Origin: Owenia fusiformis
Taxonomy: Eukaryota > Annelida > Polychaeta > Sabellida > Oweniidae
Length of the DNA: 64,000 nt
Direction: 5' to 3'
Assembly (NCBI GenBank): GCA_903813345.2
Contig: CAIIXF020000009.1
Location: forward strand, 14,520,347-14,584,346
A program made the translations under genes and the position numbers. The notes beneath the pieces were generated by a model that saw nothing but the letters and a program-made list of their open reading frames with translations, searched no databases and was not told the origin of the DNA. Shown here one piece after another: positions 1-64,000 of this stretch; within the stretch, counting starts at the first letter, position 1; each line of letters starts with the position of its first letter.

Positions 1-674
1 AGAATTTATCCCTAAATTTTCATCGCAAAATTTATCCCAATTTGATCCCATTTTGTTATGATACTGTGAACACGGATGTTGTTCAATTAGATAGGGATAC
101 ACATTTCAACTTTTACTTGAACTTGTTCCGAAACTAAGTGAATGAAAACATCGAATCAAACTATTGATTTTTAGACTGTATTCTGATTACGACTCCCAAA
201 CTACGCTACCACACGAGGGTCGTGACACTTTAACATATCAGAAAATTGTTGATTGTTGATTTTTTTTAAAACTAGACCTCTATCAATATATACTATTATT
301 TTAAGCTTTGACATAAAATTGATACAGGAATGTTTGAGGTATTTTGTTTCTTTGTAATTCTATACCTTTTTTTGTGCAATATGTTAGGCACATTTCCATA
401 AAATTTCCTATAGCACTATTTTTGTGCTTCAGCCACACTTTCAAATTCTTAAAATATTTCAGTCTCGGCCATGTTATTCACATTTTAACAATTTTGTACT
501 ATTTTGTACCCACTTCCTATTTAAGTAAAGTGAGGTTTAAAGCATGAAAATCAAGTTTGTTTCTACTGGTATTTTCTTTAATTTGTCTTAAAATGTGAAG
601 CAAAATTGCCAATAAGTAAAATGATATGAAATGCACTGCAGTTTCTTGTATGTTGATGCCTTAAGAGTTTGTGG
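1..674. other. Downstream flank of NME5, no gene seen
   Basis: This AT-rich stretch holds no coding exon that I can recognise. The only useful signal is a minus-strand ATTAAA (plus-strand 577-582), about 95 bases beyond the NME5 stop codon, which could be its poly(A) signal. The short open frame at 344-547 has no domain-like content or splice context. Confidence 0.5.
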
Positions 675-3600
675 TCAGATAGGTTCTTCCACTATTGGAC
701 CTTTGCCTCCAACCTGAGGCTTGTTGGGGTTGTTTTCAAGTAGCCAGTCTGCTAAAAACACCTGCAATTAAAGGTTAGATTCAATATCAGATGAACACAA
801 TTGAATTCAAAAGGTGGATAAAAAGTGGTGCCTCGTTTCACCAATAGAGGGAATGGTTATCTGTCCCTGGAAGGATTTCCCAGAATGCAACTCAAACTGA
901 TAGTTCAGCAGTTTTCTGATATTTGTCCTAGTATGTATGCATACATATTGCATATTTTACAAACAAAGCATTGAGATTAGGGCTATACTTAAGGATTTAA
1001 GCCCTGTACTCAGTGCAATGTGTGCTGAATCATTCCATTAAAGGTTTTGTTTCCAAATCTGCATGACAGTGCAGCGGGAATGCAACATTTAGGAAACAAC
1101 CCCTGGGTGGAATGAAGCAGCTACAATGCATTGAAGTCTTCAATTCTTTTCATACATTGCAAAATATTTTCTACAAAATCACCTAAAAGATATAAAATCA
1201 CTATAAGAACATATTTTCAATGAAACATTTTGCAAGGGTCAAGTTGGCAAGGTATCAATTTCAATCTCGAGAGTCAACTTGTCACATTGACAACTTGTAA
1301 CAAGTGATTTTGAATGTGGTGATTGGTGATATAACGCACTGCAGTTGAAATACTGTGTTCAGATTGACTGGAATCAGACACACCTTGCTTAGCCATGTCT
1401 AAATCCTAATTAATGGAGTTGGTACCTCCACATTCATTTTGTATTTGTATACAGTTACAATCCAGTGAAAATATCAAGTCTTTTTACTCTACTATGAGTA
1501 ATGTCCAGCCAAAATATACATACCACTGGGTCTCTTGGCTTTTCCTTACACAAAGTTGTTAGTCCCTTTAGTAGTGTTGGATTTACAGATTTAGCAAGGT
1601 AGTCCCTGGCTGCCTGGCCTACTGGTATAGGCTCTACTACACCTGAAAAACACCATCATACATTCTACAGCCTTGGTAATGGCATTACTGAAAATACTCA
1701 TATGATAACAATCATCTACAAAGATCCTACTAATATCAACATAGCAATCATTTTATTATATAAATACCAAGTTCATATGGGGATAACAACATATTCATTC
1801 CAATCTTGAATTAAGTGCTTAAAATGGTTTGACATACAACATCTTCGCCTGATTTAGGGGAGGCATCAAAAGTTTGATGTCGGATCGGTAACTAAATAAA
1901 TCTAGTTTTGACTCTGACAAAATACCATGAAAGTTGATCGCTGACTTCTGGTTCGAGAATTTGAAAAAATATTGCTAAACACGATCTCGTTTTTGTTAAG
2001 AATAGATAGAAAAATAGAATCCATTGGAATGATCTTGACGAAGAAAGCATCAGGTAAAATCTTCATTTTTAAACCATTTCAAGGCATTCTGAGTAGAAAT
2101 TACAAAAAATTTGAAATGTTGAAATTTGTCGGATAGCAAACTGAAATGGGTTTGAACCCCCTCCCCCCTGACTAGATTTATTTAGTTTTCTATATGACAT
2201 CGAACTTTTGATGCCTCCCCTTACTGTTAACATAAAGTTCCAACCATGAATAGCTTATTAGTTTAACTCCTGTTCAGTTTGAGTCAATATTTGATTTTTT
2301 GTTTATAAAATAATTGATTTTGTTCTGAACTTATAGATAGGCTTTTTTAAGTAAGTTAACACATAGAAATTTTGAAATCCCAAGTTAAATATGATATACA
2401 CTTGACTTTTTCGAGTTATTATTTTATATCCAAGAGGGGATATCACCCATCTTCAGTAATCACTCATTGATAAAATGATATCCCTCTAAAATCATTTGAT
2501 ATTTTGGTTCACTAAAAACCGTCAACAAGAAAAGTATACTTACTATCTGGAAAAAAGAAGCGAATTTCTCTCTCAGCTGCACTATAACCATCGCTGCCAT
2601 GTAAAGCATTTCTTTGGTCATCTGTGCCATAAATAGCACGCAAACTGCAAAAGTAAAAAACCTTAAAGGAATTCTAAGATATAGAGGCAGTTCAATTACA
2701 TCCCAGGACAAGACCAAATGACATCCAATACTTAGACTGAAAGACCTATATTTTGATTTAATGTTCAACTCAAATATACATACTAGATCTTAGCAGATAT
2801 CAGGCAAATAAATAACATATTTTTATGATCGATAAAACTTTAAGATATACAACAGGAAGTATGTTTTCAAACGTAAGTTATATTATTTTTGTTAAACATG
2901 GCTTTTTAAAGGTTCAAACATCAAATTTGAATGGCCATTCATGCATATTTCGAAAATAGATACACCAAAGAAGGTTTTAGACCAGGCAGTCATGTCTATA
3001 GCCAGAAAAATGTTATTTTCAACCATTTTTTATCCTCTATAATCGCCATGTCACTTTAAGAAGTAAAATAAAAATCCAAAATGACGTCTCTCAAGTTGAG
3101 TGATAAAATTGATAGAGGTTTGCTTTAGTTATCTAGTTCTATTGTCAGCATTGAGGAACTCAATTTATTTTTATTTCAGTGCATTTTATAACTGTATCCC
3201 GGCCTCAGCTATTACCCAAAAATAGCCTTACCAATCTGGATGTGTTTCTTTTGCCTTTAGTGTATTCGTTGGTCCAATAAGTTCCCTCCAATATGCAATT
3301 GCCTTTTCTCTAGCCAGACACATTGCTAATATTGGTCCACTACTCATATATGCCACTAGACTAGGAAAAAACATCTTTCCATAATGTTCAGCATAGAAGT
3401 CACTTGCTTGTTCTGGAGTTAAGTGGACTCTTCTTTTCTGAAACAATGTACAATGTGTAAAACAAAAATACATAATTTATATCTTTCTTTTGTGACTTAC
3501 TGAAATAAAGTTTCATTGTTTAATTGTCTAAACATCCATCTCCAGTTTGACTTCAGGGTCCAAAACTATAGCCCTGCGAGCGCTACATTACTTTATCTGT

Positions 3601-4614
3601 ATATATACATGTACATGTAATTACAACAAGGGAGAATTTGGAACATACCTGTATATTGTACAACAGATAAAAATACATACCTCAATAAATTCATGAGTAT
3701 TTTGAGATTTTTAGGAATATCAAGAATTTTCTTATATAGATATATAAAGATAATATTTATTTAGCATCGGTTTACCCTTATGTACACAAATAGCCTAACA
3801 TAAGCGCATGCCGCAAGCGCTAGGCCTAATATCCATCTTCAATCTTTGTATCAGATTGTAATCGGTGAGGTTTACTCGAGTCTCTAGCTTACAGCTAGAT
3901 GTAACTTCATTGATTTCGTATATACTCATATTTCGTATGTAAAAATTGCTACATGCACCTAGAAATCATTTTTAATAAATTTTATAAATATTTTTAACAT
4001 GTTTAAGAATATTAATTATATTTAGGATGAAGCGTTGCTTGTCTGGATTTAGATATTTCAAAATTTCTTTTCGGAGTTTGACACATGGTGAAATTTTCTC
4101 GCTGTAGCTAAAAAATGGCTTGCGGTTCAGGACGTGAATAAATGGAAGAAATTATTCTCGCTTAAAGAAATCAAATAAAACAACAGATTCAGACGGAGAT
4201 GTGTGCTGATGTTTATCAAATCTATACATAGAGGTATATTTCATATTATTATGTCGTATTTACTGTGCGTGTGACACAATAATTTACAATATTTACAATA
4301 CCAAGACAGCTCAATCTTTCTACTCAAAGCCGGAATATAGAGAAGGCTTTGGACCGAAGTAAGGTGAGGTGACTCCTTTTGGATGTCATATATGTTCATA
4401 AAAACGTATTGGTATTTGAAGACATGCTTATAGTAATTCTGTAACCATGTCATGAATTTCATTTGCTTACTTGAATAACAGTAAATCCAGATCTCAAAAT
4501 TATGTCTTCAATTTCTTCAGATTTGTGTACAGCATCGGGCTTTATAATCGCCAAAGTCCGCTCTACAAATATTTGAGGTGCCTGCATATTCACTGCTTCG
4601 CTCTCCCCTGTCAT
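675..4614 (-). CDS. NME5: NME5, nucleoside diphosphate kinase homolog 5 (complete, 5 exons)
   Basis: Coding exons on the minus strand are 4614-4471, 3437-3232, 2644-2544, 1642-1524 and 761-675. They join in frame through GT-AG introns to give 218 residues, against about 212 in vertebrate NME5. The N-terminal NDK fold (about residues 12-150) contains LAIIKPDAV, the KMFFPSLVAYMSSGP segment and NALHGSD, whose His132 aligns with the phospho-histidine of NDP kinases. A C-terminal Dpy-30-like helix pair follows (about 157-200, VGQAARDYL through VFLADWLLENNP). This NDK plus Dpy-30 layout is diagnostic of NME5. The family is known as a component of motile-cilium axonemes linked to radial spokes, and vertebrate members have weak or no kinase activity. 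A residue that is Ser in human NME5 is Cys117 here, at the exon 2-3 junction. The ATG at 4614 is the first in-frame Met before the conserved region; a second Met at codon 10 is a possible alternative. Confidence 0.96.
1857..2220. mobile_element. MITE with about 50-bp terminal inverted repeats, NME5 intron 3
   Basis: The left arm begins GGGGAGGCATCAAAAGTT and continues to a run reading AACTAAATAAATCTAG. The right arm (about 2165-2220) is its inverted, slightly diverged copy. The interior of about 260 bp has no coding capacity. It lies between NME5 exons 3 and 4. The family is unknown and target-site duplications were not resolved. Confidence 0.7.
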
Positions 4615-4937
4615 GGCAATCTTTAGTAACGATACAATTGTCTAAAATGTATTCTAACTAATAAAAAGCACTCATTTACTGCTGCAAGTCCAGAAAAATT
4701 GAAAATGGTTGCTAAGAAACTTACGACTTCCGGTTTCAAAGTGAAGCAGCTTAACCCATTGACAAATTCAAAAAGCCCTAATGTATTTTCGTTTTCTCTA
4801 TTCAGGATATTCTGTGATATTATATGGTTGTTCAGAACCGGACCCCGATGATATGACAGAGACCCAGAGACACTGACAGCCCGGAAACAATACCTTCGAA
4901 ATTTGTGTTTGTTCAGGAGTAAGCGGCATCTAGAGAA
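4615..4937. promoter_or_regulatory. Bidirectional promoter region between NME5 and NAT9
   Basis: The start codons of NME5 (minus, 4614) and NAT9 (plus, 4938) are only 323 bp apart and diverge, so both promoters and 5' UTRs must lie in or very near this interval. I see no TATA box at a convincing distance. It contains the X-box-like motif listed separately. Confidence 0.75.
4708..4720. promoter_or_regulatory. Candidate RFX X-box
   Basis: GTTGCTAAGAAAC fits the RFX X-box pattern RYYNYY-N1-RRNRAC. It lies 94 bp upstream of the NME5 start, within the usual distance for ciliary genes. NME5 is a ciliary protein and RFX factors drive ciliary genes, so the placement makes biological sense. A 13-mer with degenerate positions can also occur by chance. 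Confidence 0.45.
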
Positions 4938-7900
4938 ATGAAGCAAAATCAAAACATGTGTATCATTGGAAATGATATTCTACTTATTCCTTACAAAGCT
5001 AAGCATGTACCGAAGTAAGTATATTTATATATGAAAGGTGATATAAAGATTGCCATAGACGTTAGATTAGATAGATAGATTAGAATTATGGAAATATCTG
5101 AGTAGAATTGTCCAAAACAAAATCACCCACCTGTTGCAAGACCATGGGCTTTCAACAGATTTATGCCTGGCACATGTTATTAAGTGTTTTTAGTTGTGCA
5201 AGTTGATTAGCTGATGGACTTTGATTATTACTTTCCTTTGGTTTCGTCTCAATCAATTATTTCTGGTTTGACAGCCATCACAGTGCTGTATCCCAACTGC
5301 GTGAATAATACACTGTATGCACGCAGTTTGATACACTGACAAACTGGGCGCATATCAACATTGCATCATACAAGTTGGAGTTTGTGTTTTCAAACGTCAT
5401 TTTAGACATTTATTCTGCATTGATTTATCGTTTCATACATCCATTCGGTGGCGATTATATAATTCTACCATGTGTTAGCGAAAACTATGTCCAGATGAAT
5501 GCAGGTTTCAAAATACAAGCAGATTAATAAAAAAAATTCCATCTGTTTTTTGATTACCGACACATAAGTTGATGTCACGTACACTTTTCCCGCAGAAATA
5601 GAAAATACTTGGGTTTTGTTTCATAGATAAATCTCAACCCAGTTCTCACGTACAATACAAAATATTTTGTATTAAATCAGATGATCATGAGACAAACAGA
5701 CATTATATGATGCAATACTGTATATTTGAACACGAAAGCTCCTTAGGAACCTAAGATTGAGATAACTAGGTTTACATCGGGAAAAAAATTGAGTGCTACT
5801 TGTAAAGTAAGTAAGTCTCCATATAATGGTACTGTACAAAACTAACCTTTTATTTCCAGTGCTTTTCATCCTTAAGGGAGTCGTCTCCTCCCATCTGCCA
5901 TTTTTAAATATACGCCCAGTTTGTCAGTGTTTCAAACTGCATGCATAGTATGCACACAGTTTGGATACCGTGCCGTGCCATGGTATGATCATTAAATATA
6001 CTCAACAGATATTATATGCTGGGGTTGTACATTGCAAATCAACATTCTGACTTTCATGAATCAGCTTTTTGACTTTCATTAAGATCTAACTAGATTAATT
6101 ACCTTTTTTGACGGACATTGAAATATTGACCTGGCCCATTAACATTGATACTATCACTATTATATTGATGTTAATATTGAACTATTTAAAATGTGACCGC
6201 TGGTGAAACATAAATACAATGTATTAGGACAGAAAAATAGGCATAACCTTTCAGTAGGTTTGAATCAAGAATTCAAAAGCTCTTAGACTGGAAAGTCGTG
6301 CATGTTGTTTCTTTGACGTATCATCAAGGTAACTAGATAAGGAGTGGTAAACAGCTGATATCTACCTACGATGGCTGTAACCTGACAAGTACTCTCCCTA
6401 GAGAGATGATCATGAACAGGGTACAGTTTAGACAAACCATTTTCCAGGAAGAGGCTTTAGATAGCAATACAAGTTCCTGTGGTATATGTGCATGTGGGAG
6501 GGGCACTTACGATGTACTTTACCAGTTTCTTTCTGGAAGGCTTATGTTAGTCTCAGTATCAACAAAAGTTTTACTCGAAATTTTGTTATCTGTTAACAGA
6601 TTAACATCATTAACATGAGTATCAGAACCATTGTAATGCAACATTTTTATCTCTAGATATCATGACTGGATGAAAAGTGAAGAATTACAGAAGTTGACTG
6701 CATCTGAGCCACTCACTCTTGAGGAAGAATATTCCATGCAACAAGCCTGGGCTGAGGACGCTGACAGTGAGTAGAGAGGTTAAATCTCATTTTAATAACC
6801 GCTGATTTCAGTGTTCTTAGTAGGATTTCGCTATATCGCTCAAATGGACTCAATTTACACAATTTTGACCAAAGATCCATGTGCAGTATGGCAAGTGATT
6901 TTAAATGGTCATATTCTTTCTCCATGAGGACTTTCTGGCCATAAATACAGTGCGTATAAAAAAAACGCAACAGATTGTTATTTTGGAAAAGCACAAAATC
7001 AGTGATAACAGCATTGATTTCATTCAATGTACCATAAAGCCATGTATCTCCTCTTTCCAATGGTATATCATTCATTGATATTGGGTCATGGTTGGGTGAG
7101 TAATCATTCCTTTTGAAAAGTGGGCCAAAGTTAGCTTGGGACAAATTTATAAACATCGCGAAAGTCAGTCTACAGGGCCCAAAGCAATATTGGAAGAAAA
7201 CATGAAACCCATGATGACTACATCAATTTCATTCAATGTACCAAAAAGCCAAATTACTCCTCTTTGCAATGGAATGTCATTCATTCACAGAGAGTCATGG
7301 CAGGCCGGATAATCATTAAATTCGCAAAATGGGGTAAAATTCAACCCGGACCCAAGATTTAAACATTGCAAAAGTCAGTGCATAGGGCATAAGGGCAATA
7401 GCAGGCCTGTCAACTTGGGAACACCTAACATGAGTGACTTGGAAATGTTGAACACCTCCCCTCAGAATGTGGACACCTTGGTGCAAATCTGACGCTGTGT
7501 AGACGAACTTTTTTAGAAATTTTTCTACAGAAATATTTTTGCTTGACAATTACCAGGTAAAATGTGTATTTGCGTGACATTTTCTGTCACGCAAAAATAA
7601 CTAGCGTGACTTCAAATTCTTCAGCAAATGTGTGACAAATACGCAAATTGCGGGACAGTTGACAGGCCTGCAATAGCCTAGATGCAAGTAGAAATGATCT
7701 TGATTTACGTCATTAAAAATTCACAATTCAGTCAAACTGATGTCATATTTGGAATCTAAATGTAAAATTACATCTAGAAATTTGGTTTTGCAAAGAGTTT
7801 ATCAACTATGAAAATTTATTCCCCATAGATTCCCCATAGACCCCATGTTGTAAAACCACAAAAAGTGAAATATCTTTTCTTGTGTTGGGCAGATAATATT

Positions 7901-10900
7901 TTCTCTTACTGGACATATTTAAATTTGTATAACTATCACATACATAAGGGTAATATGAAAAGTGAACCACTAAAACTGATACCCTGCCATGTTATTTCCC
8001 CCGAATCAGCCACCTGGTGGCAAACTGGTAACTACCTACTCGCATCTGAGTAATTTGAAGAAGGTGTGGCAGGTGTGACATAGACAAAAGTGTTCAACTC
8101 ATACTCTTACAAGAATACATCGTATACTCCTCCAAATTGCCACCACTTCTTTGCACATAAAGATGCGCTAATCTCTCCATGTCATGCATGGTTCAGCCCT
8201 GAGTCAAATGTTGGTTAAAGCGGAGACAAGCAGCCCATTGGCAATTCTTTCTCCAAATTTTGCAATATCTGGTGGAGGAATGGTGAGCATAGATGCTCTC
8301 GAGATAGCTCCAAATTAAGAGGTCACAACAATTCAAGTCAGGAGCACTTCCAATGGCACTTAGCCCTTGCACTGATTTTTGCAATATCTGAAACTTGGTT
8401 GATCCAGAGACGATTTTGACACACTGTGCAAATGGAAGGATTTCTCACCCAACCATGACCACATGTGAATGAATGACATATCATTGCAAAGAGGAGGGAT
8501 GTGGCTTCATGGTAAATTAAATGAAATTGATGTAGTCATTACAAGTTTTGTGATTTTACGAGATAACTGCTTGTTGCATTTTTTTTATATGCCCTATAAA
8601 GTGTTCTTTATTAAAACAATATGTTTTCTTTCAAGTGAAGTCCTCATGATAGTAAAATATCAATCAAATCTCAAAACCCAGTACCCTCTTGTTTCATAAT
8701 AGCTCTAGTATAGTGATCACTTGATTTGGCTATCTAGAATTGTCCAAGAATTATTCTAGTCAAACTTCAAAACTATGTTACATTGTGGGTCTTATGTTCT
8801 GTTCAAAGATGAGTTTCATAAGGTAAAATTATGTATTTATTATTACTTAACTTAGATTCACTCTTTCCATGTTTCACAATTTTTGATTAGAATTGCTACA
8901 CCCTGGTTTATAAAGTTGTTTGTGTACAGGTATTTATTTTATTTTATTACAGAATGTACGTTTATAATCCTATCCAAAGAGGACTACAATGTGATACATG
9001 ACGAGGCTTCAATTGAAGAAGGTAACATTGTTGAACCTCTGAAATGCTAAATCTGGAGTTAAAATTGAGACAGCAGAATGTGAAATTTGAATGATTGGTT
9101 AAACTAGGTTTTGTGAATGTGACATGTAAAAGATGTGCAATTGATGGTATACGTCTATACGAGACTCAAATACATAAGGTCTAACCCTGGGGGTCTAATC
9201 TTATATTTTGCATTCCTTTTCCTTACATCATTATGAAAATATTGGATGTGGTGGTGTTAAAATCCAAATACAGTGAACATGAGTTCCCAAACATTTATAA
9301 CATGTGTTTCACTATCATGCCTTCAACCGTTTCTCAAGCTTTCCATACATTTCAATGCTATATTGAAGCCTTCAGGGAAGTCATGTTCCACTTTTACCTA
9401 AAAAAGATATTTGAAGCTCTATACTAGGTATATCAAGTATATTAAAATGAAGATTATACACTCAAGCCTTTGTGTCATATTACACTAAATAAGAAGCAGC
9501 CACATTACAGTGTACATGTATCATAATATTTCAGAGGCAATGGCTGGAGATGTCAATATGTTCTTCAATGACCCATAATAAGAAGCAGCCACATCACACT
9601 TTACCTGTATACTAATATTTCAGAGGCAATTGCTGGAGATGTCAGTATGTTCTTCAATGACCCATAATATGAAGCAGCCACATCACAATATACATGTATC
9701 ATAATATTTCAGACGCAATGGCTGAAGATGTCAATATGTTCTTCAATGACCCATAATAGGAAGCAGCCACATCACAATGTACCTGTATCATAATATTTCA
9801 GAGGCAATGGCTGGAGATGTCAGTATGTTCTTCAATGACCCATAATAAGAAGCAGCCACATCACAATGTACCTGTATCATAATATTTCAGAGGCAATGGC
9901 TGGAGATGTCAATATGTTCTTCAATGACCCATTATAAGAAGCAGCCACATTACAGTGTACATGTACCATAATATTTCAGAGGCAATGGCTGGAGATGTCA
10001 ATATGTTCTTCAATGACCCATAATAGGAAGCAACCACATCACACTGTACCTGTATCATAATATTTCAGAGGCAATGGCTGGAGATGTCAATATGTTCTTC
10101 AATGACCCATAATAGGAAGCAGCCACATTACAGTGTACCTGTATCCTAATATTTCAGAGGCAATGGCTGGAGATGTCAATATGTTCTTTAATGACCCATA
10201 ATAAGAAGCAGCCACATTACAGTGTACATGTATCATAATATTTCAGAGGCAATGGCTGGAGATGTCAATATGTTCTTCAATGACCCATAATAGAAAGCAG
10301 CCACATCACAGTGTACCTGTATCATAATATTTCAGAGGCAATGGCTGGAGATGTCAATATGTTCTTTAATGACCCATAATAAGAAGCAGCCACATTACAG
10401 TGTACATGTATCATAATATTTCAGAGGCAATGGCTGGAGATGTCAATATGTTCTTCAATGACCCATAATAAGAAGCAGCCACATCACACTTTACCTGTAT
10501 CATAATATTTCAGAGGCAATGGCTGGAGATGTCAATATGTTCTTCAATGACCCATAATAGAAAGCAATCACATCACACTGTACCTGTATCATAATATTTC
10601 AGAGGCAATGGCTGGAGATGTCAATATGGTCTTCAATGACCCATAATAAGAAGCAGCCACATCACAGTGTACCTGTATCATAATATTTCAGAGGCAATGG
10701 CTGGAGATGTCAATATGTTCTTCAATGACCCATAATAAGAAGCAGCCACATCACACTTTACCTGTATCATAATATTTCAGAGGCAATGGCTGGAGATGTC
10801 AATATGTTCTTCAATGACCCATAATAAGAAGCAGCCACATCACACTTTACCTGTATCATAATATTTCAGAGGCAATGGCTGGAGATGTCAATATGGTCTT

Positions 10901-13900
10901 CAATGACCCATAATAAGAAGCAGCCACATCACACTTTACCTGTATCATAATATTTCAGAGGCAATGGCTGGAGATGTCAATATGTTCTTCAATGACCCAT
11001 AATAGAAAGCAACCACATCACACTGTACCTGTATCATAATATTTCAGAGGCAATGGCTGGAGATGTCAATATGTTCTTCAATGACCCATAATAGAAAGCA
11101 ATCACATCACACTGTACCTGTATCATAATATTTCAGAGGCAATGGCTGGAGATGTCAATATGTTCTTCAATGACCCATAATAAGAAGCAGCCACATTACA
11201 GTGTACCTGTATCATAATATTTCAGAGGCAATGGCTGGAGATGTCAACATGTTCTTCAATGACCCATAATAAGAATCAGCCACATTACAGTGTACCTGTA
11301 TCATAATATTTCAGAGGCAATGGCTGGAGATGTCAATATGTTCTTCAATGACCCATAATAAGAAGCAGCCACATTACAGTGTACCTGTATCATAATATTT
11401 CAGAGGCAATGGCTGGAGATGTCAATATGTTCTTCAACTAGATAATGGCAACTCCGCGGAGTAGCAAATCCCAACGAACAAATTACCGAATTCCAATCAA
11501 TTATACTCATTACTTTGGTTAAAATTGAAAAACTTAGATTTTAGAATTGCGAATTCCTGCAAAGCAGCCATTTTGAATTTTTCTGAGGTACAAATCTGAA
11601 AAATAATACCATAATTGTGATCTACTCCAAAATTCCTTCAATTTGAGCATTATATAGCCATACGTTGAAGGGATCAAAAAATTATTGCGAAATCGTACAT
11701 TAGACGGCCATTTTGAATTTTACGAGGCTGGAATCAGAATAAGATACAATATTTGCAATCTACTCTTAATTGCATTTCATTTGAGTATAATAAAGCTATA
11801 CTTCAGAAAGATCTAAAAATTAGCGAAGATTTCTGTTTTCCTGACCCCCCACACACGGTCCCTGGGGGTCAGGATGAAAAACACTGAATATATGTGAAAT
11901 AGATAGATGTTGCGAATATACTACCAAAATTTCAAACAATAATATTAATTACTTTGGTTTAGAATGAAAAATTTATGATTTTTGCGAAAGAGTCCCGTCA
12001 TTTTTAAAGCAGTGGCCATCTTGCAAAAATCCATTTTGAATTTTCTGAGGTACAAATCTGAAAAATATTACCATAATTGTGATCTACTCCAAAATTCCTT
12101 TAATTTGAGTATTATATAGCCATACTTTGAAGGGATCGAAAATTATTGCGAAATTGTACATTAGACGGCCATTTTGAATTTTACGAGGCTCGAATCAGAA
12201 AAAAGATACAATATTTGCAATCTACTCTTAATTGCCTTTCATTTGAGTATAATAAAGCTATACTTCAGAAAGATCTAAAAATTAGCGAAAATTTCTGTTT
12301 CTCTGACCCCCCATACACGGCCCCTGGGGGTCAGGATAAAAACACGGAATATATGTGAAATAGATAGATGTTGCGAATATACTACCAAAATTTCAAACAA
12401 TAATATTAATTACTTTGGTTTAGAATGAAAAATTTATGATTTTTGCGAAAAAGTCCCGTCATTTTTAAAGCGGCGGCCATCTTGAAAAAAAATTTTTTTG
12501 CGTAAAACTATTCATCAATATACATCTTTCCACCAAATATGAAGAAAATCCGTCAACTAATATTTGAGTTATCTTCCGGACGGACAGACGGACGGACTGA
12601 CGGACGGACGGACGGAGGGCTTCACTATATCCCTACCGAACTTCGTTCGTTGGGTTGGGATAATGACCCATAATAGAAAGCAGCCACATCACAGTGTACC
12701 TGTATCATAATATTTCAGAGGCAATGGCTGGAGATGTCAATATGTTCTTTAATGACCCATAATAAGAAGCAGCCACATTACAGTGTACATGTATCATAAT
12801 ATTTCAGAGGCAATGGCTGGAGATGTCAATATGTTCTTCAATGACCCATAATAAGAAGCAGCCACATCACACTTTACCTGTATCATAATATTTCAGAGGC
12901 AATGGCTGGAGATGTCAATATGTTCTTCAATGACCCATAATAGAAAGCAATCACATCACACTGTACCTGTATCATAATATTTCAGAGGCAATGGCTGGAG
13001 ATGTCAATATGTTCTTCAATGACCCATAATAGAAAGCAATCACATCACACTGTACCTGTATCATAATATTTCAGAGGCAATGGCTGGAGATGTCAATATG
13101 TTCTTCAATGACCCATAATAAGAAGCAGCCACATTACAGTGTACCTGTATCATAATATTTCAGAGGCAATGGCTGGAGATGTCAATATGTTCTTCAATGA
13201 CCCATAATAAGAATCAGCCACATTACAGTGTACCTGTATCATAATATTTCAGAGGCAATGGCTGGAGATGTCAATATGGTCTTCAATGACCCATAATAAC
13301 AAGCAGCCACATCACAATGTACATGTATCATAATATTTCAGAGGCAATGGCTGGAGATGTCAATATGTTCTTCAATGACCCATAATAAGAATCAGCCACA
13401 TTACAGTGTACCTGTATCATAATATTTCAGAGGCAATGGCTGGAGATGTCAGTATGTTCTTCAATGACCCATAATAAGAATCAGCCACATTACAGTGTAC
13501 CTGTATCATAATATTTCAGAGGCAATGGCTGGAGATGTCAGTATGTTCTTCAATGACCCATAATAAGAATCAGCCACATTACAGTGTACCTGTATCATAA
13601 TATTTCAGAGGCAATGGCTGGAGATGTCAATATCTTCTTCAATGACCCAGATGAAAAATCCTCTGCAGAGCTAGAAATCATGATAGCAGGTAAGATTGTC
13701 ACAAACCGCATCATGCAACACTCATTTTCTATAACCTGCTGAACATTCAAGAAAATCCATGTTTGTCTACAATATTGAAACCCTAACTTTATGCTACTTT
13801 AATTACATTATAACAATAAATTGAAATTCTCCTTTTCTTTTCTCCAGAAAAGAGATACAGAAAAAAAGGTTTAGGGAAGGAGGCTTTGTTGGCAATGATG

Positions 13901-16900
13901 AAATATGGTATGTATATTAATTTGCTTCTTCAAATCTCACAAAATCCAAATGATTTAATGATTTTCGCTAGATTTAACAATTCAGAGAATGCTCATGTAA
14001 GATCTTATTTAAATATTTCTGAAAATGAAGTAGGATGATAGAGAAGCTGTAAAGACTGTCCATTCATCTGTCCAGTCAATCTTCTAATGAGTAATTAAAA
14101 TTTAATGACTATCTTGAATCAGCATATAAAATTTGAACCAAATCTGTCTTGCTTTTATTAGCTTATATGGCCAATAATTAAGGCAACTGCCAAGTCGTCA
14201 AATGACTGTGATTGGGATTTGAAGATATGATTTATCACATACATGTAAACTTTGACGTCAGTCACATATATACCCCAGCGAGCAACTTTAAACAAACAAA
14301 TAATCTTAACGTCACAAATCACTGTACATATCAATTTATGACGTCATTAACTTGTTACCTAACCAGAACAAAACAACCATTTAGTTTGTTCATTGTTGTT
14401 CTCCGTGATCTTTTCACAAAAAGTGGCAGATCAGTTTTCTTCATAGCATATGGCCCACGCTATGATGTGGCCTTCCTATTTTTGTAATAAGGTCAAAATA
14501 TTTCCCATGATGCAGTTTGCGGAGGAACAAATTTATACTACCTTGTTTTCCCTCACAGGTTTAACGTGGGGATTTTCACACCTATTTTTCAAATGATATA
14601 TTCGTTCATATTCCCGTACAAGAGCACAGAAAATATTATTAGAAACGATTGATCTCTTATTAATCTTAATATAACAGCTATTTTTTTTTTCATTGTATTG
14701 GTTCATAGCATGGTGAAAACTATGATTGAAAAGTGACAAAATATTCCAGAAGAGAAGGTCACGTGATCAGTTGACTATAGTCGCCATATTGGAAAAAACA
14801 ATTCCATTCGACTTTCAATACTTTCATGCCAATCTTACCGCACTACAAACTGCAACATCGATGCAACAACTGAATAAAAGTATTCAGTCATTGTTTTATT
14901 TTATTTAGCATGCGGGTGTAAAAACAAAATTGTGTAATTAGTTTGATTTAGAACTTTTGGGTCACGCAAATGGCTTCGGGAAATGCATAGTGGGAAAATA
15001 TTGACCAATCAAATTTTGTCCTTGCTTTTTGACTGCTTTTTCAGTACATATTTGCGAACGCTCTGATTCAAGAGCGAATTGTGAAAGGGAGAATTTTGAA
15101 ATTTAGTTTTTGAAATTTCTATATACTGTATTTATTGATGATATTGATGAAATCTTAACCATGCATCTGAGCTGTTAACACTCAGAGGCATGGCAAAGAA
15201 CTGAAGTAATTTTAGACACACATGCATTATAGCCACCAAAGCAATGACGTAAGCAAACAGCATGTACATACATGGATATACAAATGCTAGAACATGCAAC
15301 AACATGTTTTTTGTGAAAAATGGCATTTTGAATATAAGGGCCATCTTGAAGATTTCTCATTGAACAGAGATCCTCTGCCTTTAAGGCATCAGTCTGAGTT
15401 TTGTGGGATGATCAATGTCAAAATCTCTCCAGTTCATATTAAAAATTTTATTCAATCATTTTAGTCTATTTTTACACGATCAGCATTCAGAGTTAAACAT
15501 TGGTACCATTTACTACAGGGTGGGTCAATAAAACATCCATATTTTTATTTTTGTAATATCTTTGCTGGTATGTTGGAAATATCCATAAATTATATATCAT
15601 TTGAAAGATAATTCAATTTCCAACAAAATGATGTATGATGCATAATATATGAATGGCTATTGGTGACTCCATGGTCAATTCTGTATCATGGGGAAGTAAC
15701 AGTCAAAAACAACATTTCGCTAAATGTTTTGAGCTTAATACATAATATTGTATTGCTTAATCAGTTAATCAACACTTTTAGGCTTTTAAATATGAAGAAA
15801 AGGTGTTGGAGTTGAGTTTTTTATTGTTTGTAAATCATTGCATAACTCTAGAATAATCATGGAACCTATTTTTATGCATTGTAGTTTGTTATAAAGTAAG
15901 ATTGTTAGATAAATTGATATTTGCTTCAATCATGTTTTGCAAAGAAACTCAGTTGAAATTTTGCCATAACCCATTATATGGAATACATTTCCATAATTTC
16001 CTCTTCTGGTGTCTATTATTGCATTTTCTGCCATTCAGAATGCCAGTTAAATTAAGTTATACAAGTACAACATCACTATTGATCATTTCATGATAATTTT
16101 AGCCTATAATAGGCATTATCTCCAAAATGTCTTGAAATGAGTAAATATTAACTATTTGATGCAGATTTCTCCACCTTATTTAGGCTATAATATTACAAAT
16201 ACCTATCAAAATGGTAAAAGAACTCGATAATATTGTATTTGTAAATTAATTTGCTTTCATCTAATACATAAATCAACAATTTTGACCTTCTATAATTAGA
16301 CTTATATGCCCAAAGCTGACATAGGGGTTATATCTGTCTGGTCAGCTTTAAGCATTCCATATTCAGCAATTTGTAAATCATGATTTTGACCCCTGTGGTA
16401 ATCAAAACGTTATTTTAAAACAAAAAATTATATATCGTTTTGTTAGAAATTGAATTGTCTTTCCAATGATACATGATTTAAACATTTGTCTGTAATATTA
16501 AAAATGTTGTAGCAAAACAAAAACATGGACGTTTTTCTGCTGGCCCACCCTGTAGATACAGTAGATAGTGATATTTTGTCATGTTAATGCTGTTAATGTG
16601 AAGTAACCTAAATAATGTAGGCATTTTCATGAAATGATTAAAAACCATTGTACCTTAAATGAGAAAATAGAAAAAACGAATATTGTAAAACTATAACACG
16701 TTTTCAAAGGGTCATGAGGGTTGGATACACACATGAAATCTCTTTGGATTCTTCTTAAACGCTATTCTCACGTGAATATAATAGGAAATGTTGGTTAGCC
16801 TGATGACGGATAAGTAAGAGTGATTTTTAGGTAAAAATTAGAAATTGGTATAAAAATACTGAGTAGAACTGGATATATTGCTATTTCATTAATGTATGTA

Positions 16901-18086
16901 AATAAAAAATAGTGGTGCCAAAAGGAGCCTATCGACTTGAAGGTATGACGCAATAGGGCTCTTTATGGAGCCTATCGTCGTGAAAGGGTTAAATCTAAAT
17001 ATAATTGTTTCAAACTTTTTGATTGTCCAGGAAAGTTAAAAATATAAATGTAAGGTTGGAAGTTCCCTATTGAATTTTTCCCATCCTTTTTTTGTCATGG
17101 CAAATAATAATCCCCATACAAGTCCCAATGTATTTTTTTCTCATTTACAAGTCCCAATGTATTTTTTTCTCATTTACAAGTCCCAATGTATTTTTTTCTC
17201 ATTAAAATCATTTGAATCCTGTTACATTTCTATTTTACACCTTGTATTTCAGATTTCCATGAAGTGATGTTAACATACAGTGATTCATTTTGTTTATTTT
17301 GCAGGTATTGATGAGCTGAATGTTTCTGTGTATACTGTTAAGATAGGCTTTGACAACAACATAAGCTTGAACATGTTCACCAAACTCGGCTTCTCAGAGG
17401 TACATGTATTTCCACTTCTTTGTGAATGTACAGGTTGATGTCAAACTAGTAATCCATATTGATGGCTACTGAAGGCCATAATTTGAGATCCATGTTTTAA
17501 GGGGATTTGTCCAAACATTCATACAGATGATGAATTAGGAGTTTTCACTATCTATGGTACAATGCATCATGAAAAATATACTTATATATTTTTGTATTCA
17601 TTTTCACACCAGATTGAAGTTAAAAGTGCATTAGAAATGAAATTGATACCATGTATAGTTTAGAAACTATTTGACAGTATTCTTTAGGGTCACCATTAAT
17701 ATCAGAGATGTAGAATATTTAATTCATACCTTAATGTTTTAGAAATTTGATCACAAAAAGATATTCTAACTCTCCTCTTGTGTCACCACAATAAATTGTG
17801 ACATATTGTTGTGGTCTCTACCTTTTTTGTGGACAGTGTTCGACCTTTGATGTTTGGTGTTCTATACCTTCAGCATGAACTATGATGAGGAAGATGAGTT
17901 ATTGCTTGTGTGCACCTTTCGGGAGACCCCCCTTTGCTGATCATGTAATTGCTTGTTTTGCAGGTATCCAAGAGTGAGGTGTTCAAGGAAGTGACATTAC
18001 AATTAGATATAAATGAGGACTTTTTAAAATATCTTGATGCAAAAACGGAACATTTAAAAATAGTAGAATACCCAACTGAACATTGA
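4938..18086 (+). CDS. NAT9: NAT9, N-acetyltransferase 9 (GNAT family; complete, 7 exons)
   Basis: Coding exons are 4938-5014, 6657-6766, 8953-9021, 13609-13689, 13848-13907, 17305-17399 and 17964-18086. They join in frame through GT-AG introns to give 204 residues, the usual NAT9 length. NAT9 hallmarks are the exon-2 run YHDWMKSEELQKLTASEPLT, then EYSMQQAW, CTFIIL and GDVNIFFND. The acetyl-CoA pyrophosphate loop is R117-K-K-G120-L-G122 in exon 5. The GNAT core ends with FTKLGFSEVSKSEVFKEVTL. The family transfers acetyl groups from acetyl-CoA; the fly homolog is reported to act on microtubule stability. Intron 3 is odd: it is filled by an 89-bp tandem array made of the exon-4 acceptor and the first 41 bases of exon 4. 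Only the final copy (13609) continues into a full exon; all others run into TAATAA after codons for NDP. The final copy also differs by encoding Ile where the decoys encode Met. Confidence 0.96.
5280..5980. mobile_element. MITE with about 70-bp terminal inverted repeats, NAT9 intron 1
   Basis: The left arm at 5280-5352 ends in GACAAACTGGGCG and the right arm at 5908-5980 starts CGCCCAGTTTGTC. The arms share the GTATGCAYGCAGTTTG core in opposite orientation. The interior, about 550 bp, has no recognisable protein. It lies inside NAT9 intron 1. Confidence 0.7.
6868..8660 (-). mobile_element. Decayed Tc1/mariner-like element with inverted arms, NAT9 intron 2
   Basis: The left arm (about 6868-7105) and right arm (about 8410-8660) are diverged inverted copies. 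Both contain GTCATGGTTGGGTGAG and the TIR-like run of A plus CGCAAC. A direct extra copy of the inner arm sits at 7225-7330. The enclosed transposase fragment is listed separately. A segment at 44280-44430 belongs to the same family in inverted orientation. The element has lost any open frame of useful length. Confidence 0.65.
8193..8384 (-). pseudogene. Remnant of IS630/Tc1/mariner transposase
   Basis: The 63-codon minus-strand frame contains SAPDLNCCDLLIWSYLES, which resembles the conserved block of the SPDLNPCDFFLWGYLK type around the second catalytic Asp of these transposases. Nothing upstream continues the catalytic domain in frame. It lies between the inverted arms of the element above, which supports the call. 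Confidence 0.55.
9486..13649 (+). repeat. 89-bp tandem array carrying the NAT9 exon-4 acceptor, 33 copies
   Basis: The motif TTTCAGAGGCAATGGCTGG recurs at exact 89-bp spacing from 9529 to 11398 (22 copies) and from 12713 to 13603 (11 copies). A 1226-bp transposon at 11438-12663 separates the two blocks without disturbing phase. Each unit holds about 48 bases of intron end with the 3' splice site, then 41 bases copied from NAT9 exon 4 up to GACCCA, where it joins the next unit at TAATAAG. The 33rd copy is the genuine exon start. Copies differ mostly by single substitutions, which suggests recent spread or homogenisation. Reading any decoy in the NAT9 frame hits TAA TAA after 14 codons. Confidence 0.95.
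11438..12663 (-). mobile_element. Helentron-like non-autonomous element inside the NAT9 array
   Basis: The plus-strand start CTAGATAATGGC is followed by the palindrome ACTCCGCGGAGT and then CAAATCCCAACGAAC. The end reads GTTCGTTGGGTTGGGATAA after a GGAC microsatellite. On the minus strand it therefore starts TTATCCC, has subterminal inverted repeats, and ends with a hairpin followed by CTAG, inserted between host A and T without target-site duplication. These are Helitron/Helentron features. The interior holds two copies of a unit of about 470 bp. The flanking 89-bp repeats provide the empty site exactly: host TTCTTCAA joins TGACCCA. It has no coding capacity. Confidence 0.75.
15516..16552. 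mobile_element. TA-flanked inverted-repeat element, NAT9 intron 5
   Basis: The left end CAGGGTGGGTCAATAAAACA and the right end GGACGTTTTTCTGCTGGCCC plus ACCCTG are diverged inverted repeats, each flanked by TA, as expected for Tc1/mariner-type insertion. A second internal inverted match joins AATTCAATTTCCAACAAAA near 15607 with a counterpart near 16440. No transposase frame survives. Confidence 0.75.
17117..17205 (+). repeat. Three-copy 29-bp tandem repeat
   Basis: ACAAGTCCCAATGTATTTTT recurs three times at 29-bp spacing in NAT9 intron 5, about 100 bp before the exon-6 acceptor. The unit contains no splice-site copy. Confidence 0.8.
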
Positions 18087-18666
18087 AAGGTGGGGGCGAA
18101 GGGTGGGAAGCAGACCTCCTCCTTATGAAAAGACCTTATCTTAAGGGTTATACAAACATCCATTTCAAATTAATCCCTGAATGGTTGGCAAGATTGATAC
18201 AGTAAAAAGCTTCAAGTTCTCATATTTCTCAATGACTTGATATGATATAGCGTAGTATGGACTAACTTATTCTAGCTGCAATGATCAGGTCAAGCCACAT
18301 ACAAAATCAAGCTGTATTTTTTCAAATTGATATATTTATTATATCTACAAATGTCATTTATTCCATGCATATTTTTATTTTATGTAATATAGTGTTATAA
18401 TATACAATATTTAATACAATGTGTTGTATATTATATGTTGAATACATATATTTCGAAACTCTAAAATAGCCATTTTTGTGTCTTTATTACTCTCCTAAAT
18501 ACTGTAGCTGGTTTTATGTTCATCATTTATGTTCAACTGAATAGTTACCACTTGCACTTAGCATATGCTGCCACCATACATGAACTTAGCAAATGCTGCC
18601 ACCTTTCTTGTACTGTGCATATCAAGCTGCCAACATACGTAGCAAATGTAGGTTATTGCTATTAAT

Positions 18667-19790
18667 TATCCCATCGAACAAAGCCTCCGTCTGTACGTAC
18701 ATACGTCCAGGCAATAACTCAAATATGGGGATAGAATTTCTGCTCAAAAGCCAATTTTGAAAATGGCCACTCATTAGAAAATGGCGGCCATTTTAGTGCC
18801 GATTTTACAATAATTTAGGTACAATATATAAAACAGTAATAGGAATATGCTTTCAATGTAAAAAATGATATAGGACATTAATAAAGCTAGAAATGTAGAT
18901 GTCCAAGAAGCACATGGCAGTCATCTTGAAAAATGGCGGCCTTTACACACTATTTTACAATTTTGGCTGTAACTTGAAAAGTAGTGGAGCGATTTTGTTT
19001 ATATTTGGTATGTGAAAACTATAAGCATGGCACACTGTCTAATGACACTTTTGATAGAATGTTTTTTTAACATTTTTTACTATGACTCGAAAAGTAGTGG
19101 AGTGATTTTGTTCATATTTGGTATGTGAATACTATAAGAATGGCAAATTGTCAATGACACTTTTGATAGGAGGTGGCCATTTTGAAAATTGGCCGCCATT
19201 TTAACATTTTTTACTACAACTCAAAAAGTAGTGTTACGATCCTGTTCATATTTGGTATGTGAATACTATAAGCATGGCACACTCTCTAATGACCCTTTTG
19301 GTAGAGGGCACCCATTTTGAAAAATGGCCACCATTTTTACATTTTTTACTATAACTTGAAAAGCAGTGGAGCAATTTCATTCTTATTTGGTATGTGAATA
19401 TTATAAGCATGGCGCACTGTTTAATGACAGTTTTGGTAGAAGGTGGCCATTGAAAAATGGCCGCCATTTCAACATGTGTTATTTTGTATGTAATGTTTAA
19501 TGTAATGTTGTTTACTATAACTCAAAAAATAATAGAGCGATTTTGTTCACATTTGATATGTGAATACTCATTAAGCATGCCACACTGTCTTATAACATTT
19601 GGCAATTAGGCGGCCAATTTGAAAAATGGCCGTCATTGACATAGACGTGGGCGATTTTGTTGAAATTTTATATTTGCCTTCTTAGAAGCATATTACACTT
19701 TCTGATGACAATTTGGTTATAGTGAGCAACCATTTTGAAAATGGTGGCCATTTTTGTGTGTTATTTTACGATTGGCTGTTCGATGGGATC
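18667..19790 (+). mobile_element. Helentron-like relative with internal tandem repeats
   Basis: The start ATTATCCCATCGAACAAAG and the end GCTGTTCGATGGGAT form subterminal inverted repeats like those of the elements at 11438 and 21508, in the opposite orientation. The interior has about five direct repeats of roughly 150 bp, each containing TTGGTATGTGAATACTATAA and a GGCCATTTTGAAAATGG-type palindrome. The expected terminal hairpin plus CTAG is not recognisable at the right end, so that boundary is approximate. Confidence 0.55.
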
Positions 19791-20544
19791 GCCTACATTT
19801 TGTCGTTGCTGTTGTTCAAATATATTTCATCTCGGGAGTTTTGACTTTTCAGTCATAAAATCCAGACAATAGCAAGAATTATAGACAATTCATAACAAAA
19901 AGAACAAATGACAAAATATACTTGATAGTCCTATTGATTATAAAAGACAATTTAAATGACTGAAATACAGAGCGTTCAACCTTTAATTAACCAGCTCCTC
20001 TGTTCATACTGGAACACCTCTTCTTCAATGTAAATAGTTTCCTTTATATATTTATTTATGATTCTTTTTTAAGTTCATTCCATTTTGTATTAATACTGTT
20101 GAGAAGGATGTCATGATCCAGAACATCCAGTATTTGAATAATGCTGCATATGAGGCTTACTTCAAATATTCCTTTACTGATCACATGGAGGATTTGTAAT
20201 TTATTGATCCTTTTTGTGGAGCTAAAGCTCATTTGCTGTGCAGCCCTGCTGTCCAACCACCTGCTAAATAAACAAGCACTTTACATTACTTTTTCGTAAA
20301 GAAATTTTAAATAAGGGCAAAGACGATGGAGTAGATGAGTGTGACATATCTACTTTATTTAGGTAACCCACAATTTGATTTTAAAATAAACTTGAAAGAC
20401 TGATGATCCTATATACACCTGCTGAATCAGAGATGTTACACTTTTGCTGATTTGTCATGTTCATTCATATTTGCATGGATAATATGCCCCAAATTGGATG
20501 TGATCCATCTTAATTGTTTTACACTAGATGATGAGAAAAGAATA

Positions 20545-21155
20545 CAGGGTAGTCCAAAAAAGTGAAGTGTTGCAACAGGGCATATTTCCTGCAGGAATCC
20601 TTTCATATTTTTACATGTTGTAGAGGAAGGTCTAAAATTTATGTTGGTACCATATATCTTTCTTAGTCTTGAAATTTGTAGAAATTATAAGCCCTAACCA
20701 AACATCACAGAAAATGGATAAAATGTGAACTTCAACATCTGCGATTCTACAACCCTTCAACAATCTGCACATGGAATTTTTTTAGCCGCAGTCTGAAAAA
20801 CCTAATTATTTCTGGTTTTGTTTGGTTTTGAATCCCGCACATTATGGTGTAAAAATTAGCATCCTATCTCCGTTAGTTATTGTGATCCAAAGAAATGCTC
20901 TAAGTTTCCAAAGACATAAACATCTTCCAGTGAAATCGCGACATAGCCCTATATGATCTTAAAATGTCAATATCTTCATTAATCATGGACCAATTCTTTT
21001 AATTTCTTTAAAATTCAAGACTGAGAATAAATTATGGCATCAATAAAATTTTTTAGACCTTTCTCTCCAAGATGTGATAATATGAGTCAATAATTCATGC
21101 ATGTATTAAGGAAAATACAGCCTGTTGCAGGTGTTCACTTTTTTGGACCACCCTG
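20545..21155. mobile_element. TA-flanked MITE
   Basis: The left end CAGGGTAGTCCAAAAAAGTG and the right end CACTTTTTTGGACCACCCTG are near-perfect inverted repeats flanked by TA on both sides. The interior of about 560 bp is non-coding. It looks like a non-autonomous Tc1/mariner derivative. Confidence 0.85.
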
Positions 21156-21507
21156 TAAATGAAATAACACTGGTCAGTGTCAGATGGTAAATGTTATTTT
21201 CAATGTTAGAAGTTTTAATGGAATTAACAATTCAGAACATTTGGCTTTGACATTTCCAATACACCAAGCTTTTATAATGGAGAAAACTGTATAGTATGAT
21301 ACGTGAACCCTTATTTTGTTTTATCTTCTCCCACTTAGGGCAAGGTAACACAAGTTCTTTATTTGCCATCATTGCATTTCATGTTACCATACCTTTATTG
21401 CCCTCCATTTTATAAAAAATAAAGGCCATAACATTCTACTGATACTGACCAGTAATATTTGTACAGTATTTGTATGTCATCGTATATCATATCCATTGCT
21501 TATAAAA

Positions 21508-22089
21508 CTAGAAAACAGCAACTCCATGGAGTAGCAAATCCCACCAAACTAAACATATTTTGATAAATAGCAGCCATATAGAATTAGCATACAGTATTTG
21601 ATTTATCAAAGATACGCTTGTTACAAAAAATGGAAGTCATTTTGATCACCTGCCATCTTGAAATTGTCTTATCAAATTTAGCAGAGCTCTTTTTCTCCTA
21701 GGCATTGGCATATAAAATTTGAAATATACTGGCATTTGAGTATGAGAAAAAAATTTTTTTACAAAAAATGGCAGCCATTTCAAAAATCAGCTGCCATCTT
21801 AAGAATTTCTTCTTGAACAAAGCTCCTTTGGGAATCAGCATATAAAATTTGAACCAAATCTGTGAACGAGTATTTGACTATTTTGAATTTAGAGGCCATA
21901 TTGAAAGTTCCTTCTTGAGCAGAGGTGCTACACCGAAAAGGGATAAGACAATAAAATTTGAATCAAATCTGTCAACTGGTATTTTTCATTGCCAGGACAC
22001 ACAGATGAACGGACAGATGGACAAAGTATGGAAGAATGGACGGACGAACAGCTTCTCCATATCCCCCTGAAACTTGTTAGGTGGGATAA
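21508..22089 (-). mobile_element. Second Helentron-like non-autonomous element
   Basis: It has the same layout as the copy at 11438: CTAG, then the palindrome ACTCCATGGAGT, then CAAATCCCACCAAAC at the left, and a GGACGGACGAAC-type run followed by TTGTTAGGTGGGATAA at the right. No target-site duplication is seen. The shared termini with different interiors support one superfamily with independent insertions. Confidence 0.65.
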
Positions 22090-22544
22090 TAAACTTTCTA
22101 TCACATCCCTATTCCCTACACTCATTTTATGAGACAGAGTTGTGTAACATTAGGTTTACATTTTAATAGATATCTGAGGATGGTGATGTGCAAATAGGTG
22201 CTAATTTATAATAAGGATGAGCATTTATAACATAATGTAAAACTGTGTTATGTTATACTATTAAACATAAAAATGTCAATAAGTTTTTGATAATTTCAGC
22301 TTTCTTTGGAATCAGGCTGGTTTAAATGATTCCTTTGGATGTGGCTCCTAGTCTACAGTAGATCACATTCAACTGATATTCTGCTGTGATGATTTTCAAC
22401 TCTGTGACATGCACGATGTGTCTTCAATGTTATGCATTTCTAACAATTTTATGTCACATGGTACATCATTCTCCAATAGGTCTCAATTTTATATCTTCAT
22501 ACTGGATCTCTTCTTCACCATGTTGGCTGCACCTGGAGAGGAAT

Positions 22545-23352
22545 GAGGGAGTGATGGAGTGATTAAGAATAATTTGGAGAGAAATTGGGGAATGATGCAG
22601 TGATTAAGAATAATTTGGAGAGGAATGAGGGAGTGATGGAGTGATTAAGAATAATTTGGAGAGGAATGGAGGAATGATGAAGTGATTAAGAATAATTTGG
22701 AGAGAAATGGAGTGATTAAGAATGATTTGGAGAGGAATGATGGAGTGATGGAGTGATTAAGAATAATTTGTAGAGGAATGGGGGGAATGATGGAGTGATT
22801 AAGAATAATTTGGAGAGGAATGGGGGAATGATGAAGTGATTAAGAATAATTTGGAGAGAAATGGAGTGATTAAGAATGATTTGGAGAGGAATGATGGAGT
22901 GATTAAGAATAATTTGTAGAGGAATGGGGGGAATGATGGAGTGATTAAGAATAATTTGTAGAGGAATGGGGGGAATGATGGAGTGATTAAGAATAATTTG
23001 GAGAGGAATGGGGGAATGATGGAGTGATTAAGAATAATTTGGAGAGGAATGGGGGAGTGATGGAGTGATTAAGAATAATTTGTAGAGAAATGGGAGAATA
23101 ATGGAGTGATTAAGAATAATTTGTAGATGAATGAGGGAGTGATGGTGTGATTAAGAATAATTTGGAGAGAAATGGGGGAGTGATAGGGTGATTAAGAATA
23201 ATTTGGAGAGAAATGGGGGAATGATGGAGTGATTAAGAATAATTTGGAGAGAAATGGAGTGATTAAGAATGATTTGGAGAGGAATGATGGAGTGATTAAG
23301 AATAATTTGGAGAGGAATCAGGGAATAATGGAGTGATTAAGAATAATTTGGA
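22545..23352 (+). repeat. Minisatellite, about 20 copies of a roughly 41-bp unit
   Basis: The core GAGTGATTAAGAATAATTTG recurs with variable linkers rich in GGGGAATGATG, giving unit lengths from about 24 to 45 bp. It is intergenic and touches no exon that I recognise, unlike the three splice-site arrays elsewhere in the window. Confidence 0.9.
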
Positions 23353-24221
23353 GAGGACAGAGAAATTAACAAAGAATAATCTGGAGAGTAATAACAAGAA
23401 CAATGAAATCATTCATGAAAAGGGCTATTAAAGGACTGAGTGTACAAAGTAGGTATTTACTTATGGTGCATATGAGTTACATGTAATTACTCTAAATATA
23501 TGCCCTATAAAAATCAAGGTGTTAAAAATCCCATCAAACATCTTATAAGTGTCAGACAAGTCTGCTAAAAAGCATTTCTCAAAATGGCACCCATACTAGA
23601 TGATTTTCCAGAAGCTCAAAGGATATCTTTGGAGGGATATCTCAAAATGAATGCCATATAATCCAAATTGTCAAAGGAAAGTGTGAAATGGTTTCAACTA
23701 CTTGAAATTGCAGCCATTTTTCAAAATGGACACTTAAACTTAAAGACCGTTCTCCAGAAAGCAATATACTGACATATATTATTTTTTACATTTTCATACA
23801 ACTGACAAGATTATAAATGCTTTAATATTAAGTTAACATGGTTATAATTGTTTTTTTCTACAAAATATCAAAGCAGAACCATATAGTAAAAATAAAAAAT
23901 TTGGCTGGGTTTCGAACCACACCACAGTCATCTGCCTGCGAGTTGAGGTCAGTGCCCCAGACCATAGCTACATCTTATATTTAACAAGTAAATTTAACAC
24001 GCTATATTTATCATTTACTTGGTCACCTGACATTCTAATTTTAGAAAAATTAGTTGTCCGGCGTACTTTTGAGCAAGGGAACAATCTGCATGACACATTT
24101 ATCGTCAGTATTTGAATACATATAAATATTATACATGTATATATATTTGCCCCATTTGTTAATCAATGTATATTCTCTCATTATAGCTCGAAATATCACT
24201 AGGTACCTAGAACGGTTTCTA

Positions 24222-25236
24222 GACAACTCATCCCAAGACAAGTCATCCCAAGACAACTCATCCCTAAGACAACTCATCCCAAGACAAGTCATCCCCAAGA
24301 CAACTCATCCCAAGACATCTCATTCCAAGACAACTCATCCCAAGACATCTCATCCCAAGACATCTCATCCCAAGACAACTCATCCCACTTGTATAATTGA
24401 TAAATTATTTTGTCCTCTATATTATATATATATCCCTTTTTCATTTTTATGATTACAAAGTGAATTTTGATTACACACTCAATTTTTAATACTGATTTTT
24501 AGCATTTTGAAATGGCACTTGAAAGTTATGTTTTACTTGTAAGTACTGCCGCTATTTTGATGAATTCTGGGTTATTCTAAATATATTTGAGAATATAGGA
24601 TTGAACATAAAAGTCATAGACATTATTTCCAAATTTAATCATCATAAATCTGAAAGTTTGATCTTATTTAGGATTAAGCCAAAATATTTTAAAACAAAGA
24701 CTGAATTAATCTGAGAGAATTATTCTGATAGCACCTTGGATAATACATTCTAACTGAGTTAATCCTACACCTTTGATGATCTTTGATTTAATATCAAAGT
24801 ATATATTAAATTTGAACATGTTTATCTTTATCCCAATCAGTCAACAAAAATTAACTAAAACTAGGCCAACTAACTACAAAATACAAAAATATAAAGTAAA
24901 TACAGCATGACAAAATATGAAATGTGTCAGTTTAAAATACAGCATGAAAAATGTATTAATAAAAAACAAAGATATTCCATGACCAGTGTGCTAACTGCTA
25001 AAATCTCTAAATATTTTTCATTCTTTCAAAATGAAAATTAATTGTATAAAATTATGTTTTATTTCAAGTTGGGAAGAGTTGTCTTGGGGATGAGTTGTCT
25101 TGGGATGAGATGTCTTGGGATGAGATGTCTTGGGATGAGATGTCTTGGGATGAGATGTCTTGGGATGAGTTGTCTTGGGATGAGATGTCTTAGGGATGAC
25201 TTGTCTTGGGATGACTTGTCTTAGGGATGAGTTGTC
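24222..25236. mobile_element. Foldback-like element: two inverted 15-bp tandem arrays
   Basis: The left array (24222-24390) repeats CATCCCAAGACAACT about 11 times. The right array (about 25070-25236) is the same repeat in inverted orientation (AGTTGTCTTGGGATG). Both begin at their outer edge with a variant of GACAACTCATCCC. About 680 bp of AT-rich, non-coding spacer lies between. Tandem repeats forming inverted arms are characteristic of Foldback-type elements, but I see no target duplication or transposase. Confidence 0.65.
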
Positions 25237-26922
25237 CTGTTACCGTTATTACCCCTAGAACAACCCATGATTGCTTTCAGGAAAACAGTCAGACTTTAAA
25301 TGGTAATAAAACCAGTGGCCATTTTAAAAATCAACTTTGAAGCAGAACTTGAACTCACATAAGACATATACATGTACATTTTAGTATTGGGCCAACAGTA
25401 TTTCAGTTATCGCCCAGGTGGATGGATGGAGGATTGGAGGTGTTCTCTTTATCCCAAAACTTAGTTTGATGGGATAATAATACTTATACATGCACCAGGT
25501 TGATCTATAAGAGCAGCCAAAAATATAAGAAGTTTTGTATTTCTGCATCTGTTTTTCTACTTTAATCAGGGTGTTAACCCATAGTGCTATGTGTAAGGCA
25601 GTATACCGGTGCATACAAAATGTCAAGTTATAAAAACAGAGATATGACAGCATCTTGATACACTTAAATGATGAGTACCAATGAGACTTTTCTAAATCAC
25701 ATGCTTTTCACTTCAATGTGACACACAGTATGCTGAAATGATACTTCTGTCATCTCATAAATAACAAGCACATTCGAAATTCTACTCCTGCATTTCTGCA
25801 CTTTCATTCTAGAATTAGGTATTACTACCATTTATCACATGCCACCATATAGGTTCAAACAGTGAAAATAAAATGCAGATTTTGTACAAATAAAAAATCA
25901 AAAAAAATAGAACCAACATGGTGCAAGCTATTATGTTTTACCTAAATTGACCATAATGTGATTTTTTAAATAAATAAAAAGCATGCATAAATAAAAATAA
26001 TGGAAAATAAGGCATAACGTAAATAAAGAGGCACTGGCATTTCCAGAGTATGGTATACATTGAGACACACTCCATACATCAGTCCTAGTTTACCTGAGAA
26101 TTCCAATCCTAACAGATATACCAAAACAAGACCAATGTCTGCCAAAACGAGACCAATGTCTGTCATCTTATAACAGAAATAGTTGTATCACCAGTGATGA
26201 AATATAAATTAAAAATTCTTGACATACTAGTAAATATATTTCATTATCCAACAAAAAACTTGTGTCACCAACTTAAAGCTAGAAAATATTTAGATCACCA
26301 TGTTAGGAAATTGGGGTAAATGAGAGAAGTAAAACTGAACAGAGGAAAATTTCATCTTTGCAGACAGGATAGTTTATAATAATTAGAGTTCATTTTAAGA
26401 AATATAAAATCAAAGGTGTCCAACCATAGATTTTCTATTTTTCAATTTTTGTATGTTTTTACCTAATCTAATATTTTGTTAATCATGTAGCAAAGTGCAA
26501 CATGAATACGATTTCATTTCATTTTTTACGCTGAATAATACAATGGGTATAATTTGATTTGGAAATTGGAGTGTACTAAAAAAAAAATTAGGATTTATGA
26601 AACTCAGAGGATGTTGCAGCTATTTGACCATCTTTTACCAGAATTAGTATACAATGCTCTATTTCCTATTCAATCCTGATATAAGATACTGCATTTCTCA
26701 TTGATATAACTTTTCTATCAGTCTTTATGTGTTTTCATTTCATTAAAAGTCAACATATTTTATGTCAAAATTGAATCTAAAAAATGCAGTTTAATGGCGA
26801 AGACAAAAGAAGAACCATCAAATCATGCAACTGAATAATTCAATTTGGAACTGGGTTAATTTCAAACTGAATGTGCTAAAACTAACATATAGTACGCTTA
26901 GAAAAATCATTGTTTCTAATAT

Positions 26923-27428
26923 CACCAGTACCCACCTGGTTACAAAGACATCATGTTTTTATAACAAAATGGATGAACTTCCAGAGGAAGTTTTTGTTTT
27001 CATCATTTTCACCAAGAAGGAGTTTGATTTGTATTCAGATGATATTTTACACATATTTTTATAGCAACATCTGGTTACTGAAAATTAATCAGTCACGTGT
27101 ATCTCATACATCCATTTCTCTAGTGAGAAACCCCTCATTTTAGCAACCAGGACATTAACACAAGGCAACCAAGACGTTATGAAAATAATGAAATTCACTA
27201 GACAATGTACTGGTTGTTGAAGTGAGGGAACTCTGCTGGATTTACTCACAACTCACTATAGACTACAACCTTTTCAGTGAGCGGATGTTATTATTTTCAT
27301 ACAGGTAGAAAATCAACCTCTTTGTTGGTCAATATGATGAAAATAAAAAGTCTTACTTTTCTCTAATGGAAGTTCATAACATTTTGTTACAAAGACATTA
27401 CATCTTAAACCAGGTGGGGGACCAGTGA
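26923..27428. mobile_element. MITE with long inverted arms
   Basis: The left arm contains CACCAGTACCCACCTGGTTA and the right arm ends AACCAGGTGGGGGACCAGTG. The arms also share the block GATGAAAATAAAA (right) and its complement (left). A one-arm relative of the same family lies at about 35515-35800 in ADAP intron 3. Confidence 0.7.
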
Positions 27429-27548
27429 ATATGATAGCTAGTGAACATGCAATTATCCAAACAACAGATCTAACTAGACTTTATACAACACTAAGACAAA
27501 CCAAGCAAATCCATGACAACACACAATGGGATTTACCATACCTCTAGA

Positions 27549-27554
27549 TTTATT
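27549..27554 (-). terminator. ADAP poly(A) signal candidate
   Basis: Minus-strand AATAAA lies 25 bases after the ADAP stop codon. It is the first canonical hexamer downstream, although it would give a very short 3' UTR. Confidence 0.4.
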
Positions 27555-27578
27555 TTATGCTTTATATCCCATAATGTT

Positions 27579-30500
27579 TCATTTATAACGAAACCTACTG
27601 CTGCTATCTTGAGGGGTCAGCGGTTTTTCTATCACAAATTTGAGGATCTCCATCCACTGGCTTTGCTCATCTTCATATTCTGCACTAAGTACAAAGTTCC
27701 TTTCGGGTGTCTTGATGGTGAAGGGGTAGCCCTGAGTCTTAAACCCAGGGGGAACTCCTTCTCTAACTGCGTTGCCTTTATTCTTATATCCAAGAAACAC
27801 CTCCCCCTTGGGAAATGGATCCTGAAATGAGTCCAATAAATCAGGCTTATAAATCAGTAAATGAGAAAAATCAAAATGGAAACCATTTAAAGTATGAGTG
27901 AGAATAGCTCATCGCTGACTGGTTGGAATCTATGTGCAACTAATTTCCCTTCTATGGATAGTTAGATTCAAAACAGTTGAGATTGGTTCAATTTAGTGAA
28001 TAGACAATAATTCGCTAAGTATTAACATGAAAACAGTCCAAAATTTGACGAGCTAAGATTTCTAAAACAACAAATGAAGAACTGTTCGTTTTAATGGGAT
28101 GAGTTACATGAACTTACCAGTGGATCTGGATAGTACATAAGTTTTCTATTGTCTAGCGTAAACCACCTTTTCTTAAATGCATCTCCTTTATTGGGTCCAG
28201 TCTTGTACAGCCAGCCCTCTTTGAGAAAGTCCCGGGTTAAATTACTTATTAACTGAAAGAATTGTACATCAAACTCAATACAAAAATGAAGAGCAATTAC
28301 AATCATATAATAATAATAATAAATTAGTAATGCAATAGTAAATTTTAAATAGGATCAATTTTATGAGAACACATTATTACCAAGGAAGTTGAACTCCAAT
28401 CATTTTTGGCACAACTTTTTGATGATGACATTATGTTATCTCACATACTGGTCACATGGGCCGATTGGTATGTGGTAGAGGTAAGAAGTTTTAGGCCCTG
28501 TACTTATATATACAGATCAAAACCCTGGTATAACAGATTTTGAACATTCCATCTATTTAGCCTTAAGGGTGTTCTGCTTCTGCATTAATGGATACAATAT
28601 TATATGCAATATTGTGAAAATCATGAATATCTCCTTTTGAAATGTATCTATATACTTTTCTTGCTTTATAGACAGATGGCTTTACACATAAACCTCTACC
28701 CATATATTACACTCTATGCAGACTGTGCTATAGCAAAACAAGCAGTGTCACCATGGACAGAGGTAACAAGTTCCAGCCAAGCATATCTATTCAAATGAGG
28801 CTGCAACAAAATGGCGACTTCGAGGAGGTTTGAAATGGGGGTAAGTTTATCTAAAAGCTATATACACCAGTCTGTGTCTGCAATGTGCAGCTTCTTGTAA
28901 TTTAGTCAATTGGGGAAATATATTCTGTGTGCACAAGGTTAGTCAATTGCTGAAAGGAGTGGTATTGATATGGAGAACTGATTTCAACAATGTTTTTCTC
29001 TTAAACCAATCATTGAAAACATTCTGTAAAAAAACATGGTATTTTATGTAATGTTGACTGATTGACAACAATTTAATGCGGAAATTATTTAGAAATATTT
29101 TATATAAATTAATATTGGATGGAGGGGGGAGTGGATAATCCCCTAATCCGCTGTAGCAAAGCACACATTGTGGTGAGCAGAAGCACCGTAATTCCAATAT
29201 ATAAGAATTAGGTAACATATAAATCATGTATGTTGTTGACAATATTATAATTGAAATAATGGAAACTGATTGAAAGTGCATAGTAAAATATATGTTCACC
29301 TTTTGATCATGTGCAAGTTTATCAAATTCACCTACTACTCCCTAAAATCAACAGTTGCACGATTCTGAACGAGATTTTTAAAAAGAAAAATTGGAAATCA
29401 TTAGCATTAGTTGGATAAAGGATCATGAAATGTATAGTGAGATGCGGCTGACTTGATAATCTGGTGATAAAATGGAAAAAGTGATGATAGACGGAATGAA
29501 CTGTTACAAAGGAGGGATCAGAGATGATAGGTGTGACAGCCTCATGGCGTCATGGTCTAAGGAATCAAATAGATATTAAGTGTGACAGCTTTAAATTTCA
29601 AGGAATCAGAGAAATGTTAAGTGTGGCAGCCTTACATTTCAAGGAATCAGAGAAATGTTAAGTGTGGCAGCCTTACAGTTCAAAGAATCAGAGAAATGTT
29701 AAGTGTGGCAGCCTTACATTTCAAGGAATCAGAGAAATGTTAAGTGTGGCAGCCTTACATTTCAAGGAATCAGAGAAATGTTAAGTGTGGCAGCCTTACA
29801 GTTCAAAGAATCAGAGAAATGTTAAGTGTGGCAGCCTTACATTTCAAGGAATCAGAGAAATGTTAAGTGTGGCAGCCTTACAGTTCAAAGAATCAGAGAA
29901 ATGTTAAATGTGGCAGCCTTACAGTTCAAAGAATCAGAGAAATGTTAAGTGTGGCAGCCTTACATTTCAAGGAATCAGAGAAATGTTAAGTGTGGCAGCC
30001 TTACAGTTCAAAGAATCAGAGAAATGTTAAGTGTGGCAGCCTTACATTTCAAGGAATCAGAGAATGTTAAGTGTGGCAGCCTTACAGTTCAAAGAATCAG
30101 AGAAATGTTAAGTGTGGCAGCCTTACAGTTCAAAGAATCAGAGAAATGTTAAGTGTGGCAGCCTTACAGTTGAAAAGAATCAGAGAAATGTTAAGTGTGG
30201 CAGCCTTACATTTCAAGGAATCAGAGAAATGTTAAGTGTGACAGCTTTACAGTTCAAAGAATCAGAGAAATGTTAAGTGTGGCAGCCTTACAGTTCAAAG
30301 AATCAGAGAAATGTTAAGTGTGGCAGCCTTACAGTTGAAAAGAATCAGAGAAATGTTAAGTGTGACAGCCTTACAGTTCAAAGAATCAAATAGACATTAA
30401 GTGTGACAGCTTTACAGTTCAAAGAATCAGAGAAATGTTAAGTGTGGCAGCCTTACAGTTCAAAGAATTACAGACCAGTCACATTACTCAACAACATTCC

Positions 30501-33500
30501 AAAAATATTTGAAAAAATACTTTATGAACATTTGTACACTTTTATTAAAGAAAATAATTTACTTTATATCAATCAATCTGGCTTTTTACCAGGACACAAT
30601 ACACAAAATCAACTGGTAAGCATTGTTCATTTTATTAATTCAAATATTGATGATTTGGCGGACACCAGAGGTATCTTCCTCGACATAGAAGGTGCTTTTG
30701 ACGCCGTTCCTCACTTCCTGTTGATCAAAAAATTAAAATCATACGGTTTACCTCAGAGTATTATTGATCTCTTTCAAAGTTATCTTACCAATAGAAAATT
30801 AAACTGCCGTGTCAATAATATATCTTCCAAATTCTCAGAGGAAGGCCTAATCAATAGTGGGGTACCCCAGGGATCTATCTGGGGGCCATTATTCTTCCTT
30901 TTGTACATAAATGATCTACCTGAAGTCATTAGAAATGGTAAAATGTTCTTATATGCTGACGACAGTTCTATATTTTTTAAAGTTGATAAGGACAGAGATC
31001 TAACTGAAGCTCAGCGGGAAATACAATTTGATCTTGATAAGTTGTCTGAATGGTCCGATTTGTGGAAGTTGAAATTCAAAGCATCTAAAAGTAAAGAATT
31101 GATATTTAGGAGTAGATGTCGTTTCAAGAGGCAGTTTGAGCCAGTTACCATGAATGGTGTAACTATAGCAAGACAAGATTCACATTGCCACCTGGGTGTA
31201 ATTTTAGATGATGCTCTGACTTTCACCGAACACATAACCCAACTCCGTATCAAAATAGACAAGATGATAAATCCACTTAATTGTTTAAAATATAAGATTG
31301 CTAGTAAACACCTTGAAACTATGTATATGTCCTTTATTTTACCCCATTTAGAATACGGCTCAGTTTTATTTGATGCGGCTCCAAAACACGAACTCTTGAA
31401 ATTGGACAGGCTTCACTATAAGGCAGCCTTAATTGTTAGCGGCTGTATCAAGGGAACAAGTTCTGAAAGTCCTAAACTGGGCTCCACTATCGGAAAAAAG
31501 AAAACAAAAGAAACTGTTATTAATGCATGATGTTTATTATGAAAATGCCCCTCCATACATTTCAAATATTTTCAATTTGTACCGAAACAAGAGGCCAACT
31601 CGAGCCCTAAGAAAAACACCCCATTTTATTGTACCCGCGAAACAATCTGAAAAAACTAGACGCGGTACTGTAGTTTCTTCTATATCTGAATGGGAGAGGG
31701 ACACATTACCTGATCAACTCAAAACCATTCCAATAAAGCGCACTTTTAAATACCATCTTAAAAAACATTTATTTCCGAAGAAGACCCTAATTGACACAGT
31801 CCACTTGAATTTAGACAGGCAAGCTGAAATAGTGCTTAATAAAACCAGATGTGATTTCATTTTTCGTTACCATAAGTTCCAGCATCAATTCAATAATGTC
31901 AATCCTCAATGCCTGTGCGGTTTTCGATCTCAGACAACCCAACACCTATTCTTTTCTTGCCCCCTTTTACTTGATCTCAGGGAACAACTAGCACTCGACC
32001 TTGCAGGGATACCCAATTTCAACATTAACCATTATAACAAACTAAATGCAAAAGAGAAACTAGATACATTGTTATATGGTGGCTCAACATATAAAATTGA
32101 AACTAACAAGCTTATAGTCACAACAACTGCCAACTTTATTTCTTTAATTGTAGACTATGTTTAACTTTATATATTTGGTGTAAAATGTCACATGTAACTT
32201 ACATGTATTGTCATGTTGAGTGTTCAGCAGCCTAAAATTACTTGATTTTTATGTGCCTACTTAACTCTATTTTAGAAATTGTATAAATGTGTATTTGTGA
32301 AAATCGACATGGGCCACTAATGCCAATGGCCTTGGCCCATTGTCGGACATTGTGAAATGATAGTATTGATAAATAAAACATAACCTATAAAAAAAAAAAA
32401 AAAAAAAAGAATCAGAGAAATGTTAAGTGTGACAGCCTTACAGTTCAAAGAATCAAATAGATATTAAGTGTGACAGCTTTACAGTTCAAAGAATCAGAGA
32501 AATGTTAAGTGTGGCAGCCTTACAGTTCAAAGAATCAGAGAAATGTTAAGTGTGACAGCTTTACAGTTCAAAGAATCAAATAGATATTAAGTGTGACAGC
32601 TTTACAGTTCAAAGAATCAGATAGATATTAAGTGTGACAGCTTTACAGTTCAAGTTATCAGAGATATGTTAAGTGGGACAGCCTTAAGGTTCAAGGAATC
32701 AGCAATGTTAAGTGTGACATACCTCTTCATCATCAGTCCCAGGAAAAGCAACTCTGAGTATATTCAGTTTGGCAGATCTGATTGCATTGTACCAGTCAAC
32801 TATATCCTGCAATACAATACCAACTAACTACATACAATACAACATAATATCACATTACAATACATACAATAACAACTAACTACATACAATACAATACAAA
32901 CTTACAATACATACAATACAAGTGGTCTGAGTGGTCCGCAACTCGTACAAAAGGCTGTGGTGTGTACTTGTATGTCTATGTATAAGTGCACATAAAAGAA
33001 CACATCGCTCCTTCAAGGAGGGGTTTCTGGGTCTATCTTCCATGTTAATTACGTAAATTACGACCGTATATATACGGGACATACCCAAGAGGTATTGCTC
33101 ACCTTCATTGGTGGTAAACAAAATACAACAAAAAACATCAACTAATTTCTATAGCAATTTTGCTTGGATGAGTGCTGTTTGTTTTTGTTTAACATTCATA
33201 GTAGGGAAGGATATAGAGAAAGGGACAGAAGTAGGTCATATATCAATTTATCAACATGCATCATATTCACCTAATTCCATCATGGGGCCACTGCGATCTA
33301 GTCATGAATACATCCTTGTTGTCAAATAAAATAAATTCTTTGTGTCATCATCTAAATCTCACTATTCCCCATAATTTCAAGTCTTCAGCATTTATATTAA
33401 CTATGCACTTAATATAGAACTAATATCTAATAAAATACATGTATATACAGGGTGTCCAATAAAAAAGGTGAAAGATATTCATGTAACTTTCTTAATATTG

Positions 33501-36500
33501 CACCAATCTTGATGAGTTTGTAACCCAAACCATTTTACCTTTATGCTGTGAATTGTGGTTGCTATAGCAACCGAAACAACAAAAAGGCGGGGCAAGTTTG
33601 TTTACGTCACAACTTTCCAAAACATGTTTATTCTTTCTGATAGCTTTCTTCATACTCCCAGGTCTATTGCTACCACAAATACAATATAAGCAGTCCTAAA
33701 GTCCCATTGTTATGAAAATAAGCTATTTGACATAATGTCCATCTCTAGCTATACACTTCTTATGCCTATTCACCCACTCTCTAAACACACTTTCAAACCC
33801 ACTCTTGCCCATTTCCTGAAGTCTTGCTAAGACATGTGATCTGAGTTCACACACAGCTCTATGCTCACTAGTGAAACTTTTAGGGCACTGGGACTACCCC
33901 TACTTGCACACCCTCCATATTCCCCAGACCTTGCACCCAATTACTTTTACTTATATGCAGAACTCAAGCGTGACTTGAGAGGAAATCAATTTGGAAGCAC
34001 TGATGAACACATGTCTTAGCAAAACTTCAGGAAATGACTGAATTGCAATGAACTGAGCGTAATAAGGCAAATATGAAAATCCAGATTAATTTCAAATTAT
34101 CTACACATATTATCATACACACCTTTCCCTCTTCTGTGTACAGGAAGAGATTTCTCGTAGAGCCCTCATTATCATAAGTTATTTGGAGTCCGTTTAAGTT
34201 GCCAATTTTGTCTGGTACAAATGTCACATTTATTTGGTCAATCTTTAAAGTTGCCTTTGGGGTTTTGGCCTGAAACAGTTTTAAATTACTAGATAAATTT
34301 AGTGTAATTTTGATACATAGAATTCCAAAACAATTTGTACACATACATGTTATATACTTTACAGACACAATCCACAAACTTCTTTCACAATACTCTGATC
34401 TCACAATCAGTAAACATATTGTTTAAGTATGTTACATGTATTCTGGAAGTTTGCCTCAATAATAGAACATATATTCAGCTTTAAAGGATTTTACTATAAA
34501 ATAGTCATTTACACCTTAAGGAATAAATCTTATTAAATAATGAACGAATGAATAAATATTAAAACATATGATATACATGTTCCCATGGTACACAAAAATT
34601 ATGATATAGCAATTATCAAAAACCTTAATGCAAGAGAATAGAAGAATGAATATGCTTACATCTTCTTTGTTATATCAAAACATATGATATACCCATTACA
34701 TGGTACACATAAATTATGATATTGCATTTATCAAAAAACCTCAATGCAAGAGAATAGAAGAATGAATATGCTTACATCTTCTTTATTATAATACTTTAAG
34801 GTGTTCTCTGTTTCTGAGAGGACGAATCTGCGACTTTGAAACTTATTGTTGTCTTTTCCTCTTTTCCACATATAACCTTCTTTTCTTCCACTTAGGTAGG
34901 TTTGTTTTTCTGGGTTGGTAAACTCCAACCTTTCATATTTGGCACGGATCCATTGCTCCTTAAGCACTCTGGAAGAAAAGATAATGCTGAAATTGCTGAT
35001 ACTTTCTTTTATTTCTTTTTGCTACTTAAACATGCTATTTTGACATTAGGCAGCTTATAATTAATTTGGTGGATTAGTGTTGAATTCAATTTCTATATTT
35101 TTAGAACCACACCATGCTTTGTATGAGTTTTAAAAAGCAAAAAAACAAAGCTTCTATTTAAAAAAGACATGATTTCCTAAATTGTTTCACCTCATTCTGA
35201 TGTATCTAATGGCTGAGAAGGACTCTGATTTATTATAAGACAAAACATGTTCCTAGCCAGTGCATCTTGTGGAATAAATCACTGTATATTCCTCCCTTTG
35301 CAAACTATATTTTATTAAATTCATTCCAAAATTATTTCTTGTTGATTCTTGTTTTATATTGAACATTGTAATAACTAGAGTAATATTTACAAATTTTCCC
35401 TTTTCTTATTGTTTTCCAATTTAAATTTCTGTACCAAAATTATTATCCAAATTACCACTGCTGGATTATTTTATGCTAATAGTGTGAATTCCTCTCTTCA
35501 GTATACGACATTTATAGGCCATAACACGAAGCAACCAAGAAGTTATGAAATTCACCAGATAACATCCTGGTTGCTAAGTGAAGAATTCTCACTCAATTTT
35601 TGGAGCTGCTGGATATATTTGCTTGTGACTGCCTAGATTTTCAGTAACTGGATGTTACTATTTACATAGGGTTAAAATATTTAGATACAAATCGACCTCC
35701 TTCTGAAAATGATGAAAATAAAAATTTCCCCTGACGGAAGTTCATCCATTTTGCTATAAAGATGTAACGTCTTTATAACCAGGTGGGGGCCAGTATACTT
35801 GGTGTGTACATCTTAGGCTTCAAGGAAACATTTTCTAGTCTTTCCCCCACAGCCTGTGTGTTCCAAGGGATATTACAGGCTGTGGATCCCAAACTGGATT
35901 CACATCACAAACTTAAATGTTTTAGGAAGTACATGTACATTTTTAAATTGCCAAAATTGCCAAATTTTACAGTATACAGAATAACCTGATGGTAGTGTAA
36001 GGTACTTACTGTACATCTGTTGAACAGGGACGCCTATATGAGGGGGGTACTTGCTGTTCATACTTTTCCTGGCACTTAATATTACCTTCTGATTCCATTA
36101 ACTGTAAATAAAGTATTAACTGTAAATGGTGTATTAGCTGAAGATACTGTACAATAACTGTAAACTGTATTAAGGTAGTACTTCATAGTGTCTCAGCTTT
36201 TTTCTGCAATTCAGATTTTCTTCCAAAAAAATCTTGGTAAAAGATACACTGATATATAACAAAATATGTCAAAATTAGAAAGATTGACAGTTTAGTTATT
36301 TCTAAAAAAATGTTTTAATTTAACATTGGATCTCAATGGGAAATTCTTTTTTATCCTGGAACTTGAGAAAAAAATAATTGATTTAATTAAAATAATTAAT
36401 AATTATGTTATTCCATTATATCGGGTGTCCTAAAAAAAGGAGACACTTTTTGCCAAGTATTTTCTCGGCAAGTGATCAACCAAAGTACAAAGATTTGTAC

Positions 36501-39500
36501 AAAGTAGCCTAAGAGTATCATTAGCAAGTTGTAAAAATATTAAAAAGATCAAGTAAATAAATTCAAAATAGCATGTCAAAAATCCCAATACCGGAGCTCT
36601 GCAATGAGCTTCTATAGTCTTTGTATCAGCTACCAGGTAATAGCATTTGTTAATCAGTCAAAATAGTCTGTTTGTGTGTCATGTCTACCTAATTCATTTT
36701 ATTCTTTCCAAACAACCAAAATCCATTTATTCTCAAAATTCATTGGAGGTGATATTGTTAGAATAAATACGGAAAGGTATTTTGCTTGAAAATGGATTAA
36801 TAAGTGACTTTTACTTGTCTTCAATTCAAAAATACACACATAATACGAGGTAAATATTTTCGAAATTTACAGTTCATCAGTTGCCAAGAAAATACTTGTC
36901 AAAAAGTGTCTCATTTTTTGGGACACTCGATATATACAGGGTGTCTCAAAAAAATGTACCCAAAAGTATATCAAGAGCACAGATAAACCAATCAATATTT
37001 TCAGACATTTTTTGCATGGTCATGTAGCCAAAACATGAAAATTTTCTCCCCAATACACCATTTTTATTTCAGTCTTGTCTTTTTGATGCTTTAACCCTTT
37101 ACCTTTTACACCACATCGATGTAACCTCATATTTCGATGACATCCTGTATCCTTACTGCTACATTATTCATCTCATTTGATAATAATTGCGGTGGAATGT
37201 TTTGGATTTCTCTTTGGATGTTGCCCTAAAGTTGTTCTCTGTCTTTTTTCTTGGAATGATCATTAAAACACTCCTTCAAAAAGCCACAGAGAAAGATGTT
37301 TGAGGATGACGATGGCAGAACAAACACAGATTATCAGGTCAATTATCGGCAAATGATTCAGGAGTTACCTTCCAGAGTTAGGCAGGCTAGCCTGGAGACC
37401 AAATGATATCCAAATGAAAACACAGTGGTCTCAAATTGATACACACAACAAAAGCTACACTAGAATCCCAACCAATGCAGTTTCTTGAACCTCTGACCTC
37501 TCTGTATAAGGGGGCTATAAAACATTGTGAGGGCCTCCCTATTCACCACATTTGACGGCCCATACTTTTTTCTCTGAGGCTATTTGAAGGACCATTTTTA
37601 TGCTAAACCCAAGCTAAGAAACCTAGAACAACTTAAGGCCAGCGTCCAAACAGAAATCAAAATATTCCACCAGAAATATCAAATGTGATGAACAATAAGG
37701 ATGCAGACTGTCATCGAAATATGAGGTTACATTGAATATGTGGTGTAAAAGGTAACGGGTTAAAGTATCAAAAGGGCAAAACTGAATTAAAAATTGTGTA
37801 TATGGGAAAAAATTTTCATCTTTTATCTACAAGACCATGCAAAAAATATCTGAAAATATTGATTGGTTTGTCTATGCTGTTGATATACTTTTGGGTACAT
37901 TTTTTTGAGACACCATATACATGTAATGAATAAAACTGACATAAAGGTCTAAAACTAATACATATAAATAAGTGTCATTTAAAAAGTATCAACAAAATAC
38001 AAATGAATGGTTCCAAATGAATGAAAATAGAAATGGGTCAAAAGTGAATTTCGCGAGACAAAAATGGCGACTATTTTGAAAACAGGCGAGCATTTGACCC
38101 AGGAGTCATAGGGGAGTTTTCTGTATTGATGTTGAACAAAAATAACTTTAAAAATGGGAATCCTATCGACAGAGGTTTTAAAGCAAATGGATTTCGCAAA
38201 ACAAAAATGGCGACTATTTAGAAAGTAGGCAAGCTTTTGAACCAGAAGTCATAGTTTTTTTTCTGTATTGATGTTGAACAAAAAATTTAAAACAGGAATA
38301 CTATTGACAGAGGTTTTAAAATGGGCCAATAGTTGACAGACAGACAGACGGATAGACGTCATTTGTTGCTGCTGCATCATTGTCTTCATTCGTTGTCTTC
38401 TTTCTTCTTTCTTAGTCTTGATTTGATTGTTGTCTTAATTTGATTCTTCAGGGTCCACAGACTAGAGACAGACGGTTGGACGGACGGACAGACAGACAGA
38501 CAGACAGGTGAGTGATTGCAAAAACTCACCATGTGAGCTAATAAAAACTGCATGACTGCTATGGACCTCAAGTATTAAATGCTTAAGGTAAATGATTGGT
38601 GAAAATTGTTTGCATTAAATTGCATCCTACCCTGAGTTGGTCCTCTTCCCATTTGTCTAGTCTGATTGACTTTACTTTACTTATGTGTGCACCAAGACTA
38701 CGATGTACCCCAGCACAACCTTCACATAGAAAAACACCTAGATTCCATGACGTCCACTCAGGATCTGAAACAATGTATAAAACACTGATTTATTTCCATC
38801 ATAGTAAATGTTACATGGTTAAAAAAGTGGCCTCTGTAATATTTTTATCTGAAATCACCCTAAAACGTTTAAATTCATGATAACTGTGCAAATGAATGTG
38901 AAAAGAAAAAATGAAGTCTCGGTTAACAGACTCAGAGTAGACCTTTATTTAAAGAGTTAGCTTTTTGCACATAATTTTAATAATGTGCCTTCATCATGCA
39001 GGCCCGTAGCCAGGGGGGGTTCGCAGGGTTCGGACGAACCCCCCCCCCTGGCCAAAAATTCTTTCAAAATCATGCAGTTTTTCACCATTTTGAGCACTTC
39101 TCAAATGATTTTAGCCATATTTGGGCCAAAATTGCCAAATGTGAACCCCCCCTGGAAATTTTGGAAACTGAACCCCCCCTTGGCAAATCCTGGCTACGGG
39201 CCTGTCATGCCTGTAGTCACATTGAAACACCAAAACACTTTTTTCAACGGTGCCTTCTGTACATATGGCTAATTGCTTATACGCATTTATAGATTGCAAT
39301 TCTTTCGATATGTTGGACATGCACTTAAATGGTCATTCTGATTTTGATTACAATACTGATATTTTAATAATCTAACAAGCATGTCGTTTATGCAATCCAC
39401 CAAAGATCCAAACTTTATTCATTAAAGGGAATGCGAAGTTTCATGTTCTAATTTACACGCTGACTACTTATTACCATCATCTATCACTTCAGCTCAGTCA

Positions 39501-42500
39501 TGGGACATATCGTGTTTGAACTAACATATAATTCAAATTCAAAGTACCCATATCTGGATCGCTGCGGATGCCGCCATTGTTATGTATCAATGACGTCATT
39601 GATGCCTTAAAATTGATGCCTGGGAAGTGTCGCTATATAATCACGTCATACCCGGATCGCAGAAATACAACATATTTCACTGATATTTTTATAACTTTTT
39701 CTGTCCGCTTAACATCGTTGCCGCATGTTCATGTCCATATCATATTATATATTTAGAAAGGTTGTTTCAATATATTCTTCACAGAAATTGAATTGTTGCA
39801 ATGTCTTTTTTCAAATGTTTGTATTTATTTTCTCCAATGTGATATAGTAAAGGCTAGGGAGAAAAATTACTAAACTTATGAGATATCGGCTGCGCGATTC
39901 GCAATTAACTGGTTTTGACTGAAAAGTCATCGCATTATATTCCACTAGAATTATTTTATATAATGATAAGGTATACCTCGGCAAATAGGCATACTGCCGC
40001 TCTCTTACCTTATCATAAATGGTAGATTTCTTCAATCTGTAGTATTCTATTCAAATATGAATAGGTGCATATTGGAGAATGAAAGAAATAAAACTAAAAG
40101 TAGTAATTATCCAATGAAACAGTAACTCCCTAAAGTGTTTTAAACCATTTAAATTCTGATGAAAAACGCAAACAAAATTAACGAAAAATCAATGTCGTCT
40201 AAATGATACATGTAAATGTCAATCTCCTAAATATTAAGATTGGCAATAGCTTTACAAGGACATGCCAGTGTCATATTTTCAAAGAATAATACGTAATGTT
40301 TAATTTTTCTCAGTTGTTAAACGACCAATTTCAATTATCATATCACCTTAGCGACATTCAATATGACAGAATAGCTTCTCAAAATTCAATGGTATTTCAC
40401 CTTGGATCATGACAAGAGAAGGCTCATAACATTCAGTGATGCGGGGGAGACGATGGGGTCGATTGTAGCATATTTCATTTCAACGACCATAAGGCGATTG
40501 CCGTATTGATAGTACTCCTTGAATATTTTAATATTTATTTTATTATAATTATATTTATTTTTTGTTAACAATTCCTGATTTCGAGCTCGAATTTAATTAT
40601 ATAACATCCGTGGTAAGTACAGTTCTACAGTATTTTCCAAATAATGATTTTCAATTTAATGGCATACAACCATTTGTTTTTCAATATCGGAAAATAAGTG
40701 GAACTTTAAAAGCTTCAGTCACATTTGCTCAATGCGACCACACGTCGATCGTATTAAGATCACCTTGCGGTCTACGTACACGGCATATCCAGTTTTTACA
40801 GGGCGTAGAGTTGGAGTTAAAACGTTTTCTTTCCTATGGTCACCGTAGATATCAGCAAGCAGCAGCCAGACCGTAGGTCCCTCGACGGCCGTACGTCGGG
40901 TTCACGGTCGACTTGTGACTGCGCTTGGATTTCATAGGTTACAATTGACCTTTCCGAACCATAGAACCCCTTGTGGACACCTTCAAGAAAAACTACGCAC
41001 GTCGTAGGGCCGCCCTACGCTGATCGTGCGTCATCATTTATCAGCCGTACGGAATCGTAGTTTTTCCTCATAATCAAGATACGCCGTACAGCTATCTTAG
41101 CAAATGTGACTGCTAAATTATCTGACTGCAGAAATACTTACTCAATTACTTAAATACTTTCAGAAATGAAAGACCGTATGGTCCCGTAAAAGTGTGACGT
41201 GTCAGGCTAAGAATCCATGATAGTAATTATATGCGGTTTTGAAATTTAATTTTAAAATTTTCTTCGAATACTTGTATTAAAGATAAACATAAATGTAATG
41301 AATATTAAAGTACGAACACTTATTTTTGTAATGAGACTAGCAAATTAAATCATCACCGAGATTGCATTCTTGGAAATTCAAGATGGGTTGGTTGAATTAA
41401 TTTTATTATGTTTTATTCAAATAGTTCGTGACTTTTTAACTTTTATTAGGTCTAGCGCTAAATGCGAACAGAGAATGCTAATTCTATCAGGCGATGGAAT
41501 TAGCATTTTCTGTTCGCATTTAGCGCTAGACCTAATAAAAGTAAAAAGTCACGAATCCCAGATTGTTTCAAGTGTAAATAAAGAATAAATGTAACCTGCA
41601 TTCCATGTCTAGATAGGTAAAAAGCAATTCCGAAAATGCCGGCGTTAATATTCTATTGAAATCGTTCTTTATTATTGGTGGTATATACGTATTCTTTTAG
41701 TTCCTTTAAAATGATTTATTTGGTTTTGGAATGGCAACAACTCGGCATTCATTTTTTGATTCAAAAATGGCGCCACAAAACTTTTGGAATGCCAAGGCAT
41801 CAATCTGGCATCAATGACGTCATAATAATGTCGTAAAGAACCACTTTACGGTTGAAATGGCAGCTCCGTGGTCCAGTTCATATGCAAAACCCGGGGCTCA
41901 ATAACAATTAAAAGGATAATGATAGAACAATAAAACGAAGTTGGATTGAAAGATATATCTTTATTCTAACTTATTATCAAGTTTAAGGGACAAAACTTCG
42001 CATTCCCTTTAAGCTCAGAACTTGACCAAATTAACCCTCATCACCATTATTTGATTTATTTATGCATACCTGCCAACCTATTGTATTTTTACAGAAATCT
42101 ACCGTAAAATTTTTGTTTTTCCGTAGAAAATTACAAACTACCATTTTTTCCCATAAAAACGACCGTAAAAAATTTACCGTAATTTTACCAAAATCTACCG
42201 TAAAATATTTTATTATAATTCGATTTTTTCTATAATAACGGCCGTAAAATACACCATATTAATTTAGAAATCTACCGTATTTCTGCTAAAATTAATAGTC
42301 ATAGGGGTAGCCAGGAGGGGTGCGATGGTGCGATCGCACCCCCCCCATAACCAATGAAAATATGACCTGTAATGTCTGAAATGACCATGATGATAGAGGA
42401 AGAAAAGAGACTTAAAATGGTTTTTATTTGAAGCTTCTAGCTCAATTTTGAAGGAAGTTACATACATTTTTGTAAATTCAAAACAAATCTTACACGTTTA

Positions 42501-43164
42501 ACTTTTCTAATGATATACACTGTATGTTATATATTCGTATTTTTTGTTTTTTTGGGTACCCGGTTTTTTCGACCGGATACCAAGTTTGAACCCAGCATGA
42601 AGGATTTACTACCCGGTACCCGTTTTTTTCTACAAACTCCTAGTCGGGGCCATTAGTCTAATGGTGTTGGACAAGGTAGGTCTAAGCAGCAAACATCTTT
42701 CAATAAAATGGCAAGTTCAGATATTTTCACCCCTGATAGATAAATTCATCCAATAATTGGAACACCGCGGATGCCACACAGGGCATGAGAACTTTTTTTG
42801 AGAAAATGAATGACATCCCCTTCGATATTTATATCGATTTTCGAGTATTTCTGTTATTAGCTATGGAATAGGTAAATACACACTGCCATAAAAACACCGT
42901 AATCACATTGAATTAAGTAGCCTGGATGATTTAGAAGGAATATTTGATTTGATGATTTTCAAAAAAATCAATTTTTGGACTGACGAGATTCATGCTATTT
43001 TTACTGTATATCACAAATAAGATCGGATGAAATGGTTTCAGAATATGACTTGGTAATAGACGAAATTAAAAGCTAAGCTTACCAGATTCACCACAATCAG
43101 CACACGCATTATTTCCAGGTTTTTGCCTCAAATCGAGCAGGAACTTATAACTTTTATCCGCCAT
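27579..43164 (-). CDS. ADAP1: ADAP, ArfGAP with dual PH domains / centaurin-alpha (complete, 8 exons)
   Basis: Minus-strand coding exons are 43164-43083, 38764-38631, 36101-36010, 34968-34776, 34269-34123, 32806-32723, 28252-28118 and 27821-27579. They give 369 residues through GT-AG introns with consistent phases; human ADAP1 and ADAP2 have about 374-381. The ArfGAP zinc finger C21-x2-C24-x16-C41-x2-C44 and the catalytic Arg49 (GVHRSLG) are intact. PH1 runs about 131-235 (GYMWKRGKDNNKFQSRRFVL, then GSTRNLFLYTEEGKD). PH2 runs about 253-360 (FLKEGWLYKTGP, KKRWFTLDNRKLMYYPDPL, EVFLGYKNKG). The family binds PIP3 or IP4 at membranes and stimulates GTP hydrolysis on Arf6. I cannot tell ADAP1 from ADAP2 and an invertebrate gene may be ancestral to both. 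Intron 6 starts with a 41-bp array carrying donor-like motifs, and the exon-4 donor is duplicated 116 bp downstream. Confidence 0.96.
30469..32164 (+). pseudogene. Reverse transcriptase ORF of the LINE, truncated and frameshifted
   Basis: The first frame (to 31530) holds RT motifs: FLDIEGAFDAVPH with the first catalytic Asp, GVPQGSIWGPLFFLLYINDL, and FLYADDSSIF with the catalytic Asp pair. It ends out of frame. A second frame overlapping from 31433 continues the thumb and C-terminal region (KTPHFIVPAKQSEKTRRG, then a Cys-His-like stretch CLCGF...HLFFSC) to 32164. One frameshift near 31490 therefore splits the protein, and the endonuclease domain is absent. The copy cannot be autonomous. Confidence 0.9.
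30469..32405 (+). mobile_element. 5'-truncated LINE (non-LTR retrotransposon) with poly(A) tail
   Basis: The element begins abruptly inside a reverse transcriptase (YRPVTLLNN) and ends in about 20 A at 32389-32408. The 7-bp target duplication AAAGAAT flanks it (30462-30468 and 32406-32412). It inserted into the 41-bp array of ADAP intron 6, antisense to ADAP. The 5' truncation, poly(A) end and target duplication are typical of target-primed reverse transcription. The clade (Jockey, CR1 or a relative) cannot be fixed without a tree. Confidence 0.92.
32810..32935. repeat. Low-complexity ACAATAC-rich repeat
   Basis: Short interrupted repeats of ACATACAATAC and ACAATACAATAC, with the segment AACTAACTACATACAATACA occurring twice, lie immediately upstream (gene sense) of ADAP exon 6. 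Confidence 0.7.
33448..34045 (+). mobile_element. Mariner-like remnant with transposase C-terminus
   Basis: The left end CAGGGTGTCCAATAAAAAAG is preceded by TA and looks like a Tc1/mariner terminus. At 33894-34019 the frame reads LLAHPPYSPDLAPNYFYLY, then AELKRDLRGNQFGSTDEHM, the classic C-terminal block of mariner transposases with a catalytic Asp in SPDLAP. The matching right terminus is not found. An inverted match (ACATGTCTTAGCAA versus its complement near 33825) shows internal rearrangement. It lies in ADAP intron 5. Confidence 0.8.
34561..34792 (-). repeat. 116-bp two-copy duplication spanning the ADAP exon-4 donor
   Basis: The copies 34561-34676 and 34677-34792 both begin AAAACATATGATATAC and both contain the exon-4 end and its donor (sense AAAGAAGAT then GTAAGC). 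The genuine donor is in the second copy on the plus map, at exon end 34776. The decoy sits at 34660, 116 bp into the intron. The copies differ by scattered substitutions, including some in the 17-base exon-derived end. Confidence 0.9.
35515..35800. repeat. Dispersed repeat related to the MITE at 26923-27428
   Basis: Shared blocks include CAACCAAGAAGTTATGAAAT, GATGAAAATAAAAA and ACCAGGTGGGGGCCAGT, in the same order and orientation as the right half of the other copy. It lies in ADAP intron 3 and no second arm was found. Confidence 0.65.
36421..36930. mobile_element. TA-flanked MITE, ADAP intron 2
   Basis: The left arm (TCGGGTGTCC, then GGAGACACTTTTTGCCAAG) and the right arm (CTTGTCAAAAAGTGTCTC, then GGGACACTCGA) are inverted repeats of about 45 bp, flanked by TA on each side. 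It directly abuts the mariner element that follows. It has no coding capacity. Confidence 0.85.
36937..37915 (+). mobile_element. Mariner/Tc1-type transposon with about 220-bp inverted termini, ADAP intron 2
   Basis: The left terminus CAGGGTGTCTCAAAAAAATG and the right terminus CATTTTTTTGAGACACCA are inverted, flanked by TA, and the similarity extends about 220 bp inward on each side. The core at about 37480-37690 retains a broken transposase C-terminus: HTFF-like and GPFLC/KPKLRN-type segments in shifting frames match the DFFLWGYLKDxVYxxKPxTL block. Frameshifts have killed it. Confidence 0.75.
38035..38330 (+). repeat. Two-copy tandem duplication of about 145 bp
   Basis: Both halves contain ACAAAAATGGCGACTATTT, TTCTGTATTGATGTTGAACA and GACAGAGGTTTTAAA in order, with about 10 percent differences by eye. 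GACAGACAGACGG-type microsatellites follow at 38335-38355 and 38465-38505, a pattern often found at Helentron-like element ends. Confidence 0.75.
38999..39203. mobile_element. Short MITE with GGCCCGTAGCCAGG ends, ADAP intron 1
   Basis: The left end GCAGGCCCGTAGCCAGGG and the right end TCCTGGCTACGGGCCTG are inverted repeats, each bordered inward by a C- or G-homopolymer (GAACCCCCCC type). The sequence is 205 bp and non-coding; open frames across it are by-products of the repeat. Confidence 0.85.
40709..41114. mobile_element. Nested GC-richer MITE
   Basis: CAGTCACATTTGCT at the left and AGCAAATGTGACTG at the right form 14-bp inverted ends. The interior is clearly richer in G and C (many CGTACG and CCGTAC motifs) than the surroundings, which suggests a separate origin. 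An open frame of about 104 codons overlapping it has no protein-like features. Confidence 0.6.
41425..41555. repeat. Near-perfect 60-bp inverted repeat (hairpin)
   Basis: Arm 41425-41484 and arm 41496-41555 are almost exact reverse complements, sharing TTCGTGACTTTTTA and AGGTCTAGCGCTAAATGCGA, with only one or two differences and a loop of about 11 bp. It could extrude as a cruciform or be transcribed as a long hairpin. It sits in ADAP intron 1 inside a transposon. Confidence 0.9.
42298..42650 (+). mobile_element. Dispersed repeat family copy 1 (GTAGCCAGGAGGGG type)
   Basis: It shares with 54840-55160, in the same order, GTAGCCAGGAGGGG, CCATAACCAATGAAAATATG, GAAGCTTCTAGCTCAATTTT and CCCAGCATG followed by TACTACCCGGTACCCG. 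An inverted partial copy lies at 54565-54690. No coding capacity was seen. Confidence 0.75.
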
Positions 43165-44279
43165 ATTTATGTTGATTCTACTTCCTCTTAGGGAATCCCC
43201 AGGATGACGTCATTTGAGGAAGTATTTGGATTTCCCTAGATGGCACTAACTTCAACATTTTGGAAAGAAGTGATTTTGTTTGTTTGTTTTATTTTATTTC
43301 ATTTTCTAAATTCCAAATAATACAAATACAATCATAACAGTGGAAGACAGTCTAAGGGGCATACCATGCATATATATACAAAATACAATACAAAATATTG
43401 TACATTAGATCTATTGTACCCAGAACAAATCGTACAAACGAAAAAGACCGACCACGAACTTGTCTATGTCAATAATCTGCAAAAGGCTAATAAGTCCATA
43501 TAAAGCAGATATATAATTTAACATAATATAACTTCAACCCCACAGGCCGGTGCACATTTGGGTACACTTGGTTGGTGGTCAGTTGTCGGTCTTTTATATA
43601 AAAAATGAATAGACGCAAAATTAGGAACGGAAAATAAAACTAAAAACTAGGAATCCAAAGATTATAATAGGTCGCGATAAATTGTTGAACCATTTTAAAT
43701 CACAATGAAAAATGTGCATAGAGATTGTAAAATCGTAGTGATCTTTTAAGTGATGGCACAGTTGTCATAAGACCAATTTCATTCTGGTGAGTCACTTTGG
43801 ATCACTTAACATTACATTATGTTCAGTATGAAAATAACAAAAACCCTCTGAATAGGACCCCACCTTGTCACTGTTTTAAAATGTAAGGCTTATTTTCTAG
43901 AAAGAGGATCTTGTTTTTCTCAATTTAAATGCAGCAAAAGTTTCTTCTACACTACTAGTATATTAATAACTTCTGAAAGTGAAAAGGAGATGGGTATTGA
44001 AATCCGATAAAGTTAAAAAACACATTTCCAATGTTATTTTCCCATAGGGAAAACTCATGCTATCCATTGTTTTCAGCATGATCTTGGTTATCGAAATTTG
44101 ATATCTTCAAAACTAGACTTTCAATACCATTCTACTTTTGAAGATGTTTTAGACCCCTTGTTGAATAATGTTTTCATGCAATAAAAATCAGAAAAAGAAG
44201 ATCCTCTTTTGAGCAAATAAGTTCAACATTTTGAAAAAAATGTTGACGTGGGGTCCCTATTTATAATTTTTCGAATAGT

Positions 44280-44430
44280 TCGATTGATATTTTTATCATC
44301 ATGGGGACTTCACTTGAAAGAAAACATATTGTTTTAATAAAAACCACTGTATTAATGCCCAGAAAGTACTCATGGTGAAAGATATGACCATCTAAAATCA
44401 CTTTCCATACTGCACATGCACCTTTGAATT
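44280..44430. repeat. Fragment of the 6868-8660 transposon family
   Basis: Reverse-complement matches include GTGCAGTATGG, AAGTGATTTTA and GGTCATAT, then a TACTTTCTGG block, in the same order as 6866-6945. A further shared block, TTCACTTGAAAGAAAACATA, is also present in the right arm near 8630. Confidence 0.65.
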
Positions 44431-45326
44431 GAACTGCTAAGCATCTGTATGCATTTAATAGTTATGGATTAAGTCCTACAAACATGCGAAACCTTTCTAC
44501 GAATATGCAAAATGCGTCATCAGTACCTGCCATTTGTTACAGACGCAGACCGCCGAACACCATCAGCCAACCACCACCGCTCCTGATGGTGTCATAAAAA
44601 CAAGACCCATACCTTAGAATGTCAAAGACTGGAACAATTTCCCAGGTCTCAATTAATGGGTTGGCTTATTCATTTAACATGTTGAATGCGTCGTTCTCAT
44701 TAAATATTAGGGCCCTACGTATATGTGTCAGATTGTGCAAAATTACGCTTTGATCACCTGATCACCATTGGTTGAACTTAGAGCCTGAGGACCCACTCCC
44801 CTCATATTTATACGAGTTCCAGTGTCACCCAATGTATTACATAGGAATACAACTGCTGATAGAAACTAGGCTACTTTTAAACCTTTTTAACCATAGTTTA
44901 TTATATTTTGTAAAAGTCAATTTTATCACATTTTAAAGTTTTAAAATTGATCTGCATACCCATACCGTACCAGAACGATTACATATGAAAGTTTTGTGTT
45001 TATAATGGGAAAGAGGTTTTACATATGTGTTAAGGGAAAGATTTTAATCATCACAACCCTATCTCATCCATTCTACATGCACAAGATTTATTCAGCATGA
45101 AAAGTGTGTTACTTGTAACAATTACATAACAATATATGGAAAACCATTGTTGAATCTGTAGCTGGGTTCCCAATATTAAGCCTATAACATACATGATGTA
45201 CATCACTGCACTATTTTTGGGACACATTCTACTGTAAACACAAACCAAATATCTCAGCATAGTATTATAACATATATTGAGTAAAATAATCCTCAAAACA
45301 CATATGTAACTTCAAATTTCCCAATC

Positions 45327-46241
45327 CACGGGCTACTAGAGTTTCCACGTATATGGAGTATGACCGGTTCATAGGCTACGAATATGACCTGTTTTGGAAA
45401 GTCATGAGAGGCACAGCTGCTTAAAAATGGAAAATAAAGGTTAATTTCTATATTATCCTTTTTGAAATTGTGTTTGTTGAATATAGTTTATGCTGTATTT
45501 AATAGTAATGTAACAAAAAAATGTTAAACATGAGCTATTTTAGCAATGTAACTGTTCATAATGGAATATCAATCAGAAAGTACAGATTTCTCGCCTTAGA
45601 GCCAAATCATTAATATCACAGTAGAAAAAAACAAATCCCAAACCTTTTTATGGCTAACCTGAACAAGATCTCCAAATCTCAGTTTATATGATCCCCCGTA
45701 GAGTGAGCAAGAGAAGGATTTATCTTTTCCCAGAGGATACGCTTGTGAAATGTCGTGGAAACGAGTGTAACACGGCCCACTGATTGTTTCACAACCGTAT
45801 TCTCCAATAATGGGGCACCAGTGACATTCGTATTCTCAAAAATTCAAAGATGTATCATATTTGGACAGAGCAGGCTAAATTATTTAAAATATTCATGACC
45901 AATTCGTAGATCTAGCTATATATTATACATAAGATGTGTCATCCTCTTCGGAGTTGCGTTGTGTTACACAAAAACTGATCAAAGATGCTGGAAACTAGGA
46001 TTTTACGGCTTCAATCTAATATTAATACGTTTTCTCTTGATTAAGGCCCCCTGTGATATGCCTGGCATTATAAGTATACCAAGTATCATTCATTGACCAA
46101 GTAGGATAAAAAGAAAACGTTCGAAAGTGTTCATAAAAAGCAAGTACTCACCTAGTCTGTTTATAGGAACAGAAATACGGTCACACTCGTAAGCTTAGAA
46201 CTGGTCATACTCAATATACGCGGATACTCTAGTAACCCGTG
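45327..46241. mobile_element. 915-bp TIR element with 5-bp target duplication
   Basis: The left terminus CACGGGCTACTAGAGTTTCC and the right terminus (read inward) CACGGGTTACTAGAGTATCC match over about 42 bp. CAATC flanks both ends (45322-45326 and 46242-46246). The interior is non-coding. I do not recognise the superfamily; the 5-bp duplication excludes mariner and piggyBac. Confidence 0.8.
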
Positions 46242-46690
46242 CAATCTAAACATGGAACACTTTTGAAATGGCATCCTCAAAATGAGAGTATATTATATTT
46301 AATTCCTAGACACCCTATATGTATGCAGCACTGAGAGGAAAGTCTACAAGGAGTTTTGATGATATTCTAAGTATGTCACAACTTCTGGTAGTGACATAAA
46401 ATGTGAACAAATATGTAATATGTTCTTATCTTAATTTATTCAATAACAATTCCATTTGGCAATTTCCATTTCAATTTCTCTGAACCTTCTACATGTGTAG
46501 AGTTTCTATACTTAAGAGTGTGCCTAAGATATTGGTGAAATCAAATGAATGAAAACCACACTTAATTTAAAGTTTTATGAATCAAAATCACTCATGAATT
46601 CAAGCTTAGAACAAAACACTAATCCTTGCTAGCTTTTCCAATCTACAAAGTTCATTAAATAATTATTTAATTAGCCTAATTGTTTTTTTG

Positions 46691-49600
46691 TTAATTAATG
46701 GCATCACTGTGTGGCCCAGGTTGGTAGTTCTTAGTGTGGGGCCAGAATGTAGGGTTGTTTTCGGGATCTAGTTTCTGTTCTGGGAAGTAATCAGTATACA
46801 TCTCCATAGTCATCTCATCAGGGCTTGGCAGTTTGTCTATCTTGTCAATCTGAAAACACAAACTCAATAGGTCATTTCAAAATTTGAAACAGATTGCATG
46901 TGCATGTGCATCCAAGACATTCTAGAGGATCATTTTAGAGATTAAGAATGGAATATCAAAATATCTTTAAATTTCCCCAGCATCCCCAAAACCAACTCTC
47001 CATTTTATAAAATGAAGCTTCTGTTCTAAATATTCATACTCAGATGCATTCCTGAAATTTCATACAATCAATTTTAAAGATTACTAAAAATGGAAAGAGA
47101 AGACTTTAAAAATCCCAAGTGGTTACCTTAAGATTTACAAAAGAAATACTATACTCCCACCAATATTTGACTCTATTATATTTCACGTTTTTGGCATTTT
47201 GAAATTTCGCGGCTATTATATTTCGCTAATTTTCAGTTTTTTGAAATTTCGCGACTATCAATTTTCGCAGGATTTGTCATACGAGATCACTCTTTTGACT
47301 TCGAAATCAGACATGGTTGTTTCTTCGATAGATGATTTTGGCTTCTTATTAAGTCATTTCATTAGACTGTTCATTTTAATACAGTAATAAAGATCTTTCT
47401 TCTAATTTCTCAAAAAATTTTCAAAACTAGAAAAGTCACGTATCTCCCCGGGAATTTCCTTGAAATTTCGTGACTATAAAATTTTGCGAATTAGAACTGT
47501 AGGAATTTTGTGGCTATCATATTTTGCGAATTTTCCAAAACTTGAAAAGCGCGAAATATAGTAGCGAGCGAAAATTACCGGTACAGTATGCAAAAATCAG
47601 ATTAGATATGTATAGCTCAAAGATAACATAAATGATCAATGGCTTGGGCTTTAAATGACAAAAAAGGTGACATTAACAAACACAGATGGTATGATAATAA
47701 AAGTTGAACTTACAACATCTTGTGCTCCCTGTCTCATTTTGGCAGCAACATCTTTCAGCTCAGTTAACTTCTCAGCCTGCAATATGATAGAAATGCAACA
47801 TAAGGAAAACACAAAATCCCCATGTTCTCTATCTATTATAGAATTCTCTTGTCAAAGCTTAATTTGGCCTTACTTTGAAGGCATCAGATGGTGTGATGGA
47901 ATGGTATACAAGTGTACTGAATGCTTCATCAATAAAATATATACAGATGTAGTCTCTAAATATTAAAATGAAAAATACTGCTATTGCAATAAAAAGTGAA
48001 TTTGCTGCAATATTCATATTAGAATTTATGCCCGTTACGAGGTGAGCAATAATAATCTCAAGCTCCAACATTTACAATTTTTATTGATGGTGCAAACTGC
48101 AAGCTGTTATGATATTGAACAGTTTTGCACAATTTCCTGACAAGATTTAGGCTTTTGCATTGCACCTTAATTACATTTAGTAATAAAACGAAGTTGGGCA
48201 GATTTTCTAAATTCCTATGTTACTCCGCAATCCACCTCAAAAGATGGAGATACATACCAACTTAATAAAAAGGCATTAACATGACAAAATGTCACCACCT
48301 TGTTGCTCACAACATTATGAGTTCAATCTTAGTCAGATTTGAATTTTGAATCTTCTGAGAACTTGTAGATGATTTTGATTCTGAAAAAGATCTTTTTGAC
48401 CTTGAGAAGGTCATTGAAGGTCAAATCTAAAGTCAGATTTGAACTTCTGATAACTTGTAGATGATTTGAAAAAAAAAATTGGTCAATTTGAAGCAAGTTG
48501 AAAAGGTCATTAAAGGTCAAATCTTAAATATAAAGTCAGATTTGAACTTCTGGAAACATGTAGATGATTTTGAAAAAAATTGAAGTCAGTCTAAACAGTA
48601 TTTGTTAAGTTATTGGAAGTTGTAAGAATTTGCTTTAGGTGAAAGCATCCAATTAATTACTACTTACAGCAGCTTTGGATTCGGTGTCTATGCTACTCTT
48701 CAGATTCTGTTTGTCTGTGGGATAGCTTATGTTCAATGCAGCATACTAGAAACAAATTGAACTGATTTGAATACCTAATAATAGCATGAAATATATCATT
48801 AATTTTATCTAAGAAGCCAGGTCAGGACAAGTCATCCTCACTTTTTTGACAACTTTCTCAATTCTAAATATTTTTTTCATCAATTTTTCGAACATCTATT
48901 AAACAGTTAAAGCATTACCCAAAAATATGCCTATTAACTTTTTAAATGATTCTATGAAGGTAACTTTTCATAAAGAACAAAATGATATAGCATGATAGGG
49001 TGGCAATGCTATGTGGATGCGTTTAGAGGGGGTGTATGAAACACCCTGTAGTAATTTCATTTTGTATTCTAGAGGGGGGGGGGGGGCTAATATTGGGTCT
49101 CATTGACTCATGTCCTTCCTTACCCCCTTTTGCATCTCTTCAACTAGGCCTGGGATTGCTATTCTTGCTTTGTAGAAGTCAAAATCTATTTTTGGTAGGC
49201 TTTCTGGATTTTTGTGCACCCTAAAATCATAAGAAATTTTTTTTAGATAAAAACGGATGAATGACTGAGGATGGGATGGCTGCCAAAACAGTCCCGTTCC
49301 GCAGTACTTAATAACCACTTGTTGACTTAATAAACACATGTCGACATTATACCCCTTTGCCCTACACCAAGGCAATATGACTTATCATTTAATTTTGGAC
49401 CCAACTGCAACTGTATCAAGTCTGTTACACTGCTTCAAAGGCAAGCAGTTAAACCTTTACTCGAGTCTCTAGCCAATACTTGGCTAGAGGTGATTTCATC
49501 TGGAATACTGTGAACTCCATCTGAAAAAAGCTGGCCGCTGTGTCATAAATTTATTGAATATTTTCAAAATCGCAAGATAAATAAATCATTAATTAAAACG

Positions 49601-52600
49601 GAACCGTCTCGGCTCCTTGATGAGAAATGACATGATTTCATCAGGATTTCGTCTAAAATTAAAACAAAATGGCGATATTCGAAAACTGGACGAAATGTCG
49701 TTAACGTCTGACATTAGTAACTGGCTGTAAATTCTAAGTTAGCGATCCAGAAGATGCGAACTAATACACTGATCACTTCATGTGTGTTTTGGAATTTTTG
49801 GTGAGGTAATAAGACCAAAACTCGGAATTCAAATTGTGCTGTGGAAAAATGGCGCACATATGATTTCAAATTTTATGATTACGACATGACCAGTTGTTCA
49901 TGCAGGAATCTATCTGTGGAGGAAGGCCACGATACAGTGGCCTTTGAAAAAGGTAATTAAAGCAGGTACATGGACTGTGGAGAAAAAAATTGAAAAATTT
50001 TACCTTTTCTGAGCTATCGGGGCGAAGTTTTGGTGTAACAACTTCTTCCTTGTTCCTATTTTATAAAAATGTATGCATATGGCCACAGGCAATGGAACAT
50101 AGAAATAATCTCCCCCCTCACTCTCTGTACATAAGTAAATAAAACAGGAACTTATCAGAGAAATTTGACCCCGCTGTATCCTCGTTGCATCTCACCTCCT
50201 ATTGCATGGAAGTCTCTAAAATTTACAGATAATATAAATAGATACCTTATGTACGAATTAGTCCACTCGTAGATAAATGTTTATTCTGAGAGTGGAAGTA
50301 CAGCCGGCCTTTTTATGACCTACCTGCGGTCACGACAAATCGACGTCCAACTGCCATCTTGTTTACCTCGCAGTCGGCCAATCAAATGACAGCGATTATT
50401 AATTAAAAGTGTTTAATTAAAATACGCACTCAATTAAACTTTTGTACACATATTTATTCTTTTAGTATTTTTTAAAGAAGAATTCGATACAAATTTGATT
50501 TTTAACGGCCTAAATATTCGAACGGTCACTCATTTAAAGGTCTGACGATTAACCAATCAAATCACCAATAATTTTAAGTCCGGAATGTCACGACGATATT
50601 TTGATTTCCAAATTTCTACAATGTCAAAAATAACAAATATTAGATGGAAGACGTATCAAAACCAGACATGACTTATAATTCATAATTTTGCAATTTTCCA
50701 GTATAACTAGGTTGAGTTGGTATTGGTAAGTAACTATAAATCGCATTCAATGTATAATCTTTGCATAGGTATGAAAAATACGGAATGACAACCCTCAGTA
50801 GCAGTAATATGACTGGCAAAAAAACTGGGTCAAGTTTCTCCGATAAGTTCCTCTTTTATTTACTTATGTACAGAGAGTGGGGGGGGGGGGGTTATTTCTA
50901 TGTTCCATTGACTGTGCATATGGCAATATTCATCAACCAGTAGAACTGGCAAATCGTTTAGAATCTATAATTCTATACAAGGAGTCCCACTCACAGATTT
51001 TTCAAAATTCTTTCCAAGTCGACGTCGAAACCACAGGCTAATGTACAGAGAGTGGGGGGGATTATTTCTATGTTCCATTGCCTGTGGTCGCAAGATGAAT
51101 ATTTTGAACACATTATAGGACTTTGGAAACGATCTATTTTGTATTTTTGCAAGTAAAACCTTTCCACGTACCTTCTTTCGGTGGATAACAGGGAGAGAAA
51201 ATGACCAAATTCTTCGTCTTTTTCACGGTTGACATTTCTTTTTTTCATTCTCACTGCGCATGCGCAAGAATTGAACTCTGGGAAATAAATGTAAAAAAAT
51301 TGGGGAAAAGATGTCTAGCGAGGTATTTTGTTAATTTTAGTCACCTTTTATCGTAATTGTATAGATATAGTATATATTTATTTGTTCCTCAATCAATTAT
51401 CTACAAATTGATTTCAATATTCTAGAGTTCGTTCAGTGCAAGTTATGTTACACTGGACGAAATAAATGTGTAGTCCCTATTATATCCGCAAGGTGTTCTC
51501 AGGTCGACAAACTGGATAATTTGAAAAATGAAAAAGGGGAAACCCACAATTCCAGTTCGTTATTTCTGATGTACTTTAAGTTTAATTGATGTTAAAGGCG
51601 GCCATATCCATACACTTCAAGAAAATAGGTATGACGAAGAAGATGTTAAACTACTACTTTTTTCAAGGCCTGACTTCGTCGCTAAGATGCTAAATATAAG
51701 AGTTAGCTGACGTTTGGGAGTCTGACTTACCTTCTAAAGGTTAGAACCCGAATCTTAATGAAACCATATCACCTTTGTTGCGTCGATGATGATGCATAAA
51801 CATAGCATTTGATAGAAATTAGTGTAAATGCTTTTTCATTTTTCATCAATGTTGACCTCCGGGAAGGCGTTGTAGTTATCACGAAATAACGCATTGACCC
51901 TTGAACTTTGCTTTGTTGACGTGTCAACCAAGCATGTCTGGTGTGAAAATTAAAAGAATATTAAGCAATGTTCTACATCCGCCAAGCTACGTGAAGTAGT
52001 CAATATTTAAAATTACCAATTTCAAGTGAAGTACGCAACGAACGAAACTGCGTGATCTACACTCCCACTATTGGTCTGAATGAAATGGTACGTAGAAATA
52101 TGAGCCATCTGCTGTATTAGTCGATTAATAGAGTAAGACCTGTTGGTGATGCTTTATAATTTAGACCAAAACATTGAAGAACAAACGAACCTGTAAATCG
52201 TGAAAACAACGAACAAATATTCGGTTTTCACATATGTTCAGTAATTTTTCGTATTGAAACTTCCGGAACTTACAAGGAAATCATTCATTTTCTCGGTCCA
52301 TGATTTACCTCTTGGATGTTGTGGCAAATGCTCCATGGTTGACGGAACAAAGGTGATATGGTTTCATTAAGATTCGGGTTCTAACCTTTAGAAGGTAAGT
52401 CAGACTCCCAAACGTCAGCTAACTCTTATATTTAGCATCTTAGCGACGAAGTCGGGCCATGAAAAAAGTAGTAAACTTCACGATGATAGCTCAGAAAAGG
52501 TAAAATTTTGCAAAAATTCTCTCTATATCCCTTGTTCACACTTTAAAGGCTATAACATTTCATTTTACGATAGGCCCAGGATCACTGGATACGACTCGGC

Positions 52601-53275
52601 AGTCTTTATACCCACTTTAAACCTGAAATATAAGAAATCTAAATAATATTGTGCAATAATATATTAAAAAAATATATTCATATTACACACGAATGACATT
52701 TGTACATGTTGGATTGCTTGTAAATTGGCTCATAAAGTCTGTAACCTCTTATATTTTGATGCTTCTCTACCATGTTAATTCTCAAAAAATAACATGGCGT
52801 ACGGACCTCAAATTACAAGAGGGCACAGGCTTATTGCACTACACTGTAAACACTAAATAATCTGAAATATACAAATGTCATTCGTGTACAATATGAGTAT
52901 ATTTTTCTATATATTAGATCTATGGCACAATGGTCTAGATCTATAGATTTCTTATTTTTCAGGTTCAACTGCTTGCTTGAAGCAGTGTAACAGACTGTAT
53001 ATCATAACTGCATGGTCAAATAAAAAACACAATCATGGAGGAAGAAAGAAGCATCAAAAACTCAAACATGGAAAATCATTTACACTAGATCTATGCCTAT
53101 ATAAAATAAGAATCGAAAGAAAGATCAGACTCGAGGCGCCTACAAAAACTTACCGATTTACGAAATTCTCAGACTTCGCTTTGAATGCTCGGAAGTACTC
53201 TCTCTGATTTGGATGAACACGTTCAGCAAACTGGCCCCAGTTCACGACGGACCTTGCAACTCGTTTCGATGCCAT
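46691..53275 (-). CDS. ATP5PD: ATP synthase subunit d, mitochondrial (ATP5PD; complete, 5 exons)
   Basis: Minus-strand exons are 53275-53154, 49220-49124, 48745-48668, 47776-47714 and 46849-46691. They join in frame through GT-AG introns to give 172 residues, close to human (161) and fly (178). Recognisable family features are the N-terminal VNWGQFAERVHPNQ and, in exon 2, IDFDFYKARIAIPGLVEEMQ, equivalent to the WAYYKANVAKAGLVDDFEK region. A charged helical middle follows (SYPTDKQNLKSSIDTESKA, AEKLTELKDVAAKM). The C-terminus is MTMEMYTDYFPEQKLDPEN followed by FWPH. Subunit d is part of the peripheral stalk of F1Fo ATP synthase at the inner mitochondrial membrane and links F1 to subunits b and OSCP. 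As usual for this subunit there is no obvious long cleavable presequence. Intron 1 is large and full of inverted repeats. Confidence 0.95.
47163..47568. mobile_element. Degenerate inverted-repeat sequence rich in ATATTTCGC, ATP5PD intron 4
   Basis: The motif TATTATATTTCGC recurs in the left part and its complement GCGAAATATAGTAGCG lies near 47550. The overall layout resembles a decayed MITE with imperfect arms. Boundaries are approximate. Confidence 0.45.
48335..48600. repeat. Dispersed repeat with AGGTCA direct repeats, ATP5PD intron 3
   Basis: Segments such as AAGGTCATTGAAGGTCAAAT and AGTCAGATTTGAACTTCTG recur here two to three times and again at 55700-55930. The AGGTCA-N4-AGGTCA spacing is that of a DR4 nuclear-receptor element. 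Copies lie at about 48405-48420 and 48507-48522. Confidence 0.75.
51255..51266. promoter_or_regulatory. NRF-1-type palindrome
   Basis: TGCGCATGCGCA is a perfect match to the NRF-1/EWG consensus and a rare sequence in such AT-rich DNA. It lies about 2 kb inside ATP5PD intron 1. A short minus-strand frame (start 51254) and a plus-strand ATG followed by a donor-like GTATTT (about 51311) begin on either side, so it could mark an unannotated promoter or a former promoter inside a transposon. Confidence 0.35.
51643..52478. mobile_element. Foldback element with 135-bp near-identical inverted arms
   Basis: The arms 51643-51780 and 52345-52478 are almost exact reverse complements, sharing TTCTAAAGGTTAGAACCCG and GTCGCTAAGATGCTAAATAT. 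The spacer of about 560 bp is non-coding. High arm identity points to a young insertion. Confidence 0.75.
52622..52963. mobile_element. Hairpin MITE, about 340 bp
   Basis: The left end CCTGAAATATAAGAAATCTA and the right end TAGATTTCTTATTTTTCAGG are inverted, as are the inner blocks CACGAATGACATTTGTA near 52690 and their complement near 52870. Confidence 0.8.
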
Positions 53276-53342
53276 GTCGTCTTCGAAAATTGAATTTTGT
53301 TTGATAAAATTTTACACCAGATAAATTTCAAAGATGGCTGCC

Positions 53343-53351
53343 TCAAGGTCA
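53343..53351 (+). promoter_or_regulatory. Candidate ERR response element upstream of ATP5PD
   Basis: TCAAGGTCA is the exact extended half-site bound by estrogen-related receptors. It sits 68 bp upstream of the ATP5PD start codon. In vertebrates ERR factors activate nuclear genes for oxidative phosphorylation, including ATP synthase subunits, so the position is suggestive; a 9-mer can also occur by chance. Confidence 0.45.
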
Positions 53352-53602
53352 CGTTATTGTTCATCCGGGCTTTTCTGAGGAGTAGAAGAAATGTTTAAAA
53401 CCCGCGGATTTCAAATCAAAAAGACGTCCAAACACACAGATATTGGCCAGATCGTTTTGTAGTAGGATCCTAGGCTCAAAGAATATTTATTGAGCTTACT
53501 GATCCTACTACAAAAGAATCTGGCCGGGATCTATGTCCAAACATATGATACAGATCCCTGGTCCTGGACAGATCGACGTTTATAGTGCCCGGCCCGGAAG
53601 TC

Positions 53603-53995
53603 TTTAGTCGAGTCTCTATCCAACAAACTTTTGAATACAGAGACGGCGAATGGGAGTAGGTAGGCCTAAGCCCCTCACAGAGACATGTAGCATTGTAGGC
53701 CTAGCACTATGATATGAGATGAGCACTATGAGATGAGCACTATGATAGGCCCTATAGTATAAGTATAAGTATGTAAATATCAGTCTCTCTATATAAAGCC
53801 CCATATCAGGCAGCCCCATATCAGTCATCATAAACGTGCTATGTAAGATCCTGTGAAGCCCCTTACCTTACTGAACACAGCTGGCTCAAAAGCCTTCTGT
53901 CAGCTCGGAGTAAGCCTTACCTTATTCTTTGGCCACAGAGTGCAAGCATGGACTTTGTGCAAGTTATTTGGCTAGAGACTCGAGTAAGGTAAGCT
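53603..53995. mobile_element. MITE with TACTCGAGTCTCTAGCC-type ends
   Basis: The left end contains TTTAGTCGAGTCTCTATCC and the right end GGCTAGAGACTCGAGTAAGG, in inverted orientation. Solo copies of the same terminus lie near 3870 and 49460, so this is a dispersed family. Confidence 0.6.
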
Positions 53996-54130
53996 TAGGC
54001 CTTTATCCTTTGAGCCTACTACCAACAGGGGCTGGATCTGGCTCCGGATCTGTGACAATATCTCCCAAAAGATTCACAATATGTTATTGGTGAAGTTACT
54101 GATGATTCAAAGTGCAAAAATGAGTGAAAA

Positions 54131-55432
54131 TGGGCTTTGTATAAAAAACCTCCTACCTCATACCCACCTACCCACGTACGTTGGACATGATACAGTCTTT
54201 GAAGGGTTTAATTTTAAAGATCTTAGTTTATTAAATCTTAGTTATCATAGTGATGATTTATAACAGATGCATTTGTAACGAACCTTGATAACAAGTTGCT
54301 ACTACAGCCCAGCTCTAAAATCCAAAAGTGGGCCCAAATTTTGAAATTTTGAAGCCCATTTTCTTCAAAATTTGGCCTGAAATTAAAAAATAAGGCCTTA
54401 AAAGGCCCAGTAATGACCTAAAAGGCCCACTTTTTGGGGCCTGAAGGCCTTGTTTGGGCCCAATTTTTTTCTGGGTCCACCCAAGGGGGGGGCCCGGGCC
54501 AGTGCTCGGGGCACCGAATTTAGCACAGTTTCTTTCAATTTCGAGTACCGAGTAAGATTTGTTCTGAAGTTACAAAAATGTATGTAACTTCCTTCAAAAT
54601 TGAGCTAGAAGCTTCAAATAAAAAGCCTCTATCATCATGGTCAAATTTTCATTGGTTATGGGGGGGGGGTGTGATCGAAATATTAAACGTTGCATCATGT
54701 CACGTCACCTCTCTGCTAAAGTAACGATAGCTATTTACAGATTTAAATCATAATCAAAACAATTCACGTACCAACATACGAACTATTGAAAATAGAGTAA
54801 GATTGATTTGTCATGTTTTTCAAATCGTCTTACAATGTCATAGGCGTAGCCAGGAGGGGGTTTGATGTTGCGATTGCACCCCCCCCCCCATAACCAATGA
54901 AAATATGACCATGGTGATAGAGGAAGAAAAGAGCATTAAAATGCTTTTTATTTGAAGCTTCTAGCTCAATTTTGAAGGAAGTTACATACATTTTTGTAAA
55001 TTCAAAACAAATCTTACACGTTTTCTAATGATCTAATTATGTTTTATATTCGTATTTTTTGTTTTTTGGGTACCCGGTTTTTTCGATCGGGTACCAAGTT
55101 TGAACCCAGCATGGAGGATTTACTACCCGGTACCCGTTTTTTTTTCCACAAACCCTTCAATTTCTTTATCTGACTTGTTGGACCTATGCTCGCGGTCGTT
55201 AGTTTGTTATTCCCCCGGGGCGCCCTCGGGTTATTACACATTACAATGCACCCATATTTATTTATTTATGGATCTGGCATCCATCTAGTCATAAAATAAA
55301 GCCGGAATTGTAGAAATGTTAATAATACGAGCTATTTTGAGATTTAAAAATCTTTAAAATTGAACCCTTCAATGACTGTATTATGTCCCACGTAGGTGGG
55401 TATGAGGTAGGAGGTTTTTTATACAAAGCCTG
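54131..55432. mobile_element. 1.3-kb element with about 100-bp terminal inverted repeats
   Basis: The left end TGGGCTTTGTATAAAAAACC and the right end GGTTTTTTATACAAAGCC are inverted, and the match continues through CTCCTACCTCATACCCACCT and TTGAAGGGTT. It contains nested copies of the GTAGCCAGGAGGGG repeat. A partial relative with the same left terminus and the same subterminal block (GGATCTG.CATC..TCTAGTCAT) lies at 61841-62015. No transposase was seen. Confidence 0.8.
54565..55160. repeat. Dispersed repeat copies 2 (inverted, partial) and 3, nested in the TIR element
   Basis: 54565-54690 is an inverted partial copy and 54840-55160 a direct, fuller copy of the repeat seen at 42298-42650. Shared blocks include AAAATTGAGCTAGAAGCTTC (inverted) and TACTACCCGGTACCCG (direct). 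The two copies facing each other can form a long hairpin. Confidence 0.75.
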
Positions 55433-55689
55433 AAAAATGTTTAGATTCTCCAAAATAATAAGAATGGTAACCATGGTAATGGTAAATTTAGTTTTAGTAA
55501 AACTACATGTATTGTCCTAGGGAAATAGCTAAACGTGTATGCATTCATTCTAGTTGATGGTTGTATGAACTTTAATACACATAAACCAAGAGGTGTGAAG
55601 AACAACTAAACAGTTTATAAGAATCCTGGCTCCCATTCAATGTTGAATGGTATTTGGCCATCTAATAATTATAAGTCACCACCTAGTTG

Positions 55690-55930
55690 AAGCAAGATAA
55701 AAATACCTTTTTGACCTTAGGAGGTCATTAAAGGTCAAATCTATTTTGACCTCGAGAATGTCATTGAAGGTCAAATCTCTAGTCAGATTTGAAATGTTGA
55801 GAACTTGTGAATGATTTTGAAAAAAAAGGTCATTTGGAAGCAAGTTGAAAAAAGACACTTTTGACCTTTTTGACATTGAAAAGGTCATTGAAGGTCAAAT
55901 TTTAAATATAAAGTCAGATTTGAACTTCTG
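55690..55930. repeat. Second dispersed repeat with AGGTCA direct repeats
   Basis: It matches the repeat in ATP5PD intron 3 (48335-48600): AGGTCATTAAAGGTCAAATC near 55727, GTCATTGAAGGTCAAATCT near 55768 and AAGGTCATTGAAGGTCAAAT near 55880. It lies about 1.3 kb upstream of the calpain start. Confidence 0.75.
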
Positions 55931-56137
55931 AAAACATTGAAGTCAGTCTACACAGCATTTGTTAAATTATTGTAAGAATTTGTTACAGATGCCGACCGCT
56001 GATTGCCAACCGCCAACCAACAACTGCCGACCACCGTAAAAAACGGAGACTACAACAACATGTACCACTTTTTGGTGGTGAGTTGAAAAAAGACCCTTTT
56101 CATGTCACCACTAATTGGTGGTGAAATAATATATATA

Positions 56138-56270
56138 CAGTGAAGCCTGTCTAAGTGGAACACCTTTGGTACATCTAAAAAGTGTTCCACTCTTAGAGGT
56201 TCATTTAACAAATTAACATAAGTCAGTTGGTCTTCCACTAACAGGTGTTCCACTTCGAGAGGTTTCACTG
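56138..56270. mobile_element. Short pogo-like MITE
   Basis: The left end CAGTGAAGCCTGTCTAAGTG and the right end CACTTCGAGAGGTTTCACTG are inverted repeats of the CAGTGAAACCTC type known from pogo/Tigger-related elements. The full length is 133 bp. TA is present at the left flank but not the right. Confidence 0.75.
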
Positions 56271-57207
56271 TTTCTACTGTTCTTAAAATGAAAGGAAATT
56301 CTTATGACTCATATATATATAAGTGTTGCTGTATGTGGATAACATTGAAATCCTTAAAGTAAATACAACTCTCCCATTCATAGCTTACAATAGGCTTTGC
56401 ATTTGGTAACCACTAGCGATAAGACAACAATTATATTGATTTACTTTTTCAGGCTTGCACTTAATAGAAATACTGTCTGAATTATATATTGCAGTTTTTT
56501 AAACATACACAGACAATAATACTACATTCTAAATAGAGTGATCTTTGGTAGGACATGTAATCACAAATGATTGAATTAGTTAATCCTATATTTGTGTGAT
56601 TAATATTAATATAGCCCTGCTTAAACCCCCATAAATGATATTGATCAATTCAAAAATAAAGTTTTACAGTATTATATTAACAGTATATGAAGTGTGCCAG
56701 TATATTGATTGATAAAGACCTATACAATAGTTTCAAGATGTTTTGTGTGACATTATAGAGTGTAAGTACTACATTCAGTAAGGAGTTGAATTATAGTAGA
56801 TTTTTGATGAGTATAAAGGAAATATTTCTGTTTATATTATAACACAGGTGTTATGGTATTACATGTATTTATTGAATTGCAAAATCCTGATCAAATGCAA
56901 TATTTCAGTAGACATATATGGGATTAAAAGATTCCTCTAGGATAACATTATTACTCTAGTATGACATTTTAAGTTGAAGTCCATACTAATGGAAATCTAT
57001 AGTAACTAATAGAACAAAGACAGTGTACATCTTATATTGCTCTAGTTAAAATCAGAAACTATTACTTTCAGAATTGTGATGAACAGAATGTCAAAATTGC
57101 AACATAAGGTTGGATATCTACAAAACTATAAAAATGGATATTAGAAATATCAGTTCATGGTGGAATAGTAAAGTAACCCAAACTGGCAGCATCTGAGGTG
57201 GCTTACA

Positions 57208-60200
57208 ATGGGGGTTGGTGCCAGTGTGCCACAACAGCCTAGCTCAACACCTGACCCAGATACCTACTATAAACAACAGTATTGGCAGCAACAACAACAT
57301 CACCAGCATCATGAACCAGTGAAGTTTAACCATGATGTGTATAATCAAAGACCATGGCACTTCCACCAGCAAGCACATGAAGGCAATAGATATGACCCAT
57401 ACAATGGCTATGAGTCGCAGTTGAGTAAGTCCCTCAGGCAATAGATATGACCCATACAATAGCTATGAGTCACAGTTGAGTAAGTCCCTCAGGCAATAGA
57501 TATGACCCATACAATGGCTATGAGTCACAGTTGAGTAAGTCCCTCAGGCAATAGATATGACCCATACAATGGCTATGAGTCGCAGTTGAGTAAGTCTCTC
57601 AGGCAATAGATATGACCCATACAATGGCTATGAGTCACAGTTGAGTAAGTCCCTCAGGCAATAGATATGACCCATACAATGGCTATGAGTCACAGTTGAG
57701 TAAGTATCTCAGGCAATAGATATGACCTATACAATGGCTATGAGTCACAGTTGAGTAAGTCTCTCAGGCAATAGATTTGACCCATACAATTGCTATGAGT
57801 CGCAGTTGAGTAAGTCCCTCAGGCAATAGATATGACCCATACAATGGCTATGAGTCACAGTTGAGTAAGTCTCTCAGGCAATAGATTTGACCCATACAAT
57901 TGCTATGAGTCGCAGTTGAGTAAGTCCCTCAGGCAATAGATATGACCCATACCATTGCTATGAGTCACAGTTGAGTAAGTCCCTCAGGCAATAGATATGA
58001 CCCATACAATTGCTATGAGTCGCAGTTGAGTAAGTCCCTCAGGCAATAGATATGACCCATACAATTGCTATGAGTCACAGTTGAGTAAGTCTCTCAGGCA
58101 ATAGATTTGACCCATACAATTGCTATGAGTCGCAGTTGAGTAAGTCCCTCAGGCAATAGATATGACCCATACAATGGCTATGAGTCACAGTTGAGTAAGT
58201 CTCTCAGGCAATAGATTTGACCCATACAATTGCTATGAGTCGCAGTTGAGTAAGTCCCTCAGGCAATAGATATGACCCATACAATTGCTATGAGTCGCAG
58301 TTGAGTAAGTCTCTCAGGCAATAGATATGACCCATACAATGGCTATGAGTCACAGTTGAGTAAGTATCTCAGGCAATAGATATGACCTATACAATGGCTA
58401 TGAGTCACAGTTGAGTAAGTCTCTCAGGCAATAGATTTGACCCATACAATTGCTATGAGTCGCAGTTGATCATGAGTAAGTCCCTCAGGCAATAGATATG
58501 ACCCATACAATGGCTATGAGTCACAGTTGAGTAAGTCTCTCAGGCAATAGATTTGACCCATACAATTGCTATGAGTCGCAGTTGAGTAAGTCCCTCAGGC
58601 AATAGATATGACCCATACCATTGCTATGAGTCACAGTTGAGTAAGTCCCTCAGGCAATAGATATGACCCATACAATGGTTATGAGTCACAGTTGAGTAAG
58701 TCTCTCAGGCAATAGATATGACCCATACAATGGCTATGAGTCGCAGTTGAGTAAGTCTCTCAGGCAATAGATATGACCCATACAATTGCTATGAGTCGCA
58801 GTTGAGTAAGTCTCTCAGGCAATAGATATGACCCATACAATGGCTATGAGTCACAGTTGAGTAAGTCTCTCAGGCAATAGATATGACCCATACAATGGCT
58901 ATGAGTCACAGTTGAGTAAGTCTCTCAGGCAATAGATGTGACCCATACAATTGCTATGAGTCGCAGTTGAGTAAGTCTCTCAGGCAATAGATATGACCCA
59001 TACAATGGCTATGAGTCACAGTTGAGTAAGTCTCTCAGGCAATAGATGTGACCCATACAATGGCTATGAGTCACAGTTGAGAAAGTCTCTCAGGCAATAG
59101 ATTTGACCCATACAATTGCTATGAGTGGCAGTTGAGTAAGTCCCTCAGGCAATAGATATGACCCATACAATTGCTATGAGTCACAGTTGAGTAAGTCTCT
59201 CCGGCAATAGATTTGACCCATACAATTGCTATGAGTCGCAGTTGAGTAAGTCCCTCAGGCAATAGATATGACCCATACAATGGCTATGAGTCACAGTTGA
59301 GTAAGTCTCTCAGGCAATAGATTTGACCCATACAATTGCTATGAGTCGCAGTTGAGTAAGTATCTCAGGCAATAGATATGACCAATACAATGGCTATGAG
59401 TCACAGTTGAGTAAGTCTCTCAGGCAATAGATATGACCCATACAATGGCTATGAGTCACAGTTGAGTAAGTGTCTCAGGCAATAGATATGACCCATACAG
59501 TTGCTATGAGTCAAAGTTGAGTAAGTCTCTCAGGCAATAGATATGACCCATACAATGGCTATGAGTCACAGTTGAGTAAGTCCCTCAGGCAATAGATTTG
59601 ACCCATACAATTGCTATGAGTCGCAGTTGAGTAAGTCCCTCAGGCAATAGATATGACCCATACAATGGCTATGAGTCACAGTTGAGTAAGTCTCTCAGGC
59701 AATAGATGTGACCCATACAATTGCTATGAGTCACAGTTGAGTAAGTCCCTCAGGCAATAGATATGACCCATACAATGGCTATGAGTCACAGTTGAGTAAG
59801 TCTCTCAGGCAATAGATATGACCCATACAATGGCTATGAGTCACAGTTGAGTAAGTCCCTCAGGCAATAGATTTGACCCATACAATTGCTATGAGTCGCA
59901 GTTGAGTAAGTCCCTCAGGCAATAGATATGACCCATACAATGGCTATGAGTCAAAGTTGAGTAACTCTCTCAGGCAATAGATGTGACCCATACAATTGCT
60001 ATGAGTCACAGTTGAGTAAGTCCCTCAGGCAATAGATATGACCCATACAATGGCTATGAGTCACAGTTGAGTAAGTCTCTCAGGCAATAGATATGACCCA
60101 TACAATGGCTATGAGTCACAGTTGAGTAAGTCTCTCAGGCAATAGATATGACCCATACAATGGCTATGAGTCACAGTTGAGTAAGTCTCTCAGGCAATAG

Positions 60201-63200
60201 ATTTGACCCATACAATTGCTATGAGTCGCAGTTGAGTAAGTCCCTCAGGCAATAGATATGACCCATACAATTGCTATGAGTCACAGTTGAGTAAGTCCCT
60301 CAGGCAATAGATATGACCCATACAATGGCTATGAGTCACAGTTGAGTAAGTCTCTCAGGCAATAGATTTGACCCATACAATTGCTATGAGTCACAATTGA
60401 GTAAGTCTCTCAGTTGATTACAAATCTCTTGTGTTAATTTTTAGAAAAATATTTTAGTGCTACAGATGTAAGTGTAGATGTTTTAAAATGAAAACATGTA
60501 CATTGTACCATTATGATAAAACTGCTTTAGATACCAGCCAGCTTTTATACTAACATCAGTTATATGATGCAAAATATGATGTGACCCAATCTTTGGATAT
60601 GTAGGTTTGAGTTATACTTTAATAAAAATAGAAATAAATCGTGTCCAGAGCACAAAGCTGCATTACACCTTTTCTGGCTCTGTAAATGAGGGTTGGACTA
60701 TGAGACAGCTACTGCTTCATTCTTGTCCTGTATTTTTATTTTTAGGTCTGCAGCAACAACAGTGGAAGGCCACCCAAGAGCAGCAGCAGAAGCTCCAGGC
60801 ACAATGGGATGAGTATAACATTAAGCAAAAGGAGTACCAACAGAAACTCATAGAATATGAGAAAGAAAAACATGTATATGAGCAAGAGTTGAGAGAACAG
60901 GAAAGAAAAGAACAGGAGAGAATAGAACAAGAAAAAAAAGAACAGGCAAGAATAGAGCAAGATAAAAAAGAACAAGAGCAAATAGAGCAAGAGAGAAAAG
61001 AACGTGCTAGGGAAGCTGATGAAAATAAAGGACAATCAAATGACCAAAGGGACATCATAAAACAATGGGAAGTCTTCTTTCTTGCATTAGAGGATGACCA
61101 GAAAGCCCAATGGGAAAAATACTTTAAGCAGTTAGAGCAGATTCAAGAAGATGGTTCTCGTGAACTTGATGCTCAACAACGGGGCCAGTTAGCTGCATAC
61201 CAGAGACTAAATAATCCAAAACCATTACTAAGACAACCAACTCAGAAGCAATATCAGTACACTGTAGATACAAAATACCATTGTGAGTATGACACTCAAT
61301 ACATAGTGTTTAACTTTCCCATAGCCAGCTTTTGCCAAGGGGGAGCTTTCTTCCATGGGGGGGGGGAGATTTTTGACAGTTTTGGCTAAAAAAGTCATCC
61401 GAAAAGCTCCCCCCTGGCTATGAATATTTTTCTTTCAAACCTACAATGCATATTATATGTAATTGACACCATGGCATAATGACAAAACATTTGATAAGGT
61501 AACACATAACAGTTTTGTTCATGCTTTCCTGAATGATGTCTCTCAATGATATAGAAGACCAGAAATAACTACTATTTTTTTTCTTTGTTTTCCTTTGCAG
61601 TATTTGAGTCAACATACAACTTCAGTGTGACACCACGTTGGAAGATCTCATCAACACGCCCTCGTGTCAGTCAGGGTAATGTATGGACTGATCCTAACTT
61701 CACATTTGACACAGCAATACCTGGTGAAAGATATGCAGAAACAAAAACTAAACTGGGTTATTTTAGACCACAGGTAAAATAATTCAATGTCATTGCACAT
61801 GTTAATAATGGCTTCAATGCAATCAATTATATGCATTCTAATGGGCTTTGTATAAAAAACCTCCTACCTCGTAACCTCGTACCCACATATTTGGGACATG
61901 ATAAATCTTAGTTTATGATGAATTATAGATGAATTAGTGCACCCATATGCCTTTATTTATGGATCTGTCATCTGTCTAGTCATAAAATAAAAACGGAATT
62001 GCTGAAATGTTAATAATTTATTTTTCCATACCACTGGAAAAATCCTAATTTGATCAGTGCACTATGAATAAAATGAACATAATTCCAAGGGTTTCTAGCT
62101 CCTCTTTGTAACAGCTTCTCCATTTGTGATAAGAGAAATGCGTTAAGAAAGTGAGGCTTATGTTGTTTTATATACAAAAAGTGAAATGATATGATTTGTC
62201 TACTTGCAAATACTGCCACTTAATTCATACATGTATTTTGATTTCCATATGTAGGAGGTTAAAAAGTATGGAGAGGTGCCTCTTTGTCTCTTCCACAACA
62301 GCACATCAAAGTTTGACATTGGCCAGGGTGGTGTTGGCACATGTTGGTTCCTTGCTACCATTGCTGCTTTAGCTGAGAAACCAGAAGCCATGAGAAATGT
62401 AAGTACAGAGTGTCCAGAGAGAATGAACAATTTATATACATGGTCCAGAGACAATGGTAAGTGTAAGGACATGCAACCCTTGAAGAAATGTCAGAATGAA
62501 TGGATGAAAAATGTAAGTATTGGGTGTCCAGAGACGAGAATTCAAGTACAGGGTGTCCAAAGAGGATATCTATCAACTATTTACATCCTGCCTGTGAACA
62601 CAAGACAACTACAATATAGCAAGATAGCTAGTTTTCATTAAGTCTTAAAGGTCTGAACATGGTAGCTGATTCATCAACAATTTTCAAATGTTGTATGACA
62701 TATATTTGGCCCCACGTGACTTTTCACTGGGGCCAACTGACCAGAGTTCCAGCTGACTAAATCATGACATCCAAGATGTTTTCTATTTGTTTACATTGCA
62801 ATCATGTCATTGCTATGACCTCGTGATTACCAAGAAATCAGTAAACCAGCAGAACTAGACTTAGTGTGACGGCAGTGATCACATGGGTGATCAATCTGAA
62901 AGATCCATTGATTTAAAGAAAATCACACTTTTATAGCTGCAGTTTGAGAAGACTTATGTCATATATGCTTTAAGCATACATTTACGTTCAGGTAACAATG
63001 AAAATGTAAGTACTGATTATTATTTGTGAGATGTTGTATCAGATGAAATGTGCATCCCTGGATTCATTTTTGCTGAAAAATTTTGAAAAAACTCTGTTGA
63101 ATTTTAGTAGAGCCTTATTGCCTGCCATACCTAGCTTATTGGAATTTTGAAATGAAACTTCAAACTGCCTTTATGGGTATAGAACCTCCTCTCAACTCAA

Positions 63201-63638
63201 ACTGGCCACTTCTTTTTTAGTCAGTCAAATTATGTTTAACATATGGCAATGGATAAGTTCATCTTCACTGTAGAAAGTATATTGTGGCAAGATTTGCTAC
63301 TCAGTGGAGTTTGTAATTTTTCTTGTTCATCATTAAACTGCTGGAAAATTATTTCTAAAAGTCAAAGAGAAACAGAATTTTACATTGTTTAAGCAATCAT
63401 ACATATTATATTTTCAGATCTTCCCCAGTGATTGCTACAAATTGAACACAATTGAATATGATGGAGTTTTCCACTGTCGATTATTCTGGGCAGGAGAATG
63501 GGTGGACATTTATGTAGATGATCTTCTTCCTGCATACAAGCGTAACAAAGAGGTCTGGGGGGCAAGGGGGGTAGAGCAGGGCAAAGATGACTTCACTGGT
63601 GAACTATGGGTGTCCCTTCTCGAGAAAGGTTTATCAAA
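57208..63638 (+). CDS. Atypical calpain-type cysteine protease (5' part; continues beyond window)
   Basis: Visible exons are 57208-57424, 60746-61282, 61601-61773, 62255-62398 and 63418-63638; they join in frame for 430 residues and the last ends with a donor, so the gene runs off the window. The N-terminus MGVGAS fits an N-myristoylation signal. A Q/H-rich leader follows (residues 10-72), then a highly charged E/K/Q coiled coil (about 74-155) and a linker. The calpain protease core starts near residue 310: FDIGQGGVGTCWFLATIAAL holds the catalytic Cys339. Canonical calpains have GDCW; here it is GTCW. Exon 5 has GVFHCRLFWAGEWVDIYVDD and LLPAY, then GELWVSLLEKG, matching core domain 1. The catalytic His and Asn and any C2-like or EF-hand domains would be downstream. 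Calpains cleave cytosolic or membrane-cytoskeletal proteins, usually under Ca control. Activity of the GTCW form is unproven. Intron 1 is a 55-copy array of the exon-1 end plus donor. Confidence 0.88.
57381..60411 (+). repeat. 55-bp tandem array carrying the calpain exon-1 donor, 55 copies
   Basis: The unit starts AGGCAATAGATATGACCC and ends with TTGA, GTAAGT and TCTCTC. The first copy is the real end of exon 1 (44 exon bases) with its donor at 57425. Spacing is 55 bp throughout except for one 6-bp insertion near 58467. Every unit thus repeats a strong GTAAGT donor; a few copies have lost it (for example GAAAGT near 59079). Substitutions cluster at a few positions (TAT/TTT/TGT, GGC/TGC, TCG/TCA), giving a small set of unit types interspersed along the array. 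Reading through the first donor meets TAG 11 codons later. Confidence 0.95.
61318..61428. mobile_element. Short hairpin MITE
   Basis: CATAGCCAGCTTTTGCCAAG and CCCCCCTGGCTATG bracket about 110 bp with matching GGGGGAGCTTT and AAAGCTCCCCC inner ends. It lies in calpain intron 2, just past the exon-2 donor. Confidence 0.65.
61841..62015 (+). repeat. Partial relative of the 54131-55432 element, calpain intron 3
   Basis: It starts TGGGCTTTGTATAAAAAACC and contains the subterminal block TATTTATGGATCTG plus TCTAGTCATAAAATAA that lies near the other element's right end, as if the interior were deleted. No second terminal repeat was found. Confidence 0.7.
62385..62565 (+). repeat. Imperfect repeat around the calpain exon-4 donor
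   Basis: ATGAGAAAT followed by GTAAGTACAGAGTGTCCAG at the true donor (62399) resembles ATGAAAAAT followed by GTAAGTATTGGGTGTCCAG at 62513, 114 bp downstream. A third partial copy of AAGTACAGGGTGTCC lies near 62546. Upstream similarity is short, so duplication is likely but not certain. Confidence 0.5.
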
Positions 63639-63814
63639 GTAAGTATGCAATATGTGACATCAATAAGGTTTGACTTCATGATGGGCTATTTAGGCCATAT
63701 TTATTGCAAAGACTCAATGCCTTTATATTGCCCGATAGGCAGCTCTCACAAGTAGTAGAAGTATACCAAATCTAAATATTATTGTTTCATGGTTACATTG
63801 CAAAAACAAAAGAG

Positions 63815-64000
63815 GCAATACCAAATCTAAAGAGGCAATGCCAAATCTAAAGAGGCAATGCCAAATCTAAATCCTGTTCTTCCTTTGGTAAAATGCAAAG
63901 TCAAAAGATGCAATACCAAATCTAAAGAGGCAATACAAAATCTAAAAAGGCAATGCCAAATCTAAATCCTGTTTTTCCATTAGTATAATGCAAAGTCAAA
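63815..64000 (+). repeat. Tandem repeat running to the window end
   Basis: The 20-bp unit AGAGGCAATGCCAAATCTAA recurs in groups of three, separated by a segment containing ATCCTGTTCTTCC and AATGCAAAGTCAAA, which makes a higher-order unit of roughly 105 bp. It lies in the calpain intron after exon 5, about 180 bp past the donor. Confidence 0.85.

Follow-up and report, generated by a model that had tools for sequence, protein, structure and literature searches.

Gene content of the window

The window analysed is a stretch of 64,000 nt from Owenia fusiformis (Annelida), and all counts given here come from this single stretch. Three of its genes, encoding NAT9, ADAP and a calpain, contain tandem repeats at or beside exon-intron junctions (Table 1). 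A fourth gene, which we take to be NME5-like, is located on the minus strand at approximately 1.5-4.6 kb of the window.

The gene models differ in their basis. For NAT9, the protein assembled from the window is 99% identical to the O. fusiformis protein P0001 over its full length, and exact spliced mapping of P0001 yields seven exons. ADAP corresponds to the O. fusiformis protein P0121, which maps exactly onto eight exons. The calpain gene model contains a Peptidase_C2 domain at residues 281-428, and solved calpains align to it from about residue 277 at the earliest. Its exon 1 is predicted from a reading frame that stays open and joins exon 2 in frame, with homology covering the downstream protease domain only. 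A protein search at a cut-off of 1e-60 retrieved no Owenia calpain protein among 3264 candidates.

Table 1. Repeat arrays, inserted elements and adjoining exons in the window (TRF, Tandem Repeats Finder).
Feature	Position	Strand	Basis
NAT9 array, block 1, 22 units of 89 bp	9488..11437	+	TRF; unit scan
Repetitive element within the NAT9 array	11438..12661	not assigned	internal repeats spaced 461-462 bp, CGGA run
NAT9 array, block 2, 11 full units ending in the authentic acceptor and exon 4 start	12662..13649	+	TRF; P0001 mapping; unit scan
NAT9 exon 4, authentic terminal copy	13609..13689	+	exact mapping of P0001
ADAP 41-bp intronic array, distal block	29562..30468	-	TRF; alignment
Non-LTR-type retrotransposon fragment splitting the ADAP 41-bp array	30469..32405	+	reverse transcriptase RVT_1, poly-A end
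ADAP 41-bp array, proximal block, from 3 bp into the intron after exon 6	32406..32719	-	TRF; alignment
ADAP exon 6	32723..32806	-	exact mapping of P0121
52-bp x 2.2 repeat, A/T-rich, 3 bp off the ADAP exon 6 acceptor	32810..32921	-	TRF; exon mapping
Two-copy 116-bp repeat at the ADAP exon 4 donor (15 nt exon, GTAAGC donor, intron)	34556..34790	-	TRF; alignment; exon by P0121
ADAP exon 4	34776..34968	-	exact mapping of P0121
Calpain exon 1 (predicted), 3' end and donor forming the first unit	57208..57424	+	open frame, in-frame join to exon 2; Peptidase_C2 downstream
Calpain array, 55 units of 55 bp	57381..60413	+	TRF; unit scan

Junction-spanning arrays in NAT9 and calpain

The NAT9 array comprises 33 full 89-bp units in two blocks and extends across the exon 4 acceptor. 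The element separating the blocks is presumably Helentron-like. Each unit combines the last 47 nt of the intron with 41 nt from the start of exon 4 and a single joint base, and the AG acceptor is kept in all 33 units. Exon 4 starts at 13609, inside the last copy. This copy is further distinguished by a C at column 73, which encodes Ile as in P0001, while the other 32 of the 33 units have a G (Met). The sequence-only reading had described an 89-bp acceptor array whose terminal unit is the splice junction itself, and the tandem-repeat coordinates, the 33 units and the exact mapping of P0001 to the last copy bear this out. The copied part of the exon includes G90, D91, V92 and N93, which are identical in 6/6 aligned animal homologues, hand-picked from 120 listed proteins.

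The calpain unit takes 44 nt from the end of the exon and 11 nt from the intron, the latter including a GTAAGT donor. This donor is exact in 53/55 units, and one of the 55 carries a 6-bp insertion. The first copy coincides with the predicted exon 1 donor at 57424/57425. As a description of the sequence, the earlier claim of a 55-bp donor array stands, the 55-bp units being recovered by TRF; its identification with a splice junction depends on the gene model, in which homology is confined to the region downstream. At 62504-62534, the calpain exon 4 donor has a diverged second copy (score 23), which was not counted as a duplication, because 3-5 of 100 random non-array points score that high; one or two matches of this kind are expected by chance among 42 junctions.

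The calpain units might also be read as alternative 42-nt cassette exons, each delimited by the AG at the joint and the GTAAG of the unit, whose inclusion would add 14 in-frame residues, such as SNRYDPYNGYESQL. An AG at the start together with TTGA/GTAAG is present in 50 of the 54 decoys, and all 50 such units, added singly, would give an open in-frame insertion. However, copying a coding frame is expected to leave the frame open, and one length in three is a multiple of three by chance. Moreover, there is very little pyrimidine tract, and only by skipping a unit would an intron reach the usual length. Use of the units as cassettes is thus considered very improbable.

Repeats in ADAP

ADAP was originally assigned a 41-bp array at a donor, with the splice junction as its terminal unit. 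This assignment goes too far: in the alignment with the exon 6 donor, the match begins at intron position +4 and the array repeats no exon sequence, so that it adjoins the junction but does not contain it, and a copied junction is ruled out for this array. The 52-bp repeat on the other side of exon 6 likewise does not span its boundary, as judged from the TRF coordinates relative to the mapped exon. Both repeats begin 3 bp from the junction and lack exon sequence.

The better ADAP case is the 116-bp x 2 duplication at the exon 4 donor, which was absent from the earlier description. The 15 copied nucleotides of exon 4 encode YNKED, in which K165 is identical in 6/6 aligned homologues and the remaining residues are similar.

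Unit relationships and founding duplications

Ten pairs among five units were compared by a shuffle test, in a set that omitted the 116-bp and 52-bp ADAP units. The sequences proved unrelated; for the lowest pair, 9/400 shuffles reached the observed score, uncorrected. The proposal that the units do not represent one spreading transposon is therefore upheld for the five units compared, and a single transposon family is ruled out as their source. Expansion driven by hairpins was also rejected, as six strands from three units fold no better than shuffled sequences (z -0.77 to 0.87).

The flanks of the duplicated segments were read for junction homology. The calpain unit is flanked by AG on both sides, giving 2 bp of homology. 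The ADAP exon 4 duplication shows 3 bp (TAT), and the NAT9 duplication 0-1 bp and a single base that is added or altered. With homologies of 0-3 bp, no long pre-existing repeat is needed, and the values fit ordinary short tandem duplication. The earlier suggestion that repair copies spliced or paused transcription sites gains no support from these data.

The copied segments of NAT9 and ADAP exon 4 are conserved in the six homologues aligned for each. Therefore, these exons are older than the arrays and were copied into the intron. This comparison, which covers NAT9 and ADAP exon 4, also bears on the reverse order of events, in which ordinary intronic minisatellites came first and a splice site evolved inside them later. 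Such a history would likewise place array ends at junctions, and the merely abutting ADAP 41-bp array and 52-bp repeat could be cases of it. For NAT9 and ADAP exon 4 it is contradicted by repeated exon parts that are recognisable as coding sequence in other animals, and as a general account it is highly unlikely.

Predicted effects of decoy splice-site use and variation among copies

In each of the three junction-spanning cases, the authentic junction is the edge of the cluster and the coding path avoids the copies, as established by exact mapping of P0001 and P0121 and, for calpain, by frame only. Translation from the decoys indicates what their use would entail. All 32 NAT9 decoy acceptors lead to a stop at codon 98-101, compared with codon 205 on the authentic path. 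The 52 calpain decoy GTAAGT donors all result in a stop at codon 79, and the single ADAP exon 4 decoy in a stop at codon 182. It had been suggested that the exon-side copy is kept intact while expansion proceeds into the intron. Copying from exon to intron, the preserved frame of the terminal copy and the stops reached from the decoys agree with this suggestion. That the exon-side copy is retained by selection as the functional one is a step that we infer from the early stops.

The copies themselves vary to a similar extent in their exon- and intron-derived parts when distinct variants are counted. NAT9 has 15 exon-derived and 17 intron-derived variants over 42 and 47 columns, respectively (p 1.0), and in calpain the 44 exon-derived columns hold 14 variants and the 11 intron-derived columns 5 (p 0.56). 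These counts include the authentic copies, and one indel-bearing calpain unit was dropped. By this measure, strong coding constraint on the decoys is not seen in NAT9 or calpain. Counting by frequency points the other way: the minor frequency averages 0.016 in exon-derived versus 0.054 in intron-derived columns in NAT9, and 0.031 versus 0.060 in calpain. We attribute this to a few old variants common to many intron-side units, although constraint could also account for it. An invariant run of 12 columns lies over the NAT9 acceptor (P 0.04 at that place), and is given no weight because a run of equal length has a P of 0.24 of occurring anywhere. Overall, the decoy copies look largely unconstrained.

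Proposed origin of the arrays

The arrays are likely to be mirage-type minisatellites, that is, short tandem duplications that were amplified into the intron and are spliced at the terminal copy. Each would have been founded by a short tandem duplication whose breakpoints flanked a splice junction, with the 0-3 bp of homology seen in the sequence. The unit may then have been amplified into the intron by unequal exchange or slippage. Amplification is suggested by the near-identical units, by unit types that recur in blocks (judged by eye) and by copies that flank a later insertion. Such insertions are found in the NAT9 array (the repetitive element) and in the ADAP 41-bp array (the reverse-transcriptase element). 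Splicing would take place at the exon-side terminal copy, as supported by the annotated proteins for NAT9 and ADAP exon 4 and predicted for calpain. The array would thus leave as part of the intron and hence be tolerated. Finally, selection may preserve the terminal copy as the functional one, since decoy use would result in an early stop. A dedicated function for the arrays is unnecessary.

Placement of the arrays relative to chance

Whether splice junctions attract such arrays depends on what is counted. A strong nearby copy (score >=40 within 3 kb) is found at 3/35 junctions in the three genes, and 6/35 reach a score of at least 20. In the NME5-like gene, none of the seven junctions has a strong nearby copy, and no score exceeds 17. 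Among 800 random intronic points, 27% score >=40 and 31% score >=20, because the arrays are long. For 800 points outside the large arrays and inserts, the respective values are 0.75% and 6%.

A second test counted founders instead of length. It used seven intronic arrays with a period of >=20 and a TRF score of >=100, split arrays being merged, and left out arrays inside inserts, in coding exons or beyond the three gene spans. Three of the seven span a junction, where 0.59 are expected (P 0.0145), and five of the seven span a junction or lie within 6 bp of one, where 0.71 are expected (P 1.5e-4); both values are post hoc, as the classes and the tolerance were set after seeing the data and the single window had been picked for this feature. 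When two weaker arrays or the fourth gene are added, P is 0.014-0.029 for spanning or contact (8 variants) and 1.2e-4 to 1.4e-3 for touching with a tolerance of 3-20 bp. Without calpain, whose junction is predicted, 2/6 arrays span (0.52 expected, P 0.087) and 4/6 touch (0.63 expected, P 0.0013). The founder test hints at more spanning arrays than uniform placement would give (three of seven, P ~0.015), an outcome that is not foreseen under plain neutral placement and that speaks against the proposed origin. There is thus no excess over chance by length, and perhaps one by founder.

The founder counts, both for spanning arrays and for those at most 6 bp away, are what would be expected if splice junctions were mutational hot spots at which tandem duplications arose more often than elsewhere, for instance through breaks or R-loops at sites of paused co-transcriptional splicing. 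However, they are post hoc and come from one window with a small n, and spanning weakens on removal of calpain. In addition, the length-based count shows no excess (3/35 and 0/7 junctions against 27% of random points), and the junction homologies of the founders are ordinary. Hot spots of this kind are therefore considered unlikely. It is distinctly unlikely that minisatellites are preferentially born at splice junctions in Owenia and that the arrays also act as banks of splice sites and, in calpain, of in-frame cassette exons. If true, junction-born arrays would be a route by which new exons evolve outside the lancelets.

Comparison with known systems

The sequence-only reading knew of no described class of splice-site satellites, but such arrays have already been described in amphioxus as mirages (PMC3087553, PMC3902484). 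In the relevant passages on the globins, minisatellite-like tandem duplications of exon-intron boundaries are reported at either intron end, and amphioxus Adh3 is cited as the gene for which the name "mirages" was given (PMC3087553). According to the same passages, RT-PCR suggests regular splicing, and two BflGb6 haplotypes have six and three units (PMC3087553). Further mirages are described in PGBD5 and troponin C of lancelets (PMC3902484). It has also been proposed that mirages give rise to new introns in amphioxus. The two papers with the term in this sense that were found in the open-licence literature apply it to lancelets, and seven passages on repeats and introns in the Owenia genome paper do not mention such arrays (PMC9977687).

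A repeat unit that spans the boundary, which is the mirage feature, is present in NAT9, ADAP exon 4 and, with a predicted junction, calpain. As far as the amphioxus mirages (Adh3, BflGb6/BflGb9, PGBD5 and troponin C) are described in these passages, they and the Owenia arrays consist of boundary copies in tandem with the authentic section at the edge, many copies carry the AG or GT, and the unit length is gene-specific. The hosts differ, being cephalochordates in one case and an annelid in the other, and so do the copy numbers, with 6 and 3 in BflGb6 versus 33 and 55 in Owenia. Unlike the amphioxus mirages as described there, the NAT9 array, alone among the spanning arrays of Owenia, contains a later inserted element. 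The amphioxus cases are backed by RT-PCR and polymorphism, whereas the Owenia arrays are known from the sequence of one assembly.

Two further systems are related. Intron gain by tandem duplication is described for potato RdRp in a paper whose text also recounts other cases (PMC4974935). There, too, duplications bearing splice sites are the raw material; in Owenia, no new intron is apparent and the copies lie within one existing intron of the annotated or predicted models. Human exon-intron boundaries contain variable internal tandem repeats that are able to alter splicing (PMC2812944). These are likewise minisatellite units at boundaries, but the human repeats differ from those of Owenia in occurring in segmental-duplication genes, with 30-bp units, four repeats on average and half of them in coding sequence.

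Three junction-spanning arrays within 64 kb of an annelid genome suggest a process wider than the lancelets. Mirage-type arrays could supply the material from which new exons and introns arise. Furthermore, the 53 exact GTAAGT donors and 33 acceptors offer a natural test of how the spliceosome chooses among near-equal sites, and the chromosome-scale genome of Owenia makes a genome-wide count and an RNA-seq test of the decoys feasible. On the literature covered here, the class as such is already known; the annelid cases, the high copy numbers and the possible 42-nt in-frame calpain cassette are additions to it.

Additional repeats

Copies of the ADAP 41-bp array, which is intronic, flank the retrotransposon fragment on either side. 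The minisatellite located between NAT9 and ADAP coincides with no mapped junction, and its unit showed no sequence relation to the ADAP 41-bp unit when the two were compared against shuffles. In calpain, the exon 2 repeat encodes charged EQERKEQ-type residues. The calpain intron repeats match the NAT9 unit, an 89-bp tandem repeat spanning the exon 4 acceptor, only weakly, with 9 of 400 shuffles being equally good (uncorrected). The possible decayed duplicate of the calpain exon 4 donor has a score of 23, which is no more than expected by chance. The inverted pair of 15-bp arrays resembles foldback-element termini made up of tandem repeats.

Repeats and related features, with window positions
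Position	Feature	Context
22534-23357	41-bp x 21 minisatellite, G-rich	NAT9-ADAP interval
24221-24387, 25069-25236	15-bp arrays, unit AGACAACTCATCCCA	mutually inverted, ~700 bp between
30469-32405	retrotransposon fragment, RVT_1 and poly-A	interrupts ADAP 41-bp array
60894-61003	15/30-bp repeat, coding	calpain exon 2 (predicted gene model)
62504-62534	possible decayed donor duplicate	calpain exon 4 donor (62398)
63799-64000	20-bp and 95-bp repeats containing GAGGCAAT	calpain intron, window's end
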